The notes under the pieces are model-generated. The model worked only from the letters and a program-made list of their open reading frames with translations. It was not told the DNA's origin and ran no database searches. From positions 1-64,000 of the forward strand of contig CANFLS010000007.1 of the NCBI GenBank assembly GCA_947447955.1: 64,000 nt of DNA, given 5' to 3'. Numbering within the stretch: the first letter of the stretch is position 1; each line of letters begins with the position of its first letter. The position numbers and the translations under genes were made by a program. Source of the DNA: Flavobacteriales bacterium (lineage in GTDB: Bacteria > Bacteroidota > Bacteroidia > NS11-12g > UBA955). Shown here one piece after another: positions 1-64,000 of the stretch.

Positions 1-165
1 ATTGAATCCGCCACCTTCTGGACGTGGACCTCTATTGAATCCGCCACCTTCTGGACGGGGACCTCTGTTGAATCCGCCGCCTTCTGGACGTGGACCTCTA
101 TTGAATCCGCCACCTTCTGGACGGGGACCTCTATTGAATCCGCCGCCTTCTGGACGGGGACCTCT
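1..165 (-). repeat. Five tandem 33-bp repeats encoding RGPRPEGGGFN
   Basis: Units lie at 1-33, 34-66, 67-99, 100-132 and 133-165 and continue to the window edge, so the true copy number is unknown. They differ at only a few bases (CCA/CCC for Pro, GGT/GGC for Gly, AAT/AAC for Asn), and every difference is synonymous. There are no spacers, so this is a coding minisatellite and not CRISPR. Confidence 0.95.
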
Positions 166-318
166 ATCATTCCCCCCAAAATTTCTCGAGCCGCTATCTT
201 CGCGTTTGAAGCTATTTTTCACGCTTCCTTCATCACCGCCTGAACGAGGACGCTTTTCTCCCGTTTGTCTTTGTTGAAATTTTTTACCGCCTGAGTTTGA
301 TTTTTTGGGAGTTGACAT
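1..318 (-). CDS. RGG-repeat N-terminus of a protein running off the left edge (possibly an RsuA/RluB-type pseudouridine synthase)
   Basis: Reading leftward from an ATG at 316-318 gives an open frame to the window edge, so only about 106 N-terminal residues are visible. It opens with MSTPKKSNSGGKKFQQ, is rich in K, R, G and S, and then runs into five tandem copies of the 11-residue unit RGPRPEGGGFN. No folded domain is visible. In Bacteroidetes, 23S rRNA pseudouridine synthases of the RluB/RsuA family often carry a basic Gly/Arg-rich N-terminal tail that begins this way, and some RNA helicases carry similar tails at the C-terminus. The start position at the beginning of the protein favours the synthase, but this is inference. 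The unit resembles RGG-type RNA-binding tails. The coding frame is well supported; the function is not proven. Confidence 0.6.
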   Translation of the reverse strand, partial: MSTPKKSNSGGKKFQQRQTGEKRPRSGGDEGSVKNSFKREDSGSRNFGGNDRGPRPEGGGFNRGPRPEGGGFNRGPRPEGGGFNRGPRPEGGGFNRGPRPEGGGFN

Positions 319-364
319 ATTGATTAAATTGAACCTGCAAAGGTAGTCAATTTTTACCAAACCA

Positions 365-730
365 TTAGTATGGCTGCTGTTTAATTAAATGAATTTGATT
401 ATCACCCAACTGAGAATATCCAAATTCATAACAAAATTGATATTCAATTCCATTTGGCATTTTTTCAATATGCGTGTGAAAATCAAATACGAAGCCTTTT
501 TTAAGAATTTTCCGTAATTCAATTTGAGAATCTAAAACATTTTGCTCTAAAAAACAATCCATTAATATTTTACGATTTCTTTTTAGTCTACTATCAATAA
601 ATCGAATCGATTGTATTTCAACCCCATTATTTTTATTATGATAGCTTGTCCGACAGGAATCAGAGCAAAATTTTTTATCTATTCTACCGATTAGTCTGTC
701 AGTACATTCGAGGCAATTTCTTGTTTCCAT
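365..730 (-). CDS. Small zinc-ribbon protein, function unknown
   Basis: This 121-residue protein starts at ATG 728-730. A TTG seven codons upstream is also in frame, but METRNCLECTDRL is the more natural N-terminus. Two cysteine pairs, CLEC near residue 5 and CSDSC near residue 21, form a short zinc-finger-like knuckle followed by TSYHNK. The rest is a basic helical region and a C-terminal half without a recognised domain. Proteins with a C-x2-C/C-x3-C knuckle ending in SYHNK are common hypothetical proteins in Bacteroidetes; the family has no assigned role that I know of. It lies between the RGG-repeat gene and ssb on the same strand, separated from ssb by a strong terminator, so it is probably transcribed on its own. 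Confidence 0.7.
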   Translation of the reverse strand: METRNCLECTDRLIGRIDKKFCSDSCRTSYHNKNNGVEIQSIRFIDSRLKRNRKILMDCFLEQNVLDSQIELRKILKKGFVFDFHTHIEKMPNGIEYQFCYEFGYSQLGDNQIHLIKQQPY

Positions 731-810
731 AAGTTGGCTTTTCAACTTCAAACAAGTTTTATTTGGTTATCCCCCAAAAGTGATTTGCTAAAAAATTTGT
801 AATTTATAAA

Positions 811-836
811 AAAAAGAGGGCTTGCGCCCTCTTTTT
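811..836 (-). terminator. Rho-independent terminator downstream of ssb
   Basis: An 11-bp perfect inverted repeat (AAAAAGAGGGC and its complement) encloses the loop TTGC. It lies 25 bases past the ssb stop. A-tracts and T-tracts on both flanks make it potentially bidirectional. Confidence 0.9.
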
Positions 837-860
837 AACAGATTTCTTTAGCCAACTAAA

Positions 861-1238
861 TTAAAATGGAATTTCATCATTCGCCTCAATGGTCTTCTTC
901 TCTTTCTTTGATCCTACGAACATAATGTCCTTCACCACAATTTCCGTCGCCTCTTTGTTCTGACCATCCTTCGCCACATACTTTCGATGATTCAACCTAC
1001 CTTCAATTGCCAATCTGGTACCTTTTACCACATACTTCTCAACCACATTTGCCAGATTGCCCCACGCTATTAGCTGATGCCATTGCGTGTTTTCGGTAAC
1101 TTCACCATTTCCGTTTTTGACTTTTTCCGAAGTTGCCATTCTCCATTTCACAACTTTGTTGCCATTCTCCAATGTTGTAGACACCGGGTCTATGCCAACA
1201 TTTCCAATTAATCTTACTGAATTCATTAAACTTTGCAT
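861..1238 (-). CDS. ssb: Single-stranded DNA-binding protein
   Basis: Single-stranded DNA-binding protein that coats ssDNA in replication, recombination and repair. The 125-residue protein has an OB fold beginning with MNSVRLIGNVGIDP, the typical WHQLIAWG strand, and VVKGTRLAIEGRLNHRKY. It ends in the acidic tip DEIPF, the conserved docking peptide for partner proteins. It is shorter than most SSBs because the linker between OB fold and tip is only a few residues. Start is ATG 1236-1238 (MQSLMNSV); the inner ATG at 1224-1226 is also possible. On the minus strand the leader has a long purine tract and an AGGAAAC stretch just before the start, the closest thing to a Shine-Dalgarno in this window. 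It is monocistronic and ends at a strong hairpin. Confidence 0.95.
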   Translation of the reverse strand: MQSLMNSVRLIGNVGIDPVSTTLENGNKVVKWRMATSEKVKNGNGEVTENTQWHQLIAWGNLANVVEKYVVKGTRLAIEGRLNHRKYVAKDGQNKEATEIVVKDIMFVGSKKEKKTIEANDEIPF

Positions 1239-1345
1239 TTTTGTTTCCTTTCTTTTTTCTTTTTCTTTTTCACATTAAAAAATACTTCCAAGTTTAACAG
1301 CAGGCCTTATCTGTTTTCCTTTTCAGTGATACAAAGTTCATACAG

Positions 1346-1391
1346 TACGAATAATTAATTCGTATAATAAATGATTATAAACGATTATAAA
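1346..1391. promoter_or_regulatory. Inverted and direct repeats upstream of ssb
   Basis: The non-coding gap between ssb and rsmE holds the perfect inverted repeat TACGAAT/ATTCGTA with a 5-base spacer (1346-1364). It is followed by a direct repeat GATTATAAA at 1373-1381 and 1383-1391. They lie 108-153 bases before the ssb start. They could be an operator for ssb or the end of the rsmE transcript; no known factor is recognised. Confidence 0.4.
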
Positions 1392-1394
1392 TGT

Positions 1395-2075
1395 TTAAGA
1401 TAGAGACCAGCTCGCACAAACAATGGCGGCCGTTTCGGTTCTTAGGATTTGCGACCCTAAACCAATGACTTGAAATCCATAAGATTTAGCCAATTCAATT
1501 TCTCCTAAAGTAAAATCACCTTCGGGTCCAATAAATACAATACTATCATTGCCAAATTTCAAAGGAAGTGATTGAACAATATCTGAATTACAGTAAGCAA
1601 TATATTTATTTACCTGATTTGTATTCAAAGCACTTTCAAAATTACCCTCTTGAATATCCATTAACCAGGCACTGTGAGATTGCTTCATTGCAGCAACTGC
1701 AGTTTTCTTAAGCTTATCCAGGTTGATTTTAGACCTTTCACCATTCTGAGATTTTAGAAAAATCAATTGCTTTACACCAATTTCACTGCATTTTTCCACC
1801 AACCACTCCATTCTATCAGAACTTTTTAAAATTCCCACAGCCATAACAAAATTTCTTTGTGGCAATTCTTTATAACTATCAACCGAGGCCAAAAAGGATT
1901 TTTTTTGAATTTCAACAATTTTACCCGTATAATAAATTCCATTGCCTGTTGTAAATTCAATAGAATCTCCAAGTTGGAATCTCAATACTAAAATTGCATG
2001 TTTTGTTTCTTGCTCAGAAAAATAAGCAAAATTATTTTCGATTTTATCCGAATAAAAAGTAAAATGCCCAGGCAT
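1395..2075 (-). CDS. rsmE: 16S rRNA (uracil-1498-N3)-methyltransferase RsmE
   Basis: SAM-dependent methyltransferase that makes m3U1498 in 16S rRNA. The 226-residue length is normal. An N-terminal PUA-like domain (MPGHFTFYSD, H26-A-I-L-V-L-R) precedes a SPOUT-class domain with the family signatures IGPEGDFTLGE near residue 183 and LGSQILRTETAA near residue 206, which form the trefoil-knot SAM site. DRMEWLVEKCSEIGV in the middle is also typical. It is the last gene of the nrnA-FKBP-rfbB-cysS-rsmE run and starts 8 bases after the cysS stop, so co-transcription is likely. No frameshift or missing motif was seen. Confidence 0.95.
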   Translation of the reverse strand: MPGHFTFYSDKIENNFAYFSEQETKHAILVLRFQLGDSIEFTTGNGIYYTGKIVEIQKKSFLASVDSYKELPQRNFVMAVGILKSSDRMEWLVEKCSEIGVKQLIFLKSQNGERSKINLDKLKKTAVAAMKQSHSAWLMDIQEGNFESALNTNQVNKYIAYCNSDIVQSLPLKFGNDSIVFIGPEGDFTLGEIELAKSYGFQVIGLGSQILRTETAAIVCASWSLS

Positions 2076-2083
2076 AAAATTAA

Positions 2084-3562
2084 TTAGTTCTCAATAAAAC
2101 GCCAAGTACTTCCTTCTTTAGAATCCATAATTTCAATTCCTGAAGCCTTCACCTTATCTCTAATTGCATCGCTTAATGCAAAATTCTTATCAATTTTTGC
2201 TTGTAAACGCAAATCAATTAACACACTCAAAACGGAATCCAAATGATTTGATTCATTAGTTACAGAATCTGCAATACCCAATATCCCTCTAAAATAAATA
2301 CTAAAAATAGAAGTCACTTTTGCCAATTCATCTGCAGAAATTGTTTCTCTGCCATCGTTTATCAAATTGACTCTTTTAGCAGCTTCAAAAAGTTGGGCAA
2401 TGGCTTGGGGAGTATTGATATCGTGAGCTAAGCAATTTTCGATTTCTTTAAGAATATCATCAAATTTAACAGATGAAATTTCAGAAATCTTCAATTTGGC
2501 GAGCAAAGAATTAGCTGCTTGTAAGCGCGCCAATCCCTTTTCGGATGCCATTAAAGCTTCTTCACTAAAATCTAAAGTACCCCTATAATGTGCTTGTAAA
2601 ACAAAAAATCTTAAGGTTTGGGGAGAAAATGATTTTGATAATAAGGGATGTGAACCGTCGAAAAGTTGTTTCACGGTTACCCCATTATTCAAACTTTTCG
2701 CCATTTTTTGGCCATTTATGGTAATCATGTTATGATGTACCCAAAATCTTGCTGGTTGATGGTTATGTGCAGCCCTACTTTGTGCAATTTCACATTCATG
2801 ATGCGGAAATAATAAATCCATACCACCTCCATGAATATCAAATTCTTCACCCAAATATTTAGCGCTCATTGCACTGCATTCAATATGCCAACCTGGAAAA
2901 CCTTTGCCCCATGGACTTGTCCATTGCATTATATGTTCAGGATAAGCCTTTTTCCATAATGCAAAGTCATTGGCATTTCGCTTTTCAGATTGCCCCTCCA
3001 ATTCACGAGATAGATTTCCAGCACCAGCCATTAAATCATCTAAAACCCTACCGCTTAACTCACCGTAATTATGATTTTCATTGTACGACAAAACATCAAA
3101 ATACACAGAACCATTTGACTCATAAGCCAATCCCTTGGAAATAATACTTTGTATCATTTCAATTTGTTCAATGATATGACCACTTGCTTTAGGCTCAATA
3201 CTCGGCCTAAGAACCCCAATATTGTCCATCACTTCATTATACATATCTGTATAAGTTTGGGCAATTTCCATGGGTTCGAGCTTTTCTATTTTGGCTTGCT
3301 TTTGAAGTTTATCTTCACCTTCGTCGGAATCGCCAACCAAATGTCCTACATCTGTAATATTTCTTACAAAACGAACTTGATAACCTTTATGAATTAAATA
3401 CTTGCGTAATACATCAAAAACAATAGGCCCCCTTACATGTCCTAAATGTGGGGCACCATATACTGTTGGACCACAAACATACATCCCAACCCTATTGGGA
3501 AAAATACTTTCAAATAATTCTTCCTTTTTTGTTAATGTATTATATAAATATAAATTAGACAT
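2084..3562 (-). CDS. cysS: Cysteinyl-tRNA synthetase
   Basis: Class I aminoacyl-tRNA synthetase charging tRNA-Cys. The 492-residue protein has the zinc cysteine in YVCGPTVYG followed by the HIGH-type signature HLGH near residue 40. The other zinc ligands appear in HIECSAMSA and [11 protein letters not shown], and the KMSKS loop is KMAKSLNN near residue 285. The DALR-type helical anticodon-side domain follows. Start is ATG 3560-3562. It lies 7 bases after rfbB and 8 bases before rsmE on the same strand, which suggests one transcript. Confidence 0.97.
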
Positions 3563-3569
3563 GGTTATC

Positions 3570-4616
3570 TTAACGGTTTGTATACATATTTTGGTAGTAT
3601 GCTTGGTAATTGCCAGAGGTTACATTGTCTAACCATTCTTCATTTTGCAAATACCAATCAATTGTTTTTTCGAAACCTTGATCAAAAGCTACACTTGGGC
3701 TCCAACCCAATTCCGTTTCTAATTTACTTGCATCAATTGCATATCTAAAGTCATGACCAGCTCTGTCTGTTACATAGGTAATCAATTTCACAGATTCACC
3801 TTCTTCACGTCCCAATTTTCGGTCCATGATTTCGCATAATTTATTTACCAAATCAATGTTTTTCCACTCATTATTGCCGCCAATGTTATAAGTATCGCCA
3901 TTCTTTCCCTTATGGAAAATAACATCAATTGCAGATGCATGATCATTCACCCAAAGCCAATCTCTAATATTATCTCCCTTACCATAAACAGGTAAAGGTT
4001 TATTATTTTTGATATTGTGAATCATCAAAGGAATTAATTTTTCCGGGAATTGATGACTCCCATAATTGTTTGAGCAATTGCTAATCACGATTGGCAATTT
4101 GAATGTTTCGTGATAAGCACGCACAAAATGGTCGCTGCTTGCTTTACTAGCGCTATAAGGTGAATTAGGATCGTAAGGAGTTGACTCGGTAAATTTTCCT
4201 TCATCGCCCAACGTCCCATAAACCTCATCAGTGCTTACATGGTAAAATCTTCCCTCAGTAACATTTCCAAATGATTTAAATGCATTTAACAAAACCACTG
4301 TTCCAACCACATTTGTCATCACAAAATCAATTGGATTGGTGATACTTCTGTCTACATGACTTTCAGCCGCCAAATGAATTACAGAGTGAATTTCCCTCGA
4401 TGAAAACAATGTTTCTACCGCTTTGGTATCTGTAATATCACATTTTACGAATTCATAGTTTGAATGTCCCTCAACATCTCTCAAATTTTCAAGATTACCA
4501 GCGTAGGTTAAATTATCTACATTAATAATGTGATATTCAGGATATTGATTCACAAATCTTCTGATTACATGCGAGCCGATGAAACCGGCACCGCCGGTAA
4601 TGATTATATTTTTCAT
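3570..4616 (-). CDS. rfbB: dTDP-glucose 4,6-dehydratase
   Basis: Second enzyme of dTDP-L-rhamnose synthesis: dTDP-glucose to dTDP-4-keto-6-deoxyglucose, NAD-dependent. The 348-residue extended short-chain dehydrogenase has the Rossmann motif GGAGFIGS at residue 8, HLAAESHVDRS, the catalytic STDEVYG segment and the YSASKASSDH active-site Tyr-x3-Lys. Its ATG overlaps the stop of the FKBP gene (TGA/ATG). The first-step enzyme rfbA lies about 18 kb away at 22440-23309. rfbC and rfbD are not in the window, so the rhamnose pathway genes are scattered in this genome. Confidence 0.95.
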   Translation of the reverse strand: MKNIIITGGAGFIGSHVIRRFVNQYPEYHIINVDNLTYAGNLENLRDVEGHSNYEFVKCDITDTKAVETLFSSREIHSVIHLAAESHVDRSITNPIDFVMTNVVGTVVLLNAFKSFGNVTEGRFYHVSTDEVYGTLGDEGKFTESTPYDPNSPYSASKASSDHFVRAYHETFKLPIVISNCSNNYGSHQFPEKLIPLMIHNIKNNKPLPVYGKGDNIRDWLWVNDHASAIDVIFHKGKNGDTYNIGGNNEWKNIDLVNKLCEIMDRKLGREEGESVKLITYVTDRAGHDFRYAIDASKLETELGWSPSVAFDQGFEKTIDWYLQNEEWLDNVTSGNYQAYYQNMYTNR

Positions 4617-5539
4617 TGAATTACTTTTACATTACTTATTTTCACATACAATGGAGCATAACTAGGTACTCCAATTCTTCCGTAAGCTCCAAAACCATGA
4701 TCAGAACTAGTTACAAATTCGCCAATAGCGCCTTCATTTACAAAAAACGGTAAAAAATCTAATACTTTTACCCCATTTAAATTAGCCATTTGTTCAGCTT
4801 TATATCTTCGGCCTTCCAACCTACTATCGTAAATCAAACCTCCCTTCAAAGTTGAAACAACTACATCGAATTCAACAATGGTAGCATGAAACAAAACCGG
4901 TGGCATGCTCATTAAATTGGTTTGAGATACAAATTCTCCCGATTTTTCATCCTTCACCCTATACTTGATACTTTGAAATGAATCTAACAACCACTTACCT
5001 TCTTTTTCATTTTTAGCACAGTATTCATCTATAATCTTATTTTCTGCAATTGCCCTATTTAATTTTTTGGCATTAGAATAAGCCTCATATTCCTGTGCAT
5101 TTAAAACTTTATCTACACGAATAATAAACTTAGCCATTTCATTATTTGGCAATAATTTAATCTTATAATGATTCGAAATTTTTTGTTTCAAACTATCGGT
5201 TGAAATCAAAACTTCGATGGTACTTCCTGGCTTAGTTATTTGCAAAGCCTCCATCAATTCATTGCGTGCTTCAACAGGATATGGAATCTCCTTTAAAGTA
5301 TCATCATGAAAGCAGTTTTGTAATGTATCATTGTCAGGTCCAATAATCATAAATTCAACCAAACAGTAATTTTCAGGACCCAATTGCTCTTTAAGTGCTC
5401 CACCTTCAATAAACCGATATTTCATTCCGGTTTTAGAAGTTTTGTAACTATTTAGCTGATAAATTAATAATCCAACAGAAATAATAAGCAACGAAATTAC
5501 TGACCATTTCAAATACTTGTTTTTAGGAAGAAAATTCAT
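4613..5539 (-). CDS. Membrane-anchored FKBP-type peptidyl-prolyl isomerase-like protein
   Basis: This 308-residue protein has one N-terminal membrane segment (about residues 11-28), so the rest is probably periplasmic. Two FKBP-like regions can be traced. The first, about 50-150, is degenerate (EVLISTDSLKQ). The second, about 200-308, has LKGGLIYDSR, EGAIGEFVTSSDHGFGAYG and a final APLYVKISNVKV, which follow the FKBP core pattern of a GE-x-ipS loop, YG and a last strand. Prolyl isomerase or chaperone activity is inferred from the fold; aromatic active-site residues are not fully conserved, so it may be non-catalytic. It overlaps both neighbours (nrnA upstream, rfbB downstream) by a few bases and is clearly translated in the same operon. 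Confidence 0.75.
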   Translation of the reverse strand: MNFLPKNKYLKWSVISLLIISVGLLIYQLNSYKTSKTGMKYRFIEGGALKEQLGPENYCLVEFMIIGPDNDTLQNCFHDDTLKEIPYPVEARNELMEALQITKPGSTIEVLISTDSLKQKISNHYKIKLLPNNEMAKFIIRVDKVLNAQEYEAYSNAKKLNRAIAENKIIDEYCAKNEKEGKWLLDSFQSIKYRVKDEKSGEFVSQTNLMSMPPVLFHATIVEFDVVVSTLKGGLIYDSRLEGRRYKAEQMANLNGVKVLDFLPFFVNEGAIGEFVTSSDHGFGAYGRIGVPSYAPLYVKISNVKVIQ

Positions 5540-6558
5540 ATTTTAGATAACTCCTCTTTATATTCTTTTATTGTTTCTTTAAATTTAATAACTGTATTTT
5601 CTAATGTGTCTTCGCTTTGACCACCAGCTGCATTTCTATGTCCACCACCACTAAAATATTTGGCAGAATACTCATTCACAGCAAAATCGCCTTTGCTTCT
5701 GAAACTCATTTTTACCCGCTCAGATCTATCAACGATAAGCACACTCATTACAACACCAATGATGCTCAAACCCATATTTACCAAGCCTTCAGTATCACCA
5801 GTTTTTACATTAAACATTTCAAGTTCATGGGTATCTAAATAAATCAAAGCAACTTTACCGTCTTCAATCAGTTCTAATTTTTTATATAGCGAATATCCAA
5901 AAAGTTTGCTTCTATTGGGACTAAATACATCAAAAATACGTTCATGTATTTTTATGTGATCTGCACCATGCTCCATAAGTTGAGCTGCAATTCTATGTGT
6001 TTTTGGTTTTGTATTGTTGTGTTGAAAATTGCCGGTATCGGTCATTAAACCTGTGTAGAGACAATCAGCCATATCTTTTGAAATAAATTCCGAACCAAAA
6101 TTTTGCTCAATCCATTCAAAAACTAGTTCACATGTGCTGCTCGATTGCTTGTCCCAAAATACATAATTTGCAAAGTTATCAGGTTCCAAATGATGGTCTA
6201 TCATAACTTTGTCGATATTCATTTCACCAATAAGTTCACCTAATTTATTAATTCTGTACAAACGATTAAAATCTAAACAGAAAACCAAATCTGCATCCTT
6301 TAAAACTGAGGTTGCATATTCTTCGCTTTCTTCAAAATTAATTACAACATTATTTTGAGGTAGCCAGTTTAAAAAATCGGCATAATCAGTTGGGGTAATT
6401 AAAAAAACTTCATCCATGATTTGTTTCAAAAACCCATACAAACCAAGTGTTGAGCCCATTGCATCGCCATCAGGTTTATGGTGGGTTGTGATAACCGCAC
6501 GTTTGAATTCCTTGTTTTTTAATCTCTGAACCAATAATTCAGTTGAATCTATTCTCAT
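5536..6558 (-). CDS. nrnA: DHH-family phosphoesterase, NrnA-like oligoribonuclease / pAp phosphatase
   Basis: Predicted to degrade nanoRNAs (2-5 nt) and to dephosphorylate pAp. The 340-residue protein has the DHH domain motifs in order: THHKPDGDAMGS, CLDFNRL, the eponymous IDHHLEPD and GLMTDTGNFQ. The C-terminal DHHA1 domain carries SGGGHRNAAGG. Start is ATG 6556-6558; the frame stays open upstream, but that extension overlaps the divergent protease gene and has no family similarity. A TATTTTTG -7 box ends 8 bases before this ATG. It heads a five-gene operon (FKBP, rfbB, cysS, rsmE). Its stop overlaps the next ATG. Confidence 0.9.
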   Translation of the reverse strand: MRIDSTELLVQRLKNKEFKRAVITTHHKPDGDAMGSTLGLYGFLKQIMDEVFLITPTDYADFLNWLPQNNVVINFEESEEYATSVLKDADLVFCLDFNRLYRINKLGELIGEMNIDKVMIDHHLEPDNFANYVFWDKQSSSTCELVFEWIEQNFGSEFISKDMADCLYTGLMTDTGNFQHNNTKPKTHRIAAQLMEHGADHIKIHERIFDVFSPNRSKLFGYSLYKKLELIEDGKVALIYLDTHELEMFNVKTGDTEGLVNMGLSIIGVVMSVLIVDRSERVKMSFRSKGDFAVNEYSAKYFSGGGHRNAAGGQSEDTLENTVIKFKETIKEYKEELSKI

Positions 6559-6566
6559 TGCTACTG

Positions 6567-6574
6567 CAAAAATA
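6567..6574 (-). promoter_or_regulatory. -7 promoter box for the nrnA operon
   Basis: TATTTTTG on the minus strand matches TAnnTTTG and ends 8 bases before the nrnA ATG. No clear -33 TTTG at the usual spacing. Confidence 0.55.
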
Positions 6575-6588
6575 CGGCAAACGATAGG

Positions 6589-6596
6589 TAAATTTG
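6589..6596 (+). promoter_or_regulatory. -7 promoter box for the M16 protease
   Basis: TAAATTTG matches TAnnTTTG and ends 6 bases before the ATG at 6603, implying a very short or absent leader. It faces away from the nrnA box across a 44-bp divergent gap. Confidence 0.55.
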
Positions 6597-6602
6597 CATT
6601 AA

Positions 6603-7844
6603 ATGAGCAGCAAAGAATATCAAATCTATACTTTAAACAACGGGTTGCGTGTTGCACACCAAAAAATATCCTCAACCTTGTTGGTGCATTGCGGCTTTGT
6701 TATTCATGCAGGAAGCAGAAATGACAATGAATTTCCTGGATTGGCTCATTGCCTTGAACATATGGTTTTCAAGGGAACACAAAAAAGAAAAACCATTCAT
6801 GTTCTCAATCACCTCGAAGTAATTGGTGGCGAATTGAACGCATTTACTACAAAAGAAATCACCGCTATTTACGCAACGATTGAAAAACGCCACTTAAGCA
6901 GGGCGGTAGATATTCTCTGCGATGTTACCTTTAGATCAGTTTTGCCTGAAGTAGAGTTGACAAAAGAAAAAAAGGTTATTAAAGACGAAATCAACATGTA
7001 TGTTGATACCCCAGAAGAAAATATTTACGACGAATTTCAGGAAATGGTTTTTGGAAATCATCCCCTGGCGCATAATATTCTTGGCACACATGAATCTGTT
7101 GAACAAATCACTACCAACGCGCTTAAGTCATTTGTAAACAATTACTACCAATATCCAAATATGGTTTTTTCTGTGGTTGGAAATGTTTCAATTGAAAAAG
7201 TAATTGCCAATTTGAACAAATTCTTACCTGCGGAGCCGTTAAATAACCCTGTAATTAGCAATATAAAACAACCCATTATTTACACACCACAAACCCTAAA
7301 AAAAGAGAGTGATTTTAATCAAGCTTACGCCATAATGGGTGCCCCAACGTATTCAGAAGATCATGAAAATAGGTTTGGATTGTTGTTATTGAATAATTTA
7401 TTGGGGGGACCTGGTATGAACAGTAGATTAAATTTATCCATTCGAGAAAAACACGGATATACTTATCACGTTGAAAGTGGTTACCAAGCTTTTTTAGATG
7501 GGGGACTTTTCCATTGCTACTTAAGTGCTGAGGAAAAATACATTGATAAATCTATTGATTTAATTATCAGAGAATTAAAAAAGCTCAAAGAACAAAAACT
7601 TGGTAAGGTTCAATTAAGTCAAGCCAAAAATCAATTTATTGGTCAAATTATCATGAGCAATGAATCTAGAAGTGGTTTAATGATTCACATTGGCAAAGGA
7701 ATTATCAAATACAATAAGGCTATGAGTTTGCAGGAAACAATTCAAAAAATTAAAAACTTAACATCAGAACAATTGTTAGCTATTGCGAATGAAGTATTTG
7801 ACTTCGATCAATTCAGCCATTTACAATATTTACCAGAAAAATGA
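6603..7844 (+). CDS. M16-family zinc peptidase (processing-protease-like)
   Basis: The 413-residue protein has the inverted zinc motif HCLEHMVFKGT (HxxEH) near residue 47. The distal glutamate lies about 75 residues on, in VIKDEINMYVDTPEENI, so it should be catalytic. The C-terminal M16 domain with LNLSIREKHGYTYHVES contains the R/Y substrate-binding pair normally contributed by the second domain. One polypeptide thus carries both halves, like bacterial homologues of mitochondrial processing peptidase. No signal peptide is seen, so it is probably cytoplasmic. It overlaps the next gene by ATGA, which indicates coupled translation. Confidence 0.9.
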   Translation: MSSKEYQIYTLNNGLRVAHQKISSTLLVHCGFVIHAGSRNDNEFPGLAHCLEHMVFKGTQKRKTIHVLNHLEVIGGELNAFTTKEITAIYATIEKRHLSRAVDILCDVTFRSVLPEVELTKEKKVIKDEINMYVDTPEENIYDEFQEMVFGNHPLAHNILGTHESVEQITTNALKSFVNNYYQYPNMVFSVVGNVSIEKVIANLNKFLPAEPLNNPVISNIKQPIIYTPQTLKKESDFNQAYAIMGAPTYSEDHENRFGLLLLNNLLGGPGMNSRLNLSIREKHGYTYHVESGYQAFLDGGLFHCYLSAEEKYIDKSIDLIIRELKKLKEQKLGKVQLSQAKNQFIGQIIMSNESRSGLMIHIGKGIIKYNKAMSLQETIQKIKNLTSEQLLAIANEVFDFDQFSHLQYLPEK

Positions 7845-8461
7845 GTCAAAAAATCTTAAAACTTATAGAACAAGGCGAAGGCGTAAGTTTAGATTTTAAA
7901 CAAGTAATTCAAAGCCCGCATAAAATTGCCAAATCCATGGTAAGTTTTGCCAACACCCATGGTGGAATTTTACTCATTGGAGTAAAAGACAATGGAAATA
8001 TTTTTGGAATCAACCCAGAAGAAGAGTTTCACATGCTAGAGTTGGCAGCAAGTTTTTTCTCTAAACCTGAAGTTAAATTTACCGTTGAACCTCATGTTGT
8101 AAATGGGAAGCAAATATTGCTGGTAGATATTCCCAAAGGTGAAAATCAACCCTATTATGCCAAAGGTGAAGATGAAAAATGGTGGGTTTATGTGCGTGTA
8201 AAAGACAATTGTATTTTGGCGTCAAAAACCACAGTAGATTTTATGCATGCCCAAAAGAAAGGTGGTAAAGTTACATTGGGCAAAATAGAGCAAGGGATTT
8301 TAAACTATTTAAAAGAAAATCCTAAGGTAACCCAAGCAGAAATTTGCCAACTATTTAATCTAGGAAACAGAAGAGCAGCGCGCATTTTGGTGAGTTTAAT
8401 GAAAGTTCAAGCGATTCGCAGCCATACTTTAGAGAAATACGAATTTTATACTTTGTATTAA
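7841..8461 (+). CDS. AlbA_2 (Schlafen AAA_4-like) putative nucleic-acid-binding protein
   Basis: 206 residues. The N-terminal ~130 residues match the AlbA_2 pattern: GEGVSLDFKQ, a lone conserved SFANTHGGILLIGVKDNGNI and YYAKGEDEKWWVYVRVKDN. The C-terminus (about 145-206) looks like a winged helix: ILNYLKENPKVTQAEICQLF followed by GNRRAARILVSLMK. The combination suggests a DNA- or RNA-binding regulator. Its target is unknown. Translation is coupled to the upstream M16 protease by a 4-base overlap, and it ends in a hairpin shared with convergent sodA. Confidence 0.75.
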   Translation: MSQKILKLIEQGEGVSLDFKQVIQSPHKIAKSMVSFANTHGGILLIGVKDNGNIFGINPEEEFHMLELAASFFSKPEVKFTVEPHVVNGKQILLVDIPKGENQPYYAKGEDEKWWVYVRVKDNCILASKTTVDFMHAQKKGGKVTLGKIEQGILNYLKENPKVTQAEICQLFNLGNRRAARILVSLMKVQAIRSHTLEKYEFYTLY

Positions 8462-8493
8462 CGAAAAAGCCAGCTTGAAGCTGGCTTTTTCGT
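8461..8493. terminator. Bidirectional terminator between the AlbA_2 gene and sodA
   Basis: A 14-bp perfect stem (ACGAAAAAGCCAGC and its complement) encloses a short loop, with A- and T-runs that suit either direction. It starts at the last base of the upstream stop codon. Confidence 0.93.
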
Positions 8494-8508
8494 TATTTAT
8501 AAATTTTA

Positions 8509-9114
8509 CTATTTGGTTGCTTCTGCAAACAATTCAGACACTTTTGTCCAATTCACAACATTCCAAAATGCACCAATATAATCAGGTCTGCGGTTTTGAT
8601 AGTGCAAATAGTATGCATGTTCCCAAACATCTAATGCCAAGATTGGTGTACCCTTAACTTCAGCAATATCCATCAATGGATTATCTTGGTTAGGAGTTGA
8701 AGTTATTACCAATTTGTTATCGTGAACAATTAACCAAGCCCATCCACTACCGAAACGTGTAACACCTGCACTTGCAAATTGCTCTTTAAATGCCGCTAAA
8801 CTGCCAAATGTTGCAACTATGGCATCATTTAATGCGCCGGTAGGTTCACCACCTGCATTTGGCCCCATAATGGCCCAAAACAAACTGTGATTGTAATGTC
8901 CACCACCATTATTTCTAATAGCTGGAGTTAGTTTACTAATAGAACCTAATATTTCCATTAACGACATATTTTCAGCAGCAGTGCCTTTAACAGCGTTATT
9001 CAAATTGGTAACATAAGCTTGATGGTGTTTACCATGATGAATTTCCATGGTTTTTGCGTCAATATGTGGTTCAAGTGAAGCGTACTCGTAGGGTAATTTT
9101 GGAATTTCGAACAT
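8509..9114 (-). CDS. sodA: Superoxide dismutase, Fe/Mn family
   Basis: Converts superoxide to oxygen and peroxide in the cytoplasm. The 201-residue protein starts [19 protein letters not shown] at ATG 9112-9114; an in-frame TTG eight codons upstream lies inside the leader and is rejected. Metal ligands are visible: His in [15 protein letters not shown], His in NHSLFW, and Asp and His in [16 protein letters not shown]. The GPNAGGEP and GSGWAWL segments are typical of the family. Metal preference (Fe or Mn) cannot be decided by eye, so the symbol is provisional. A TAAATTTG -7 box with TTGC 19 bases upstream precedes it. Confidence 0.95.
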
Positions 9115-9135
9115 AATTTTATTTTTTAGTTGAAA

Positions 9136-9191
9136 CAAATTTACGTTGTAAATATTTTACGTGCAACGATAATCTACAAGAAGTAACTTTG
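9136..9191. promoter_or_regulatory. Divergent promoter region for sodA and pnuC
   Basis: On the minus strand TAAATTTG (9136-9143) has TTGC 19 bases upstream, a good -33/-7 pair for sodA. On the plus strand TAACTTTG (9184-9191) lies 33 bases before pnuC. An imperfect palindromic stretch, ACGTTGTAAATATTTTACGT, lies between the boxes. Confidence 0.6.
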
Positions 9192-9224
9192 AACCCATAA
9201 ACACCTATCTCGAAAATTATAATT

Positions 9225-9803
9225 ATGGCAGTTTCACTTTGGTTACCGGAAAGCGTTGGCGCGATGCTTACTGTTTGGTGTGTATATCTTGCTGCTCAAA
9301 ATAAAATCATAAACTGGCCAATAAGTATCTTGGCGTCTAGCGTATATTTTTATGTTTTTTATCAGAATCACTTTTTTTCAGATGCCTATTTGCAAATTGT
9401 TTTTGTATTATTCCAACTTTACGGTTGGTGGTTTTGGTCAAATTTAAATCCCTCAAAACAACTACAAAATATTAGTAAAATTGATGGGAAAAGTATCATA
9501 CTCCTTATTGTAATTTCAGCAGTACTCTATGCAACTTGGCTCCATTTTTATAAAACAATAAATCCAACTGCAAGAATTCCAGAAATAGATGCATTAACAA
9601 CGGTAATTAGTTTAACGGCTTTATATATGCAGGCAAAAAGGTGGATCGAAAATTGGATAATTTGGGTAGTTGTAGACATCATTTACGTTCCAATGTACAT
9701 TTATGGGGAACAAAAAATAACTGCTTGTCTTTATAGCTTTCTGACAATAATGGCTATTTATGGTTTTAAAGAATGGCAGAAACAATTGCTTAGAGAACAA
9801 TGA
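9225..9803 (+). CDS. pnuC: Nicotinamide riboside transporter PnuC
   Basis: Facilitator for uptake of nicotinamide riboside, an NAD precursor. The 192-residue integral membrane protein has about seven hydrophobic helices. The family's substrate-site features are present: FQLYGWWFW near residue 65 and WIENWIIWVVVDIIYVPMYI near residue 140, plus WPISILASSVYFYVFYQ early on. Length is normal. It stands alone between sodA and the rplY end, has its own TAACTTTG promoter box and ends at a terminator hairpin. No NR kinase gene is adjacent and no riboswitch was recognised upstream. Confidence 0.9.
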   Translation: MAVSLWLPESVGAMLTVWCVYLAAQNKIINWPISILASSVYFYVFYQNHFFSDAYLQIVFVLFQLYGWWFWSNLNPSKQLQNISKIDGKSIILLIVISAVLYATWLHFYKTINPTARIPEIDALTTVISLTALYMQAKRWIENWIIWVVVDIIYVPMYIYGEQKITACLYSFLTIMAIYGFKEWQKQLLREQ

Positions 9804-9819
9804 AAAAAAGGCATAAAAA

Positions 9820-9841
9820 AAAGGCCTCAAAAGAGGCCTTT
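9820..9841. terminator. Terminator between pnuC and rplY
   Basis: AAAGGCCTC and its complement form a 9-bp stem around AAAA. It lies 17 bases after pnuC and 23 bases past the convergent rplY stop, so it can serve both. Confidence 0.88.
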
Positions 9842-9863
9842 CCGATTATATTCAAATAATTGA

Positions 9864-10445
9864 TTATTTTTTACCTGCTTCAGCAGCCGCTTGCATCAAT
9901 GCACGGGTTGTTTTCACAGAAACGATTGCATTTTCTTGAGCATCCAAAATTTCCAATTTATCAATAGAAATTTGGCGAACTTTTGCGCTTTGTCCAATTT
10001 CCAATCCATCGATTGTAACATCAATGAAATCAGGCATGTCTGCAATAAGTCCTTTTACACGCAAACGGGTGATTTTGGTAATCAATTTACCACCGCCACG
10101 AACACCAGGAGAATTACCAACAACACGAATAGGCACTTCCATTATTACCTTTTTATTGGCATCAACAGTCATGAAATCAGCGTGTAAAATTGCATCCGAT
10201 ACTGGGTGAAATTGAATATCCTGTAAAATTGCTTCATGGTTTTGACCATCTAAATTGATACGAACTTTATATACATTAGGAGTATAAACTAAGTTTTTAA
10301 AATCAGCTTGGTAAACAGCAAAATGTGTAGCTTCTTTACCTTCACTGTAAATTACGCAAGGTACTTTACCTTCGCTTCTCAACGCTTTGGCAGTTCTTGT
10401 TCCAAGCTCACCGCGTGATTCACCTTTTAATAAAATGGTTTTCAT
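9864..10445 (-). CDS. rplY: 50S ribosomal protein L25/general stress protein Ctc
   Basis: 5S rRNA-binding ribosomal protein. The 193-residue protein belongs to the long TL5/Ctc form. The N-terminal L25 domain (GESRGELGTRTAKALRSEGK, VPCVIYSEG) is followed by a C-terminal beta domain (VPIRVVGNSPGVRGGGKL, VKGLIADMPDFIDVTIDGL). It starts 19 bases after the prs stop. The prs-rplY order (as in many bacteria) indicates one operon, probably headed here by the tRNA-Gln gene. Confidence 0.95.
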   Translation of the reverse strand: MKTILLKGESRGELGTRTAKALRSEGKVPCVIYSEGKEATHFAVYQADFKNLVYTPNVYKVRINLDGQNHEAILQDIQFHPVSDAILHADFMTVDANKKVIMEVPIRVVGNSPGVRGGGKLITKITRLRVKGLIADMPDFIDVTIDGLEIGQSAKVRQISIDKLEILDAQENAIVSVKTTRALMQAAAEAGKK

Positions 10446-10464
10446 ATAGAATTATTATAATTTT

Positions 10465-11448
10465 TTATTGATTATGTTTGAGATCTAAATTAGTTTGAGA
10501 AGTAAAGACTTGTTTGAATAAAGAGCTAATACTTCCATTTTCATGTACATTTCTGATTGCTCTTGCAAATAAAGGAGCAACAGACAATACCTTAATTTTA
10601 TCGATATGTTGTTTTAAAGGAATTGTGTCGGTAACAACCAATTCAGTTAAAACAGAATTTTGAATATTTTCGTAGGCTTTACCACTTAATACAGGGTGAC
10701 AGCAGAGTGCTCTCACTGTATTGGCGCCTTTTTCCATCATCATGGCAGCAGCTTTGCACAATGTTCCACCAGTATCAATGATATCATCAATTAGAACCAC
10801 ATCTTTGCCTTCAACATCTCCAATAACGGTCATATTGGCAATTTCATTGGCTCTTTTTCTTTCCTTATCGCAAATTACCATAGGCAAATTCAACGCCTTT
10901 GCAACTTCACGAATACGGTTACTCGCTCCAACGTCTGGTGCAGCGATAACCAAATTATCTTGGCTTAGGGCACGGATGTATGGAACAAAAATGATTGAAC
11001 TTTCTAAGTGATCAACTGGAAAATTAAAATAACCTTGAATTTGAGGTGCATGTAATTCCATTGTCATTACACGATTTGCACCAGCAGTACCTAATAAGTC
11101 TGCAACCAATTTAGAAGCAATCGAAACCCTAGGTTTGTCTTTTCTATCTTGGCGCGCATATCCAAAGTAAGGAATAACTGCAGTGATGTAATTTGCGCTG
11201 GCTCTTTTAGCGGCATCAATTGCCATTAAAAGTTCCATAATATTATCGCTGTTAGGATAAGTGCTTTGCACGATGAAAACATCGCAACCGCGCACACTTT
11301 CTTGAAAGTTTGGTTGGAATTCTCCGTCGCTAAAACGGCTAACTGTAAGTTCACCTGGCAAAGAGCCGTAGTACTCGCAAATACTTTTGGTGAGCGAATC
11401 CGACGCGGAACCGCCGAATATTTTAACTGGATGTATAAGTGATGCCAT
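10465..11448 (-). CDS. prs: Ribose-phosphate pyrophosphokinase (PRPP synthetase)
   Basis: Makes PRPP from ribose 5-phosphate and ATP for nucleotide, His, Trp and NAD synthesis. The 327-residue protein has the class I motifs: FSDGEFQPNFQESVRG near the start, YFGYARQDRKDKPR (flexible ATP loop), MELHAPQIQGYF, and the PRPP-binding VVLIDDIIDTGGTLCKAA near residue 215. Start is ATG 11446-11448 (MASLIHPVKIFGG); an upstream in-frame TTG is rejected. There is no TAnnTTTG box between this gene and the tRNA-Gln gene 60 bases upstream, so the two are probably co-transcribed. Confidence 0.95.
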   Translation of the reverse strand: MASLIHPVKIFGGSASDSLTKSICEYYGSLPGELTVSRFSDGEFQPNFQESVRGCDVFIVQSTYPNSDNIMELLMAIDAAKRASANYITAVIPYFGYARQDRKDKPRVSIASKLVADLLGTAGANRVMTMELHAPQIQGYFNFPVDHLESSIIFVPYIRALSQDNLVIAAPDVGASNRIREVAKALNLPMVICDKERKRANEIANMTVIGDVEGKDVVLIDDIIDTGGTLCKAAAMMMEKGANTVRALCCHPVLSGKAYENIQNSVLTELVVTDTIPLKQHIDKIKVLSVAPLFARAIRNVHENGSISSLFKQVFTSQTNLDLKHNQ

Positions 11449-11508
11449 AACTTCGATTTTACTTTCTCTCAATGCCTTTGGGCACGGATATCATCAAACC
11501 TGCTTTTG

Positions 11509-11581
11509 TTGTCCGACTAGGGCTCGAACCTAGACTCTTCTGGACCAAAACCAGACGTGTTGCCAGTTACACCATCGGACA
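11509..11581 (-). tRNA. tRNA-Gln (anticodon TTG)
   Basis: Cloverleaf reads from 11581: acceptor TGTCCGA pairs with TCGGACA, the anticodon stem TCTGG/CCAGA encloses TTTTGGT with TTG in the middle, and the T arm has GGTTCGAGCCC. The 3' CCA is not encoded. It has a strong promoter and lies just upstream of prs. Confidence 0.95.
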
Positions 11582-11593
11582 ATTTTCGGACTG

Positions 11594-11623
11594 CAAAGAT
11601 AGAGAAAAAATCAATTAATCAAA
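11594..11623 (-). promoter_or_regulatory. Promoter of tRNA-Gln (and probably prs-rplY)
   Basis: On the minus strand TTTG (11620-11623), 18 bases, then TATCTTTG (11594-11601): a near-perfect Bacteroidetes -33/-7 promoter ending 12 bases before the tRNA. Confidence 0.82.
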
Positions 11624-11771
11624 CTTCTTTTTGAAGTTTTTTCAATTAATTACTAATCAATACTTTTTGGTTCCAATTGAGTATAACCATTTACTAAAAC
11701 CCAAACAACTCTCCTATCTGCTTACCTAACAACGATAATATAAAAAATTGTTTTTAATACTTCTAAACATT

Positions 11772-13355
11772 CTAATAAACCATGAAGTGTTCAGTTACTT
11801 GATGCTTTGGTGAGCTCAATTGAACAAAATAGTTTCCTTTTCTTAATCCACGCAAATCCAAAACCTCAGTAAACTCGCCAATTCCATATACTTTGGGTTC
11901 CACATAAATTACCCGGTTTCCTAATGGATCAAAAACTGATATTGACAACATGCCACCTCCATCAGAACCAAATTTTAAATGAATAAAATCTGAAGTAGGA
12001 TTTGGGTATATCTGACTGATTTGTATTTGTGTAACCATATCAGCAAAATCTTCAATACTCGCAGCATTGCTTTTGAAAATTGGCAAGGTATTAAAATCTT
12101 GATTGTTCAATAATGCTTTTACATCATTTGATGGTACCTCAAACCAATCTTGCAAAATACTCGCATATATCTGCCTGAAATCATTTTGCATAGGAACATT
12201 GTCATTCACCGTTGTGGTATTTGGAATGGTTGGATTATTTCCAATAATTCCGGGCTGAACCGCTTCCCCAAAAACAAATAAAGGCGCAGCAGCTCCGTGG
12301 TCGGTTCCACCACTTGCATTGCTTTGCACCCTTCTTCCAAACTCGCTAAATGTCATTCCAACAACACGATCACTGGCACCCAAAAGTTTTAAATCATCTT
12401 GAAACGCCGCAATTCCCTCCGACAATTTTTGCATCAATGTAGCATGTGTTCCAATACTCGTATCGGCACTATCGGTTTGATTGCTATGCGTATCAAATCC
12501 ACCAATATTCACCATGTAAACCGGTGTTTTCAATCCACCGCTTATTAATTTGGCAACAATTTTTAATTGATCACACAATCCATTCCCATTCACATATTTG
12601 TTAGACAAGTTCTTGCCTTTTCCTGCTGCCGTTTTCACAACCGCTGCATATTGGTTTGTTTGTTGAGTTAGCTCACGAATATATGCCAATTCAATCTCTG
12701 AGGGAGTATTCAAACTTCCGCCTGTATTCCCATCTAAGAGATTATAAAAAGAAGCAGGATCACTAATTGCCATTCCCATGCTTACATTTGGTCCCATAAA
12801 ACTCAAGGGAACCATCGAGCCAATTTGAATTGCCACCGGATCAGGCATCGTAGTATTTGGGTAATCTTTTGGATAGTTGACGAATCGCTTATCTAAATAT
12901 CTACCCATCCAACCTGTTGTTACAACTTTATCACTGTCAGAAGCACTATTCCAAATGTCTGTTGCCCTAAAATGTGAAAAATTTGGCTGAGGATAACCAA
13001 CGGCCTGCAAAGTATTTACAAGGCCATTATTAAACATATTCTGCAATCCAGTCATTTTCGGATGCAAGCCAGTTTTGTTTGTTCCATTTAATGCCAAAAC
13101 TTTCTTTTGATCAATTAAAATATTTGTTCTAGCCCTTGACAAATTGCTATATTGGTCAATTGGAATTACCATGTTCAATCCATCATTTCCGCCATTCATT
13201 TGAATGATTACCAATACACGATCTGACACATTGGCTCTTTTACCTAAAACGCTAAAAAATGATTCTTTACCAAAGGTTCTCAAGCTCATTCCGTTCAAGG
13301 AAATTGGCAATACACTGCTAGAAGCTGCGGCTTTTAAAAATAATCTCCTTTTCAT
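11772..13355 (-). CDS. DUF1501 secreted protein with T9SS sorting domain
   Basis: 527 residues. It starts MKRRLFLKAAASSS, a Tat-like twin-arginine signal. The DUF1501 core follows, with VLVIIQMNGGNDGLNMVIP near residue 48, NIGGFDTHSNQ and TFSEFGRRVQSNASGGTDHGAA; the family is distantly related to sulfatase/alkaline phosphatase folds. The last ~82 residues, starting ISQIYPNPTSDF, are a type A T9SS sorting domain. The product is thus expected to cross both membranes and be attached to the surface or released. Substrate is unknown. It follows the DUF1800 gene by 3 bases; these two families are habitual partners in Bacteroidetes and Planctomycetes, so they probably act together. Confidence 0.88.
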   Translation of the reverse strand: MKRRLFLKAAASSSVLPISLNGMSLRTFGKESFFSVLGKRANVSDRVLVIIQMNGGNDGLNMVIPIDQYSNLSRARTNILIDQKKVLALNGTNKTGLHPKMTGLQNMFNNGLVNTLQAVGYPQPNFSHFRATDIWNSASDSDKVVTTGWMGRYLDKRFVNYPKDYPNTTMPDPVAIQIGSMVPLSFMGPNVSMGMAISDPASFYNLLDGNTGGSLNTPSEIELAYIRELTQQTNQYAAVVKTAAGKGKNLSNKYVNGNGLCDQLKIVAKLISGGLKTPVYMVNIGGFDTHSNQTDSADTSIGTHATLMQKLSEGIAAFQDDLKLLGASDRVVGMTFSEFGRRVQSNASGGTDHGAAAPLFVFGEAVQPGIIGNNPTIPNTTTVNDNVPMQNDFRQIYASILQDWFEVPSNDVKALLNNQDFNTLPIFKSNAASIEDFADMVTQIQISQIYPNPTSDFIHLKFGSDGGGMLSISVFDPLGNRVIYVEPKVYGIGEFTEVLDLRGLRKGNYFVQLSSPKHQVTEHFMVY

Positions 13356-13358
13356 AAT

Positions 13359-15026
13359 TTAGCTCAATTGATATTCAGAAAGGTTCATGATGGACTTAAA
13401 TAAATTTCTCATTTTGGATGTAGCTGTTGCCAAAGAATTGACATGGTTTGGATCTCCAGTATCTAAGGCAGCACGGTATTCATCAGACCAGTTATAATTT
13501 GGAATACCACCTGGTAATAAAATTTCCTTCAAATTCGAAATTTGAGAAGTAGAAAGTGGAAGGGCCAATAGAAATTCAGAAGCTTCTTGAATGAATGCAT
13601 CGGCATCTTTTGGATTAATAAATTGATTAGAAATTTTCCAAGGATCTACCATAAAGGTAAAATTCTTGACTTTATGTCCATACAACATTAAATAATCTTG
13701 GAACTGATTTCGTTTAGGCAAAGAATCACTATTCAACCAAATTCTGTGATAAAGTGGCAATTGATACCAAGCTTCCCAACCCGAAACGCTCGGTGGATCA
13801 CCCAAATTCATTTGGGTAATTTGACCAAAATAACTCCCCAATCCATAAACCTGATAATTTGCTTCGTAATCAGTTGAAGTTGGAAATGGCATTTCAAACT
13901 GACGCACAAATCCAGCCTGATGGGTTAATGGATCTTTAATTACACAGGCCCTGTTCCAACTATCATAAAAATGTTCACTTTCTAATAGGGCCTTTAAAAC
14001 TGGTTTAATTTCATAATTATTATCTCTGAAAATTTTTGCCAATGGTTCAATTACATTGGTTTCTGCATTTGAATCTATATCGAAATAAACAAAATATCGA
14101 TATAACTTACGACAAATATATTTTGATACTTCATCTACAGACAAAATCATGGTTAATAAATCATCCAATTCTAATGAACCAGCAAAAACCCCTGTTCTTC
14201 CCGTGATTTTAGTATTGTTATAAAAAGAGGAAAATGTTTTATCGGTTGTATCGTGGTTTGCTGAACTAAAGGAAGTTGAAAAAGGTGTGGTAGTGAAGTT
14301 AATTGAAAAACCAGTTAAAACCCTTGCCGCAGCTTTTACATCATCCTCGGTATATTTACTGTTAGGCCCTTTGCCTAAGGTAAATAATTCTTGAAGTTCT
14401 CTTCCATAATTTTCATCTGGGGCCTTTTTTGTATTTAATCTTCCATTTAAAAAATACAACATAGAAGGATCTACCGTCATTTGCTTCAAAAGTGTTTTGT
14501 AATTACCCAATGCATAGTCATTTAAAACTTTAACATAAGTGTAACACAGAGAAGCAACCGGAGTATCTTGCATTTGTGTTGGCATATGGTTATGCCAAAA
14601 AAGAATCATTTTCTCCATGATAGACGTGGACTGTTTTGCAGGCAACGACCAAAACCATGCCTTTACACTGTTCTTTCTATTTGGCTCCAACGCCACATTT
14701 AAAGGGGCATTAACCCAGGTAGTACCGTAAGGAACAGCCGCATCAGCTGTTTGATTTTGGTAATTATTTACCGGTGGATTAAATACATAATTTGTTGTGT
14801 CTAACAATGAATCAACAGCTTCAGAAACAGTTTTCTTTGAAAATGCATTTATTTCTGAAAGTTTAGGACCAAATAATGTTCTTCGAAGCAAATGGGCGGC
14901 TTCCTGTTTTGTCCATGTTCCACTGTATTTTGCTAAACCTGTTGTGGTTCTTCTTTCGATTTTTGGTTTCCCAAAATCCTCCTGTAATGAAGTCTTCTTA
15001 AAAGATAAAAATTCCCTGCGATCCAT
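13359..15026 (-). CDS. DUF1800 family protein
   Basis: 555 residues matching DUF1800: WTKQEAAHLLRRTLFGPK near residue 38, MILFWHNHMPT near residue 138, GRELQELFTLGKG near residue 205 and DDVKAAARVLTGFSI next. Late in the protein come LGDPPSVSGWEAWYQ and PLYHRIWLNSD. The N-terminus has MDRREFLSF, which resembles a Tat motif, but no clear hydrophobic stretch follows, so export is uncertain; it may ride with its DUF1501 partner, encoded 3 bases downstream. Biochemical function is unknown. Residues 88-115 include a long Pro/Asn-rich linker. It is the first gene of the two-gene operon; I saw no TAnnTTTG box close to its start. Confidence 0.85.
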   Translation of the reverse strand: MDRREFLSFKKTSLQEDFGKPKIERRTTTGLAKYSGTWTKQEAAHLLRRTLFGPKLSEINAFSKKTVSEAVDSLLDTTNYVFNPPVNNYQNQTADAAVPYGTTWVNAPLNVALEPNRKNSVKAWFWSLPAKQSTSIMEKMILFWHNHMPTQMQDTPVASLCYTYVKVLNDYALGNYKTLLKQMTVDPSMLYFLNGRLNTKKAPDENYGRELQELFTLGKGPNSKYTEDDVKAAARVLTGFSINFTTTPFSTSFSSANHDTTDKTFSSFYNNTKITGRTGVFAGSLELDDLLTMILSVDEVSKYICRKLYRYFVYFDIDSNAETNVIEPLAKIFRDNNYEIKPVLKALLESEHFYDSWNRACVIKDPLTHQAGFVRQFEMPFPTSTDYEANYQVYGLGSYFGQITQMNLGDPPSVSGWEAWYQLPLYHRIWLNSDSLPKRNQFQDYLMLYGHKVKNFTFMVDPWKISNQFINPKDADAFIQEASEFLLALPLSTSQISNLKEILLPGGIPNYNWSDEYRAALDTGDPNHVNSLATATSKMRNLFKSIMNLSEYQLS

Positions 15027-15134
15027 GAATTTTAATTAAATTATTTACGTGAAGATATAAAGAACTGTCGGAGTTAAAAAAGTATTTTCAAAAAATGACA
15101 ATTAAATTAATAAGTCAATTTCGAATTGCATGAT

Positions 15135-15923
15135 TTACAAATCGATAAATGCTTGTCCGTGATGAAATTTCAATTGATCGCCATTATCATTTTCAAGCAT
15201 AATACGTCCCTCAAAATCTACATCAATCAATTTGAATTTTTCAAGTTTAAATCCTTCACCATCAGCTATTCTTAGGGTAATGATTTCATTTAATTTCCAT
15301 AAATATTTTTGAAAGTTGGCGTGAATTTCAAACTGTGTATTTAGCTTTTGCAAATGAACATGCACATTTTCTATGAGGGACATTAAAACGCTGTGAATAT
15401 TGGTTTCAATTTGATTGATTTGAAATAAGCTTGTAGCAGAAACTAAATTTTGAGGGAAATCAGTTTGATTGATATTTATTCCAACTCCAAAAAACGCGAC
15501 CTTTTGATTATTGATATTTTGAATTTCAAACAATATCCCTGATAGTTTTTCATCAAGGGCAAAAATATCATTTGGCCATTTAATTGATATCGGTAAATGA
15601 CTAAATTTTTGAATTGTATGTAACACTGAAAGTGTGAGCATTTTATTCAATTCTATCAGATTCCAGTGTTTTTGAATGGAAATAGCAAATGTAATGGCCA
15701 AATTTTTGCCATTTTCTGAGTGCCATTGATTATTTTTTTGACCGATACCATTTGTTTGATTTAAGCTATACACGGCAATAGGATTTACCAATAAAGACGG
15801 GGCATACGGGGAATTTGCTTTATTTTGAACAAGCAATTTACACAGCGATTGTGTGGATTTACATTGGTTAGAAAAATAAATTTCTACCTCAGAATACAAT
15901 TGTTCAAACTGAATGTCTTCCAA
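15135..15923 (-). CDS. birA: Biotin--[acetyl-CoA-carboxylase] ligase
   Basis: Attaches biotin to the carboxyl-carrier protein through biotinyl-AMP. Family motifs are visible: a diverged STN-like CKSTQSL, NQTNGIGQKNNQWHSE (the normally GRGRxGRxW biotinyl-AMP loop, here degenerate GIGQKNNQW), NLAITFAI, ISIKWPNDIF with the catalytic KWPND, KLSGILFE and GVGININQ. The N-terminal HTH repressor domain of E. coli BirA is absent. No ATG or GTG exists at the N-terminus. The TTG at 15921-15923 (LEDIQFEQL) leaves 31 bases to divergent rsfS and is my choice; a farther TTG at 15960-15962 would overlap rsfS. The substituted GRGR loop is unusual, but the rest looks functional. Confidence 0.82.
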   Translation of the reverse strand: MEDIQFEQLYSEVEIYFSNQCKSTQSLCKLLVQNKANSPYAPSLLVNPIAVYSLNQTNGIGQKNNQWHSENGKNLAITFAISIQKHWNLIELNKMLTLSVLHTIQKFSHLPISIKWPNDIFALDEKLSGILFEIQNINNQKVAFFGVGININQTDFPQNLVSATSLFQINQIETNIHSVLMSLIENVHVHLQKLNTQFEIHANFQKYLWKLNEIITLRIADGEGFKLEKFKLIDVDFEGRIMLENDNGDQLKFHHGQAFIDL

Positions 15924-15954
15924 AATTCCGAACTTTGCACAAAGAAACAAACAA

Positions 15955-16323
15955 ATGAGCAAAAATAAAGCAGACGAATTAGAAGCAATGGTAGCAGTTG
16001 CCGTTCATGGTTTACAAGAGAAAAAAGGAATCAACATTATAACTTTAGATTTAAGGGGCGTAGCATCTGCTTTTACCGATTTTTTTGTAATTTGTCACGG
16101 TTCATCAAGCCGTCAGGTTGACGCATTGGCAGATAGTGTAGAGGATGAATTGAGAAAAACTTTGGGTGAAAAGCCAAAACATAGAGAAGGCAGTGAAAAT
16201 GGCGAATGGGTATTATTAGATTACTATAACGTTGTTATTCATATCTTTTCAGAAGAAAAAAGGGATTTTTATGCCTTAGAAGAGTTGTGGGGCGATGGAA
16301 AAATAACAAAACATGAAGATTAA
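15955..16323 (+). CDS. rsfS: Ribosomal silencing factor RsfS
   Basis: Binds L14 on the 50S subunit and blocks 30S joining in starvation. The 122-residue protein follows the family: LRGVASAFTDFFVICHGSS, RQVDALADSVEDEL, REGSENGEWVLLDYYNVVIHIF and FYALEELWGD. Start is ATG 15955-15957 (MSKNKADELEAM); an in-frame ATG 14 codons upstream overlaps birA and lacks similarity. The leader has CGAACTTTG, an imperfect -7 box, 14 bases before the start. It is divergent from birA and followed by the promoter of two tRNA genes. Confidence 0.93.
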   Translation: MSKNKADELEAMVAVAVHGLQEKKGINIITLDLRGVASAFTDFFVICHGSSSRQVDALADSVEDELRKTLGEKPKHREGSENGEWVLLDYYNVVIHIFSEEKRDFYALEELWGDGKITKHED

Positions 16324-16335
16324 TTTACAAAACAA

Positions 16336-16366
16336 TTTGTTTTTGTCGAATTAATTACTAATTTTG
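16336..16366 (+). promoter_or_regulatory. Promoter of the tRNA-Glu/tRNA-fMet unit
   Basis: TTTG at 16336-16339, exactly 19 bases, then TAATTTTG at 16359-16366: a textbook Bacteroidetes -33/-7 pair, 21 bases before tRNA-Glu. Confidence 0.85.
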
Positions 16367-16387
16367 CACCCCCAACGAAAACGAACT

Positions 16388-16459
16388 GGCCCGTTCGTCT
16401 ATCGGTTAGGACATCTCCCTTTCACGGAGGAAAGAGGGGTTCGATTCCCCTACGGGCTA
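16388..16459 (+). tRNA. tRNA-Glu (anticodon TTC)
   Basis: Acceptor GGCCCGT/ACGGGCT, anticodon loop CTTTCAC with TTC, and T arm AGGGGTTCGATTCCCCT form a normal cloverleaf. The 3' CCA is not encoded. It is 18 bases upstream of tRNA-fMet in the same transcript. Confidence 0.95.
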
Positions 16460-16477
16460 CAATAAATTAACATAGAT

Positions 16478-16549
<72 letters not shown>

Positions 16550-16557
16550 CAAGCAAA

Positions 16558-16585
16558 AGAAAGCCAGTCGAAAGATTGGCTTTCT
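16558..16585 (+). terminator. Terminator of the tRNA-Glu/fMet transcript
   Basis: A 12-bp stem (AGAAAGCCAGTC, one G-T pair) capped by a GAAA tetraloop is followed by TCTTTTT, starting 9 bases after tRNA-fMet. Confidence 0.88.
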
Positions 16586-16620
16586 TCTTTTTATTTAAGT
16601 TATTTGCGGTTACTAATATT

Positions 16621-17559
16621 TTGATTCGAAAATTTATCATAAAATCTCTTGTTGCAACTGTGTTATTGTATGCAATTTATTTGATCGTAATTTTCACATA
16701 CTCCAATATCTTTCCAAATTCAAAATCACTTGTTTTAATAAACAAAAACGACGTAGAACATTCAGAAATAATAATTTCTGGTGACTCTCGGGCTGAATTT
16801 CAAATTGATCCTGCATTACTCAATCAATACACACAGAAAAATTGTATTAACGTTGCTGAATCTGCTTTTGATTTATTTTCTTTAACGGAACGATTAAAAA
16901 TATCATCCCTCAAAAACAAAACCTTTGTTGTTTCAAGCTCTTTTTGGCAAATCAACGACGGTTCAATCGACAAAGGATACATACGTGAGGAAGCGTTGTC
17001 TAAATTATCCTTCAAAGAGAAAATTACCTTGTATCAAAATCGTTTAACAGACCTCATTGAAGCGCAAAACAGTTTATTCATGCATCGATTTTTAAATACC
17101 GATACCTTTGTTTTGGGTAATAAAGATAAAAAACTTAACCGTGGTTACGGAATTTACCCTTGCAAATCGGTAGACCTTTCTGAAAATCATTTCAAAAATC
17201 ACCCATGGTACCTAAAACCAAAAATTGATGGAGTAAAACTTACACTTTTAAAAAGAGCTTTGTTAAACATGAAAAACATGCCTTTAAATACCTTTGTACT
17301 ATACAATGGCGTAGTTTGTCCGGAGTTTAAAAATGCAACCCAGAAGAATGGAATTTGGAACCTAGAAAAACAGTATAATGCCAAAATTTCTGAAATAATA
17401 CAAACGGAAAAAATTACAAATGTGCACTTTTTTAACTTAATTGAAAATAATGAATTCGAAAGTTCTGATTTTACCGACATTCAGCATACTTGTATTCATG
17501 GAAATGTCAAATTCACAAAACTGATTGCACGGTTATTACAAAACATAGGAAAGAGCTAA
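16621..17559 (+). CDS. Membrane-anchored SGNH-hydrolase-like protein
   Basis: About 312 residues. The open frame extends back into the tRNA and its terminator, so the start must be downstream; the first plausible codon is TTG 16621-16623 (LIRKFIIKSLVATV), followed at once by a membrane segment (about residues 10-28). After it comes IIISGDSRAEFQ, an SGNH block I (GDS with the serine nucleophile). Near the C-terminus FTDIQHTCIHGNVKF provides a D-x2-H pair in the block V position. Blocks II and III are not clear. A periplasmic esterase or acyl-transfer role is possible but unproven. The neighbours (tRNAs, an esterase-like gene) do not clarify the role. Confidence 0.55.
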   Translation: MIRKFIIKSLVATVLLYAIYLIVIFTYSNIFPNSKSLVLINKNDVEHSEIIISGDSRAEFQIDPALLNQYTQKNCINVAESAFDLFSLTERLKISSLKNKTFVVSSSFWQINDGSIDKGYIREEALSKLSFKEKITLYQNRLTDLIEAQNSLFMHRFLNTDTFVLGNKDKKLNRGYGIYPCKSVDLSENHFKNHPWYLKPKIDGVKLTLLKRALLNMKNMPLNTFVLYNGVVCPEFKNATQKNGIWNLEKQYNAKISEIIQTEKITNVHFFNLIENNEFESSDFTDIQHTCIHGNVKFTKLIARLLQNIGKS

Positions 17560-17592
17560 CTTGGTCTTAAGGAAACTCACAATAATTATTAA

Positions 17593-18549
17593 TTACTTTA
17601 GTAAAGTGTTAAAAAAATCTAACGCCATCAATCCACTTTTATTCCAAAATTGATAATCGTGGTTGGCATTTTTTACACTTACGAAGCGAATCTTTTTTGA
17701 TTTACAATTATCTAACGTGTAATTCCCCATAAACACACCTTCATTTGAATATTTTGGATGTGATGTCAATAAAAAGTCAATATTGAGTAGTTTCTCCAAT
17801 AAATTTATGGATTGATTAAACGGAACAATTTGATCGTTGGTTCCATGGGCTAAAAAAATATTGGTTTTAAATTCTTTTGCTCTTAGAGAAATATTGTTCG
17901 TACCTGACCATCGGAATGCATTTTTTTCATATTTACCCAAACAGTTTAACATCAGGCCATCATTTTTGTCTAATAATGGATTATAATCACCGCTGAGTCC
18001 CGCAACTCCTTTAAAGCATTCAGCGTGCTCCAATCCCAAAATAACTGCACCACGGGCTCCGGTTGACAATCCCAAAGCAAATGAATTGGAATTCTTCGTA
18101 AACCATCCAAATTTATTGAGCGGAGACAATACCGAATCGAACAACCATGTTCGGGTTGGATAGTTTTTATAGTCTTTGCGCATATCGGGATAAAAGCTAT
18201 CCATGTAAACACTTTTACCCATTTCCACAAACAGCAAAGCAAATTGATTGTTGAGTGCTGTTTTTGCAACCGAAGTTTTTGTAATCCAATCTAAATCGAG
18301 GTAATTCCATCCTGGCAATAGCAACAACACCCCTTTTATTTGTTTTGAGGGACAAATTATTTTGATTTGAAAAGGATGACTGTTGAAATTTACGAAATAG
18401 GAAGTATCAGATAACGTGCAGGGCTTTTCAAATTGGAAATTCAAAGATTTTCTTGGGACAGAAGATTTTTGTCCCTCAAAAGACTTTACTGCAATGAAAG
18501 CACAGAGTAATAAGAGTAATAGTGATATGGATTTCTTATTCAAAGTCAT
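17593..18549 (-). CDS. Exported alpha/beta-hydrolase (esterase-like)
   Basis: 318 residues with an N-terminal signal or anchor (MTLNKKSISLLLLLLCAF). The alpha/beta-hydrolase triad can be read: nucleophile Ser in GLSTGARGA near residue 157, Asp in HGTNDQIVPF near residue 238, and His in NANHDYQFW near residue 300. LLLLPGWNY near residue 80 supplies the oxyanion-loop region. The layout resembles esterase D/feruloyl-esterase-type enzymes; the substrate is unknown. Start is ATG 18547-18549; it overlaps the era stop by 14 bases, so translation is probably coupled. Two copies of the dispersed motif TTGAGGGACA lie inside it in opposite orientations, at 18345 and 18470. Confidence 0.75.
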   Translation of the reverse strand: MTLNKKSISLLLLLLCAFIAVKSFEGQKSSVPRKSLNFQFEKPCTLSDTSYFVNFNSHPFQIKIICPSKQIKGVLLLLPGWNYLDLDWITKTSVAKTALNNQFALLFVEMGKSVYMDSFYPDMRKDYKNYPTRTWLFDSVLSPLNKFGWFTKNSNSFALGLSTGARGAVILGLEHAECFKGVAGLSGDYNPLLDKNDGLMLNCLGKYEKNAFRWSGTNNISLRAKEFKTNIFLAHGTNDQIVPFNQSINLLEKLLNIDFLLTSHPKYSNEGVFMGNYTLDNCKSKKIRFVSVKNANHDYQFWNKSGLMALDFFNTLLK

Positions 18550-19429
18550 AGCCAAATTGCTTTAGCATGTTTTGATTATTTCTCCAATCTTCTCTCACTT
18601 TCACAAAAAGCTCAATGTACACTTGTTTACCGAAAAATATTTCCAAATCTTTTCTTGCATTGATACCCAAACGCTTGATTGTTTGTCCGCCGGTTCCAAT
18701 CAAAATTGGTTTTTGCGATTCACGTTCCACAATAATTTCACAACTCATACGAATGATTTTTTCAGCTTCTTTAAAAGCTAAAGTAGAAACTTCACAGGCA
18801 TAAGGAATTTCTTCACTATAAATCTTTAAAATATTATTTCTAATAATTTCATTCACAAAGAATCTTTCAGACCTATCTGTCAACTGATCTGGTGGAAAAT
18901 AAGGAGGATGAGGTGGTAAAAACGAAACAATATAACGTTCTAAGGTATCCGTTTCAAAACCGTTAAGGGCAGAAATACTTAGGTAAACATCGGCTTCAAA
19001 TTCTTCTTTCAACTGAACCAATGCAGACTCTAATTCTTCCTGATTTGAAGTATCTATTTTATTGATGCAAATAATTTTCTTTGCTTTGGCTTGGTGGAAT
19101 TTTTCTTTGATATCTTCAGAAAACTCTTTACCATGGATATCTATCAGCAACACCAAAACATCACTATCTCTTACACTTTCATTCACAAAATGCATCATTT
19201 TTTCATGCATTCCATAACTTGTTTTGGTTAAAATACCAGGGGTATCGCTATAAACAATTTGGTAGTTCTCTCCGTTTTTTACGCCAATAATTCTATGACG
19301 GGTAGTTTGTGCTTTGGGATTAACAATGGCTAAGGCTTCACCTAATAGATGATTATAAAGGGTACTTTTACCGGCATTGGGCATACCAATGATACTTACA
19401 AACCCGGAATTAAATGGTGATTCTGACAC
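18536..19429 (-). CDS. era: GTPase Era
   Basis: Essential GTPase that binds the 3' end of 16S rRNA during 30S maturation. The 297-residue protein has G1 GMPNAGKST near residue 16, G3 DTPGI near residue 59, G4 NKID near residue 122 and G5 SALNG. The C-terminal KH domain has the GTGGQTIKRLGINARKDLE segment typical of Era. The start is GTG 19427-19429 (VSESPFNSG); no ATG is available, and a perfect TAACTTTG -7 box ends only 4 bases upstream, which supports this start. It overlaps the downstream hydrolase gene. Confidence 0.95.
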   Translation of the reverse strand: MSESPFNSGFVSIIGMPNAGKSTLYNHLLGEALAIVNPKAQTTRHRIIGVKNGENYQIVYSDTPGILTKTSYGMHEKMMHFVNESVRDSDVLVLLIDIHGKEFSEDIKEKFHQAKAKKIICINKIDTSNQEELESALVQLKEEFEADVYLSISALNGFETDTLERYIVSFLPPHPPYFPPDQLTDRSERFFVNEIIRNNILKIYSEEIPYACEVSTLAFKEAEKIIRMSCEIIVERESQKPILIGTGGQTIKRLGINARKDLEIFFGKQVYIELFVKVREDWRNNQNMLKQFGYDFE

Positions 19430-19433
19430 CCTT

Positions 19434-19441
19434 CAAAGTTA
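19434..19441 (-). promoter_or_regulatory. -7 promoter box of era
   Basis: TAACTTTG on the minus strand, 4 bases before the GTG start, suggests a leaderless or near-leaderless mRNA. It lies between the stop of the upstream TPR-LuxR gene and era. Confidence 0.6.
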
Positions 19442-19448
19442 ATACAAG

Positions 19449-21383
19449 TTATTCGGAAGAACGCAGGTTTGGATTTTTCTTATTTAAAAGAACTTCCTTC
19501 CAATTATCATCAATGCCCATTTTCTTGCGAATACTGGTTCTGGCGTTATTTACATATTGACTTGTTAATCCCAATAAACCTGCAATTTCTTTGGTAGGAT
19601 ATCCATTCACACTCAATACAAAAATCCTTTTTTCGGTAATGCTTAAAAGCGCAATTTCAGGGAAATCTAGCTGAATATCTGAATAATCTTCGAGCAACTT
19701 ATCTGCCAATTGAGGTTGGGCATCAGAAACAGCATTCTGTATATTCAAAAACTCCGACCTAACTTCTTTTATTCCTGTATGATAATTACTTTCATTTATT
19801 GATAAAAGCAATTTATTGATAGATTCAACCTTGGTAATGATCATTTTCGAAAGGGTAATAATTCGGTTATTTAAATCATTTTCTGTAGTAAGATTTTCGG
19901 CAAGCAATTTTTCATTTTCTAGTTCTTTCACCAACAATTGCTCCCTCAATACACTGTGTTTTCTTTCTCTATAAACCACATAAAGAATTAATATACTTAA
20001 CAAAATGAGCAAAATAGTAAAAACTTGGAAAATTCTGGTTTGCTTATTTTGACTCTCTAATTCTTTTTTACTCGATTCAATTTGGTCTATCAAGTTTCCC
20101 AATCTCATTTTCTCGGCCAAATCTGCATGGCGAGATTCTCTTTCTTGATCATAGAATTTATTTTTAAGATCCAAAGCAATTTTTGATATTAGTAACGCAT
20201 TTTTAAAATCACCTGCATTTTCATAGAGTCCCGCTTTAATAAAATAAAGTGGGTAATTATTAAAATCTTTTTGTAATTCTAGGTCACCGCCAGCTTGTTT
20301 TTCCAAATTTATAAAATCATTTATTGACAAAAACTGAGGATTTTCTTTGATATACTTAAGCAAATAATCAGCAATTTCAATGAATGAATAGGGAAATTCA
20401 TCAATGACTAATTTTCTATTATCAATTAATAATTTGCTAAAATTCTGATTTTGATTATTTGCTTGAGTTAACAGTATACGAAGAAAATTCATTTTAAGTT
20501 GTGCAACTGGAGCAACATTATTTATCTCATCAATACATATTTTACTCTCCTTCCATTTCTTTTCTCCTTGATATAACAATGCCCTATTGATAAATATCAA
20601 TTGGCCCTCATAAGTGCTTTTATCTAATTTTAATTTTTCAAAATGTTTAGACCAAAATATTTCAGCATCACTGTAATTTTTCTCAGTTATCATGATACTA
20701 AACATATTATTTAGCAAAATCAAATTATCAATATCCTGAGTGGGTAAAACCTTTAGAGCTTGCTCAAAATAAAGTTGCGCAGAACCTTGAAGCATTTTAC
20801 TGTTCATCACATAACCCAAATTCACTGCGAAGAAATAAACAAAATGTTTCTTCTTAGATTTCATGGCAATATCATAACCCAATCTACTATAATACAAACC
20901 AGTATCAATTTCACTATTCATTAAATAGCCTGTAGACAAATTCCCCAAACTGTTCAATAAGATATTGGTATCTTTTAAATCAACACCAATTTCAAGTGCT
21001 TGTTTTTGGCCTTTATAAAAACTATCCGAACTAATTTTATACATATTCAATCTACTCGAAAGAATTTTGTAAAAAGCCAACGCGAGTTTGTTGTTTTGCT
21101 TTGAGGCAACATGATAGTAATTGTTTAATAAACTTTTAAATTCCTTATTTGTATCCTTCTGCGAAAATTTAAACAACAAGGTATTTCCAACAGGATTTTC
21201 ATACTCACCAACAATTTCCGTTTTAAGGAACATTCTCGCGGAATCATAAGAATAATGTTTACTGGGATTGTTGTTGCGATTATTGTCGTTATTCAATAAA
21301 AAGACAAAAGAAATAACTACCAAAATAAAAGCCACAAAGAATAATTTGTTTTTAAAGATTTTAAGTAATTTTGATGGCTGCAT
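19449..21383 (-). CDS. Membrane TPR protein with LuxR-type DNA-binding domain
   Basis: 644 residues. There is an N-terminal membrane segment (about 12-30), a long helical region of TPR-like repeats (about 75-420), a second membrane helix near 452-472 (FQVFTILLILLSILILYVVY), a coiled-coil linker, and a C-terminal HTH. The HTH reads LSITEKRIFVLSVNGYPTKEIAGLLGLTSQYVNNARTSIRKKMG with the usual KEIA...S..YV...R..IRKK helices. The layout predicts an extracytoplasmic TPR sensor joined to a cytoplasmic DNA-binding domain, a one-component design frequent in Bacteroidetes. Start is ATG 21381-21383; TATATTTG ends 3 bases upstream. It is divergent from the GH16 gene, a possible target, but that is only proximity. 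Confidence 0.8.
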   Translation of the reverse strand: MQPSKLLKIFKNKLFFVAFILVVISFVFLLNNDNNRNNNPSKHYSYDSARMFLKTEIVGEYENPVGNTLLFKFSQKDTNKEFKSLLNNYYHVASKQNNKLALAFYKILSSRLNMYKISSDSFYKGQKQALEIGVDLKDTNILLNSLGNLSTGYLMNSEIDTGLYYSRLGYDIAMKSKKKHFVYFFAVNLGYVMNSKMLQGSAQLYFEQALKVLPTQDIDNLILLNNMFSIMITEKNYSDAEIFWSKHFEKLKLDKSTYEGQLIFINRALLYQGEKKWKESKICIDEINNVAPVAQLKMNFLRILLTQANNQNQNFSKLLIDNRKLVIDEFPYSFIEIADYLLKYIKENPQFLSINDFINLEKQAGGDLELQKDFNNYPLYFIKAGLYENAGDFKNALLISKIALDLKNKFYDQERESRHADLAEKMRLGNLIDQIESSKKELESQNKQTRIFQVFTILLILLSILILYVVYRERKHSVLREQLLVKELENEKLLAENLTTENDLNNRIITLSKMIITKVESINKLLLSINESNYHTGIKEVRSEFLNIQNAVSDAQPQLADKLLEDYSDIQLDFPEIALLSITEKRIFVLSVNGYPTKEIAGLLGLTSQYVNNARTSIRKKMGIDDNWKEVLLNKKNPNLRSSE

Positions 21384-21386
21384 ATT

Positions 21387-21394
21387 CAAATATA
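21387..21394 (-). promoter_or_regulatory. -7 promoter box of the TPR-LuxR gene
   Basis: TATATTTG on the minus strand ends 3 bases before the ATG. The same TATATTTGAATATG arrangement occurs before the pirin gene at 40275-40288. Confidence 0.6.
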
Positions 21395-21484
21395 ACAAAA
21401 TATCATTTTAAATTGAACAAATAGCAAGAATTAGGCTCAATCAAAATTATAATATTTAAAAAAACTAAAAAGAAAATATCCAAT

Positions 21485-22435
21485 ATGGATAATAGAAAAT
21501 TAAAACAAAAAATATACGCCCTATTCTTTTCATCCATTTTTATGTTCCCTTTATTTTTGGGCGCTCAAAACAATAGTGACAGCACAAAAAAAGGATATTT
21601 GAGGGCTCAAATTGCTTTGTTTTGCAAAAACACTTTCGATTTTAGAAATACGTTTTCTAGAAAAAAATATAACATTGCAACGAAAAATTCGGAAAATTTG
21701 ATATTACCGGAAAATTGCAAGAACTACCACAGAACATTTGTAGACTCATTCAATAATTTCGATCAAACAAAGTGGTCGGCAGGTCAACCATGGGGCCGAT
21801 ACCATCCATCATTCCCACATCAATATTACGGCGATAGCCAAATATTTGTAAAAGACGGCATTCTTCATTTACTAAATGAACGCAAACCTTTCACTTTTAA
21901 CAAAAACAAAAACGATTCTATAACAATACCTTATGGAACAGGCTTAATTAATTCATTTAATCAAAAGTGTTTTCAATATGGGTATTTTGCAATTCGAAGC
22001 AAAAATCCGGTGGGACCAGGCACATGGCCAGCTTTTTGGTTAACTGGCAAAAATAATTGGCCCCCAGAAATTGATATTTTCGAAATGTATGGAGGTCCTG
22101 ATGGAAATAACATTCACCGTCAAACAATGACAATTCATGTTGGCAAAGTAGAAACACGCACCAAAAGAATGATTTTAAAGGCGATGACAATGCCTAAAAA
22201 TACGGATTCAATATTTCATATTTACGCCTGTCATTGGGAACCAAAAAAGATTACCTTCTACACCGATGGTGTAAAAATAAAAACAGTAAGATTGAGTAAA
22301 TGGATGAGGCAGTTTTACAAAGAACCTATGTATTTGATTGTCAATAATGCTTTAGATCACAACTATTTGAAAGAAATCAGCACAGCAAAAATGCCGCAAG
22401 ATTTCCAAGTAGATTGGGTTCAAGTATATCAATAA
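21485..22435 (+). CDS. Secreted glycoside hydrolase family 16 protein
   Basis: 316 residues with a signal peptide (KIYALFFSSIFMFPLFLGAQ). The GH16 fold is recognised by VDSFNNFDQTKWSAGQP near residue 84, PVGPGTWPAFWLTG near residue 178 and the catalytic motif PPEIDIFEM (ExDxxE: nucleophile Glu, assisting Asp, acid/base Glu) near residue 196. HIYACHWEPKKITFYTDGV and the final VDWVQVYQ are also typical. Both catalytic glutamates are present, so activity is expected on a beta-glucan or galactan, not further resolved. No T9SS tail is present, so it is probably periplasmic or outer-membrane associated. Its 3' end is 4 bases from convergent rfbA, and it sits opposite the membrane LuxR regulator. 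Confidence 0.88.
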   Translation: MDNRKLKQKIYALFFSSIFMFPLFLGAQNNSDSTKKGYLRAQIALFCKNTFDFRNTFSRKKYNIATKNSENLILPENCKNYHRTFVDSFNNFDQTKWSAGQPWGRYHPSFPHQYYGDSQIFVKDGILHLLNERKPFTFNKNKNDSITIPYGTGLINSFNQKCFQYGYFAIRSKNPVGPGTWPAFWLTGKNNWPPEIDIFEMYGGPDGNNIHRQTMTIHVGKVETRTKRMILKAMTMPKNTDSIFHIYACHWEPKKITFYTDGVKIKTVRLSKWMRQFYKEPMYLIVNNALDHNYLKEISTAKMPQDFQVDWVQVYQ

Positions 22436-22439
22436 TAAA

Positions 22440-23309
22440 TCAATATTTACGAGAAACTATTTTCTCTAAATATTCACCGTAACCACTTTTTCTCAATGGC
22501 TTTGCAATTTCAATTAATTGCTCCGCAGTAATAAAGCCTTGTCTCCAAGCTATTTCTTCAATACAGCCTATTTTAAGCCCTTGACGCTCTTCAATCACTT
22601 GAACATATTGACCTGCCTGCATCAATGAATTAAAGGTCCCTGTATCAAGCCAAGCGGTACCTCTGCTCATAATGCGCACTTGCAACTCACCTTTTTCGAG
22701 GTAAACCTTGTTTACATCGGTAATTTCTAGTTCTCCCCTTGGTGAAGGTTCCAAATTTTTCGCAATTTCTACCACTTGATTGTCGTAGAAATACAAACCA
22801 GGAACGGCATAATTAGATTTAGGATTTTCAGGCTTCTCTTCAATACTTATGGCTTGTAGTTGTTCGTTAAAATCAACAACACCATATCTCTCAGGATCAG
22901 AAACATGATAAGCAAATACAATTCCCCCATTAGGATCAACAGAACTATTTAAAGTATCCTGTAAATTAGATCCAAAAAAAATATTATCACCCAATATCAA
23001 CGCAACTGAATCATCGCCAATAAAATCAGCACCCAAAACAAATGCTTGTGCCAATCCATCTGGAGATGGTTGCACACAATATTCAAATTTGCAACCAATT
23101 CTAGACCCATCGCCCAATAACTTTTCGAAATTTGGCAAATCGTGGGGTGTAGAAATAATCAGTATTTCATTAATTCCCGCCATCATCAAAACCGATAACG
23201 GATAATAAATCATTGGTTTGTCATAAACAGGCATTAACTGTTTACTCACAGCCAATGTTAACGGATGTAATCTGGTACCAGAACCTCCAGCGAGAATAAT
23301 TCCCTTCAT
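22440..23309 (-). CDS. rfbA: Glucose-1-phosphate thymidylyltransferase
   Basis: First step of dTDP-rhamnose synthesis: glucose 1-phosphate + dTTP to dTDP-glucose. The 289-residue protein begins [18 protein letters not shown] (nucleotide-binding signature) and contains [25 protein letters not shown], the [20 protein letters not shown] segment and [10 protein letters not shown]. Length is normal for the short RmlA form. It is separated from rfbB by about 18 kb. The gap to tyrS upstream is 56 bases and no promoter box was recognised. Confidence 0.95.
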
Positions 23310-23365
23310 GCTACGAATATATTATTAAAAATTAAGAGGATTTGAAAAACCTTGTGAACGGTATG

Positions 23366-24664
23366 TTAAACTATTTCAACAACGTAGTATTGCTTTTTGC
23401 CTTTTTGAGCCAAAATATATTTTCCATGCAACAAATATGACGTATCAATGGTTCCATTTACATCGGTAAATTTCTCTTTATTGATTGAAAATCCATTCGC
23501 CTGAATCATTTTTCTTGCCTCTCCTTTTGATGCAAATACTTGTGTGTTGGTTGCCAAGAAATCTAAAATACCAATTCCTTGAGTAAAATCACTCTGAGTA
23601 ATTGTGAATTTCTCCATCCCATCTAAAGAAGATGAAAGGGTTTCTTCATTGAGGGACAAAAGATCGTCTTTGCTACCATTTCCGAAGAAAATATCGGTGG
23701 CTTTGAGTGCCATTTCTAGATCTTCTTTGGCATGTACCCGAATGGTTAATTCTTCAGCCAAGGCTTTTTGCAACTCTCTTTTAAATTCATTGCCAACATG
23801 AGAATCAATTAAAGACTGTATTTCAGCTCTTGTTTTTAATGAATAAATTTTAATGAATTTAATAGCGTCCTCGTCGGCAACATTGAGCCAAAACTGATAA
23901 AACTTAAATGGACTTGTTTTTTTAGGATCTAACCAAACGTTTCCACCTTCACTTTTTCCAAATTTCGTGCCATCCGACTTGGTAACCAACGGCGCAGTTA
24001 TGGCAAAAGCTTCACCACCTTCCATTCGGCGTATCAATTCAGTACCAGTGGTAATATTTCCCCACTGATCACTTCCACCCATTTGAAGTTTGCAACCTTC
24101 ATTTTTGTATAAATGAACAAAATCATAGCCTTGAACCAATTGATAACTAAATTCGGTAAAAGACAAACCACCAGATTCCAATCTGTTTTTAACACTGTCT
24201 TTACCCATCATGTAACTTACAGTAATGTGTTTTCCAACATCACGAATGAAGTCTAGGAAATTCCAATCTTTAAACCAATCGTAATTATTTACAAGTTTTG
24301 CAGCATTTGAACCATTTTCAAAGTCCAAAAACTTCATTAATTGTTTCTTTTGACCTTCTAAGTTTGCATTTAAACTATCAAGATCGAGTAATTTACGCTC
24401 AGCGCTTTTTCCACTAGGATCGCCAACCATACCGGTAGCTCCGCCAACCAAAGCAACGGGCTTATGACCTGCTTTTTGAAAAAGCGTCAACATCATAATG
24501 GGAACCATGTTGCCAATATGAAGTGAATCGGCTGTTGGATCAAATCCAATATAAGCTGTAACTTGTTCTTTGGTTAAAAGTTCTTGGGTACCAGGAATGG
24601 CATCATGCAATAAACCTCTCCATTGAAGTTCTTCAATAAAATCAAAATTGGGTGTAAAGGACAT
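23366..24664 (-). CDS. tyrS: Tyrosyl-tRNA synthetase
   Basis: Charges tRNA-Tyr. The 432-residue class I synthetase has YIGFDPTADSLHIGNMVP with the HIGH box near residue 46, QLVQGYDFVHLYKNEGC, QMGGSDQWGNIT and the KMSKS-type loop KFGKSEGGNVWL near residue 234. A C-terminal S4-like RNA-binding domain (ASKGEARKMIQANGFSINKE) completes it. It follows the small membrane protein gene by 6 bases, so the two are probably co-transcribed. A copy of TTGAGGGACA lies inside at 23649. Confidence 0.96.
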   Translation of the reverse strand: MSFTPNFDFIEELQWRGLLHDAIPGTQELLTKEQVTAYIGFDPTADSLHIGNMVPIMMLTLFQKAGHKPVALVGGATGMVGDPSGKSAERKLLDLDSLNANLEGQKKQLMKFLDFENGSNAAKLVNNYDWFKDWNFLDFIRDVGKHITVSYMMGKDSVKNRLESGGLSFTEFSYQLVQGYDFVHLYKNEGCKLQMGGSDQWGNITTGTELIRRMEGGEAFAITAPLVTKSDGTKFGKSEGGNVWLDPKKTSPFKFYQFWLNVADEDAIKFIKIYSLKTRAEIQSLIDSHVGNEFKRELQKALAEELTIRVHAKEDLEMALKATDIFFGNGSKDDLLSLNEETLSSSLDGMEKFTITQSDFTQGIGILDFLATNTQVFASKGEARKMIQANGFSINKEKFTDVNGTIDTSYLLHGKYILAQKGKKQYYVVEIV

Positions 24665-24670
24665 AAAAAG

Positions 24671-25105
24671 TTATTCGGAAATTGTCTTTGTCTCTATGGT
24701 TTCAGAAATGTATTTTTTCAAATCATCTACTTGCTCATCATCCAAACCACTTGTTTGAAAACAAACAACTTGAGCAGATTCTTTAATCATGAAATTGATT
24801 TCAAAAACCAAATAATCTATTCTCTGCATATAATTCCAAGGCACAAATACATAGTTTGAAAAGAAATGTTGACGAAAAGAAATTCCTTCAGCATTTGCTT
24901 TCACAAAATACTCTCCGGTTCTCTTTTTATAAATCAAAAAAGCAATTGGTATAGCAAATGACAACCATAATATTCCTCCAATTGCATGAAAGATACCATA
25001 GTGAAAGGCCCATCCCACAAAAACTAAAACGGCAAGAACGGCAAGCGCCGGCATTTCTGCACGTTTTTTGGGTATGGAAAAATAAATTTCCTTCGTTTCA
25101 GACAT
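24671..25105 (-). CDS. Small membrane protein with two transmembrane helices
   Basis: 144 residues, not recognised. Two hydrophobic segments lie at about 20-38 and 41-58, followed by a soluble C-terminal part with FSNYVFVPWNYMQRIDYLVFE. This pattern of two helices then a beta-rich domain with a PWNYM-x-RID segment resembles bacterial PH-like membrane proteins, a weak analogy. Its start overlaps the stop of the upstream T9SS protein gene by one base (TAATG), so it is translationally coupled. Its link with that secreted protein is not understood. Confidence 0.6.
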   Translation of the reverse strand: MSETKEIYFSIPKKRAEMPALAVLAVLVFVGWAFHYGIFHAIGGILWLSFAIPIAFLIYKKRTGEYFVKANAEGISFRQHFFSNYVFVPWNYMQRIDYLVFEINFMIKESAQVVCFQTSGLDDEQVDDLKKYISETIETKTISE

Positions 25106-25806
25106 TAATCTACAACCAATTTGATGGATTTATTACCACAAACCACCGAGTAAATACCAGATTTAAGCAAACGAGAATCGAAAGAATATCCCATTTGGTT
25201 TTTAGATAAATCAACATTTAACAATTGGCCTACAGCATTGTAAATTCTTGGTTGAACCAAACTTGTGATATAAGTTAATCCAGATGTTGGATTTGGGTAA
25301 ACATTCAATTCATTCAAGTTGATCATTTTTGCACCGGCTGAACCTGCAACATTAATGGCAAATGAACGAATGGTATCGGTAGTAGAATAAGGAATGATTC
25401 CAGAAATTTTTGCATAAATCATAATTGCCACTTTCAGTGGGAAAACACCAGACTCAGTTGGTGTACCTTTTATTACAGCACAACTCAGTGCTTTTGGAGT
25501 AAATGCACAAGATGGATTTAGGCAGTTGTAAGTTAGACCATTAGGCAATCCAAGAAAACCAGTAATTTTCATAGAATCGATGTAAACTTTTACAACTGTT
25601 GCACCTTGTTTTACCGTGGTATCTTTAAATGCAAGAACAGTAATAGATTGCGAGTATGCTTTGTTGATTTGAGCATCCTGCAATTTATTAGGAAGAAATC
25701 CCGGAGCTTTCAAATTTGTATCAGGCGTACAAACTTGCGCTTTAGCAAAATTCAGACTCATGCTGATTGTTGCAATTACCAAAAAACTTAAAAACTTTCG
25801 TATCAT
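25105..25806 (-). CDS. Secreted protein with T9SS sorting domain, otherwise unknown
   Basis: 233 residues with a clear signal peptide (KFLSFLVIATISMSLNFAKAQ) and a C-terminal sorting domain of about 70 residues that starts LNELNVYPNPTSG and ends SGIYSVVCGNKSIKLVVD. The middle has four cysteines, in VCTPDTN, YNCLNPSCAF and LSCAVIKG, which could form disulfides; LPNGLTYNC and GTPTESGVFPLKV give it an Ig/putative-binding look. No enzymatic motif. It is divergent from a TonB-dependent receptor with only 6 bases between the two frames, so the promoters must lie within coding sequence or the receptor's true start is farther in. Confidence 0.7.
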   Translation of the reverse strand: MIRKFLSFLVIATISMSLNFAKAQVCTPDTNLKAPGFLPNKLQDAQINKAYSQSITVLAFKDTTVKQGATVVKVYIDSMKITGFLGLPNGLTYNCLNPSCAFTPKALSCAVIKGTPTESGVFPLKVAIMIYAKISGIIPYSTTDTIRSFAINVAGSAGAKMINLNELNVYPNPTSGLTYITSLVQPRIYNAVGQLLNVDLSKNQMGYSFDSRLLKSGIYSVVCGNKSIKLVVD

Positions 25807-25812
25807 TGTAGT

Positions 25813-27951
25813 GTGTTATTAAATTGCTCACGAATTTACAAGGAAATTTCTAACAACCTAAAAACTTTTGTTTGTTTATTATTGGTTTTTGGTTCAAAGC
25901 AAGCTTTTTCTCAAAAAGATACTTCAAAAAGCACCTTAGAAAATTTCGATTGGCTAAATGAAATTGTAGTAAGTACAAACAAAGATGCTACAAAATACAA
26001 GGAAAGCGTTGTTGGGTTATCGATTCTTAAGCCGTATTTAATTGAGAACAAGATTATTTTAGATGCTAGTAAAGTTGTCAATCAAATTCCTGGAGTGGTT
26101 GTAAATGACGGCCAAATAAATATTCGCAGCGGCAGTGGATGGAGCTATGGCGCAGGAAGCCGCGTTATGGTTACCATTGATGAAATGCCAATGCTTTCTG
26201 GCGATGTTGGATCAGTACCCTTCAATTTCTTACCTACTGAGGGTATTGGTGGCATTGAAGTAATTAAAAATGCAGGATCGGTATTGTATGGATCTTCCGC
26301 GTTAAATGGGATTGTGAATATGCGTTCAATTCCTATAACCAAAAAACAATACATCAACGTGAATATCAATGGTGGTTTTTATGATGTGCCTCAAAATTTA
26401 AAATTCACAAAAAATACACTCAGCAACTACGGAATTAACGGAATTTACAGTGAAAAAATTGACAATCATTCTTTTGCCTTTACTTGGAATCAATTAAACG
26501 ACGATGGTTACCGAATGGCAGAACATGATTACCGTGTTAGAGTTGGATGGAAATATGGATATGAATTCAATGCAAAATCGAAACTAAATCCATTGAAATT
26601 ATGGCTCAATGGTTCCATTCAAAAAGGAGAAAGTGGTTCATTCCTCATTTGGCAAAATGACCAAAAAGGGTATTCTACCCAAGATAGTTCTTATTCAATG
26701 AACACAGGTCGTAGGTTTTATATAGATCCTGTAATTGAATGGAATGGCAAAAAATGGAAACATAAAATGCTGAATCGATATTTCACCATTAGCAACGACA
26801 TTGACAATGGCGACATAAATAACAATCAAGATAACAGCAATAAATTGCTATATAACGAATTGAAAAGCAAGCGTTCATTAAACGATAAATTTGATATCAT
26901 TTTAGGGGCAGTTTCATGCAGAACCACTTCAAATTCTCCATTATTCAATGGCACCCATAACATTCAAAATTTAGCAGGTTATTTTCAAACCCAATACAAA
27001 TCAAATGGTTGGATAGCTCAAATTGGGGGCCGATACGAGCATTATAATTTGGATGGAAATAAACAATCAAAACCGGTAATTCGTTTGGGGTTAAATAAAC
27101 AACTTTCTAGAGCTACCTACTTAAGAGCTTCGTACGGAGAAGGCTTTCGCTATCCGAGTATGGCTGAATTATTTACCACTACTTCAACAGGAGCAATCAG
27201 CGTATTGCCAAACGGTGACTTAAAACCTGAAACAGGAAACAACATTGAAATAGGCGTAAAACAAGGTTTGAAATTTAAATCAAGAACGCTCGGAACCATT
27301 TCTACTTATGTTGATTTTGCAATTTTCCAGAACAAATACCAAAACATGATGGAATATACTTTCGGACAATGGAAGGGAAACGGACCGTTTCCTTTATTGG
27401 GGTTCAAAAGTTTAAATGTAGGAAACACAAACATTCTAGGATTTGAAATTGAATCGGCAGGAAGCATAGACAAAAATGGAATGAAAGTTCAATGGTTATT
27501 GGGATACACATATTCAAATCCAACCGTAGACAATCCAAATTATGAAATTGCAAAAAACTCAACTGGACAATCAATTACATTCGAAAATACAGCTGCCAAC
27601 AATAATAATATTCTCAAGTATAGAAACAGACATGTAGTTCGCTCAGATATTCAATTTGGTTATAAATTACTAGAATTTGGAATAAGCAACCGCTACCAAA
27701 GCGCATTCGAAAATATAGACGCGGCCTTTTTAGTTTTTATTGACGGTGTTGAAAATGTTTATCGAAATGGAAAAAATGCTGGCTTAATTACAGACATAAG
27801 AGTGGGTTACCAACTCAATGAAAGCATTAAAATTCAAATTCAAGCGAGTAATATTTTTCAAACAATTTACATGGCAAGACCTGCAGACTACAATGCACCA
27901 AGATTATTTCAATTCCAATTAAACTATAAGTTTATTGGAAAAGACATTTAA
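25813..27951 (+). CDS. TonB-dependent outer membrane receptor
   Basis: About 712 residues. A signal peptide (NNLKTFVCLLLVFGSKQAFS) is followed by a short N-terminus, a plug domain (IVVSTNKDATKYKESVVGLS as TonB box region, DASKVVNQIPGVVVNDGQINIRSG, VIKNAGSVLYGSSALNGIVN) and a 22-strand-type barrel ending in FQFQLNYKF-like aromatic strands. The NIRSG and YGSSALNG segments are hallmarks of the family. No CarboxypepD_reg extension or SusD partner is present, so it is a siderophore/vitamin-type receptor rather than a SusC. Substrate unknown. There is no ATG; GTG 25813-25815 is the outermost start, but a start closer to the signal peptide is possible. It overlaps the convergent GT87 gene by 4 bases. 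Confidence 0.85.
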   Translation: MLLNCSRIYKEISNNLKTFVCLLLVFGSKQAFSQKDTSKSTLENFDWLNEIVVSTNKDATKYKESVVGLSILKPYLIENKIILDASKVVNQIPGVVVNDGQINIRSGSGWSYGAGSRVMVTIDEMPMLSGDVGSVPFNFLPTEGIGGIEVIKNAGSVLYGSSALNGIVNMRSIPITKKQYINVNINGGFYDVPQNLKFTKNTLSNYGINGIYSEKIDNHSFAFTWNQLNDDGYRMAEHDYRVRVGWKYGYEFNAKSKLNPLKLWLNGSIQKGESGSFLIWQNDQKGYSTQDSSYSMNTGRRFYIDPVIEWNGKKWKHKMLNRYFTISNDIDNGDINNNQDNSNKLLYNELKSKRSLNDKFDIILGAVSCRTTSNSPLFNGTHNIQNLAGYFQTQYKSNGWIAQIGGRYEHYNLDGNKQSKPVIRLGLNKQLSRATYLRASYGEGFRYPSMAELFTTTSTGAISVLPNGDLKPETGNNIEIGVKQGLKFKSRTLGTISTYVDFAIFQNKYQNMMEYTFGQWKGNGPFPLLGFKSLNVGNTNILGFEIESAGSIDKNGMKVQWLLGYTYSNPTVDNPNYEIAKNSTGQSITFENTAANNNNILKYRNRHVVRSDIQFGYKLLEFGISNRYQSAFENIDAAFLVFIDGVENVYRNGKNAGLITDIRVGYQLNESIKIQIQASNIFQTIYMARPADYNAPRLFQFQLNYKFIGKDI

Positions 27952-29243
27952 AAACTGCCTGTAAGTTCTTTGTCTTTCAATTGGTAAATCAATCTGAAAT
28001 AAGCAATTGCAAATAAAATTGCACCTATACCTTGGGTTCTTAGTCCAATGATAAAATACCTGGTTTCTATTGAAAATATTTCAAAAAAGACCAAACAACC
28101 CATAAATAGCAAAGAGGTAAAAAAGATTGTTTTCTGCACGCCATTAAACAAGGTCTTATTTTGTAAATAGTAGAAAACTACCACAGTGAGCGCTGGAATG
28201 AAAAATGCAAAAGAGTAGTCGCGCTGATGAGGAAATATCAATGGTATTCCTATACAAACCAAACTCACTTGCACATAATTGCTAAATTTATTTTGAGGGA
28301 TTTTTTTAATTTCTAAGATTAAGAAAGTAATGGCACCTAAAAAAGCCACTCGAAGAATTTGAGTCAACCAAAACAATTGACTTACAGACAATTTGGCAAA
28401 ATATATATAATATTCTTTAGGTGCATTTGTAGCCGTAAAATACTTTGTTAGAATTGCACCGAGATCCATAAATCCACCTTCTCCAACTTGCACAACATGG
28501 CTAGTTTTAACCGGATTAATTGCATGCAACCACGATACTAGCTGATTCATAAAATAGACTTTATCAATAAAAAACCAAGGCAAAAACGTAACCAACAGAA
28601 CGCCTAAAAAAACACCAATCATGGCTTTGTATCTTTTATCAAAAAACAATTTTAGGTACATGAAAATTGGCAGAATTTTAAAATTTATGGCAATCATCAT
28701 GGGCGACCATTTAAACCATTTATTGGCTTTAGGATTACAAAATGCCTCCAAAATTCCAAAAAGTAAGAAAATTGTTAACTGTCCATAGCGAATATTAATA
28801 TGCAACCATCTGTAGCCTAAAAAGATTAAAATTGAATAAAATAGTATTTGAGTTGCTTGTTTATCAAAGCTAAAAATTCCTAAAATTATTTTGATTATAC
28901 GGTAAATGAAAAACAAATTCAACGTATTCCATACCAATTTTGCACAAAGCATTGATAATAGAATATTTGGCAACATTGAGTTTTCCGGAAACCGATAAAC
29001 TGGCAATTGCGCAAATGGCTGCAATAAAAATGTAAAAAGTGGTGAATAGTAATAATGAAGGTACCTTTCATAAACAACTTTCGAATCATACATTTCCAAA
29101 TGATCGCGGAAACGATTTGCGGCACCCATAAATATTTCAAAATCGTTGCTATTCGATAATGAGTTAAAAAATGGCCAAAGAATTAGCAAAGAAAAAACTA
29201 AAACAATTACCCTTGTATACTTTTTAAAATCAATTGAATCCAT
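27948..29243 (-). CDS. GT87-like polytopic membrane glycosyltransferase (DUF2029)
   Basis: 431 residues with about ten hydrophobic helices. The first extracytoplasmic loop, SNDFEIFMGAANRFRDHLEMYD, contains the D-F-x2-F/Y...G..N pattern found in DUF2029/GT87 polyprenol-phosphate-mannose-dependent mannosyltransferases, followed by HYYYSPLFTFLLQPFAQLP. The later NIRYGQLTIFLL segment is also typical (NGQxN-like). The donor and acceptor are unknown. A second member, at 37647-38858, has the same SDFKVYYLAG and YKYSPVF pattern. A TACATTTG box lies 10 bases before the ATG. Confidence 0.72.
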   Translation of the reverse strand: MDSIDFKKYTRVIVLVFSLLILWPFFNSLSNSNDFEIFMGAANRFRDHLEMYDSKVVYERYLHYYYSPLFTFLLQPFAQLPVYRFPENSMLPNILLSMLCAKLVWNTLNLFFIYRIIKIILGIFSFDKQATQILFYSILIFLGYRWLHINIRYGQLTIFLLFGILEAFCNPKANKWFKWSPMMIAINFKILPIFMYLKLFFDKRYKAMIGVFLGVLLVTFLPWFFIDKVYFMNQLVSWLHAINPVKTSHVVQVGEGGFMDLGAILTKYFTATNAPKEYYIYFAKLSVSQLFWLTQILRVAFLGAITFLILEIKKIPQNKFSNYVQVSLVCIGIPLIFPHQRDYSFAFFIPALTVVVFYYLQNKTLFNGVQKTIFFTSLLFMGCLVFFEIFSIETRYFIIGLRTQGIGAILFAIAYFRLIYQLKDKELTGSF

Positions 29244-29253
29244 AAAGAATTTA

Positions 29254-29261
29254 CAAATGTA
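29254..29261 (-). promoter_or_regulatory. -7 promoter box of the GT87-like gene
   Basis: TACATTTG on the minus strand matches TAnnTTTG and ends 10 bases before the ATG at 29243. Confidence 0.5.
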
Positions 29262-29296
29262 AGTAAAAACCCAAATTCACCAATTTCACGTTAATT

Positions 29297-30208
29297 TCAA
29301 TCGTGTCTGAATGCTTTTAACACATCAAAAATATGCAAAATCGAAGGGAATACAGAGTCAATTGATTCTAGCGCCCCTTTGGTAGATCCCGGCAATGCCA
29401 TAATCAAAGAATTTCCCCGAATTCCTACCACACTTCTAGAAAGCATAGCATAAGGAGTGCGTTGTTGACCATAATTTCTAATGGCTTCTTCTATACCTGG
29501 GATTCTTCTTTCTAGAATAGGAATAACAGCTTCGGGTGTACAATCTCTGGGCGATAATCCAGTTCCACCAGTTATAATTATGAGCGACAAATTATTTTGG
29601 CAATGCTTCAAAATAAGCTTTTGAATTTCTTCAATTTCGTCAGGAATAATTTCATATTCAGGAACTTCAACATTGAAATGATTCAATTTTTCAATGATGC
29701 CTTTTCCCGCCCTATCTTCTTTTTTGCCGGCACTTATAGAATCTGAACAAACAATTACTGCCGCAGAAACATCTGAAGTCACCTTATACTTCTTTTGGCT
29801 TTTGCCCCCAGTTTTTTCTTTTAAATGTATTTTTTCAATACTCACGCCTTTGTCAATTGGCTTGAGCATGTCGTACATAGTAAGCGCAACAACAGAAGCG
29901 GCATGCATGGCTTCAACTTCAACCCCAGTTTTATAAATGGTGTGTATTTCAACCTCGATTTCAACAGACATCTCATGCATTTGGTATCGGATTTCTGTAA
30001 ATTCCACCGGCAACGGATGACAATCTGGAATCATGTCGCTGGTGCGTTTTGCAGCAAACAAACCCGCCACTCTCGCAACTTCAAATACATTTCCTTTGGG
30101 AACAGATCCGTTTTCAAGGGCATGAATGGTTTCAACTTTACTAACAACCACATGGGCCACAGCAATTGCAGTTCTTAGCGTATTCGATTTGTGGGTAATG
30201 TTTATCAT
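29297..30208 (-). CDS. moaCB: MoaC-MoaB/MogA fusion, molybdenum cofactor biosynthesis
   Basis: A 303-residue fusion. Residues ~1-150 are MoaC (cyclic pyranopterin monophosphate synthase): NITHKSNTLRTAIA, KRTSDMIPDCHPLPV and GVEVEAMHAASVVALTMYDM. Residues ~155-303 are MoaB/MogA (molybdopterin adenylyltransferase): IITGGTGLSPRDCTPEAV, RIPGIEEAIR and GIRGNSLIMALPGSTKGA. The two enzymes act at different steps, cPMP formation and adenylylation of molybdopterin. Such MoaC-MoaB fusions are known in Bacteroidetes. It is the last gene of the moa operon and overlaps moaE by 4 bases. Confidence 0.92.
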   Translation of the reverse strand: MINITHKSNTLRTAIAVAHVVVSKVETIHALENGSVPKGNVFEVARVAGLFAAKRTSDMIPDCHPLPVEFTEIRYQMHEMSVEIEVEIHTIYKTGVEVEAMHAASVVALTMYDMLKPIDKGVSIEKIHLKEKTGGKSQKKYKVTSDVSAAVIVCSDSISAGKKEDRAGKGIIEKLNHFNVEVPEYEIIPDEIEEIQKLILKHCQNNLSLIIITGGTGLSPRDCTPEAVIPILERRIPGIEEAIRNYGQQRTPYAMLSRSVVGIRGNSLIMALPGSTKGALESIDSVFPSILHIFDVLKAFRHD

Positions 30209-30651
30209 AATGGTTTATTCTCCTTCCATTGGGAAGTATTGTCTTGAAATATCTCTTTGCCCCAAATTGGCAATTCTGCCTTTATTCTTTCTACCAATTC
30301 GTTACAAGCTTCGATTGCCATCTTTCGGTGTTTTGAAGATGTAAACACAAACAAACAAATTTCACCCACATTTACCATACCCAAACTATGGTAAATATGC
30401 ATGCAGGTTAAATCATACTTGCTAAAAATATCTTCTCTAATTTCAAACGCTTTTTGTAAGGCCAAATCTTCATAGCATGTATATTCAATTCCAGAAACTA
30501 CACCCAATTCCAATTGATCGGCTCTAACCTGACCTAGAAAAATACTATGCGCCCCAATATCGTGCTTTGTAGCATGATTCTGAATAGATTTGGCAATTAT
30601 TTCAGATGTAATTGGCCCTTCTACAAAAATATTCTTTGGTTTACGATCCAT
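30205..30651 (-). CDS. moaE: Molybdopterin synthase catalytic subunit MoaE
   Basis: Large subunit that, with two MoaD, inserts the dithiolene sulfurs into cPMP. The 148-residue protein has SIFLGQVRADQ, GIEYTCYEDLALQKAFEI, the HIYHSLGMVNVGEICLFVF core and the end ELPIWGKEIFQDNTSQWKEN, where the active-site Lys lies (IWGKE). It overlaps moeB upstream by 11 bases and moaCB downstream by 4, so it is translationally coupled to both. Confidence 0.94.
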   Translation of the reverse strand: MDRKPKNIFVEGPITSEIIAKSIQNHATKHDIGAHSIFLGQVRADQLELGVVSGIEYTCYEDLALQKAFEIREDIFSKYDLTCMHIYHSLGMVNVGEICLFVFTSSKHRKMAIEACNELVERIKAELPIWGKEIFQDNTSQWKENKPL

Positions 30652-31681
30652 GTTGTTTCAAATTTAATGGCGAATACGCATCATTTACTCCTCCCGATAC
30701 AGAAAAAACCAATTTATTTGGGAAAACAGACCTCAAATAATGGGCGATATTTAAACTTCTGTTTCCAAAATCACAAACTACATAAATTTCATTTTTATTC
30801 AAAAAATCATCTTTCCCAGTTTGAATCTCATCAAATGTTAAATACAAAACTTGATTGATAGTTAAAGATGGACCTTCATATTTTTCCCTGACATCGAGAA
30901 TACAAATATCTTGATTGCCCAAATCAATTTCTTGCCAAGTAATTGTGGTATTTCCAAAGCATTGAATTTGATAATTCGATTTTAAAAATTGATCAATGGT
31001 TTTTGGCGTATTTTCATATCCTTTTTGATTTGGTAAAATATCAAATTGATAGATTTCATTTTTTTCTAACTGATAATTTATAAATAAATTATATTCATTT
31101 ATCAAATCAAAGTGTTTAATAAAATTAGAAACCATTAATTCACCTACAAATTTTGTTAATTCAGAAGGGACATTTGACTGATTGCAAGTCAAAATATCAC
31201 GTGAATTGGGTGGAGTTGGAAATACATCGCGGTAAAAGGAAGATTCAAAATTTGAAAATTGAAATACTTGTCCCTCCAAACCATTTACGGCGCCCATAAA
31301 TAAAGGTTTTTCTAATAGCATACACGCATCGCTGATCATATACCTCGACGGAAAATTATCGGTACAATCAAAAACAAGATCATATGCCCTAATGATTTCA
31401 ATCGCAATCTCTAGGGTTAAAAATTGATTATAAACCTCTAATTCTATATCATTAAATTCATTATCAATGTATTTTTTAGCTACATCTACTTTTGCAGAAC
31501 CAATATCATTGACGCTAAATAAAAATTGTCGACTTAAATTAGATTCTGAAACAATATCACCGTCAACCAATCCGATTTTAGATATACCCACTTTGGCCAA
31601 TTGCTCAAGCACTGGACAACCAATACCACCGACACCAATGATCAGCACTTTGGAATTGCTTATGTCTTGATGTTTTTTCAT
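30641..31681 (-). CDS. moeB: MoeB-type MoaD-adenylyltransferase with rhodanese domain, zinc cysteines lost
   Basis: Activates the C-terminus of MoaD by adenylation so that it can accept sulfur. The 346-residue protein has an E1-like domain with IGVGGIGCPVLEQLA near residue 16, VDGDIVSESNLSRQFLF (Arg finger) and VFDCTDNFPSRY. A C-terminal rhodanese domain (about 250-346) has the complete loop CDFGNRS, so it can supply persulfide. The structural zinc cysteines of MoeB/ThiF are missing: where CxxC is expected the protein reads FYRDVFPTPP, and the second CxxC is also absent. The cysteine in LTCNQSNV is kept. It lies directly between moaD and moaE. Confidence 0.88.
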   Translation of the reverse strand: MKKHQDISNSKVLIIGVGGIGCPVLEQLAKVGISKIGLVDGDIVSESNLSRQFLFSVNDIGSAKVDVAKKYIDNEFNDIELEVYNQFLTLEIAIEIIRAYDLVFDCTDNFPSRYMISDACMLLEKPLFMGAVNGLEGQVFQFSNFESSFYRDVFPTPPNSRDILTCNQSNVPSELTKFVGELMVSNFIKHFDLINEYNLFINYQLEKNEIYQFDILPNQKGYENTPKTIDQFLKSNYQIQCFGNTTITWQEIDLGNQDICILDVREKYEGPSLTINQVLYLTFDEIQTGKDDFLNKNEIYVVCDFGNRSLNIAHYLRSVFPNKLVFSVSGGVNDAYSPLNLKQHGS

Positions 31682-31684
31682 AAA

Positions 31685-31918
31685 TTATCCGCCAGAAAAT
31701 GGTGGCATTAGCGCAATTACATCGCCATTTTTCAATTCTACGTTTTGATTTACAATTGCATGATTTACGGCAATTGAAAAGTTATAATGGGTTATTGAGG
31801 GATACTTTTCAAACAAATATGCCTGAAACAATTCTAAATCAACACCTTCATTTTGAAAAGTAATTTCTTCAGGAATAATTCCGCTTAACACACCAAATGC
31901 TAAAATCTTAATCACCAT
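31685..31918 (-). CDS. moaD: Molybdopterin synthase sulfur carrier MoaD
   Basis: Small ubiquitin-like carrier of 77 residues ending in PPFSGG; the C-terminal Gly-Gly becomes the thiocarboxylate that sulfurates cPMP. The beta-grasp pattern (MVIKILAFGVLS, IAVNHAIVNQNVELKNGDVIALMPP) is typical. It sits 3 bases before moeB, its activating enzyme, and 27 bases after tauE on the same strand. Confidence 0.92.
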   Translation of the reverse strand: MVIKILAFGVLSGIIPEEITFQNEGVDLELFQAYLFEKYPSITHYNFSIAVNHAIVNQNVELKNGDVIALMPPFSGG

Positions 31919-31945
31919 ATTTTACGAAGTTAATTCACAAAAAAA

Positions 31946-32680
31946 TTATTGAATAATTAATTTCATACTCGCTACAACAAGTACAATGGTCAATAATACT
32001 TTGAGCACTTTATTATCGAATTTCTTGGCTCCCAAATAGGCACCTAAAATTCCTCCCAACAAAGCGAGCAACATCAGTAAATAAACTTCATTGTTAATTG
32101 AGAAATGGGTAGGTTTTGCAACCAATCCCGCACATGAGTTTACAAAAATAAATAAGGCACTCAAGGCAGATGTTTGCTTCAAATTTGTCCAACCCAACAA
32201 CAATAAAACTGGCGACAAAATAATACCACCACCAATTCCAATCATTCCCGAAATCAATCCTATTGATAGTCCTAAAATTGGCGGCAACCAAATAAACTGT
32301 TTTACCTTCACGGTATCAGAAATTGGAAATAAATTCAGAAAACGCGCAATTGGAAACAAAAGCAACACACCCAATATTTGACGGTATAATGTTTCGTTTA
32401 CGGTAATCTTTCCCCCAAAATAAGAAGCGGGAATTGAAAAAACTGCGAGCATGATAAACAGCCTCAAATTGAAGTTACTGGCCTTGTAATAAAAAGCAAA
32501 TGCAATGGCAGAAACGGCCATATTTAAAATCAAAGCCGTAGGTTTCACTTGAGCAGAAGCAATACCAGCCAAAGTAAGCAATGTGATGTAACTACTCGCA
32601 CCGCCATGACCAACCGACGCATACAAAAAGGCAACTATCGGCATGAAAATAATCAAAAGTATTAACGCATTTTCACTCAT
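31946..32680 (-). CDS. TauE/SafE-family anion permease
   Basis: 244 residues with seven or eight predicted helices. The family pattern is seen twice: IVAFLYASVGHGGASSYITLL at the N-terminus and GLISGMIGIGGGIILSPVLL near residue 137. TauE/SafE proteins export or import sulfite, sulfonates or sulfoacetate. The family member here lies inside the moa operon (10 bases from moeA, 27 from moaD). Its place suggests transport of a sulfur or molybdenum oxyanion linked to cofactor synthesis; no ModABC genes are in the window. That link is inference. Confidence 0.85.
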   Translation of the reverse strand: MSENALILLIIFMPIVAFLYASVGHGGASSYITLLTLAGIASAQVKPTALILNMAVSAIAFAFYYKASNFNLRLFIMLAVFSIPASYFGGKITVNETLYRQILGVLLLFPIARFLNLFPISDTVKVKQFIWLPPILGLSIGLISGMIGIGGGIILSPVLLLLGWTNLKQTSALSALFIFVNSCAGLVAKPTHFSINNEVYLLMLLALLGGILGAYLGAKKFDNKVLKVLLTIVLVVASMKLIIQ

Positions 32681-32689
32681 AATGATTAA

Positions 32690-33868
32690 TTAATCGAGGG
32701 GATAAACTTCTACAAAACTTCCAATTTCGAGTAATTCGACATTTTCATCAATTTTAACAATACAATTGGCCGCGTTAAACGACAAAAGATTGAAAGATTC
32801 TTGTCCTTGCAATATTTCAACTCCTTGATAATCAAATTTTCCTTTTACAAAGAAAGTTAAACCAGCTGCTTTTTTAAAGCCATTTTTCAATGGCAAAATT
32901 GCCGTAGGTTCAAATGTGTTTTTACGGCCGCTTATTGCCAATAAACTTGGCTTTACGTATTGATTAAAACAAGTAATTACTGCAGCCGGATTACCAGGCA
33001 ATGCAAAAACCCATTGATCTTGTTTCTTTCCAACATACAAAGGTTTTCCAGGCTTTTGTTTTACTTTATAAAATAAAGATTTTACCTGATTGTTTTCTAA
33101 AGCTTGCTTTACAAAATCAAAATCGCCAACCGATACCCCTCCTGTAACTATTAAAATATCAGATTGGTATAGACCAGTTTGAATTGTTTTTTCAACTTCG
33201 GTCAATTCATCAATAGCTTGATAAGTATCAATTTGGCTTACGCCCATTGATTTTAACAATCCGACGATAGCAAACTCATTAGAATTATAAATTTGTCCGA
33301 ATTCTAATTCATGATTGGGCTTTTGAAGTTCATTTCCCGTAATAATCACCGAAACCTTGGGCATTTTGTAAACTTCCACTTCAAACACCCCTGCCGAAGC
33401 CAATAATCCTAAAATTGCAGGAGTAACCAAAACACCTTGAGAAGCAATAATTTGATTTCGAGAGCACTGTGAACCAATAGTTCTAATGTTCATTCCCAAC
33501 TTCAACTTTTCAGGATCAAAACTGATGTTTGAACCATTCACTGAAACGATTTCTTGTTGTATAACAGCATTCGCGTTTTTAGGGACTGGAGCACCCGTAT
33601 AAATTCTTGCTGCTTCATTCTCATTTAAAGTATAAACATGAGTATCGCCGGCTTGAATATTGTATTTGACCTGATATTCAGTACTTCCACTTTCAAAACA
33701 AATGGCATACCCATCCATTGCAGAATTATCGAAAGATGGCACGTTTACTCTTGCCAAAACATCTGACGACAAAACACAACCCATAGAATCAAGCAATTGA
33801 CGTCTTTCTATACCCAATGTTTGGATATTTGACTTTAATATTTCAATTGATTCGCTAACAGATATCAT
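32690..33868 (-). CDS. moeA: Molybdopterin molybdenumtransferase MoeA
   Basis: Inserts molybdate into adenylylated molybdopterin. The 392-residue protein has the MoeA landmarks: VPSFDNSAMDGYAI near residue 40, RIYTGAPVPKNANAVIQQE, the MPT-binding VTGGVSVGDFDFVKQAL near residue 240, KPGKPLYVGK and VFALPGNPAAV. Domain IV is present at the C-terminus. The gene sits 2 bases after moaA and 9 bases before tauE, in one transcription unit. Confidence 0.95.
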   Translation of the reverse strand: MISVSESIEILKSNIQTLGIERRQLLDSMGCVLSSDVLARVNVPSFDNSAMDGYAICFESGSTEYQVKYNIQAGDTHVYTLNENEAARIYTGAPVPKNANAVIQQEIVSVNGSNISFDPEKLKLGMNIRTIGSQCSRNQIIASQGVLVTPAILGLLASAGVFEVEVYKMPKVSVIITGNELQKPNHELEFGQIYNSNEFAIVGLLKSMGVSQIDTYQAIDELTEVEKTIQTGLYQSDILIVTGGVSVGDFDFVKQALENNQVKSLFYKVKQKPGKPLYVGKKQDQWVFALPGNPAAVITCFNQYVKPSLLAISGRKNTFEPTAILPLKNGFKKAAGLTFFVKGKFDYQGVEILQGQESFNLLSFNAANCIVKIDENVELLEIGSFVEVYPLD

Positions 33869-33870
33869 TT

Positions 33871-34851
33871 TTAACCTCCAATTGCAATCATGCTACTATT
33901 AATAATAGCTTCGGCTTTAATTTCTTTATAATCTTGAGAAAACTGACCTCCCAAAGCCTTGTGCTTTCTTGTTACTGATTCTTTAATAAGGAGATCAATG
34001 GGTAAATTGTTTCTTATTGCCGCCAATAAATCAATTTCTTCTTGTCCAAAAAGGCAATTTTTAATTTTCCCGCTGGCAGTTAATCGCATTCTATTGCAAT
34101 CACCGCAGAAATGACTGCTCATGGTAGAAATAAATGCAATTCGGCCTTGATTATTATCAACTTGGTACTTCTTCGCCGTTGCATGCGCAAGCGTTTCTAA
34201 TGGCTTAACGTCATGATATAACCTTGCAAGTTCTATCAATTCATAGGCAGTAATAACCTTGTCGCTCTCCCAATGATTTCCCGTAAACGGCATAAATTCA
34301 ATAAATCTAACTTCCACCGGATAATCTCTCGTTAAAGAAATAAAATTCTCCAATTCAAACTCAATATGACCTTTCATTGCCACAACATTCAATTTAACTT
34401 CAAATTGATTTTCAAGCAAAAGTTGAATATTGTTCCAAACCCTTTGAAACATGTTGCGGCCTGTTATTTTTTCAAAATCTGTTTCATTTAATGAGTCAAT
34501 ACTCACATTTACAGTTTTGATATTCGATTTTTTAAGTAGATCCAAATATTTATCTACCAAAACACCATTGGTGGTAATGGTTAACTCAACAGGCAATTGC
34601 GACAAATTTTCTAAAATTTCTGCAAAGTCTTTTCTTAACATAGGTTCACCACCCGTTAATCTGATTTTGCTCACACCCAGCTTTACAAATTCCGATGCAA
34701 TTTGGGTGATTTCAGAAGCCGACATCAACTCATCTTTACCAGCACAAGCGTATTCTTCCTCTGGCATGCAATATGTACAACGAAAATTGCACTGATCCGT
34801 AACAGAAATTCTTAAATAGTTATGAATGCGGCCAAATGAGTCGTACAACAT
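33871..34851 (-). CDS. moaA: GTP 3',8-cyclase MoaA
   Basis: Radical-SAM enzyme that starts cofactor synthesis from GTP. The 326-residue protein has the SAM [4Fe-4S] motif CNFRCTYC near residue 21, GGEPMLR and LTITTNGV. The C-terminal cluster cysteines are in SSHFCGDCNRMRLTASGKIKNCLF, and the GG tail (MIAIGG) needed for GTP cyclisation is present. It heads the seven-gene moa operon. A TAGGTTTG box lies 13 bases before the ATG. The preceding gene is the divergent, interrupted M28 peptidase. Confidence 0.96.
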   Translation of the reverse strand: MLYDSFGRIHNYLRISVTDQCNFRCTYCMPEEEYACAGKDELMSASEITQIASEFVKLGVSKIRLTGGEPMLRKDFAEILENLSQLPVELTITTNGVLVDKYLDLLKKSNIKTVNVSIDSLNETDFEKITGRNMFQRVWNNIQLLLENQFEVKLNVVAMKGHIEFELENFISLTRDYPVEVRFIEFMPFTGNHWESDKVITAYELIELARLYHDVKPLETLAHATAKKYQVDNNQGRIAFISTMSSHFCGDCNRMRLTASGKIKNCLFGQEEIDLLAAIRNNLPIDLLIKESVTRKHKALGGQFSQDYKEIKAEAIINSSMIAIGG

Positions 34852-34864
34852 ATATAATATCTTA

Positions 34865-34872
34865 CAAACCTA
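34865..34872 (-). promoter_or_regulatory. -7 promoter box of the moaA operon
   Basis: TAGGTTTG on the minus strand matches TAnnTTTG, 13 bases before the moaA ATG. No well-spaced -33 TTTG and no recognisable Moco riboswitch lie in the 89-bp divergent gap. Confidence 0.5.
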
Positions 34873-34940
34873 AGCAAAAAGGCATTGAACAATGTCAAAA
34901 CTAATCAATAAATGCAAAATTTATTCTTTCTTTGCTGTGA

Positions 34941-36458
34941 ATGAAAAACTTGAAATCGCTTTGCTTGGTATTTATTTTAATCATAGGAAATTCCAGCGCT
35001 TTATTGGCGCAAAACTATGGTTTGAATAAAGATAGTATTTTTATAAAACAACTATTTGATGAATCCTTACTTAAGGGACATTCCTATGCCCGCTTGGGAG
35101 AACTATGTAAAACCATTGGCGCAAGGTTAAGTGGAAGTGATGCGGCAGAAAAAGGAATTCAATGGGCCACCAAGATGCTCAAAAGCTATCAATTTGATCA
35201 GGTAGACACGCAGTTAGTTATGGTACCGCGTTGGGAAAGAGGCAAAATTGAAAATTTCCAAATGAAATCGACGGTACTTGATAGAATGCTAAAAAACTCA
35301 GCCGACAGAGAAAATGGCATCAAGAAAATTTCGTCAATGGCCTTTCCAAATTCACCAAATGCATATTACGAGTGCGAAAATTATATCCATACAATTAAAA
35401 AAATATCAAAATATTATTCATTACCTGCTTGTGCTTTAGGAGGTTCAATTGGAGGTAAAGTTGAAGCAAAAGTAATTACACTAAATTCCAAGATACAACT
35501 CGATAGTTTGGGTAAAATTGGGCAATTAAAAGGAAAAATTATTCTTTTAAATAGGCCAATGGAAGAATCTATGGTCAATACTTTCAATGCCTATGGTGGT
35601 TGTGTAAACCAACGTGTAAATGGTGCTGTTTGGTGCGCACCTTATGGCGCTCTGGCCGTGCTTGTTAGAAGTGTAAGTAACAAATGTGACTTACATCCAC
35701 ATACAGGAGTAACACACTACGAAGACAATATTGCCAAAATACCTATTGCAGCAGTTGCTACCGCAGTTGCTGATGTAATTGCTTATTTGAGCATTCAAGA
35801 CCCTAATTTTACTTTAAAAATTGAACTTGACTGTAAACTTCTACCTGATAGAGAGAGCGCAAATGTGATCGCAGAAACAAAGGGGAATCAATATCCAGAA
35901 AAAATTATTGTTTTTGGGGGACATTTTGATAGCTGGGACCAAGGCGAAGGCGCACATGACGATGGAGCAGGTTGTATGCATGCTTTTGAAGCTTTAAGAC
36001 TACTTAAGGTGCTTGGTTATAAGCCAAAACATACCTTGCGTTGTGTGTTCTGAATTAATGAAGAAAATGGATTGCGCGGTGGAACCGAATATGCACGGTT
36101 ATCGAAAGTAAATAACGAAAATCACATTGTTGCCATTGAAAGCGATAGGGGTGGTTTTGTACCTCGCGGATTTGGTGTAGACTCATCGATTCTACCAAAT
36201 GTCCTCAAATTTCAGAAACTACTGAATGATTACGGTATTGGAAAGATAGAAAAAGGTGGTGGCGGTGCAGATATTGGTCCATTAAAAACAGTAAATAAGA
36301 ACACAGCTTTTGTGAGTTTCATTCCAGATTCACAGCGGTATTTCGATGTTCACCATGCAGAAACCGATGTTTTTGAATCGGTGAACAAGCGCGAACTTGA
36401 ATTGGGAGCAGCAGCGTTAGCCGCAATGATTTATATTTTAGATCAAGAACTTAACTAA
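34941..36458 (+). pseudogene. M28-family aminopeptidase/carboxypeptidase interrupted by an in-frame TGA
   Basis: The reading frame starts at ATG 34941 with a signal peptide (LCLVFILIIGNSSALLAQ) and runs 370 codons to TGA at 36051-36053. It then continues in the same frame to 36458, about 505 codons in total. The first part has GGHFDSWDQGEGAHDDGAG (metal ligands His and Asp). The second has NEENGLRGGTEYA (catalytic Glu-Glu), ESDRGGF and FDVHHAETD (last ligand). The TGA falls exactly where family members have Trp before the (N/A)EE motif (VF-W-INEENG), so one base, TGG to TGA, explains it. The 370-residue product lacks the catalytic Glu. Everything else is intact: a recent mutation, a sequencing error or readthrough. 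Confidence 0.85.
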
Positions 36459-36460
36459 TT

Positions 36461-37588
36461 TTACTTGTAGGTTCTGGTCATATTTTCAGGCACTACAATA
36501 ACAAAATTGGCAATTCCTTTGTTCTCATTTTCTAATTCGCTTACATTCGTTTGTGTGCGGGTAGAAATTGTAACCACATTCATTTGATAATTATTTTTCA
36601 AAATATTTTGGTTGTACTGATTTAAGTACCATTCAATACTTTGATGATTATCGCTATGGTAAGAACCATTATAGTGTATAAAAATGCCATTTGAAGGCAA
36701 ATGGGTATAAATTTGAGACGCCATGGTTGCATCTTTAATTGCTTGACTCATTGGCAAATTCTGGCCACCGTGTCCGCCAGCCATAGCAAATATGTCTTTG
36801 TAACATTGCAAAGTTGAATCATACACAAATATTGGGGGGATAGACTGACCTTGATTTATTTCAGAAAAATAGTTCACCGAATCTTTTTTGAAAATTCCGG
36901 TATCACAGCTAGGTAATTTTGAACCCACTGAAAAAGTACGTTGAGCGCCATTTTTTAACCCTTCTTTGCCGTATAAAGCCCCAATGCTGCTTTTGTAAAC
37001 CAGAGATGCGTATCGTCTAGGAATGTTTGTTGCAATAAATGGCAAATGATTCACTTTAGCCAAATCAACCAAAGGCTGATAATCGGTTACAAAATTATTC
37101 CAAAGTTTTATTGACTTTTTCAACTTTAAATAATTAGGGTCAGGCCCAAATCCCATTCCCATAGGGTTTACAGATGAACTCTTTTTGGTTGTGTCTACCG
37201 GTGGATTTAAATAGGTATTAAGTGCAGCTTGTTGGTCAGTTTCAAACATCTCAGCGCCCAATACCATATTGGTATGTTTTGAATATAAGTCTTGGGTAAC
37301 TTGAAGTTCTAACCAATGCGCAATTGGGTTGTCGTGAAGCTCACCAAACAATAAAATTCCTCTAGAATTGGAATTGGCAATCAATGATTTTTCAATTGCT
37401 TTGATAAACTTAGCATATGTAACTTTTTTGCCTTTTGAATCAAATATTTGAAATGCTGCAACATCATCAAGCGTTGCTTTCTTAGTTTGAACCTTAGCAT
37501 CATCGGTATGATTTTGTGCTACTGCATTATTCGGAAATAAAACACCACAAATCAAAGCGATAACGAAACCTTTAAATATCTTTGCCAT
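36461..37588 (-). CDS. ChaN-like putative heme/iron-regulated lipoprotein-family protein
   Basis: 375 residues with a signal peptide (MAKIFKGFVIALICGVLFPNNAVAQ), so ATG 37586-37588 is preferred over an in-frame ATG 18 codons upstream, which lies across the promoter. The ChaN (DUF399) pattern is clear: GILLFGELHDNPIAHWLEL near residue 81, VLGAEMFETDQQAALNTYL, PFIATNIPRRYA and FIHYNGSYHSDNHQSIEWYL. ChaN family members bind heme as dimers in iron uptake. The protein lacks a lipobox cysteine, so it would be periplasmic here. It is convergent with the M28 gene (2 bases apart) and divergent from a GT87-like gene. Confidence 0.8.
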   Translation of the reverse strand: MAKIFKGFVIALICGVLFPNNAVAQNHTDDAKVQTKKATLDDVAAFQIFDSKGKKVTYAKFIKAIEKSLIANSNSRGILLFGELHDNPIAHWLELQVTQDLYSKHTNMVLGAEMFETDQQAALNTYLNPPVDTTKKSSSVNPMGMGFGPDPNYLKLKKSIKLWNNFVTDYQPLVDLAKVNHLPFIATNIPRRYASLVYKSSIGALYGKEGLKNGAQRTFSVGSKLPSCDTGIFKKDSVNYFSEINQGQSIPPIFVYDSTLQCYKDIFAMAGGHGGQNLPMSQAIKDATMASQIYTHLPSNGIFIHYNGSYHSDNHQSIEWYLNQYNQNILKNNYQMNVVTISTRTQTNVSELENENKGIANFVIVVPENMTRTYK

Positions 37589-37596
37589 ACTATGAG

Positions 37597-37626
37597 CAAA
37601 TATAGTTTGAATATAAAATATATTTG
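37597..37626. promoter_or_regulatory. Mirror-image divergent -7 boxes (chaN-like and GT87-like genes)
   Basis: CAAATATA (37597-37604; TATATTTG on the minus strand) and TATATTTG (37619-37626) form an inverted repeat GCAAATATA...TATATTTGC with a 14-base centre. The left box ends 8 bases before the chaN-like ATG; the right one 20 bases before the GT87-like ATG. Confidence 0.55.
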
Positions 37627-37646
37627 CAATAAGTGAAACCATAGAT

Positions 37647-38858
37647 ATGAACTCAATACTTGAAAATTACAAAAAGAACAAAGTATTTTATTGGTTTACC
37701 CTTTGCCTTTTTGCGGTCATTATTTTATTAGAAATAAAAAATGGCCGTTTTGAAATGAGTGATTTCAAAGTGTATTATTTAGCAGGAAAGGCATTTTTGG
37801 CTGGAAATCCTATTTACGGTGTAAATTTCGGACTCACTTCGGGGTATTATAAATATTCACCGGTTTTCATTTTGTTATTTAGTCCGTATTTATTATTTGG
37901 TTACAAAACAGCTTGTATCATTCATGGATTCATGCTTTCATTTGCTACAATTATTTCAATTGTTTCTCTAAAAAATATCCTTCAAAAGACAATTCTTCAT
38001 CAAGAAATAAAACATAAATATCTGAATATTTTCGTGATTCTAATTATTGTAAATCATTTATTTAGGGAAATACACTTGGGAAATGTAAACATGTTTATTG
38101 TGATGTTACTTTGCTTAGGAATACAAAAAACATTAGAAGAAAAATTTATACTTTCCGGCTTGTTTATTGCTTTGGCCATATTTATCAAACCCTATTTGGT
38201 GATACTCGCTATACCTTTATTCTTTCATAAAAAACTCAAGTCGATTTGGAGTTTGGGTAGTTGGAGCGGACTGTTATTGATTATACCCATTGTATTTCTT
38301 GGATTGGATAAGTTCATTCAAATTAACAAACAATGGATCCACGAAATATTTCAGCATGGTGCTTATTTATACAGCAATCATACATTCACTTCGTTGATTC
38401 GAAAGTATGTTACCTTGCGTGTAAATGACCATTCACACCTTTATTTTCTAGTTTTAGCAATTTTTAGTTATGGGATTGTTTATTTTATTTCGCTAAAAAA
38501 ATATTCAGCACTTTCAGTGAAAAACAATCACACAACTCTAGTATTTTCATTTTTTATTTTGTTCGCATTATTGCCAAATATACTCATTACAGACACTGAA
38601 CATTTTTTGTATTCAACTCCCATTATTCTGTATACCATTTATTATTTGTATACAAACAACAATTCTAAGTACACATTTATATTTATCATATTTTCAATTT
38701 TTTACGGAATTAATTCACCCGACATCTTGGGGAGGAACTTATCTGGAAAATTCGAAGAATTTGGAATATTGGGATTAGCCAACTTGGGCCTAATTATTAC
38801 ATTTCTTTTAATTCAACGTAATCAGAAAAAAGTTGATTTAGTTTCAACTCGGGATTAG
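37647..38858 (+). CDS. GT87-like polytopic membrane glycosyltransferase (DUF2029)
   Basis: 403 residues with about ten transmembrane helices. MSDFKVYYLAGKAFLAGNPIY near residue 38 matches the DUF2029/GT87 first loop (D-F-x2-Y...G), and GYYKYSPVFILLFSPYLLFG follows. Then come HLGNVNMFIVMLL near residue 148 and FIKPYLVILAIPLFF, the N-x-N and K-P motifs of the family. It resembles the protein at 27948-29243 in layout. Acceptor and donor are unknown. It overlaps the convergent DUF3037 gene by 62 bases at its 3' end. Confidence 0.72.
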   Translation: MNSILENYKKNKVFYWFTLCLFAVIILLEIKNGRFEMSDFKVYYLAGKAFLAGNPIYGVNFGLTSGYYKYSPVFILLFSPYLLFGYKTACIIHGFMLSFATIISIVSLKNILQKTILHQEIKHKYLNIFVILIIVNHLFREIHLGNVNMFIVMLLCLGIQKTLEEKFILSGLFIALAIFIKPYLVILAIPLFFHKKLKSIWSLGSWSGLLLIIPIVFLGLDKFIQINKQWIHEIFQHGAYLYSNHTFTSLIRKYVTLRVNDHSHLYFLVLAIFSYGIVYFISLKKYSALSVKNNHTTLVFSFFILFALLPNILITDTEHFLYSTPIILYTIYYLYTNNNSKYTFIFIIFSIFYGINSPDILGRNLSGKFEEFGILGLANLGLIITFLLIQRNQKKVDLVSTRD

Positions 38859-39195
38859 TACAAAATCCTGGATGGATTTTAGAGCATTGAACAATAGTAC
38901 TTCTAGTTGCTGTGAGCCATCTAAAACGTTCAACTGGAATATATTCCGCAATTGGACCTCCAGTTGTTAATCCGGCAGCGATATTTTCAAAAGCAGTTAA
39001 ATTGGCCTGAATAGAATCAATATTACTTTGGGGACACATTGCCAATATTTTATTGGTATTTAACTCAATTTTGGCAGATATGTAATCCAATTCTTTGCAA
39101 AGAAGGACGACACCCACATTGATAAATTCTTCGCGCTCTACAATGGGCACAATTCGAATTACCGCATATTCAAAAACTTTATTATTTGATGCCAT
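38797..39195 (-). CDS. DUF3037 protein, partner of a HipA-like kinase
   Basis: 132 residues matching DUF3037: FEYAVIRIVPIVEREEFINVGVVLLC at the N-terminus and ERFRWLTATRSTIVQCSKIHPGFC near residue 90. DUF3037 has no assigned function. It overlaps the HipA-like gene by 14 bases and its 3' end runs 62 bases into the convergent GT87-like gene. The HipA-like/DUF3037 pairing recurs in many bacteria, so the two are likely to form one functional unit, perhaps toxin-antitoxin-like; this is not shown. Confidence 0.8.
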   Translation of the reverse strand: MASNNKVFEYAVIRIVPIVEREEFINVGVVLLCKELDYISAKIELNTNKILAMCPQSNIDSIQANLTAFENIAAGLTTGGPIAEYIPVERFRWLTATRSTIVQCSKIHPGFCTNPELKLNQLFSDYVELKEM

Positions 39196-39970
39196 GAGGT
39201 ACAGATTTAATAAATTCAGATGAATGGATGAGTCTATTTTTCAACAAATTGGCATACGCCTCTTTTTGCGAATTGGTGGTTTCATAAATCAAATCCGCTT
39301 GAATCCACTCTTCAGGAATTAAATCAACAATTGCATCTATTTTTTCTGGCGTAATGTGTTGTTTTGCCCAAGCGTCGGCCTCATTTAATTTGGTAGCAGA
39401 ATAATATAAAACATGCTTTTTAATGAGTTCAAATGCGTTGTTATATTTATCATCCCAAGGTTGACCAGCATGATGAAAATACATTGCTGCTCCATGATCA
39501 ATCAACCAAAGTTCATTGTTCCACATAAGCATATTTGTATTCCTTACAGTTCTATCCATGTTCATGATAAAACCATCGAGCCATACAATTTTAGATGCAA
39601 GCAGCGCATCTACTTTATTGACAGCTGGATCAAAACCAAATGCACCAGAAAGAAAATGCAATGCCACATTCAATCCAGTACTTGCCTTCAATAAATCTTG
39701 AATTTCTTCGTCGGGTTCTGTTCTTCCAAAAGCTTCATCAAGATCAGTAAAAACCAATTCAGGAACTTTCAGACCCAACAATCTGGCGATTTCACCACCC
39801 AATAATTCAGCAATGAGTGCTTTAGGGCCTTGGCCAGCACCGCGAAATTTTAATACATACAAAAAATCATCATCGGCCTCAACCAAAGCTGGCATAGAGC
39901 CACCCTCTCTCAAAGGAGTTACATAGCGTGTAACCTGAACTTTACGTAAATCTTTACCTTCTGAAATCAT
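39182..39970 (-). CDS. HipA-like kinase-fold protein
   Basis: 262 residues related to the HipA-type Ser/Thr kinase fold. FLYVLKFRGAGQGPKALIAELLGGEIARLLG near residue 36 holds the Gly-rich loop and Lys. The catalytic loop is FIMNMDRTVRNTNML (D-R-x3-N) near residue 135, and LWLIDHGAAMYF is the DFG-like segment. These positions are all filled, so ATP binding and phosphotransfer are plausible. It lacks the HipA N-terminal subdomain. Substrate is unknown (in HipA it is glutamyl-tRNA synthetase). It has a TATCTTTG box 13 bases upstream and overlaps its DUF3037 partner. Confidence 0.8.
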   Translation of the reverse strand: MISEGKDLRKVQVTRYVTPLREGGSMPALVEADDDFLYVLKFRGAGQGPKALIAELLGGEIARLLGLKVPELVFTDLDEAFGRTEPDEEIQDLLKASTGLNVALHFLSGAFGFDPAVNKVDALLASKIVWLDGFIMNMDRTVRNTNMLMWNNELWLIDHGAAMYFHHAGQPWDDKYNNAFELIKKHVLYYSATKLNEADAWAKQHITPEKIDAIVDLIPEEWIQADLIYETTNSQKEAYANLLKNRLIHSSEFIKSVPHGIK

Positions 39971-39983
39971 GATTTTAGAGTCT

Positions 39984-39991
39984 CAAAGATA
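39984..39991 (-). promoter_or_regulatory. -7 promoter box of the HipA-like/DUF3037 operon
   Basis: TATCTTTG on the minus strand, 13 bases before the ATG at 39970. The only intergenic copy of the TTGAGGGACA motif lies upstream at 40024-40033. Confidence 0.5.
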
Positions 39992-40023
39992 ATGCAATGC
40001 ATTTATGATTCTACAAAAGTCAT

Positions 40024-40033
40024 TGTCCCTCAA
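40024..40033 (-). repeat. Intergenic copy of the dispersed 10-bp motif TTGAGGGACA
   Basis: One of ten exact copies in the window. Plus-orientation starts are 18345, 23649, 48134, 49450 and 59486; minus-orientation starts are 4465, 18470, 40024, 47679 and 58136. This is the only copy outside a gene. See the findings. Confidence 0.85.
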
Positions 40034-40053
40034 AAGGAATAAAAAAGAACCTA

Positions 40054-40239
40054 TTATTTTGAAAAACCGAAACCCAATGGGGCTGATTGAGATTTCAATG
40101 CTTTCGCAAGAGCATCACCAAGTGTAATGTCATTAGATTTAATTGCAGCTTGCTTCTCTGAAATAAACTTGGCTCTAAGATCGCTCAAACGGGTAATTTC
40201 TGATTGAAATATTGTTTTTTCGAAATCAAATAAATTCAT
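40054..40239 (-). CDS. Small hypothetical protein (61 residues)
   Basis: The ORF has an ATG start at 40237-40239 and encodes MNLFDFEKTIFQ followed by a charged helical stretch and a final LGFGFSK. No domain is recognised. A TTATTTG-type, imperfect -7 box lies 14 bases upstream. The codon use resembles its neighbours and the frame fills the gap between two well-supported genes, so it is probably real, but coding status rests on this only. Confidence 0.45.
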   Translation of the reverse strand: MNLFDFEKTIFQSEITRLSDLRAKFISEKQAAIKSNDITLGDALAKALKSQSAPLGFGFSK

Positions 40240-40274
40240 GTAATTGTTGAAACAAATAAATCATATTATTGGTT

Positions 40275-40282
40275 TATATTTG
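40275..40282 (+). promoter_or_regulatory. -7 promoter box of the pirin gene
   Basis: TATATTTG ends 3 bases before ATG 40286; the in-frame TTG at 40244 lies upstream of it, so the box supports the inner ATG as the start. Confidence 0.6.
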
Positions 40283-40285
40283 AAT

Positions 40286-41413
40286 ATGGCTATTCAAAGA
40301 AGAAGCTTTTTAACACGATTAGGATTAGGCATTGGAGCAATGGTAACTGCTTCATTTGATACTGCAAGTAATACAATCAAGAAAAACATGGAAATTTTTA
40401 ACCCAATTTTAGACATTCAGCCCATGGGATTTCAATGGGAAACCATAGATCCTTTTTTATTTTGTGTGCACCACGAAGATTATTTTCCGAAAGGGAACTC
40501 CGAAATGGGTCCTTCAGCTTCATTGGCTGGAAGACATTTGGGTGACGATTTCATCATTAAAGATGGATTTAGAATGTATCATGGAAAGAAAGTACCAGGT
40601 TTTCCGGGCCATCCTCACAGGGGGTTTGAAACCATTACCATAGTAAGAAATGGTTTGGTAGATCATGCAGACTCAATGGGTGCTGCCGGTAGATATGGAA
40701 ATGGCGATGTGCAATGGATGACGGCTGGCAAAGGCGTTCAACATTCTGAGATGTTTCCTTTACTTCTAGAGGACAAGGAAAACCCGTTGGAACTTTTTCA
40801 AATTTGGTTAAATTTACCGAGTACGAAGAAAATGTCGGAACCGCATTTCTCTATGTTTTGGTCGGAGAACATTCCTAAAATATCCCTCGAAAACAAAGAA
40901 AAGAAAAAGAGTTTGGTAGAAATTATTGCGGGTAATTTTGGTAAAACACAGAGTTTAAATCCGCCGCCAAATTCATGGGCATCAACCAAAGATCATGAAG
41001 TTGCCATTTGGAATGTAATTATGGAAAATGGCGCTTCGATACAACTTCCTAAAGCCAGTGAAGGCACCAATAGAATGTTGTATTTTTATGAGGGACAAGA
41101 TTTAAGCATTGCCGGTGTAAAAGTTGACAGTTACAAATCGGTTAGATTGCGCACTAACGAAGAAATTGAAATAATTGCAACCTCAGACAATTGCAAATTT
41201 TTGGTATTACAAGGAAAACCCATAGGAGAAACGGTAATTCAATACGGACCATTTGTAATGAACACAAAAGAAGAAATTCAACAAGCGTTTAACGATTACC
41301 ACGAAACGCAGTATGGGGGTTGGCCATGGCCGAGGTATGACCAAGTTCACGACAGAACCAAAGGCAGATTTGCAAAATTTGCAAATGGAAAAATTGAAGA
41401 ACCGATAGGGTAA
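40286..41413 (+). CDS. Pirin-family cupin protein with Tat-like signal
   Basis: 375 residues, unusually long for a pirin (usually ~230-300). The N-terminus, MAIQRRSFLTRLGLGIGAMVTASF, is a Tat-type signal, rare for pirins, which are normally cytoplasmic. The first cupin keeps the metal-binding residues: His in GHPHRGFETITIV, His in LVDHADSMG, then GVQHSEMF with the distal His. The second cupin holds ELFQIWLNLPS and a late YEGQDLSIAG. Some pirins have quercetinase activity; here the role is unknown. ATG 40286 is preferred because of the signal and the -7 box. The stop codon lies in a short hairpin shared with the convergent gene. Confidence 0.82.
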   Translation: MAIQRRSFLTRLGLGIGAMVTASFDTASNTIKKNMEIFNPILDIQPMGFQWETIDPFLFCVHHEDYFPKGNSEMGPSASLAGRHLGDDFIIKDGFRMYHGKKVPGFPGHPHRGFETITIVRNGLVDHADSMGAAGRYGNGDVQWMTAGKGVQHSEMFPLLLEDKENPLELFQIWLNLPSTKKMSEPHFSMFWSENIPKISLENKEKKKSLVEIIAGNFGKTQSLNPPPNSWASTKDHEVAIWNVIMENGASIQLPKASEGTNRMLYFYEGQDLSIAGVKVDSYKSVRLRTNEEIEIIATSDNCKFLVLQGKPIGETVIQYGPFVMNTKEEIQQAFNDYHETQYGGWPWPRYDQVHDRTKGRFAKFANGKIEEPIG

Positions 41414-41421
41414 AACCCTAT
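41405..41421. terminator. Short hairpin spanning two convergent stop codons
   Basis: ATAGGGT and ACCCTAT form a 7-bp stem around AAA. The pirin TAA (41411-41413) and the DUF1287 TAG (41418-41420, minus strand) both lie in it. It may act as a minimal bidirectional terminator, but a long T-run is missing. Confidence 0.5.
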
Positions 41422-42026
41422 TTGCTGTATCTAAAATGGCCTATGATAGTAAAATCAAATAAACAATCTTCTAATTGTTGTCCATTTCCAATGTTATGAA
41501 TAATTTGATAGGTATTCCCACTGGATGGCAGTTTGCTGCTTACAATTCCAATATGCGTAATTCCTTCACTTAATTTCCAACACACAATATCACCGGGAAC
41601 ATAATCTTTCGGATTATTTGTTATTTTGAGGGAGGTTCCATGCCTCTTAAAAAATGTCATTAAGTTAGGAACTCTCCGATGATCAATATTGGCATCTGGT
41701 TTTTTCATATTCCATAATCTGGGATATAGTGAAAAATTTGAAACCATATCTAGGTGCACTTCCTTTTGTAAATCAATTCCTAGCTTTCTATATGCCCTAA
41801 TTACAACATCTGAACAAACACCGGTTTTTGGAGGGACATCTCCATTGGGGTAAGGAATTACAACATATGCTGGCAAATAGGTTACATTTTGAAATGTTAA
41901 CGTAAAAGCGGAATCAGCCAAGCGGGTTTGAAAATTTGATTGGGCACTTACATTTATAAAACTACCAAAAACAGCAATGCAAATCAGCAGTTTATTGATT
42001 AAGAAACTCTTCAAAAATTTTAACAT
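41418..42026 (-). CDS. DUF1287 protein, predicted amidase/peptidase of the NlpC/P60-like fold
   Basis: 202 residues with a signal peptide (LINKLLICIAVFGSFINVSAQ). The DUF1287 pattern is visible: YPNGDVPPKTGVCSDVVIRAYRKLGIDL near residue 60 (probable catalytic Cys in GVCSD), KPDANIDHRRVPNLMTFFKR near residue 105, and YVPGDIVCWKL followed by HIGIVS (probable catalytic His). The layout suggests a periplasmic cysteine hydrolase acting on cell wall or peptide. Substrate is unproven. An inverted repeat lies 8 bases before the start. Confidence 0.8.
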   Translation of the reverse strand: MLKFLKSFLINKLLICIAVFGSFINVSAQSNFQTRLADSAFTLTFQNVTYLPAYVVIPYPNGDVPPKTGVCSDVVIRAYRKLGIDLQKEVHLDMVSNFSLYPRLWNMKKPDANIDHRRVPNLMTFFKRHGTSLKITNNPKDYVPGDIVCWKLSEGITHIGIVSSKLPSSGNTYQIIHNIGNGQQLEDCLFDFTIIGHFRYSK

Positions 42027-42034
42027 AGCGTATT

Positions 42035-42053
42035 ATATTGTTTAGTACAATAT
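42035..42053. promoter_or_regulatory. Inverted repeat upstream of the DUF1287 gene
   Basis: ATATTGT and ACAATAT, separated by 5 bases, form a perfect 7-bp inverted repeat 8 bases before the start. It is a possible operator; A+T-rich sequence makes chance occurrence possible. Confidence 0.35.
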
Positions 42054-42107
42054 ATTAGAAACTTCAAGTTTTCAAATCATACCAAAAAACTATAAGTGAT
42101 TGATAAA

Positions 42108-42857
42108 TTACATTTTGCGTTTTGCGGTCAACACAATATACGGTGAAAATAATTTCGTATCTATAGGAATGACCTTGAAAATAACTTTACCCAATAACCA
42201 AGTAACCTTTTTCAAAACTCGCGCAACCTTAGATTTTTGATGTTCACGCTCTAACCAAACTCCAAATCGTCCAAACCAATTCACCTGAACATCTTCCAAA
42301 CCTAGCTTTTTGCAGATACCTCGCAGCAAATCAACATCCATACTGCTAATATTGTGTTTGCCATAATTTTCAGAATCAAACTTACGCTGGAACCAACCAT
42401 TCACACCCCTGAAATTTGGTAAAAAAATTACCAACGTACCTCCCGGTTTGATATACGGAATATGCAACGAAATTACTTTTTCTGTAGATTCAAAATGTTC
42501 TATTAATCCAATTGAAAAAACCAATTCATAAGAAGTTGTTGGTTCATAATTGAAAATATCAGCTTCAATTAATCCCAACTCCGATGAGTTTAATTCATTA
42601 ATTGTAAGCATTTCATTCAAAATATCTTGGTGAATGATATAATCTACTAGGGTAGTATCAAGTCCATATTTTTTTCGCAAATAAATTGAATATGTTCCAG
42701 GAAAACCGCCGAGTTCACAACTGTTTTTAATATTAGAATTTCGTATTGCTGCATCAAAAACAGGTGCTAACATATTTTTCTCCGGTACTTTTACCAAGAT
42801 TTCCTCACGATGTGATTCCCAGTAATTCAGCCAAAATTCTCTATCTGTTAAAAACAT
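42108..42857 (-). CDS. Class I SAM-dependent methyltransferase
   Basis: 249 residues. SCELGGFPGTYSIYLRKKYG near residue 46 is motif I (ELGG.PG), followed by TLVDY, LIEADIFNY and SYELVFSIGLIEHF, which fits a class I methyltransferase core. A carboxy-terminal hydrophobic stretch (VTWLLGKVIFKVIP) suggests membrane association. The substrate cannot be inferred. Neighbours on the same strand are an SRPBCC protein and a small membrane protein, but gaps of ~100 bases separate them. Confidence 0.75.
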   Translation of the reverse strand: MFLTDREFWLNYWESHREEILVKVPEKNMLAPVFDAAIRNSNIKNSCELGGFPGTYSIYLRKKYGLDTTLVDYIIHQDILNEMLTINELNSSELGLIEADIFNYEPTTSYELVFSIGLIEHFESTEKVISLHIPYIKPGGTLVIFLPNFRGVNGWFQRKFDSENYGKHNISSMDVDLLRGICKKLGLEDVQVNWFGRFGVWLEREHQKSKVARVLKKVTWLLGKVIFKVIPIDTKLFSPYIVLTAKRKM

Positions 42858-42955
42858 ATTTATTTCAATTTTTATTTCGTCTAGTTCTTCAATGAAATGG
42901 CAATTGAGTCGATTTTCAATTTACTCAATGAAAATTACCAAGATTCAAATATAGA

Positions 42956-43459
42956 TTATTTATACATAAAAGGGTCATTGGAATATGCCAACTTCCTTAC
43001 ATTTTCTAAAACTTGTTTCATGTATTTTTTCCAAAATAAATGAGCAAACATCCATGCCAAGGGATAAAACAAGATTCCTTTGAAGTGTAATTGATATTTG
43101 TAATCAATGCGTATTTTGTTTGACTCAAGTTCTTTGGTTTTCCATTCACCTGAAAACTTATAGTAGCCTAGCATCCAAGATTGGAAATCATACACTTCAA
43201 TATTCCAACGTTCATTTTCAATTCGTTCAATCACTTTATCCATTGAAACAAAGCCACCTTTTTGGATGAAAGTATTGGCAGCATAAACTTTTTTGGTTGA
43301 TCCAATTTGACCCCAATTTTCATCATCGGCAACATGGGTTATTTTGGGCATCAAACCATAACCGGTATGTACTTTAGAAACATCAGAAAGCATAGGCGCT
43401 TGAAATGCCCTTTCTAAACTACAGTTAAAAATGGCGCTTGTTTTTATTTGGAAGTACAT
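42956..43459 (-). CDS. SRPBCC-family (START/polyketide-cyclase-like) protein
   Basis: 167 residues. The N-terminal strand IFNCSLERAFQAPMLSDV, the middle GGFVSMDKVIERIENERWNIEVYDF and GYYKFSGEWKTKE, and a C-terminal long helix (FWKKYMKQVLENVRKLA) match the SRPBCC helix-grip fold. Such proteins bind hydrophobic ligands; none can be named. It is 3 bases downstream of the preceding membrane protein gene, so the two are co-transcribed. Confidence 0.65.
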   Translation of the reverse strand: MYFQIKTSAIFNCSLERAFQAPMLSDVSKVHTGYGLMPKITHVADDENWGQIGSTKKVYAANTFIQKGGFVSMDKVIERIENERWNIEVYDFQSWMLGYYKFSGEWKTKELESNKIRIDYKYQLHFKGILFYPLAWMFAHLFWKKYMKQVLENVRKLAYSNDPFMYK

Positions 43460-43462
43460 GGT

Positions 43463-44020
43463 TTATTTCATCATCAATTCACCTGCTTTTTTGAGGTAAT
43501 TGTTTCCTTTGTAATTTTGCACAAGAGAAATTAGTCCGCAAACAGAGGAAACTCCTATTCCTAATAAAGGATTAATAAAATAAATCACTGCAGAACCACC
43601 AACGCCACCAAGTAAAGTCAAAGTAAGAGCTGTGTTTTTGCATATACCAGATTCTATTAAACAATATCCTGCTAGTTTGCTTTTTTCAGCAATCGTCAAA
43701 TCATTATCTATAGATTTCGAATTTTGACCATTTTCAATGTCTAATTTTGAAAATCTCTCCTTATACCTTATTACACAAATACCATTATTTTCAATTACAT
43801 AATCTTCAATATTTCTGATTTCTGATTTTGTCAGTGGTTGCATTAAAACAATATCAAAAGATTTCAAATATTCTCCATTTACAAAAACCAGTTTGACAGT
43901 GTCAATAAATGCCACTTTTTCACTACTAAGAAATAGCGTATCTTTTTTAATAGGATTATTTTGAGAGTACCCGTTATTGAATACAAAAAAGGCCAGAATA
44001 AATATTAATTTCTTATACAT
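43463..44020 (-). CDS. Exported or membrane protein of unknown function
   Basis: 185 residues. There is an N-terminal signal-like segment (KLIFILAFFVFNNGYSQ), then a beta-rich region, and two hydrophobic stretches near 128-148 and 150-165 (LTLTLLGGVGGSAVIYFINP, GIGVSSVCGLISLV). No family recognised. TATATTTG on the minus strand ends 4 bases before the ATG. It is followed by the SRPBCC gene 3 bases on. Confidence 0.55.
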   Translation of the reverse strand: MYKKLIFILAFFVFNNGYSQNNPIKKDTLFLSSEKVAFIDTVKLVFVNGEYLKSFDIVLMQPLTKSEIRNIEDYVIENNGICVIRYKERFSKLDIENGQNSKSIDNDLTIAEKSKLAGYCLIESGICKNTALTLTLLGGVGGSAVIYFINPLLGIGVSSVCGLISLVQNYKGNNYLKKAGELMMK

Positions 44021-44024
44021 AAAA

Positions 44025-44032
44025 CAAATATA
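44025..44032 (-). promoter_or_regulatory. -7 promoter box, leftward gene
   Basis: TATATTTG on the minus strand, 4 bases before the ATG at 44020. Confidence 0.55.
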
Positions 44033-44140
44033 CTCTCAATTTGGATTTATAATTAGCTGCTAAATAATAACTAATGTGAAATTTTATAAAAACTTATACT
44101 TGTTTATTTTTACGGCATTTATCTTTATATTTCAAACAAT

Positions 44141-44148
44141 TAACTTTG
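44141..44148 (+). promoter_or_regulatory. -7 promoter box, rightward gene
   Basis: TAACTTTG ends 4 bases before the ATG at 44153. TTTA lies at 44118-44121, 19 bases upstream, as an imperfect -33. This predicts a leaderless transcript. Confidence 0.6.
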
Positions 44149-44152
44149 ATTC

Positions 44153-44746
44153 ATGAGAATTTACTACATACTCGTACTTTATTTATTTTATGGGGGGACA
44201 CTTCTTTGTGCTCAAGTTACAAAAACGCCAAAGAAATCAACTGTAAAGACTACTGTTGCCAACACCGAAACTTTATCCGTTTGGATGTCGAGAAATTTAA
44301 ATATCCAACTTCCTCGCAAAGTTGGAAAGGTTGGCATCCCTAAAAAAATAAATATATCTCAAGATTTAACACCCACTGTTATTGAAGCGTTGAAAGCCGA
44401 TATGTGGTTGGGAGCAGACAAATTTACGAATGCGGAGTTTCAATATTATCCAAGCTATGTGAGGATGGACTATTATTTTAATGATTTATCCAAAATACTT
44501 TTGATCAACAATCATTACCTGATTTTAAGTTACCATTTGTCATTGGGGTCATCAGGCGATGCATTGTTAATTGACCTCAATACCATGAAATTTAAAGAAC
44601 TTACGGACTACAATGCATACAAATTCAAAAGCGAGCATGTTCTATTGGTGGTTCAAGATTATTATGATGACCAAGGCCACTTTTGGGAATATGGTGAATA
44701 CAATATTCTAACTGGAGCCTATAAATTCATATCGAAAGAGCATTGA
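44153..44746 (+). CDS. Secreted protein of unknown function
   Basis: 197 residues with a signal peptide (MRIYYILVLYLFYGGTLLCAQ). The mature protein has a basic Lys/Thr-rich N-terminal stretch, then an aromatic-rich part (YYPSYVRMDYYFNDLSK, YYDDQGHFWEYGEYN). No domain is recognised. A second open frame starting 7 bases upstream is shorter and has no signal peptide; it is rejected. The promoter box is 4 bases from the ATG. It is divergent from the unknown membrane protein gene at 43463-44020. Confidence 0.6.
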   Translation: MRIYYILVLYLFYGGTLLCAQVTKTPKKSTVKTTVANTETLSVWMSRNLNIQLPRKVGKVGIPKKINISQDLTPTVIEALKADMWLGADKFTNAEFQYYPSYVRMDYYFNDLSKILLINNHYLILSYHLSLGSSGDALLIDLNTMKFKELTDYNAYKFKSEHVLLVVQDYYDDQGHFWEYGEYNILTGAYKFISKEH

Positions 44747-44780
44747 AACTACCTTTCTACTTCGGTTTTGTAACAAGATT

Positions 44781-45179
44781 TTACTGAGATTCATCATCAG
44801 TTAGATGGTGAATATAAGTTTCAATGACCATACCCAAAATAATTCCTATTATATAGCAAATTACGTCAGTCCAAAGGAATCCAAATCCCAAAATCAATCC
44901 TCCAAAAGTTGTATGCCTGATTTGATTAATCCAAGTTGACTGATAAAGTTGACTGAATTCAATTGCCAGTGAAAATAGCAGGGCAGCAATCCCAATTTTA
45001 ATTGTGCTTGTTCGTGGTAAAAGAAATCCCACAATAAAAAATACCATTAGCGCCCATAAAGTATCTCCAAGATAAAGAAATAAAAAACTTGGCAAGATTT
45101 CGGGGAACTTCCTTGAGCTTATTCCTAGCAAAACCGTAAGAATAATCAACAAAGCGTAATGAACTCTTTTTCTTTTCAT
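44781..45179 (-). CDS. DUF2809 small integral membrane protein
   Basis: 132 residues with four or five transmembrane helices. The DUF2809 pattern is seen: YALLIILTVLLGISSRK, LPSFLFLYLGDTLWALMVFF near residue 30 and LAIEFSQLYQSTWINQIRHTTFGGLILG near residue 72. The family has no assigned function. Start is ATG 45177-45179; GATATTTG, a 7-of-8 match to the -7 box, ends 7 bases upstream. It is monocistronic. Confidence 0.82.
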   Translation of the reverse strand: MKRKRVHYALLIILTVLLGISSRKFPEILPSFLFLYLGDTLWALMVFFIVGFLLPRTSTIKIGIAALLFSLAIEFSQLYQSTWINQIRHTTFGGLILGFGFLWTDVICYIIGIILGMVIETYIHHLTDDESQ

Positions 45180-45208
45180 CAAGTATCAAATATCTGAATT
45201 ATAAATAA

Positions 45209-45236
45209 AAAAAGTGAAGGTAAACCTTCACTTTTT
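45209..45236 (-). terminator. Terminator downstream of tRNA-Arg
   Basis: AAAAAGTGAAGG and its complement form a 12-bp stem with loop TAAA. It lies 24 bases past the tRNA-Arg 3' end and is flanked by A/T runs. Confidence 0.85.
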
Positions 45237-45259
45237 ACTGTAGAAATGTTATTTTTTTT

Positions 45260-45334
45260 TGGTAGTCCCGACGAGAATCGAACTCATATCAAATGTTTAG
45301 GAAACATCTATTCTATCCATTGAACTACGGGACC
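45260..45334 (-). tRNA. tRNA-Arg (anticodon CCT), CCA encoded
   Basis: Reading from 45334: acceptor GGTCCCG pairs with CGGGACT, followed by TA at positions 8-9. The anticodon stem GATGT/ACATT encloses TTCCTAA with CCT. The T arm holds AGTTCGATTCT. The 3' end carries an encoded CCA, unlike the three other tRNAs of the window. Confidence 0.93.
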
Positions 45335-45348
45335 CAATGAATGGGCTG

Positions 45349-45356
45349 CAAAAATA
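45349..45356 (-). promoter_or_regulatory. -7 promoter box of tRNA-Arg
   Basis: TATTTTTG on the minus strand ends 14 bases before the tRNA 5' end. No clear -33 TTTG. Confidence 0.55.
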
Positions 45357-45402
45357 GGTTATTTTTTAACTCTTTTTTTAGAGAAATCGAATTATTTAAA
45401 AA

Positions 45403-46032
45403 CTACCAGCCTCCACAGGATAATGCGTTTTTACAACCCACAAACCAAAGAATACAAGATATTAAGATTATTCCCAAACTAACATAGGGATTAATAATAC
45501 TCCCCTTTTTTTTATTCAAAACTATGAATGAAAATAATTCACCAAGTAATGCAAAAAGCAAGGAAATCATAGAATAGGCATTGCCAAGACCATTGGTATT
45601 AAATCCTATTACACCAAAAACAAAACTCACGATAGCTAAAACAAAAGCAATGATACTAAATACATTTGACGCTGTATTTTCAGATTTAGCACTCTCCTTA
45701 TTTAGTTTGATATTTGTTTTATTATGATTCAATTCTTCCTTTATTTTCAAGAAATGAATTCTTCCTTTTTGAAATTTCTTTTTAATTTTTAATATTTTAG
45801 TTGTTTTACTTCCATCCAACTTTGGCGAATTTTCAAAAATGTCTTTTGTGGAATTCACATTTTGATTTTGAATTAATTGAAGGGAAGAAGTTGAATCAAA
45901 CTTATATTGCAACTTAGAAATATTTGAAGAAATAGAATTAAACCCACCACCAAAGTTCGAATAGGTTGTTTTGCAACTTTCATTTATTAGAGAAAATAAA
46001 AGCAGAAAAAATATTAGTTTTAAGTATCTCAT
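45403..46032 (-). CDS. Putative lipoprotein with three C-terminal membrane helices
   Basis: 209 residues starting at ATG 46030-46032, which gives a lipoprotein signal (MRYLKLIFFLLLFSLINESC, with Cys at the lipobox position). An upstream in-frame ATG adds 15 residues without a reason. The middle is Lys/Asn-rich and helical. Three hydrophobic segments follow (about 125-145, 155-175 and 183-203). A lipid anchor together with internal helices is unusual, so the signal may instead be a plain first membrane helix. No family recognised. Its end (ALSCGGW) is 69 bases from the tRNA-Arg. Confidence 0.55.
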   Translation of the reverse strand: MRYLKLIFFLLLFSLINESCKTTYSNFGGGFNSISSNISKLQYKFDSTSSLQLIQNQNVNSTKDIFENSPKLDGSKTTKILKIKKKFQKGRIHFLKIKEELNHNKTNIKLNKESAKSENTASNVFSIIAFVLAIVSFVFGVIGFNTNGLGNAYSMISLLFALLGELFSFIVLNKKKGSIINPYVSLGIILISCILWFVGCKNALSCGGW

Positions 46033-46101
46033 GATTTTACAATTTATACAATTATAAAATAAATTATTGAATTTCAAAACTTTATTACTCTTGTTTCAAA
46101 T

Positions 46102-47514
46102 CTAAATCTCCTTCAATTTCTTATTCTGCACATATTGCCTCAAGGTATCTAGAATTATCAAAATACCAATTGATACAAACACAATGATGCCCTTGGTATT
46201 TAACCGTGCCAAAACATTCACCAAAGCACCCGTTACAAATGCATTGCAAAGTGCATAATAAAAAGACAGTACATACAAGGTTGTATGTAGTTTGTTTTTC
46301 ATTTTCACTACAATGATCAATGCCGAAAAAAGGATTAGCCATTGCAAAATCTCATACCATTTGTTGTACGTTGAAAAGTCAATTTCTTCCTTCTGCTGCT
46401 TGCTAACTGTTACCAATCGGCGGTAATCATGGGGATAATATTGCTTCATTTCTACTGCCAATGTGCCCATGGTATCTACCTTGCCCATTCCATCTCCAGC
46501 ACCTGTTAATACAAACTGATTTGCCGTTGCCTTTACAGAAGCTAAAATATTGGCAGACAACAATTCTGGATCGGTAATCGTTTTGGCAATGATTTTCTTG
46601 TATAAAGTATCCGAGTGATTCCATCCTCCTGAGTGTGCAAATGCACCGTCAGATTCCCAAACAAAATCCCAACCATGCTCTGGAAGCTTGTCTTTATAAG
46701 CACAAAGTGCGTTTGGTTCTTTACCCCAATATTTGTCTAAATATTGCTTCAATACACCGTTTTCAGACAATTTCCCCATTAAAAAAATATGACTAGCAGA
46801 ACCTAAGTTGTATTTTTTATATGCATATACATTTGTCCCTACAATGCATAAAATTGCAACAATTGAAGTGACAAATAATTGCAAAAAGCGTTTTTCAATG
46901 AATTCAAAAACAGTAATTTTTTTACGAAGGACAAATATCCCCCCAGAAAATAAGAAAAATAAGAGCACATTTGAAGTGTGCATAACCAAGCAAAAAATCA
47001 AAATCAATCCAAAAAACATTGTACTTGCAAAATCTTTCGATCTTAAGAAAAGCAAGGCTGTAAAAAAGGCAATGGATGTATATAAATCTGGCATTAATTG
47101 AATAAACAACCAAGGCAGCGGAGTAAACAAACAGATTAGAGAAAACGCCAAAAGGACAAACCACCGATTTGTATTTTGAAAAAACTTTTCTAAAAATCCA
47201 TAGATGATTAAATAGGCCACAAGCGACTGAATCAAGAGAATTTCAATGATATGTGGCTGATGAAATAACTCTAAAAACTTAGAAGTATAATGGATAAATA
47301 CGCTATAGAAAATACTGCGGTCACCGGGAACATTCAATTCCCTTGCATTTAACAAATAAGCTCCAGAATCTGGGGTATATAACGCCGATCCTCCAGTCAA
47401 AACGAGAAGTGGAATCAAAATCAGCGCTACCAAAATATGGGTAATAAAATTATCGTTGGGTTGCGAAACCTTGTAAATTATTTTATTCCAATTATTTATA
47501 ATACACTTTTTCAA
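46102..47514 (-). CDS. Polytopic membrane protein, glycosyltransferase-like, function unknown
   Basis: About 470 residues with some ten transmembrane helices. The large first extracytoplasmic loop carries YTPDSGAYLLNAREL, whose D-S-x-x-Y motif recalls the D-x-x-Y loop of GT-C-type enzymes; this is only suggestive. There is no ATG. The first in-frame TTG at 47533-47535 lies inside a perfect -7 box (TATCTTTG), so it cannot be in the mRNA leader of that promoter; TTG 47512-47514 (LKKCIINNWNKI) is the next choice. Protein topology has a ~130-residue soluble loop (about 240-370) with HSGGWNHSD. It precedes the sulfatase gene on the same strand. Confidence 0.55.
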   Translation of the reverse strand: MKKCIINNWNKIIYKVSQPNDNFITHILVALILIPLLVLTGGSALYTPDSGAYLLNARELNVPGDRSIFYSVFIHYTSKFLELFHQPHIIEILLIQSLVAYLIIYGFLEKFFQNTNRWFVLLAFSLICLFTPLPWLFIQLMPDLYTSIAFFTALLFLRSKDFASTMFFGLILIFCLVMHTSNVLLFFLFSGGIFVLRKKITVFEFIEKRFLQLFVTSIVAILCIVGTNVYAYKKYNLGSASHIFLMGKLSENGVLKQYLDKYWGKEPNALCAYKDKLPEHGWDFVWESDGAFAHSGGWNHSDTLYKKIIAKTITDPELLSANILASVKATANQFVLTGAGDGMGKVDTMGTLAVEMKQYYPHDYRRLVTVSKQQKEEIDFSTYNKWYEILQWLILFSALIIVVKMKNKLHTTLYVLSFYYALCNAFVTGALVNVLARLNTKGIIVFVSIGILIILDTLRQYVQNKKLKEI

Positions 47515-47532
47515 TTGAAGATTGAATATCCT

Positions 47533-47540
47533 CAAAGATA
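47533..47540 (-). promoter_or_regulatory. -7 box overlapping an apparent TTG start
   Basis: TATCTTTG on the minus strand; its last three bases are the in-frame TTG. A start there would lie upstream of the transcription start, so the real start should be farther in. Confidence 0.5.
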
Positions 47541-47578
47541 GAGATTTGAATTACCACATTCAAATAACCTGGTTTAAA

Positions 47579-49147
47579 TCAATGCTTAATTAACTTCATT
47601 GTTTCGTTTGAAGTATTTTTTAAACGCAAAAAATAAATACCACTCGGTAAATTTTCGAAATTCTGTTTTTCAATATCTTGTCCCTCAAAAACAATTTGAC
47701 CCAAATTATTCTGCAAAAAAACTTCCATATTTTGAGCTGATTCTTTCAAATAGATTCTGTTGGTAAACGGATTGGGATAAGCAATATTATTTGACGTATG
47801 ATGCAAATTTGGTTTACTTACATTGTCATCACAGAACCTTGAAACGCCAACTAATTTGGTCATTTCGTTACACAAATAAGCGTAGTTGGTTCCGTCTTCA
47901 AAATTCAAAGTACCGGTTAACAAATTGGTTTTCTCATTGGGATCGGTTGAAATTTTGAAGAACTTTTGGGTACCATTGTCAAAATCAAGCAATTTATGGG
48001 TGGCATTTCTCATGGTTTTACCATCGCCAGCCGTTGGCGTTACTTTAAAGATTTCTGTAAAAATCCAATCGCGCATTTTCACATTTTGGTTTTTCAATAT
48101 TGGCATCATGCTTCTTGAATCAACCGGTTTATTTTGAGGGACATTTTTTGACCATGCGGTATCACCAAACAAATCCAAAACTGTGGCATATATATCGGCA
48201 GTATTCACAAGTTCAGTTGAAACTCTGTTTGGATTCACTACAGAAGGTCCAGCAATAATCATGGGTACTGAAATTCCATCTTGGTAAATGCTTCCTTTGG
48301 CGCTATTAGTACCTTGATTTACCAAAGGATCATCGCCATTATCGCCAATAAAAATAATATCGGTATTATCCCACAATTTCATTGATTGCAACGAATCGAA
48401 AAGCCTACCTACCTGATTATCCAAAGCCTCTGTCATTGCCTTGAAATAGGCTTTGGGATTGGCTGTAATATCAGCTGCGGTTCCAGATAAAGTTTTATCT
48501 GAATACAATCCAGTAGGAGGCAAATGATAAGGAGAATGGGGTGCATTGTATGCTAGCCACAGAAAGAACTGCTGGTTTTTTTGCGTTTTTATCCAGTTAA
48601 TTGCATCTGATGTTTCATCAATTGTTGCATACACATTTGAAGTGCCAGAAACACCGTTTACAATTTTTGTCCAACTGTAATAATTAGCTAGTTGTCCAAG
48701 AAAATTTCCAGCATAATAATCATATCCCATAATATTAGGATAAGTGAATTTTGCCGGTTTTGGAGCTGTCAAATGCCATTTTCCAACACTTGCTGTCGCA
48801 ATTTTATTTGATGAATACTTTTTTAGCAATCGGGGAATGGTAATTTCGGCAGTATCAATTTCAGCCGAACCTGCTGCAACCACATCGCCCATGCCAGTTC
48901 TAAAACTATAACGACCTGTTAAAATACCAGCTCTTGTTGGAGAACATAATGGGTTTGACCAAGCGTATCTAAATCGGACACCTCTATTTAGCAACTTCCT
49001 TACATTGGGCATTGAAACCGTATCTACATGATTTTCATAAAAGCCACAATAATCACTTCCAAGATCATCGGCAATAATTAAAATTACATTTCGTTGGGCA
49101 TTCAGTTTTATAAAACTAAAGAAGAGAATAAGAATATATTTTTTCAT
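47579..49147 (-). CDS. Secreted sulfatase with T9SS sorting domain
   Basis: 522 residues with a signal peptide (MKKYILILFFSFIKLNAQ). The type I sulfatase motifs are clear: NVILIIADDLGSD (metal ligands Asp-Asp) near residue 21, the formylglycine site CSPTRAGILTGRYSFRTGMG near residue 68 (C-x-P-x-R), GKWHLTAPKP near residue 120 and IFIGDNGDDP near residue 266. The last ~70 residues, from IAYPNPFTNR, are a T9SS sorting domain, so the enzyme is predicted to reach the cell surface. The Cys-type site needs a formylglycine-generating enzyme or anSME, not in the window. Substrate is unknown. Two copies of the dispersed motif lie in it, at 47679 and 48134. Confidence 0.92.
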   Translation of the reverse strand: MKKYILILFFSFIKLNAQRNVILIIADDLGSDYCGFYENHVDTVSMPNVRKLLNRGVRFRYAWSNPLCSPTRAGILTGRYSFRTGMGDVVAAGSAEIDTAEITIPRLLKKYSSNKIATASVGKWHLTAPKPAKFTYPNIMGYDYYAGNFLGQLANYYSWTKIVNGVSGTSNVYATIDETSDAINWIKTQKNQQFFLWLAYNAPHSPYHLPPTGLYSDKTLSGTAADITANPKAYFKAMTEALDNQVGRLFDSLQSMKLWDNTDIIFIGDNGDDPLVNQGTNSAKGSIYQDGISVPMIIAGPSVVNPNRVSTELVNTADIYATVLDLFGDTAWSKNVPQNKPVDSRSMMPILKNQNVKMRDWIFTEIFKVTPTAGDGKTMRNATHKLLDFDNGTQKFFKISTDPNEKTNLLTGTLNFEDGTNYAYLCNEMTKLVGVSRFCDDNVSKPNLHHTSNNIAYPNPFTNRIYLKESAQNMEVFLQNNLGQIVFEGQDIEKQNFENLPSGIYFLRLKNTSNETMKLIKH

Positions 49148-49209
49148 TGCTATAAATGAGATTGAGGTAATATTTTAGAAGACTAGTTCAGCCTAAACTT
49201 GCACTTACA

Positions 49210-50808
49210 TCAATGAAGCGCATCAGGTATTTTCAATCTACTTCCATATTTCAATTTTTTACGCATGTTTAATTTGTTCTTTTTTGCAATTGCTGCAACA
49301 GAAACATGGTAGTTAAGTGCTATTCTATAAAGGGTTTCGCCGTGTTTTACAACATGGATAACCTCTCCTTCCCGATGTCGCGGTACAATAACAATTGGAG
49401 TATGAACTGAATCTACTTTTGCAACAGTATCTGATGTATTATTTTCTTCTTGAGGGACATTTGATCGATACATCGATAACATATCCATTCCCTGTGAAAC
49501 TTTAAAATTTAATGAATCTAAATTTACCTGATCAAAGTTATTCACTCTGTTATATGCATGGAGTAAGGATAGTGTAAAAAGTTGTCCTTGTAATGCATAT
49601 CCAACCTTATTGAAATGTAATTTGTCTGAAAGGGTCAATTTGTTTTGATACCAGGTATAGAGCGAACCCCATCCCCCCATTGCTTCATTGAGATCATACA
49701 GGGTAAGATTTTTATCCATTGCTATTCTACGCAATTGGTTATTCACTTTTACTTGAAGTGGTGGAATTCTATTGTTGCTTCGGGTATCTGGTGCAGTGGT
49801 AAAAATAATTGCTGTATTGGGACTAACCTTTATAATTTCATCAATGAAATTCATAATGGCAGGTGTATAAACAGCTGTATCTAGTTTTCCATTATAAGCC
49901 TCATTTGTGCCGAATGAAAAAATCAAAATATCTGGTTTTATCTGTCCAATTTGAGCAATGGTATGGGGTGCTTTGTTAATTAAATGGGTAAACTGAGCGC
50001 CTACGACTCCCAGATGGTGATAAACAACGCCTTTTTGATGGACAGGCAAAATTTCAAACCCATAAAAAACAAAATGATTTTGAATTCCGACAGTTCTAGA
50101 AAGATTAAGCGTAAAACCTTGCTCTACAGAGGATGATTCGTAAGTACTAAAACCCCAACCATCTTGGTGCGAAAAGGAGTCTATCAATCTCCATTCTGAA
50201 TCTAGTTGTGGCTTAAACGATTGGTTATCGATAGAATGCCAAACTTTAATTTTTTGAAATTCCGGAGTAGAAAATACACCCAATGAGTTTTCTTCTCTAA
50301 ACTTCTCAGTGAGTGAAACTTGAATTTTAGAATAAGGACTGTGAGTTGTTGCACAGTAACCAGATATTCCAATTGGCTCTGAAAGTGAACCCGACATGGT
50401 TTTTAAGCCGGTCCAAATTCCCGTTTGTTTTACTGATACCCCTTTGGGGCCAAAGCTTTTTGCCAACGCATAAGGAAACAAAATACCCCTACCTGCATTT
50501 CCAAATACGGATTGCAATTGAATTCTTATTTCTCCAGAGAAATAATCTCCTTGCACATGGCTATCGCCAATATGCATAATTGAGAATAATGTATCTCCTG
50601 GGCTTTTGAGATTCTTTAGGTTCTGAAATTGATTGTTCTGATAAACATTATGTAACTTCTTTAATGCCTTTTTTAATTTGATTGATTCCTGAATTTCATT
50701 GCGCTGCAAATTAATTATGGAATTATTATTTGAAAGTTGTGCTTCAATTGGGATTGTTATCAATAGCAAAGCCATTGAAAAAACCAATCCCTTCATATTT
50801 AACTTCAT
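49210..50808 (-). CDS. SGNH-family hydrolase/esterase with C-terminal LysM domain
   Basis: 532 residues with a signal peptide (MKGLVFSMALLLITIPIEAQ). The SGNH domain has block I MHIGDSHVQGDYFSGEIR near residue 77, block III FSFGTNEAYNG near residue 297 and block V SDKLHFNKVGY (D-x-x-H) near residue 396. LysM follows at the end: HVVKHGETLYRIALNYHVSVAAIAKKN near residue 484. LysM binds peptidoglycan or chitin-like GlcNAc polymers, so the enzyme probably works on the cell wall or is anchored to it. Its ATG overlaps the stop of the MBOAT gene (TGATG). Together with the upstream MBOAT and SGNH genes it forms an acyl-transfer module. Confidence 0.85.
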   Translation of the reverse strand: MKLNMKGLVFSMALLLITIPIEAQLSNNNSIINLQRNEIQESIKLKKALKKLHNVYQNNQFQNLKNLKSPGDTLFSIMHIGDSHVQGDYFSGEIRIQLQSVFGNAGRGILFPYALAKSFGPKGVSVKQTGIWTGLKTMSGSLSEPIGISGYCATTHSPYSKIQVSLTEKFREENSLGVFSTPEFQKIKVWHSIDNQSFKPQLDSEWRLIDSFSHQDGWGFSTYESSSVEQGFTLNLSRTVGIQNHFVFYGFEILPVHQKGVVYHHLGVVGAQFTHLINKAPHTIAQIGQIKPDILIFSFGTNEAYNGKLDTAVYTPAIMNFIDEIIKVSPNTAIIFTTAPDTRSNNRIPPLQVKVNNQLRRIAMDKNLTLYDLNEAMGGWGSLYTWYQNKLTLSDKLHFNKVGYALQGQLFTLSLLHAYNRVNNFDQVNLDSLNFKVSQGMDMLSMYRSNVPQEENNTSDTVAKVDSVHTPIVIVPRHREGEVIHVVKHGETLYRIALNYHVSVAAIAKKNKLNMRKKLKYGSRLKIPDALH

Positions 50809-52319
50809 CAAAACTGAAAATAAATAAAAGGTTGAACCAAATCATCTTTAAATTGAACAATGATTTGTAAGGTAACCAAAACCCAAATAATCCAGGTAAA
50901 CGAAGGCAAAGTTTGAATTTTGTTGTAAAAATTTTCTTTCCATTTGGGATGGAAAAATGCAACCAACGCTGCAAATATTAACATAAACCCTGTTTCTGAG
51001 CGAGAAATCCAAAAGCCTCCAAAGTCTTTCAAATTGAAATTGCTACAAATTTGTGTAATACTTGTAAACGCAGATTGAAAGGAAGAAGCTCTAAAAAATA
51101 TCCAACAAAACGCAACAAAATGAAAGGTCAAAATTGTCCCCCAAAATCTAGAAAAGACTGAATTCTTATTGTTCGGAAAGTAATAACTGTATGCTTTATG
51201 AAATGCCAAGGCCAAACCGTGTGCAAAGCCCCAGAAAATAAATCGCCAATCTGCCCCATGCCAAAAACCACCAACCAACATGGTAATCATTAAAAACAGA
51301 TAGGTATTGAATACGCCTTTTCTATTTCCTCCTAAAGGAATATAAATGTAATCTCTTAACCAACTACTCAATGAAATGTGCCATTTACGCCAAAAAACGG
51401 TAATATTTGACGACGAATATGGGTTGTCAAAATTTTCTTTTAATCGATAACCAAGCATCAAAGCAATACCAATGGCAATATCAGAGTAGCCCGAAAAGTC
51501 GAAATAAATCTGAAAGCTATATCCATACATTGCCAATAAATTTTCTGCTCCTGAAAAATTTGCAGGAGATTGATGAACGATATCTACAAATTTCCCAATG
51601 TAATCGGCAATAAATAGTTTTTTTAGCAACCCTATTAAAATTCTAAATAGACTTTCTTTATATAGTGCAGCATTGATTATTTGTGGGGTAAAAATTTGTG
51701 GTAAAAAATCTTTCGCACGCACAATAGGTCCAGCCACCAAATGAGGGAAAAACGTCATATAAAATGCATAGTCACTTACATTTTTGGTTGCCTGAATTTC
51801 ATTTCTATAGACATCCATTAGGTAGCTTATAGATTGAAACGTATAAAATGAAATACCAATGGGAAGAAATAAATTGTGATCTGTAAATTGAGTATGAAAG
51901 ATGGAGTTGATATTATGAATAAAGAAGTTAGCGTATTTAAAATACATTAAGAAGCTTAAACTGTATGATAAAGACAACCACAAGAGTATCTTTTTCTTTA
52001 TTCCATTTTGTTTTTCAATTGCCAGCGCAAACAAATAGTCTGAGACAATCATTAGCACAAACAGACCCAAAAATGGCCCACTTGATTTGTAGTAAAAAAA
52101 CAAAGAAAATGAAATGATGTAGAGTTTACGCCAAGTATTCTTTTGCACCAAAGCGGCATAAATAACCAAGAAAATTCCAAAAACCGCAAGAAATGTAAAT
52201 TCAGTAAAAAACCAAGGTTCTTTGGTTGAATAACCAAACATCTTTTCCAAAAGTTTTGGATCCTTTAGTGGTGCAAAAATTTGATTTAACCAATTAGTAT
52301 CCACGATATTTAGCTGCAT
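50808..52319 (-). CDS. MBOAT-family O-acyltransferase (AlgI/PatA/DltB-like)
   Basis: 503 residues with about ten membrane helices. MBOAT landmarks: YASNFF-like YKYANFFIHNI, FLPIGISFYTFQSISYLMDVYR, FFPHLVAGPIVRAKDFLPQI, WRKWHISLSSWLRDYIYIPLGGNRKG, and the catalytic His in MLVGGFWHGADWRFIFWGFAHG near residue 345. Members transfer acetyl or other acyl groups across the membrane for O-acetylation of alginate, peptidoglycan or teichoic acids. It overlaps the SGNH-LysM gene by one base and the upstream SGNH-like gene by 26 bases, so the three are translationally coupled. Confidence 0.93.
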   Translation of the reverse strand: MQLNIVDTNWLNQIFAPLKDPKLLEKMFGYSTKEPWFFTEFTFLAVFGIFLVIYAALVQKNTWRKLYIISFSLFFYYKSSGPFLGLFVLMIVSDYLFALAIEKQNGIKKKILLWLSLSYSLSFLMYFKYANFFIHNINSIFHTQFTDHNLFLPIGISFYTFQSISYLMDVYRNEIQATKNVSDYAFYMTFFPHLVAGPIVRAKDFLPQIFTPQIINAALYKESLFRILIGLLKKLFIADYIGKFVDIVHQSPANFSGAENLLAMYGYSFQIYFDFSGYSDIAIGIALMLGYRLKENFDNPYSSSNITVFWRKWHISLSSWLRDYIYIPLGGNRKGVFNTYLFLMITMLVGGFWHGADWRFIFWGFAHGLALAFHKAYSYYFPNNKNSVFSRFWGTILTFHFVAFCWIFFRASSFQSAFTSITQICSNFNLKDFGGFWISRSETGFMLIFAALVAFFHPKWKENFYNKIQTLPSFTWIIWVLVTLQIIVQFKDDLVQPFIYFQF

Positions 52320-53208
52320 TAATTGTAATTACCGGTGAAAGATATGGCCTTGCACGTTTTACAGGCACTTTCATTTTAATTTTATATTTCGCGGAGGTTT
52401 GAACCCAAGCTGCAATACTGTCCATCCATAACCTATACCCTTTATTGTCAGGATGTCGACCATCTTTTGAACGAGGCAAGGTCAAATTTTTCGACATAAA
52501 ATAGGCACCAGGCTCAGCAGATGATTCATAGACTTTATTAATTCCAAAATCTTCTTGCCAGTTTGCAGGACCTATCCAGGTGTAAGGAATTCCTTTGATT
52601 TTTTCAGCCAATTTATTTGCAGCTATTTTCCTTGCCTTTAAATCTTTGGCATATAATTCATTTAAGCCCAAAACCATAAAAATATACGTAGGCTTATATT
52701 TGGCAATAATTTTATCAATGGTGTCTGACCTACCAAAATTAAATGTGGTTGCAGAATACCATTCTACTGCCAATACAATTTTATGTCCGTTTTCCCTACA
52801 ATAATCGTTAATTGAGTACCTAAGTCCCCCAATCTCAGAATCCCCGATTAACAAAATACGATGTTTGGTGGTGTCGCTTAATTGAGGAATGACATAGTTG
52901 GCATTTATAACATTTCCATTAGAATCTAAAGTAACTTTCGACAATGGGAGTTTAGTACTTTTATTAGATTTATCAATTTCAGAAATCAATTGATCAACAT
53001 CTTGATTGCCTAAAACTTGCTTTATTTCAACCTGACCAATTTTAATGGTATTGTCGCTACAACTATAAATATAAATTGCTAATAAGGGTAAAAAAATACT
53101 CAACCCAGCCCAAACGATAAGCCACCGGGAAGGCGTTTTAAGAGCTGAATCCAAATCCTTTTCGGTAGGAGTATTATTGTGATCTATTTTTGAATTACTA
53201 TTCGTCAA
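52294..53208 (-). CDS. Membrane-anchored SGNH-like protein, MBOAT partner
   Basis: 304 residues. One membrane segment near residues 29-48 is followed by a periplasmic part. SGNH blocks are visible: RILLIGDSEIGGLRYSIN near residue 118 (block I), MVLGLNELYA near residue 180 (block III-like N) and DGRHPDNKGYR near residue 254 (D-x-x-H, block V). The layout recalls AlgJ/AlgX- or PatB-like partners that complete periplasmic acyl transfer. There is no ATG; TTG 53206-53208 is the likely start. The gene is first in the operon and is 33 bases from fdhA upstream. Confidence 0.75.
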   Translation of the reverse strand: MTNSNSKIDHNNTPTEKDLDSALKTPSRWLIVWAGLSIFLPLLAIYIYSCSDNTIKIGQVEIKQVLGNQDVDQLISEIDKSNKSTKLPLSKVTLDSNGNVINANYVIPQLSDTTKHRILLIGDSEIGGLRYSINDYCRENGHKIVLAVEWYSATTFNFGRSDTIDKIIAKYKPTYIFMVLGLNELYAKDLKARKIAANKLAEKIKGIPYTWIGPANWQEDFGINKVYESSAEPGAYFMSKNLTLPRSKDGRHPDNKGYRLWMDSIAAWVQTSAKYKIKMKVPVKRARPYLSPVITINAAKYRGY

Positions 53209-53241
53209 AGCAGCGCAATTTTACTTTTATAAATTTAACAA

Positions 53242-55551
53242 TTACGCAACCTTATGCGGTTTCATTTTTAAAATTATCATTTTCGAGGTTGGGGTATTGC
53301 TTCTATCAGCAACGCTATCAATAGGAACAAGTACATTTGTTTCTGGGAAATAGGTAGCAGAACATCCCTCAGGAATACTAAATTCGATAATGATGAAATT
53401 TCGAGCAACACGTTCAACACCGTTGTGATGATTATACAAATCAACTTTATCGCCAGCTTTATATCCTAACTTTTCAATGTCGTTGTGATTCATAAAGATA
53501 ACCCTTCTTTCGTTATGAATACCTCTATAACGATCATCCAAACCATAGATGGTGGTATTGAATTGATCATGACTTCTAATTGTCATCATGATTAATTCAT
53601 CTTTCTCAATCTCAATAGGAGTAACTTTTGCAACAGTGAAATTGGCTTTTCCAGTTTTCGTATTAAATACTCCTTCTCTGGCAGAATTTGGCAAATAGAA
53701 TCCGCCAGGCAATTTAGAACGATCGTTGTAATGATCAAATCCAGGAATCGTTCTTTCAATATCCCAACGAATATTGTCGTAATGCTCCATGTATTTATCC
53801 CAATTCACCACTGATTTATCTTTAAAAACAGCTTTTGCCATTTTACAAACAATCAAAGGTTCGCTTAATAAATTTTTCGAAACCGGTTTTAACATGCCTT
53901 TTGACATTTGAATTACACCCATAGAATTTTCACAGGTAACATATTGAAGTTGTCCGTTCACCATGTCTTGATCAGATCTACCGTAGCAAGGAAGAATAAT
54001 TGCTTCTTTTCCTGTAATCAAATGACTTCGATTAAGTTTGGTAGAAATTTGAACTGTTAAATTACATTTTTCTAGCGCTTCTCCGGTGTAAACTGTATCG
54101 GGTGTTGCAGAAAGGAAATTACCACCCATTGCAATGAAAACTTTGGCCTTGTTTTGGTGCATGGCTTTGATACAATCAACCACGTCAAAACCATGCTCTT
54201 GAGGCGGTTTAAAACCAAATGATTTTTCGATATTCTCTAAGAAAACAGGTGAAGGTTTTTCATAAATACCCATCGTTCTATCGCCTTGAACATTTGAATG
54301 GCCACGAACAGGACAAGTACCAGCGCCTTTTTTACCTATGCTTCCTTTGGAAATTAATAGATTCACAACTTCCTGAATGGTTACTACAGCATTTTTGTGT
54401 TGGGTTAATCCCATGGCCCAACATACAATGATTTTCTTTTTATGCTTAATTGCCTCAAAAGTTTCTTGAATTTGTTCGAGGGAAATTCCAGAGTTTTCAA
54501 CCAGCCAAGAAAAATCTTGTGCCAAGATATTATCCTTCCAATTCTCAAACCCAGAAGTATCATTTTTAATAAAATCAGGATCTAAAACAGTACCTGGATT
54601 TTTCTCTTCTTCTTTTAGCATTAAGTATTCTAACGCTTGAATAAGAGCCAAATCTCCGTTAATTTTTACTTGCAAAAAAATATCCGTCAACTTTGCTTTG
54701 ATACCCAAAGCTCCTTTTATTGACTGTGGATCTTTAAAAGCAACCAACCCTGTTTCTGGCAACGGATTCACCGAAATAATAGTTGCACCATGTTCTTTGG
54801 CTTTTTGCAAAGCACTCAACATTCTTGGGTGATTTGTGCCTGGATTTTGGCCAATGATCATGATTACTTCAGATTCATAAAAATCTTCTAATTTGACACT
54901 TCCTTTGCCAATACCAACTGACTCATTTAAAGCAACACCGCTCGATTCGTGGCACATGTTACTACAATCTGGCAAGTTGTTTGTTCCAAATTCACGAACA
55001 AAAAGCTGATACAAAAAGGCAGCTTCATTGCTGGTTCTACCTGAGGTATAAAAAACCGCTTCATGTGGCGATTGCAATGCATTCAAATGGGTTCCTATTT
55101 TTTCAAAGGCATCATCCCAAGAAATGGGTTGATAATGCGTTGCACCTTCGGCCAAATACATTGGTTCTGCCAAACGGCCTTTTTTACCAATTTCGTAATC
55201 ATTTAATTCAGATAAATCCGCAACACTATTCTTTGCAAAGAAATCGGCTGTTAATTTTTTGGTTGTTGCTTCTTCGGCAACCGCCTTTGCGCCATTTTCG
55301 CAATATTCACCAATTTGCGAACGATCATCATCTGGATCAGGCCATGCACAACTTGGACAATCAAAACCACCTTTTTGATTTAAGCTAAACAGTGCTTTAA
55401 CACCCCTAACCATGTTCATCTCACTAAAAACGTGCTTTACAGCAACACCAACACCGGTTAACCCAGCGGCAGATTCACTAGGTAAAGTTAGTCTTAAATT
55501 TAAAAGTGTTTCTGGGTTTTCAGCCTTAGGAATATGCTTGTTTTCTGACAT
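53242..55551 (-). CDS. fdhA: Molybdopterin oxidoreductase alpha subunit (FdhA/YdeP-like formate dehydrogenase family)
   Basis: 769 residues. N-terminal cluster-type cysteines lie in DCPSCAWPDPDDDR and YCENGAKA. Moco-binding landmarks follow: YTSGRTSNEAAFLYQLFVREFGTNN near residue 168, CSNMCHESSGVALNES (the position where FDHs carry Cys/Sec) near residue 196, MIIGQNPGTNHPRML, CWAMGLTQHKNAV, CPVRGHSNVQGDRTMG, MTIRSHDQFNTTIYG and the final TYFPETNVLVP. This follows the 'oxidoreductase alpha' subfamily, including YdeP, close to formate dehydrogenases. The catalytic reaction is unproven. fdhD and mobA lie upstream on the same strand, which supports a bis-MGD enzyme. No FdhB/electron partner is adjacent. 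Confidence 0.85.
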   Translation of the reverse strand: MSENKHIPKAENPETLLNLRLTLPSESAAGLTGVGVAVKHVFSEMNMVRGVKALFSLNQKGGFDCPSCAWPDPDDDRSQIGEYCENGAKAVAEEATTKKLTADFFAKNSVADLSELNDYEIGKKGRLAEPMYLAEGATHYQPISWDDAFEKIGTHLNALQSPHEAVFYTSGRTSNEAAFLYQLFVREFGTNNLPDCSNMCHESSGVALNESVGIGKGSVKLEDFYESEVIMIIGQNPGTNHPRMLSALQKAKEHGATIISVNPLPETGLVAFKDPQSIKGALGIKAKLTDIFLQVKINGDLALIQALEYLMLKEEEKNPGTVLDPDFIKNDTSGFENWKDNILAQDFSWLVENSGISLEQIQETFEAIKHKKKIIVCWAMGLTQHKNAVVTIQEVVNLLISKGSIGKKGAGTCPVRGHSNVQGDRTMGIYEKPSPVFLENIEKSFGFKPPQEHGFDVVDCIKAMHQNKAKVFIAMGGNFLSATPDTVYTGEALEKCNLTVQISTKLNRSHLITGKEAIILPCYGRSDQDMVNGQLQYVTCENSMGVIQMSKGMLKPVSKNLLSEPLIVCKMAKAVFKDKSVVNWDKYMEHYDNIRWDIERTIPGFDHYNDRSKLPGGFYLPNSAREGVFNTKTGKANFTVAKVTPIEIEKDELIMMTIRSHDQFNTTIYGLDDRYRGIHNERRVIFMNHNDIEKLGYKAGDKVDLYNHHNGVERVARNFIIIEFSIPEGCSATYFPETNVLVPIDSVADRSNTPTSKMIILKMKPHKVA

Positions 55552-55617
55552 AATATTAAATGATCATGCTAAATTACTGAAAACTTCGGATATCAAGTTA
55601 ATTACACAAATAATTTA

Positions 55618-55632
55618 ACCCTCATATAGGGT
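55618..55632. promoter_or_regulatory. Short inverted repeat between fdhD and fdhA
   Basis: ACCCT-CATAT-AGGGT lies 67 bases before the fdhA start and 13 bases after the fdhD stop. It could be an operator or a weak hairpin; nothing else in the 93-bp gap is recognised. Confidence 0.35.
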
Positions 55633-55644
55633 GTCGTGTAAACT

Positions 55645-56496
55645 TTATAATACAATTCTCTCAGGAGCAGCATAGATATTAAATCGATTATCCCTCAAAA
55701 AACCAATCAGTGTAATATCTAATTCTTCGGCCAAATCAACCGCCAAACTTGAAGGGGCTCCGACCGCACAAATCATTCTAAATCCAGCCATGCTGGCCTT
55801 TTGTACCAATTCAAAACTAACCCTTCCACTTAAAAATAAGATATTATTAAATAGTGGTATTTCATTTTTTTGAACCGCACTTCCAATTAATTTATCTAAC
55901 GCATTATGCCTTCCAACATCCTCTTTGATATCAAGAAGTTCACCAGCCAAATTAAACATGGCAGAGGCATGAATTCCCCCAGAAAAATTGAAATTTTCTT
56001 GAGAATTTCTCAAACTATCATTGAATGTTAAGAGCACATTTTTTTCTATTTTCCATTTATCTGCAGGAAGAATAATTGGACAAGCAATCTTGACTGCGTC
56101 AATTGAAGCTTTGCCACAAACACCACAACTTGAAGTTGTATAAAAATTTCGTTCTAATTTCGATAAATCAAATTGAACATTTTCATTTAAATGAACTTTT
56201 ATTTGATTTGATGCCAATCCATTGAATGCCTCAACTGAAACAGATTCTTCAATATTTTTTATTTGATTAACTGATTGAATAATTCCCTCTGTAAATAAAA
56301 AACCCACAGTCAATTCAATGTCGTTTCCGGGTGTTCTCATTGTTACAGCAATATTTTTTTCTACCCAAGAATCGGTAAAAAAGTGAACCAAAATAATTTC
56401 TAACGGTTCTTCAACCGACAGCATGTCGTTCACATGTTTTACATCTGAATCACTTATTTTTATTATTTCTGAGGGAGTTAATGCAAACTTTGTCAT
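55645..56496 (-). CDS. fdhD: Formate dehydrogenase accessory sulfurtransferase FdhD
   Basis: Transfers sulfur from IscS to the molybdenum cofactor, required for formate dehydrogenase activity. The 283-residue protein has the conserved pair CGVCG (C-x-x-C) near residue 125, MRTPGNDIELTVGFLFTEGII, the FSGGIHASAMF segment and EDVGRHNALDKLIG near residue 189. All are typical. It overlaps mobA by 4 bases and precedes fdhA by 93 bases. Confidence 0.95.
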   Translation of the reverse strand: MTKFALTPSEIIKISDSDVKHVNDMLSVEEPLEIILVHFFTDSWVEKNIAVTMRTPGNDIELTVGFLFTEGIIQSVNQIKNIEESVSVEAFNGLASNQIKVHLNENVQFDLSKLERNFYTTSSCGVCGKASIDAVKIACPIILPADKWKIEKNVLLTFNDSLRNSQENFNFSGGIHASAMFNLAGELLDIKEDVGRHNALDKLIGSAVQKNEIPLFNNILFLSGRVSFELVQKASMAGFRMICAVGAPSSLAVDLAEELDITLIGFLRDNRFNIYAAPERIVL

Positions 56497-57056
56497 TGAT
56501 TTTTTGGGGTATCTATGCTCAATATGTCATTTTTATGAGGCGCAGGTAAAATTAAGGGGTTTATGGATTCTAAAAAATGCCTGAGCGATGTTTGTTTTGA
56601 TTGCCAAAACGGAAGTAAATTTTTCAAATCTTCTGAACTATAAATCGCAACCAATGGTTCTAAGTAACCATTCTCGTTATTAATAAAACATATGGATTTA
56701 TTGGTTTCTAAAAAATTATCATTTAATATTTTCAAAGACTCATTTGATACATAGGGATAATCGCAACCTAGAAGGAAAAAAGAAGCATTAGGGTAAAATT
56801 TTAGCGCGGATAATAAACCACTTATTGGCCCATTATTTTCAAACTCTTTTTGATCTAACACAACCTCGTAATTCCCATAAGCAGCATTTTCTTTTCCGTT
56901 AATAAGTATTTTATTTACAAAAGGCAACAATTGATTTGCGGCGTGTTCAAATTGCGGTTTATCATGATAACTGATAAATGCCTTATCAACCTTCATTCTG
57001 CTACTTTTACCAGCTGCTAAGATTAGTCCTACGAGTTGATTTGAATGGGTTAACAT
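56493..57056 (-). CDS. mobA: Molybdenum cofactor guanylyltransferase MobA
   Basis: Attaches GMP to Mo-MPT to form the MGD cofactor used by formate dehydrogenase-type enzymes. The 187-residue protein begins with LVGLILAAGKSSRMKVDKAFI, the nucleotide-binding signature, and has GPISGLLSAL and LLGCDYPYVSNE with the metal-binding Asp. Its stop overlaps the fdhD start. TAAGTTTG on the minus strand lies 24 bases before the ATG. Confidence 0.9.
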   Translation of the reverse strand: MLTHSNQLVGLILAAGKSSRMKVDKAFISYHDKPQFEHAANQLLPFVNKILINGKENAAYGNYEVVLDQKEFENNGPISGLLSALKFYPNASFFLLGCDYPYVSNESLKILNDNFLETNKSICFINNENGYLEPLVAIYSSEDLKNLLPFWQSKQTSLRHFLESINPLILPAPHKNDILSIDTPKNQ

Positions 57057-57080
57057 TTAAAATTATTTTCGAATGAAAAA

Positions 57081-57088
57081 CAAACTTA
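57081..57088 (-). promoter_or_regulatory. -7 promoter box of mobA-fdhD
   Basis: TAAGTTTG on the minus strand, 24 bases before the mobA ATG, in the gap to divergent dtd. Confidence 0.5.
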
Positions 57089-57120
57089 AAGTAAAAGTAG
57101 CATTTTTGTATTGAAAACGT

Positions 57121-57573
57121 ATGCGTGTAGTCATTCAAAGGGTAAAAAAAGCCAGTGTTTCAATAGATGAACAAATTGTTGGAAATATCAACCAAGGATT
57201 ATTAATTTTATTGGGAATTGAAAATGCAGATAATGAAAATGATATAAAATGGCTCGTTCAAAAGATACTTGGGTTACGCATTTTTTCGGATGCTGAAGGA
57301 AAAATGAATTTATCTGTTTCAGACATTCAAGGCGAACTCTTAATAGTGAGCCAATTCACCCTATTTGCATCAACAGTAAAAGGCAATAGGCCCTCGTTTT
57401 TAAAATCAGCAAAGCCTAATATTTCAATCCCATTGTATGAAAATTTCCTTGAAACAATTAAAAAAGAGGCTACACTAAAAATAGAAACTGGTCAATTTGG
57501 GGCCGATATGGAAGTTTCGCTAATTAACGACGGGCCAGTAACTATAATCATTGATTCTAAAGTTCGTGAATAA
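57121..57573 (+). CDS. dtd: D-aminoacyl-tRNA deacylase
   Basis: Hydrolyses D-aminoacyl-tRNA (and glycyl-tRNA-Ala) mischarges. The 150-residue protein matches the family throughout: MRVVIQRVKKASVSID, GLLILLGIENADNENDIKWL, the cross-subunit motif SQFTLFAS near residue 78, KGNRPSF and the Gly-cisPro NDGPVTIIID near residue 138. Length is normal. It is transcribed alone. CATTTTTG, a 7-of-8 match to the -7 box, ends 13 bases before the ATG. Confidence 0.96.
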   Translation: MRVVIQRVKKASVSIDEQIVGNINQGLLILLGIENADNENDIKWLVQKILGLRIFSDAEGKMNLSVSDIQGELLIVSQFTLFASTVKGNRPSFLKSAKPNISIPLYENFLETIKKEATLKIETGQFGADMEVSLINDGPVTIIIDSKVRE

Positions 57574-57666
57574 TGTAAATGGTGTTTTATTCCGTTTTTG
57601 AGGTTATTTTTATTAGTCCTTGATTTTGCTTTGCGCAGAATCAATCATATCAAAGGCAATAGATAT

Positions 57667-58488
57667 TTACAAGAGTAAATTATCTATGAGTCTAATGTTG
57701 CCTAAAAAACCAGCATAAACGATAGCCTGATTGCCATTTTTATCAGAAGATACTACCATATTTGGCAAATTCACATAATTCAAATATTCTGTCTTTAATC
57801 CGAATCCATTTAATCGTTCAATTTCATGTTCACATGCCAATTGAGAATAAACTTCCTTGTTTTTAAGTGCAAGTAACGATTGATAAATTTGATTTGCAAT
57901 TTGGAGTTCATTCTTTGATAAGCGCAAATTTCTACTGCTCATTGCAAGTCCTGATTGTTCGCGTTTTGTTTCAACAATATTGAATTTAATATGCTTGAAA
58001 TATTCATCAATCAAAATTTTCACAACCATACACTGCTGTAAGTCTTTTTGGCCAAAATAAACCTCATCTGGCTCAATTAAACTAAAAAAACGATGTAGCA
58101 CTTGAATCACGCCATTGAAATGCCCAGGCCTAAATTGTCCCTCAAAAACCGACTCAACAGAATTATTGGAAAGTTGGATATTAAATTCTTGATTTGGGGG
58201 ATAAATGGTTTCATAACTAGGTAAAAAAACGGCATCAACACCTGCCTGTTTTAAAAGTTCCAAGTCGTTCTGAATCATTCTTGGATATTTTTTCAAATCC
58301 TCTGGGTTATTAAACTGCAGTGGATTAACAAAAATACTTACAATTACATTTTCGCAAGATTTTTTAGCTTCTCTAACCAATGATATGTGACCATCGTGCA
58401 ATGCTCCCATGGTAGGTACAAATGCCAATGATTTGGACAACAATTGTCTGTAATTTGTAAGTGAATGATTTGAAAATAAAATATTCAT
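57667..58488 (-). CDS. panC: Pantothenate synthetase
   Basis: ATP-dependent condensation of pantoate and beta-alanine. The 273-residue protein has FVPTMGALHDGHISLVREAK (HxGH-type) near residue 22, VSIFVNPLQFNNPEDLKKYPR, GQFRPGHFNGVIQVLHRFF, the YFGQKDLQQCMVVK segment and MSSRNLRLS (KMSKS-like). Start is ATG 58486-58488; an in-frame TTG six codons upstream is rejected. One copy of the dispersed motif is at 58136. panB and panD are not adjacent. Confidence 0.95.
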   Translation of the reverse strand: MNILFSNHSLTNYRQLLSKSLAFVPTMGALHDGHISLVREAKKSCENVIVSIFVNPLQFNNPEDLKKYPRMIQNDLELLKQAGVDAVFLPSYETIYPPNQEFNIQLSNNSVESVFEGQFRPGHFNGVIQVLHRFFSLIEPDEVYFGQKDLQQCMVVKILIDEYFKHIKFNIVETKREQSGLAMSSRNLRLSKNELQIANQIYQSLLALKNKEVYSQLACEHEIERLNGFGLKTEYLNYVNLPNMVVSSDKNGNQAIVYAGFLGNIRLIDNLLL

Positions 58489-58531
58489 TATTGAAAACGC
58501 CCACAAATAAAGGAATTAACGAAGGTATTAT

Positions 58532-58563
58532 TTTGAAATTTCGATTTTTTTTCGTTAATTTTG
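58532..58563 (+). promoter_or_regulatory. Promoter of the glgA-like/DUF4270 operon
   Basis: TTTG at 58532-58535, 20 bases, then TAATTTTG at 58556-58563; the ATG follows 34 bases later. Confidence 0.7.
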
Positions 58564-58597
58564 TAAACTGATTACTAAAACACTACCGTCACAAGCC

Positions 58598-59401
58598 ATG
58601 AGCCAAGAAAAAAAACGTGTTCTCTTTGTAAGTTCTGAGATGTCTCCTTTCCTTGAAACATCACCATTAGCTACAATTGCTAGAATGCTTCCACAAGCAT
58701 TGCAAGAACAAGAAAATGAAATTCGAATATTGGTTCCTAGATTTGGTGTAATTAACGAAAGAAGAAACCGATTACATGAAGTAGTTCGTTTGTCTGGAAT
58801 CAATATTTCTATTGATGATAACGACAATCCATTGATCATTAAAGTTGCTTCGATTCCAAATACCAAAATGCAAGTTTATTTCCTCGACAATGAAGACTTT
58901 TTTCATAGAAAAGCAGTATTCAATGACGAAAACGGAAAATTCTTTGAAGACAACGACGAAAGAACAATCTTCTTTTGCAAAGGGGTTATGGAAACTGTAA
59001 AAAAATTGGGTTGGTCGCCAGATATCATTCATTGCCAAGGTTGGATGACCAGTTTAATTCCATTGTATTTGAAAACCATCTACAAGGATGAACCTGTTTT
59101 CAGGGGTACAAAAGTAATTTATAGTGTTTATCACGAAAATATTGACAATAGCTTAGGCGCTGATTTTGTTCGTAAAGCAAGCATGAATTCAATTGATGAT
59201 ATTTGTTTAGAATGCTTTGAAAATGCATCTGTTAACCAAGTGAATATTGGAGCAGTTATGCATTCCGATGGCATTGTAACAGGAAGTGATGAAGCGCATC
59301 GTTCGGTAGAAAATCATTTAGAAGGAAAATTAGTAATGCGTCATTCAGATGTTGATGCAGAACAAAATTATGTTACCTTCTACAAACAATTCATGCCTTA
59401 A
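58598..59401 (+). CDS. Short GlgA-like protein (N-terminal GT5 domain only)
   Basis: 267 residues, about half a glycogen synthase (~470-500). It covers only the N-terminal Rossmann domain: RVLFVSSEMSPFLETSPLATI at residues 7-27, where true synthases have a KxGGL ADP-glucose loop (here ETSPLA, without Lys or Gly), VYFLDNEDFFHRK, and WSPDIIHCQGWMTSLIPLYLKT. The C-terminal nucleotide-binding domain is absent. Enzyme activity is therefore doubtful; a regulatory or binding role is possible. In Bacteroidetes such short 'glycogen/starch synthase' genes precede DUF4270 genes, as here (11 bases), which suggests a conserved function other than glycogen synthesis. Confidence 0.82.
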   Translation: MSQEKKRVLFVSSEMSPFLETSPLATIARMLPQALQEQENEIRILVPRFGVINERRNRLHEVVRLSGINISIDDNDNPLIIKVASIPNTKMQVYFLDNEDFFHRKAVFNDENGKFFEDNDERTIFFCKGVMETVKKLGWSPDIIHCQGWMTSLIPLYLKTIYKDEPVFRGTKVIYSVYHENIDNSLGADFVRKASMNSIDDICLECFENASVNQVNIGAVMHSDGIVTGSDEAHRSVENHLEGKLVMRHSDVDAEQNYVTFYKQFMP

Positions 59402-59412
59402 TTCAACATTAA

Positions 59413-60723
59413 GTGAATCGTTATCTTCTGATTTCGACAATTATTCTTCTTTTTTCATGTACAAAAAAAGAAGGTAATATTGTTCTTGAGGGACAAAATA
59501 ATCAAAATCCATTTAATCTTATTTCCTGCGATACTTTATCGTTCACGGCAAGAACCGTAGATGAAGATTCATTGCCAGGAAACGGATTGCGATATTCATT
59601 GTTGGGAAATATCAATGACGAAATTTTAGGAAAAAGTACGGCAAGTTTGTACGCCAATATTTCATTAATTGAGCCAAATACAAATTTCCCAAACACGGAA
59701 ACTGCAGATTCAGCCGTTTTGTTTATACCATCCGTTGATGGTTTGAATTTTTATGGAAATCTTACAACACCTCAAACACTGGTTATTGATAAACTCAATG
59801 ATACAATTTTAAGCACGAGCACATATTATCAAACGGATAAGTTTACAATTGATAAAAACTACACAACAAGCTACAGTGGTAAATTAATAAATTACTACTC
59901 CGATAGCATGAAGTATAGAAAAACAAAACTTGCTCCATACAATGGTTTGAGAATTAAGTTAAGTAAACAAATGGCCGATCATTTGATGTCGATGCCAAAA
60001 GAAGCATACCAAACGAATATTCTTTTATCAAAGTACTTTAAAGGTTTAGCAATTTCCCCAGAAGATAAAAATTTCGCTCCTGGCGATGGAGGTTTTGCGG
60101 TTTATGATGTAAATAATATCATTTCTTTAAGCTACAGAGCAAAAATTTTACTTTACTACCAAGATACAAATACATTCACTTTTGGATTTAGTGGTAGCTC
60201 TAGTTCGGTAACAAATGGAAAAACCGGACCTTACAATCAAAATATTTCTGATCAAATTTCTAAAAAAGCAAACAACTATCAATATACTTACTGTCAGGCA
60301 CTAAGTGGAGTTAAAACCAAAATAGAAATGCCTAATTTATTGAATTTGATAAAAAATGGGAATGTTGCTGTAAACTATGCAGAGATTGAATTGTTTATTA
60401 CAAATTACAGTGAAGATTTTTTTGCACCACCGAGAATGAATTTATTTCAACCATCTAATTCTAACAGTATCAGAAACTACTTTATACAAGATGCATTATC
60501 TACAGCGTCTTATGGAGGAGTTTATGATCCAATTCGCAAATCATATAAGTTTATAATCAGCCGTTACATTCAAAATATCTTTAACAAAAAGATTTTTGAA
60601 AATATCAACATTAGCAATGGTTTGTATTTGGCGATCCCTTCAGATCAACCTGTTATTGGGGCGCGATGTGTCATTGATCACAGCAAAACAAAAATTAAAA
60701 TTCTTTACACCAAGCCAAATTAA
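59413..60723 (+). CDS. DUF4270 lipoprotein
   Basis: 436 residues starting at GTG 59413-59415. The signal (VNRYLLISTIILLFSC) has a lipobox ending in Cys-16, so this is a lipoprotein. The DUF4270 pattern follows: short strands rich in Asn, Thr and Tyr, DTLSFTARTVDEDSLP near residue 39, GLNFYGN and the final LYLAIPSDQPVIGARCVIDHS. The family occurs on Bacteroidetes cell envelopes with unknown function. It lies 11 bases from the GlgA-like gene and so is in the same operon; the DAHP synthase gene follows 18 bases later. A dispersed-motif copy at 59486 encodes LEGQ. Confidence 0.82.
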   Translation: MNRYLLISTIILLFSCTKKEGNIVLEGQNNQNPFNLISCDTLSFTARTVDEDSLPGNGLRYSLLGNINDEILGKSTASLYANISLIEPNTNFPNTETADSAVLFIPSVDGLNFYGNLTTPQTLVIDKLNDTILSTSTYYQTDKFTIDKNYTTSYSGKLINYYSDSMKYRKTKLAPYNGLRIKLSKQMADHLMSMPKEAYQTNILLSKYFKGLAISPEDKNFAPGDGGFAVYDVNNIISLSYRAKILLYYQDTNTFTFGFSGSSSSVTNGKTGPYNQNISDQISKKANNYQYTYCQALSGVKTKIEMPNLLNLIKNGNVAVNYAEIELFITNYSEDFFAPPRMNLFQPSNSNSIRNYFIQDALSTASYGGVYDPIRKSYKFIISRYIQNIFNKKIFENINISNGLYLAIPSDQPVIGARCVIDHSKTKIKILYTKPN

Positions 60724-60741
60724 AATTTGACATTCAAAGAA

Positions 60742-61605
60742 ATGGCAGACAGAAAACCTTATCAGTTAGTGAGTAGAGAGTGGCAATCAAACGATACTAC
60801 TTTCAAAGTTAGAGGAACAGAAATTGGCAAGGAATTGCTCATGATTGCTGGACCTTGTGCGGTTGAGAACAAGGAACAAATTTTTACCATTTCTGAGTTT
60901 TTGTCTAAACAAAACATTAAGTTTTTAAGAGGTGGCGCATACAAACCTCGCACGAGCCCTTATTCTTTTCAAGGTTTAAAAACAGAAGGTTTGGTATTAT
61001 TGAGGGACGCAGCCGACAAATATAATATGGGTGTAGTTTCTGAAATAATGAGCATAGATAAAATTGATGAATTCAATGAATATGTTGATATATTTCAAGT
61101 TGGAACTAGAAATATGCAAAACTATCCATTATTAAGAGCTTTAGGGAAAGTAGATAAACCTATACTTTTAAAAAGAGGAATGAGCAGCACCATCGAAGAA
61201 TGGCTTTTGGCAGCAGAGTATATTGTATCAAGTGGAAATGAAAAAGTAATTCTTTGTGAAAGAGGAATTAGAACATTTGAAACAGCCACAAGAAATACCA
61301 TTGATATTTCTGCAATTCCAATGGTAAAAATGCTCAGTCATTTGCCAATTATTTTAGATCCGAGTCAAGGAACTGGCCATAGAGAAATAGTATCACCAAT
61401 TTCAGCAGCAGCAATCGCAGCTGGTGCAGATGGATTGATTATAGAAGTACATAATCAACCTGAAGAAGCTTTAAGCGATGGTGAACAAAGTTTATTCTTA
61501 GATCAGTTTGAAAACTTACTTCCAATCTTAAGTAGTCAGGCAAATTTAAGAAATAAGCGTTTCGATTATGAAACAAATACATTGAAGCCAAGCTTCAATA
61601 ACTAA
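60742..61605 (+). CDS. aroF: 3-deoxy-7-phosphoheptulonate synthase (type I-beta DAHP synthase)
   Basis: First step of the shikimate pathway: PEP + erythrose 4-phosphate to DAHP. The 287-residue (beta/alpha)8 protein has the N-terminal MIAGPCAVENKEQI near residue 36, FLRGGAYKPRTSPYSFQGL, YVDIFQVGTRNMQNYPLL, KPILLKRGMSSTIEEW, LCERGIRTFETATRNTID, LDPSQGTGHREIV and GLIIEVHNQPEEALSDGEQS. No chorismate mutase or ACT domain is fused, so feedback control is not evident. The start is ATG 60742-60744; an upstream TTG is rejected. The symbol is generic for DAHP synthase; isozyme assignment cannot be made. Confidence 0.9.
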   Translation: MADRKPYQLVSREWQSNDTTFKVRGTEIGKELLMIAGPCAVENKEQIFTISEFLSKQNIKFLRGGAYKPRTSPYSFQGLKTEGLVLLRDAADKYNMGVVSEIMSIDKIDEFNEYVDIFQVGTRNMQNYPLLRALGKVDKPILLKRGMSSTIEEWLLAAEYIVSSGNEKVILCERGIRTFETATRNTIDISAIPMVKMLSHLPIILDPSQGTGHREIVSPISAAAIAAGADGLIIEVHNQPEEALSDGEQSLFLDQFENLLPILSSQANLRNKRFDYETNTLKPSFNN

Positions 61606-61624
61606 AACACTTATTTAAGCCATT

Positions 61625-63193
61625 TCAAATAGCCTTCTTTCTGTTTATTACATAGTAAATAGGAATTCCTATCAAAACAATGATAATTCCATTTACAGCG
61701 ATTGTAAATTGACTAATTAATATCCCAATTGCAACGCAGCTCGCCAATAAGATATATACAATTGGCAAATAAGGATATCCCCATACTTTATAAGGTCTTT
61801 CGGCATTTGGTTCATCTATTCTTAATTTTATTAATCCAATAACCGTGATTATATAAAACAATAAAGAAGCAAACGTACAATAATTCAATAAGTCACCATA
61901 AGTGCCCGTTAAACACAACAAACTAGCCCAAACGGCTTGCATCCATAACGCGTTTGCTGGAACTCCTTTATTATTTTCCTTTGATGCGGATTTGAAAAAT
62001 AAACCGTTATCTGCCATTGCCTTGTAAAGTCTACTACCGGCCAATATTAATCCATTGTTACAACCAAAGGTGCTTATCATGATTAACGCCGACATAATCA
62101 GCAAACCCATTTTGTTTCTTTCAGATTGATCCAAAGAATTATTTGAAGTTTTATTCGTCACACCCATTAAAGCAGTTGCGGCTGCCGCTCCAACCCTATC
62201 TTCAACAGCATGAGAAATCCCATTTTCTACAACCACGTTTTGAGTAGCATTTTGAAGGATTTTTGTATGGTGTGCATCTTGCCCTTTCAACGGCAATAGC
62301 GCCATGAATGCCAAGTTGGCTAATACATAAACTATCGTAACCAAGGTAGTTCCAAATAATAACGCTTTGGGTAAGTTCTTAATGGGGTTCTTAATTTCAT
62401 TAGACATGAATGTAATGCCTTGCCAAGCATCTGAACTAAACAAACTACCCACCATTGATGAACTAAATGCCATAAGCAATCCAAATCCTGCTAAAACTTC
62501 CCAATGGCCCGTTACAAATGATTCACCTGTTGCAACAGAACTTTTAAATGCATAGGCAGTTGTGCCATCTTTGAAATTCGACGAAAAATAGTTTGTTACC
62601 CCGCTAATATTTCCCCCAAAAATCAAATATAAACCTGCAAAAATGATTGAAAATAAAGCTATGAGTTTTGCTATCGTAAATATTCTTTGAATCCACTTTC
62701 CTTCTTTTATACCCTGAGTATTTATTAAGGAAAGAAAAAATATCATTGAAACAGCAATTAGCTGGGATTTATTCAGTTTAAATGAAAAAGTATCGGTTAT
62801 ATGCCAATTAACTAAATAAGAATTTGGTCCCCACTCCGGTTTGAAAACTCCCAAATATTTGGCAAATGCCATAGCAACAGCTGCAATTACGCCAGTTTGA
62901 ATCACTGAAAAAACCGACCAGCCATAAACAAATCCTGTAACACGACCATAAATTCGGGTAATGAAATTATATTGCCCGCCGGCAGTAGGCATCATACTTG
63001 CCAATTCACCAAAAGAAAGTGCAGCAAGTAAAGTAATAATTCCCGCCAAAACCCATGCAAAAATGACATAATAGGCATTGCCTAACAAACGACCCATATC
63101 GGCGGTAACAATAAAGATACCACTTCCTATCATGCTACCAGAAACCAACAATGTGGCATCAAACAATCCTATTTTCTTTGAATTAATTTCCAT
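61625..63193 (-). CDS. APC-superfamily amino acid permease
   Basis: 522 residues with about twelve helices. LVSGSMIGSGIFIVTADMGR near residue 16 is the TM1 G-[ST]-G-IF motif. FGELASMMPTAGGQYNFI (TM2), YGWSVFSVIQTG and VGSLFSSDAWQGITFMSNEIKNP (TM6) are typical of LAT-type/APA family permeases. An extra loop of about 60 residues (LPLKGQDAHHTKILQ...) lies between TM7 and TM8. Substrate is unknown. It is followed on the same strand by another APC gene upstream, separated by a terminator, so each has its own transcript. Confidence 0.88.
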   Translation of the reverse strand: MEINSKKIGLFDATLLVSGSMIGSGIFIVTADMGRLLGNAYYVIFAWVLAGIITLLAALSFGELASMMPTAGGQYNFITRIYGRVTGFVYGWSVFSVIQTGVIAAVAMAFAKYLGVFKPEWGPNSYLVNWHITDTFSFKLNKSQLIAVSMIFFLSLINTQGIKEGKWIQRIFTIAKLIALFSIIFAGLYLIFGGNISGVTNYFSSNFKDGTTAYAFKSSVATGESFVTGHWEVLAGFGLLMAFSSSMVGSLFSSDAWQGITFMSNEIKNPIKNLPKALLFGTTLVTIVYVLANLAFMALLPLKGQDAHHTKILQNATQNVVVENGISHAVEDRVGAAAATALMGVTNKTSNNSLDQSERNKMGLLIMSALIMISTFGCNNGLILAGSRLYKAMADNGLFFKSASKENNKGVPANALWMQAVWASLLCLTGTYGDLLNYCTFASLLFYIITVIGLIKLRIDEPNAERPYKVWGYPYLPIVYILLASCVAIGILISQFTIAVNGIIIVLIGIPIYYVINRKKAI

Positions 63194-63216
63194 TAGATTT
63201 TAAAATAAACGAAACA

Positions 63217-63247
63217 AAAAACCCTTTTGAATATCAAAAGGGTTTTT
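63217..63247 (-). terminator. Terminator of the right-edge APC permease gene
   Basis: AAAAACCCTTTTGA and its complement form a 14-bp stem with a 3-base loop, 24 bases past the upstream gene's stop and 24 bases before the start of the next permease. Confidence 0.92.
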
Positions 63248-63270
63248 CAATTATACTAAATTAATTTGAA

Positions 63271-64000
63271 TTAATCTTTTTTATGTAGATGTGAATTTTT
63301 GCGACTGTATGCAAAATAGATAATTAAACCTATTAACATCCATACCAACGCTGCTTTTAAAGTAAATGCATCTAAGGCAATAATCATGGCTGTACAAACC
63401 AAAACACCAAGAATAGGAACCAATGGAACCAATGGAGTTTTAAATGGACGAGGCAAATCAGGATTACTCTTTCTCATGATAAGAATTCCCAAGCTCACCA
63501 AAACGAAAGCAAACAAGGTTCCAAAAGATGTTAAGTCACCTGCAATACTTCCTGGTACAAAGGCAGCAAAAGCACCTACAAAAACGAATAGGATCCAATT
63601 GGCTTTAAATGGAGTTTGAAACTTAGGATGAAGTTCACCAAACGCTTTAGGAATTAAACCATCTTGGCTCATTGAATAAAACACCCTGCTTTGACCCATA
63701 AGCATAACCAAAATTACAGATGAAAATCCTGCCAAAATAGCCAAAGTAACGCCTGTTCCGAGCCATTCGTAACCGGCCATATATGTTTTGATAACATAAG
63801 AAACAGAAGCTTCTTTTCCTGCTGTTGCAAATTCACTGTGGTGGGCAACACCTGTTAAAACGTGTCCAAAAAGAATATAAAGTATGGTACAAACAGCCAA
63901 AGAACCCAAAATACCAATCGGCATATCGCGTTTTGGGTTTTTCGCTTCCTGAGCAGTAGTACTTACAGCATCAAATCCAATGAATGCAAAAAATACAATT
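63271..64000 (-). CDS. APC-superfamily cationic amino acid permease, 5' end beyond the right edge
   Basis: The frame is open to the window edge; 242 C-terminal residues are visible and no start belongs here (an internal Met at 63922-63924 is not the start, since the conserved FFAFIGFDAVSTTAQEAKNP TM6 motif lies before it). This motif, VLMLMGQSRVFYSMSQDGLIPK and the late PDLPRPFKTPLVPLVPILG segment identify the cationic amino acid transporter (CAT/YfnA-like) branch. At least seven helices are visible. The stop is followed by a strong terminator. It is distinct from the neighbouring permease gene at 61625-63193 (different branch), so not a duplication. Confidence 0.9.
   Translation of the reverse strand, partial: IVFFAFIGFDAVSTTAQEAKNPKRDMPIGILGSLAVCTILYILFGHVLTGVAHHSEFATAGKEASVSYVIKTYMAGYEWLGTGVTLAILAGFSSVILVMLMGQSRVFYSMSQDGLIPKAFGELHPKFQTPFKANWILFVFVGAFAAFVPGSIAGDLTSFGTLFAFVLVSLGILIMRKSNPDLPRPFKTPLVPLVPILGVLVCTAMIIALDAFTLKAALVWMLIGLIIYFAYSRKNSHLHKKD

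What the first reader, a model, noticed from the sequence alone, without database searches (positions are those of the whole stretch)
4465..61009. A dispersed 10-bp motif, TTGAGGGACA, is strongly over-represented
Ten exact copies occur: starts 18345, 23649, 48134, 49450 and 59486 on the plus strand and 4465, 18470, 40024, 47679 and 58136 on the minus strand. The 8-base core TTGAGGGA/TCCCTCAA occurs 20 times (also at 9449, 15207, 15450, 16906, 19942, 28303, 31795, 41636, 55691 and 61000), ten per orientation, while TTGAGGG followed by C, G or T is almost absent. From base composition I would expect about 0.1 copies of the 10-mer and 1-2 of the 8-mer (my rough estimate). Further near copies lie at 15373, 41088, 41829, 31269, 15205 and 61000. 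Flanks are often T before and A/T after. Copies fall in several reading frames (E-G-Q/H, C-P-S, S-L-N, V-P-Q, L-R-D) and one is intergenic, so codon usage cannot be the whole cause. The equal orientation resembles DNA uptake sequences more than strand-biased Chi or KOPS sites. I know of no such motif described for Bacteroidetes.
Basis: partly seen in the sequence, partly recalled or inferred. Interest (0 to 1): 0.85.

Follow-up and report, generated by a model that had tools for sequence, protein, structure and literature searches.

The report
Uptake-like DNA motif in Bacteroidota
A short DNA word is scattered many hundreds of times through the genomes of one bacterial genus, is kept in place by selection, and changes its spelling between lineages, much like the "password" words by which a few other bacteria recognise DNA of their own kind.

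Summary
TTGAGGGACA occurs 10 times in the window (shuffles 0.12) and 192 times in the genome, 96 per strand, against 2 for the reversed word. Codon usage does not explain it (125 cores in genes, 15.7 after codon shuffling). The word is the centre of a roughly 28-bp element: T-tract, TTTGAGGGA, YRT, then CG one helical turn on. Copies lie 1.2-1.5 kb apart, randomly spaced, without replication polarity. They are conserved in an 85%-identical relative (63 of 91; permuted words 32%), also at synonymous positions. In the genomes surveyed only one genus has it. Congeners have other spellings (TTTC[GT]GGGGA, TTGGGGGA) in matching flanks, following phylogeny; two lack it. No uptake was tested and no receptor found. 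The genus has ComEC and DprA but no type IV pilus ATPase over the cut-off. An unknown chromosome-binding protein, or Chi, remains possible. If confirmed, uptake specificity arose independently in Bacteroidota without pili.

The parts
4465..4474 (-). TTGAGGGACA exact copy
   Evidence: matrix ln LR 11.1
9449..9456 (-). TTGAGGGA core
   Evidence: ln LR 11.0
15207..15214 (-). TTGAGGGA core (TTGAGGGACG)
   Evidence: ln LR 15.4
15450..15457 (+). TTGAGGGA core (TTGAGGGAAA)
   Evidence: not among the 50 matrix hits
16906..16913 (-). TTGAGGGA core
   Evidence: ln LR 10.2
18345..18354 (+). TTGAGGGACA exact copy
   Evidence: ln LR 10.6; congener G007 has a pair of copies with the same 125-base spacing and orientations
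18470..18479 (-). TTGAGGGACA exact copy
   Evidence: ln LR 12.7; see the copy at 18345
19942..19949 (-). TTGAGGGA core
   Evidence: not among the 50 matrix hits
23649..23658 (+). TTGAGGGACA exact copy
   Evidence: ln LR 10.6
28293..28300 (+). TTGAGGGA core (reader wrote 28303)
   Evidence: ln LR 11.2
31795..31802 (+). TTGAGGGA core, between the called ORFs
   Evidence: ln LR 7.6
40024..40033 (-). TTGAGGGACA exact copy, between the called ORFs
   Evidence: ln LR 12.7
41626..41633 (+). TTGAGGGA core (reader wrote 41636)
   Evidence: ln LR 11.9
47679..47688 (-). TTGAGGGACA exact copy
   Evidence: ln LR 12.5
48134..48143 (+). TTGAGGGACA exact copy
   Evidence: ln LR 11.6
49450..49459 (+). TTGAGGGACA exact copy, the best full-length match in the window
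   Evidence: ln LR 16.4
55691..55698 (-). TTGAGGGA core
   Evidence: ln LR 12.4
58136..58145 (-). TTGAGGGACA exact copy
   Evidence: ln LR 14.7
59486..59495 (+). TTGAGGGACA exact copy
   Evidence: ln LR 11.3
61000..61007 (+). TTGAGGGA core (TTGAGGGACG)
   Evidence: not among the 50 matrix hits

Best explanation
The copies are DNA uptake sequences. Shown: an asymmetric element of about 28 bp (T-rich -15 to -8, TTTGAGGGA ending at A = 0, then C/T, A/G, T, and C+9 G+10) is repeated about 0.6 times per kb, on both strands, in and between genes, and is maintained by selection; its core spelling differs between lineages of one genus while the flanks stay alike. Inferred: a protein on the surface or in the periplasm of a naturally transformable cell binds this duplex, and DNA carrying it, that is, DNA of close relatives, is taken up through the outer membrane and passed to ComEC, DprA and RecA. 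Preferential uptake and recombination of tagged DNA would make the word accumulate in shared genes and keep it against mutation. When the receptor's preference shifts, a dialect forms; when competence is lost, the word decays. Because no type IV pilus or type II secretion ATPase passed the cut-off, the receptor should differ from ComP of Neisseria. An outer-membrane system without a pilus, in the manner of Riemerella, is a guess.
For: Genome-wide excess balanced between strands. Not codon usage. Random spacing with mean gaps of 1.24-1.47 kb, no replication polarity after gene strand, coding strand favoured; published uptake sequences likewise show no general orientation bias and one favoured orientation in reading frames (PMC2346458, first of three parts read). 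Flanks alike between dialects when sites are chosen by core alone and corrected for codon phase: r = 0.69 in register, next best 0.43 of 41 registers. Conservation in G007 63 of 91 against 927 of 2,920 (p 6e-13); synonymous codons 195 of 227 kept against 136.4 expected. Exact core 11.1-fold enriched in DNA aligned with G007, 2.5-fold in 54.7 kb not aligned (p 1e-4). Dialect A (6 rows) and B (2 rows) are each one side of a 100/100 branch in the ComEC tree; Neisseriaceae dialects also follow phylogeny and keep an invariant core (PMC3630211, abstract and one section). ComEC and DprA both found, uninterrupted, in 7 of 9 motif-rich congeners (the other two, without DprA, are 74% and 58% complete) and in 1 of 5 motif-poor.
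Against: Nothing shows that these bacteria take up DNA. No PF00437 ATPase over the cut-off in any of 14 genomes of the genus, though 7 of the 14 have weak sub-cut-off matches; the barrel of G015 was not found in 13 of 14, with one partial match in G013, so no receptor or pore is known. Density is lower than in the classical cases: 192 exact 10-mers in 2.8 Mb against about 1,900 in Neisseria meningitidis (PMC3630211). No bias to gene ends. Depletion in unshared DNA is weaker by matrix hits (27 in 54.7 kb against 169 in 199.9 kb), and in the window itself goes the other way (8 in 7.4 kb against 41 in 55.6 kb). The competence-gene association is post hoc and small: p 0.010 without two incomplete genomes, 0.063 with them, 0.083 for genomes at least 87% complete. 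G010 has both genes and little motif.
Confidence: 0.57

Rival explanations
1. Binding sites of an unknown chromosomal DNA-binding protein (nucleoid organiser, SMC loader, segregation or replication factor) that has changed its preference within the genus.
For: A long, asymmetric element spanning about 2.5 helical turns, conserved at synonymous sites, spread over the genome. Depletion in unshared DNA would follow if sites take long to arise.
Against: No replication polarity after gene strand, unlike the segregation motif KOPS (recalled); parS and matS are regional (recalled), while spacing here is random, although counts per 10 kb are somewhat over-dispersed in one of four stretches (variance/mean 1.54). 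Abundant in 0 of 56 family members outside the genus, although such proteins are usually conserved (recalled). Two congeners show no variant in excess.
Confidence: 0.22
2. Chi-like sites that regulate an AddAB-type helicase-nuclease.
For: A G-rich core; a PDDEXK_1 protein in a long frame (about 930-1,110 aa, AddB-like by my reading) is in all 14 genomes of the genus. Raw counts lean to the leading strand, 318 to 233.
Against: No clear leading-strand excess once gene strand is allowed for (about 53%, log-odds 0.13 +/- 0.10), whereas Chi of E. coli is strongly polar (recalled). Chi sites are short and read in single-stranded DNA (recalled), while this element has conserved flanks on both sides. 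PDDEXK_1 is in 37 of 38 genomes, but the word is abundant only in one genus and is missing in congeners that have the gene; other genera could of course have another Chi.
Confidence: 0.13
3. By-product of mutation or codon and context bias, or of a dispersed repeat.
For: The commonest frame, TTT GAG GGA, reads as ordinary codons, and the coding strand is favoured.
Against: 125 against 15.7 after codon shuffling; enriched in all five possible frames and between genes; synonymous positions conserved; little shared sequence beyond about 28 bp, so the copies do not look like a mobile repeat; reversed word at background.
Confidence: 0.03
4. Recognition or protection sites of a restriction-modification or other defence system.
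For: An asymmetric, roughly bipartite word with lineage-specific spelling.
Against: Restriction sites are usually avoided, not ten times in excess (recalled); the T-tract and graded flanks are unlike such sites (recalled). Methylation was not testable.
Confidence: 0.05

Closest known systems
Uptake signal sequence (USS) of Pasteurellaceae, e.g. Haemophilus influenzae
   Same: A short core plus AT-tracts, many hundreds of copies, both strands, apparently random spacing, variant motif in a sub-lineage (PMC7811141, passages seen; PMC2346458, first part).
   Different: Unrelated sequence and phylum; the T-tract lies upstream of the core here; USS 9-bp core 1,465 copies against 97 TTTGAGGGA in 464 kb here; no bias to gene ends; no pilus ATPase over the cut-off.
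DNA uptake sequence (DUS) dialects of Neisseriaceae
   Same: Several spellings in one family that follow phylogeny, with an invariant core (CTG there, GGA here) (PMC3630211, abstract and section 6).
   Different: DUS counts are about 940-5,900 exact words per genome, here 192; the type IV minor pilin ComP binds DNA there (PMC12061091, abstract in the listing); no genome of genus Neisseria was devoid of a dialect, whereas here G001 and G008 show none in the parts sampled.
Chi sites (RecBCD/AddAB)
   Same: G-rich over-represented word in a genome with an AddB-like nuclease.
   Different: No clear strand polarity; long conserved flanks; restricted to one genus although the enzyme is not.
Natural transformation of Riemerella anatipestifer
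   Same: Bacteroidota with ComEC, DprA and RecA and, by its authors, a unique uptake machinery (PMC8459023, abstract, passages and sections 19-20).
   Different: 'Uptake sequence' has 0 occurrences in that paper and in PMC8383284 (passages only); its surface pair was not clearly detected in the present genus.

Membership tests
DNA uptake sequences (DUS/USS) | Strong genome-wide over-representation of one word | tested here: met
   192 against 2 for the reversed word; top 8-mer in 464 kb after masking of repeats
DNA uptake sequences (DUS/USS) | Both orientations, no replication polarity, dispersed | tested here: met
   raw leading-strand excess 318 to 233 is accounted for by gene strand
DNA uptake sequences (DUS/USS) | In coding and non-coding DNA | tested here: met
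   0.308 and 0.273 cores per kb
DNA uptake sequences (DUS/USS) | Concentrated in shared genes, poor in acquired DNA | tested here: inconclusive
   exact core 72 in 200 kb aligned with G007, 4 in 54.7 kb not aligned; by matrix hits only 0.85 against 0.49 per kb, and in the window 0.74 against 1.08; one pair of genomes, and unaligned DNA may be diverged rather than acquired
DNA uptake sequences (DUS/USS) | Lineage dialects with invariant core | tested here: met
   the third dialect rests on 10 kb of G012 plus its count of the degenerate word
DNA uptake sequences (DUS/USS) | Competence genes present | tested here: met
   ComEC and DprA in G000; association across the genus only suggestive
DNA uptake sequences (DUS/USS) | Type IV pilus machinery with a minor-pilin receptor (the known cases) | tested here: not met
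   no PF00437 match over the cut-off in any of 14 genomes of the genus; minor pilins were not searched; so it is not filed as a member of the known pilus-based systems
DNA uptake sequences (DUS/USS) | The word raises DNA uptake or transformation | not testable with these tools
   needs a cultured strain
Chi sites | Helicase-nuclease of AddAB/RecBCD type | tested here: met
   PF12705 in all 14 genomes of the genus; only this domain was searched
Chi sites | Leading-strand polarity | tested here: not met
   log-odds 0.13 +/- 0.10 after gene strand; replication strand inferred from GC skew; 551 of 615 sites counted
Chi sites | Enzyme switches at the word | not testable with these tools
   biochemistry

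The most novel reading that the evidence does not exclude
A genus of Bacteroidota without type IV pili has independently evolved sequence-specific DNA uptake with at least three dialects, read by a receptor of a kind not yet known; decay of competence genes in some congeners goes with loss of the word.
Probability: 0.5. Interest if true: 0.9.

Novelty: new variant of a known kind. Interest (0 to 1): 0.78.

Why it matters
In the papers I saw, self-recognising uptake sequences are documented for Pasteurellaceae and Neisseriaceae, both proteobacteria with type IV pili (the latter recalled). An independent case in Bacteroidota would show that uptake specificity evolves repeatedly, would predict natural transformation in these bacteria, and would offer, through congeners with different spellings and congeners without the word, a way to find the receptor by comparison. 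If it is instead the site of a chromosome-organising protein, that protein would be new too.

Tried and rejected
The +9/+10 signal was first seen in a matrix whose hits were chosen with the flanks; three-base periodicity showed that part of it is codon phase, so it was redone with sites chosen by core alone and codon-phase correction, and it survives. The unmasked matrix for G002 was captured by a 7-bp tandem repeat and was redone on masked DNA. Matrix hits carry a background: 65 in 464 kb simulated against 345 observed. Inverted close pairs as terminators: 20 pairs within 60 bp, some of them two registers of one site, in all orientations, and short gaps not more frequent than random. A RecA tree of G000 and 26 of the 80 (27 were picked, one was lost in extraction) puts it beside a MAG labelled Chitinophaga pinensis (97/91). 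Riemerella-type pair: the DUF5689 match in G000 is a weak one inside a 1,068-aa surface-type protein, not followed up. Papers: the searches list no description of this word or of uptake sequences in Bacteroidota, 20 of 74 papers were listed, with titles that do not suggest one, and none was opened; two searches found 0 papers; subscription journals and preprints are not held.
Full report
The observation. Ten exact TTGAGGGACA and twenty TTGAGGGA are in the window as described, apart from two cores misplaced by 10 bases. Shuffles give 0.12 and 2.16. The genome (2,808,179 bases, 70 contigs, 94% complete) has 96 copies of the 10-mer on each strand, against one on each strand for the reversed word.

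Not codon usage or chance. In 464 kb of the genome (window plus 200 kb each of contigs 1 and 2), after masking of 12,959 bases of close repeats, TTGAGGGA was the most over-represented 8-mer, 134 against 13.8 under a third-order model. Without masking, GATTAGAC, part of another repeat, ranked above it, and the excess under a fourth-order model was 141 against 31.8. In 394 ORFs called by a simple rule (at least 90 aa, longest first), 125 cores stand against 15.7 (maximum 23) in 60 codon shuffles. The excess is in every frame and strand setting possible without a stop codon, and the density between genes is about the same (0.273 and 0.308 per kb).

The element is longer than the word. With sites chosen by TTGAGGGA alone and flanks corrected for codon phase (199 coding and 34 other sites, G000 and G007), bases are favoured mainly from -15 to +13 relative to the last A: T at -15 to -8, C or T but not G at +1, A or G but not C at +2, T at +3 and +4, G at +6, C at +9, G at +10; -21 and +18 also pass the threshold, weakly. 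Small control sets of other words (11, 17 and 50 coding sites) showed none or scattered positions. A matrix built by expectation-maximisation gives about 0.6-0.7 sites per kb, of which roughly one in five would be background (65 in 464 kb simulated against 345). In two other genera the same matrix finds 0.13-0.14 per kb, in two motif-negative congeners 0.22-0.26, and in four other dialect-A genomes 0.64-0.78 in 6-18 kb each.

Arrangement. 615 matrix hits in 864 kb of two genomes are spaced as at random (coefficient of variation 0.93-1.03 against 0.98-0.99 for random placement), with mean gaps of 1.24-1.47 kb; counts per bin are over-dispersed in contig 1 of G000 (variance/mean 1.54) and not in the other three stretches (0.69-0.84). 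Of 551 sites in stretches with a clear GC skew, sites in genes lie on the coding strand more often (309 to 187). The raw excess on the leading strand, 318 to 233, is mostly accounted for by that: the remaining log-odds are 0.13 +/- 0.10. There is no bias to gene ends; the first and last fifths are rather poorer. Polarity of dialect B could be examined for few sites and showed nothing firm.

Selection. Over 271 kb aligned between G000 and G007 (85% identical, 39 alignments of at least 500 bases; G007 sampled over 400 kb), 63 of 91 cores are identical, against 927 of 2,920 for 419 permuted words, some of which overlap the motif (p 6e-13). Codons whose third base lies in a core and that code for the same residue are identical in 195 of 227 cases, against 136.4 expected from the same codons elsewhere. 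In the window and contig 1, the exact core is enriched 11.1-fold in DNA that aligns with G007 (72 in 200 kb) and 2.5-fold (4 in 54.7 kb) in stretches of at least 800 bases that do not. By matrix hits the contrast is smaller, 169 in 199.9 kb against 27 in 54.7 kb, and in the window alone it is reversed, 41 in 55.6 kb against 8 in 7.4 kb. Unaligned DNA may be acquired or merely diverged.

One genus, several spellings. In 38 genomes (this one and 37 relatives) the 10-mer is abundant in 6 of 14 of the genus and at background elsewhere. Two congeners, G002 and G011 (300 kb each, repeats masked), have TCGGGGGA and TCTGGGGA among their top words, as TTTCGGGGGA and TTTCTGGGGA; G012 has TTGGGGGA, 7 against 0.5, in the only 10 kb held. 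The degenerate word TTYKRGGGAYRT is abundant in 9 of 14 of the genus and, in a survey of 69 genomes of the family, in 8 of 13 of the genus and 0 of 56 others, the highest of these being G047 with 22 against 9 for the control. TTTGAGGGACA is abundant in 4 of 88 genomes of the order, all of the genus (G003, G004, G009 and G011 were not among the 88). G001 (337 kb) and G008 (235 kb) have no listed variant clearly in excess; G003, G005 and G010 are weak or undecided. In 100 kb each of three other genera of the family and one of the next family no such word led the ranking. The flanks of dialects A and B match: r = 0.69 in register, next best 0.43 of 41 registers, and downstream alone 0.63 against at most 0.21 of the six nearest registers. 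In a ComEC tree of 20 rows dialect A (6) and dialect B (2) are each held together at 100/100; motif-poor G001, G008 and G010 lie near B, G001 on a long branch. ComEC of G000 and of G004 and G006, which share the spelling, is only 48% identical, so the word is old.

Function. The features resemble uptake sequences, as listed in the membership test. In PMC2346458 (first part of three) such words show no general orientation bias and one favoured orientation in reading frames. In PMC3630211 (abstract and one section) dialects follow phylogeny and keep an invariant core. PMC7811141 (passages) describes a core with AT-tracts and 1,465 core copies in H. influenzae. ComEC was found in 12 of 14 of the genus and DprA in 11 of 14. 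Both are present, without interruption in the matched part, in 7 of 9 motif-rich genomes and 1 of 5 motif-poor ones: G001 lacks DprA, G005 and G003 lack ComEC, and G008 has a DprA match with an in-frame stop; G010 has both. G004 and G009 (motif-rich, 74% and 58% complete) lack DprA. G003 and G008 are 77% and 82% complete, so absences there mean little. Significance is 0.010, 0.063 or 0.083 depending on which genomes are dropped. This was looked at after the fact.

What is missing. No PF00437 ATPase passes the cut-off in the genus; 7 of 14 have weak sub-cut-off matches. So the known receptor type is not expected. Riemerella anatipestifer is transformable and is described as having a machinery of its own, with a surface protein and an outer-membrane barrel (PMC8459023, abstract, passages and two sections). 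One Flavobacterium genome and a family member, G015, have such a barrel and lipoprotein pair by my reading of the ORFs, but searches with one domain family and with part of the G015 barrel found only weak matches in the genus. These searches are not sensitive. The receptor is therefore unknown.

Rivals. A chromosome-binding protein explains conservation and flanks, but not easily the restriction to one genus and the congeners without the word. Chi is disfavoured by lack of clear polarity, long flanks and the presence of the AddB-like nuclease in genomes without the word. I hold the uptake reading at 0.57, a little under my first figure because the depletion in unshared DNA is less uniform than the exact-core count alone suggested.

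Limits. About 17% of the genome was read base by base; counts over whole genomes come from pattern searches. Replication strand is inferred from GC skew.

Noticed in passing
L044 (G000:C1:60001-80000), L047 (G000:C1:120001-140000) and others: Clusters of repeats built of GATTAGAC/GGTTAGAC-type units, with palindromes such as CCCGAAAGCTTTCGGG between them; AGCTTTCGGG 21 and TTAGACAGATTAGAC 39 matches on both strands of 464 kb; no AGCTTTCGGG and no GATTAGAC in the window.
   Followed up: partly
L021 and L025 (G002:C1:20001-40000 and 100001-120000): A 7-bp tandem repeat with GGTAC in G002 that captured the first matrix.
   Followed up: no
L233 (G015) and L246 (Flavobacterium flabelliforme): An outer-membrane barrel gene next to a DUF5689 lipoprotein gene, the organisation reported for competence in Riemerella, in a family member without the word.
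   Followed up: partly
G000:C5:104804-108406 (L234): A 1,068-aa frame of a surface-type protein with a weak DUF5689 match and a C-terminal sorting-like end; similar matches in G003, G007, G009, G013, G019 and G022.
   Followed up: no
G000:C47:3639-4352: A second PDDEXK_1 protein (928-aa frame) in G000 besides the 1,073-aa AddB-like one.
   Followed up: no
G001, G005, G008: Motif-poor congeners with competence genes missing or interrupted: no DprA in G001, no ComEC in G005, an in-frame stop in the DprA match of G008.
   Followed up: partly
G047: A member of genus g18 with nine copies of TTTGAGGGACGT among its 22 matches to the degenerate word; may be a repeat family or a faint related signal.
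   Followed up: no
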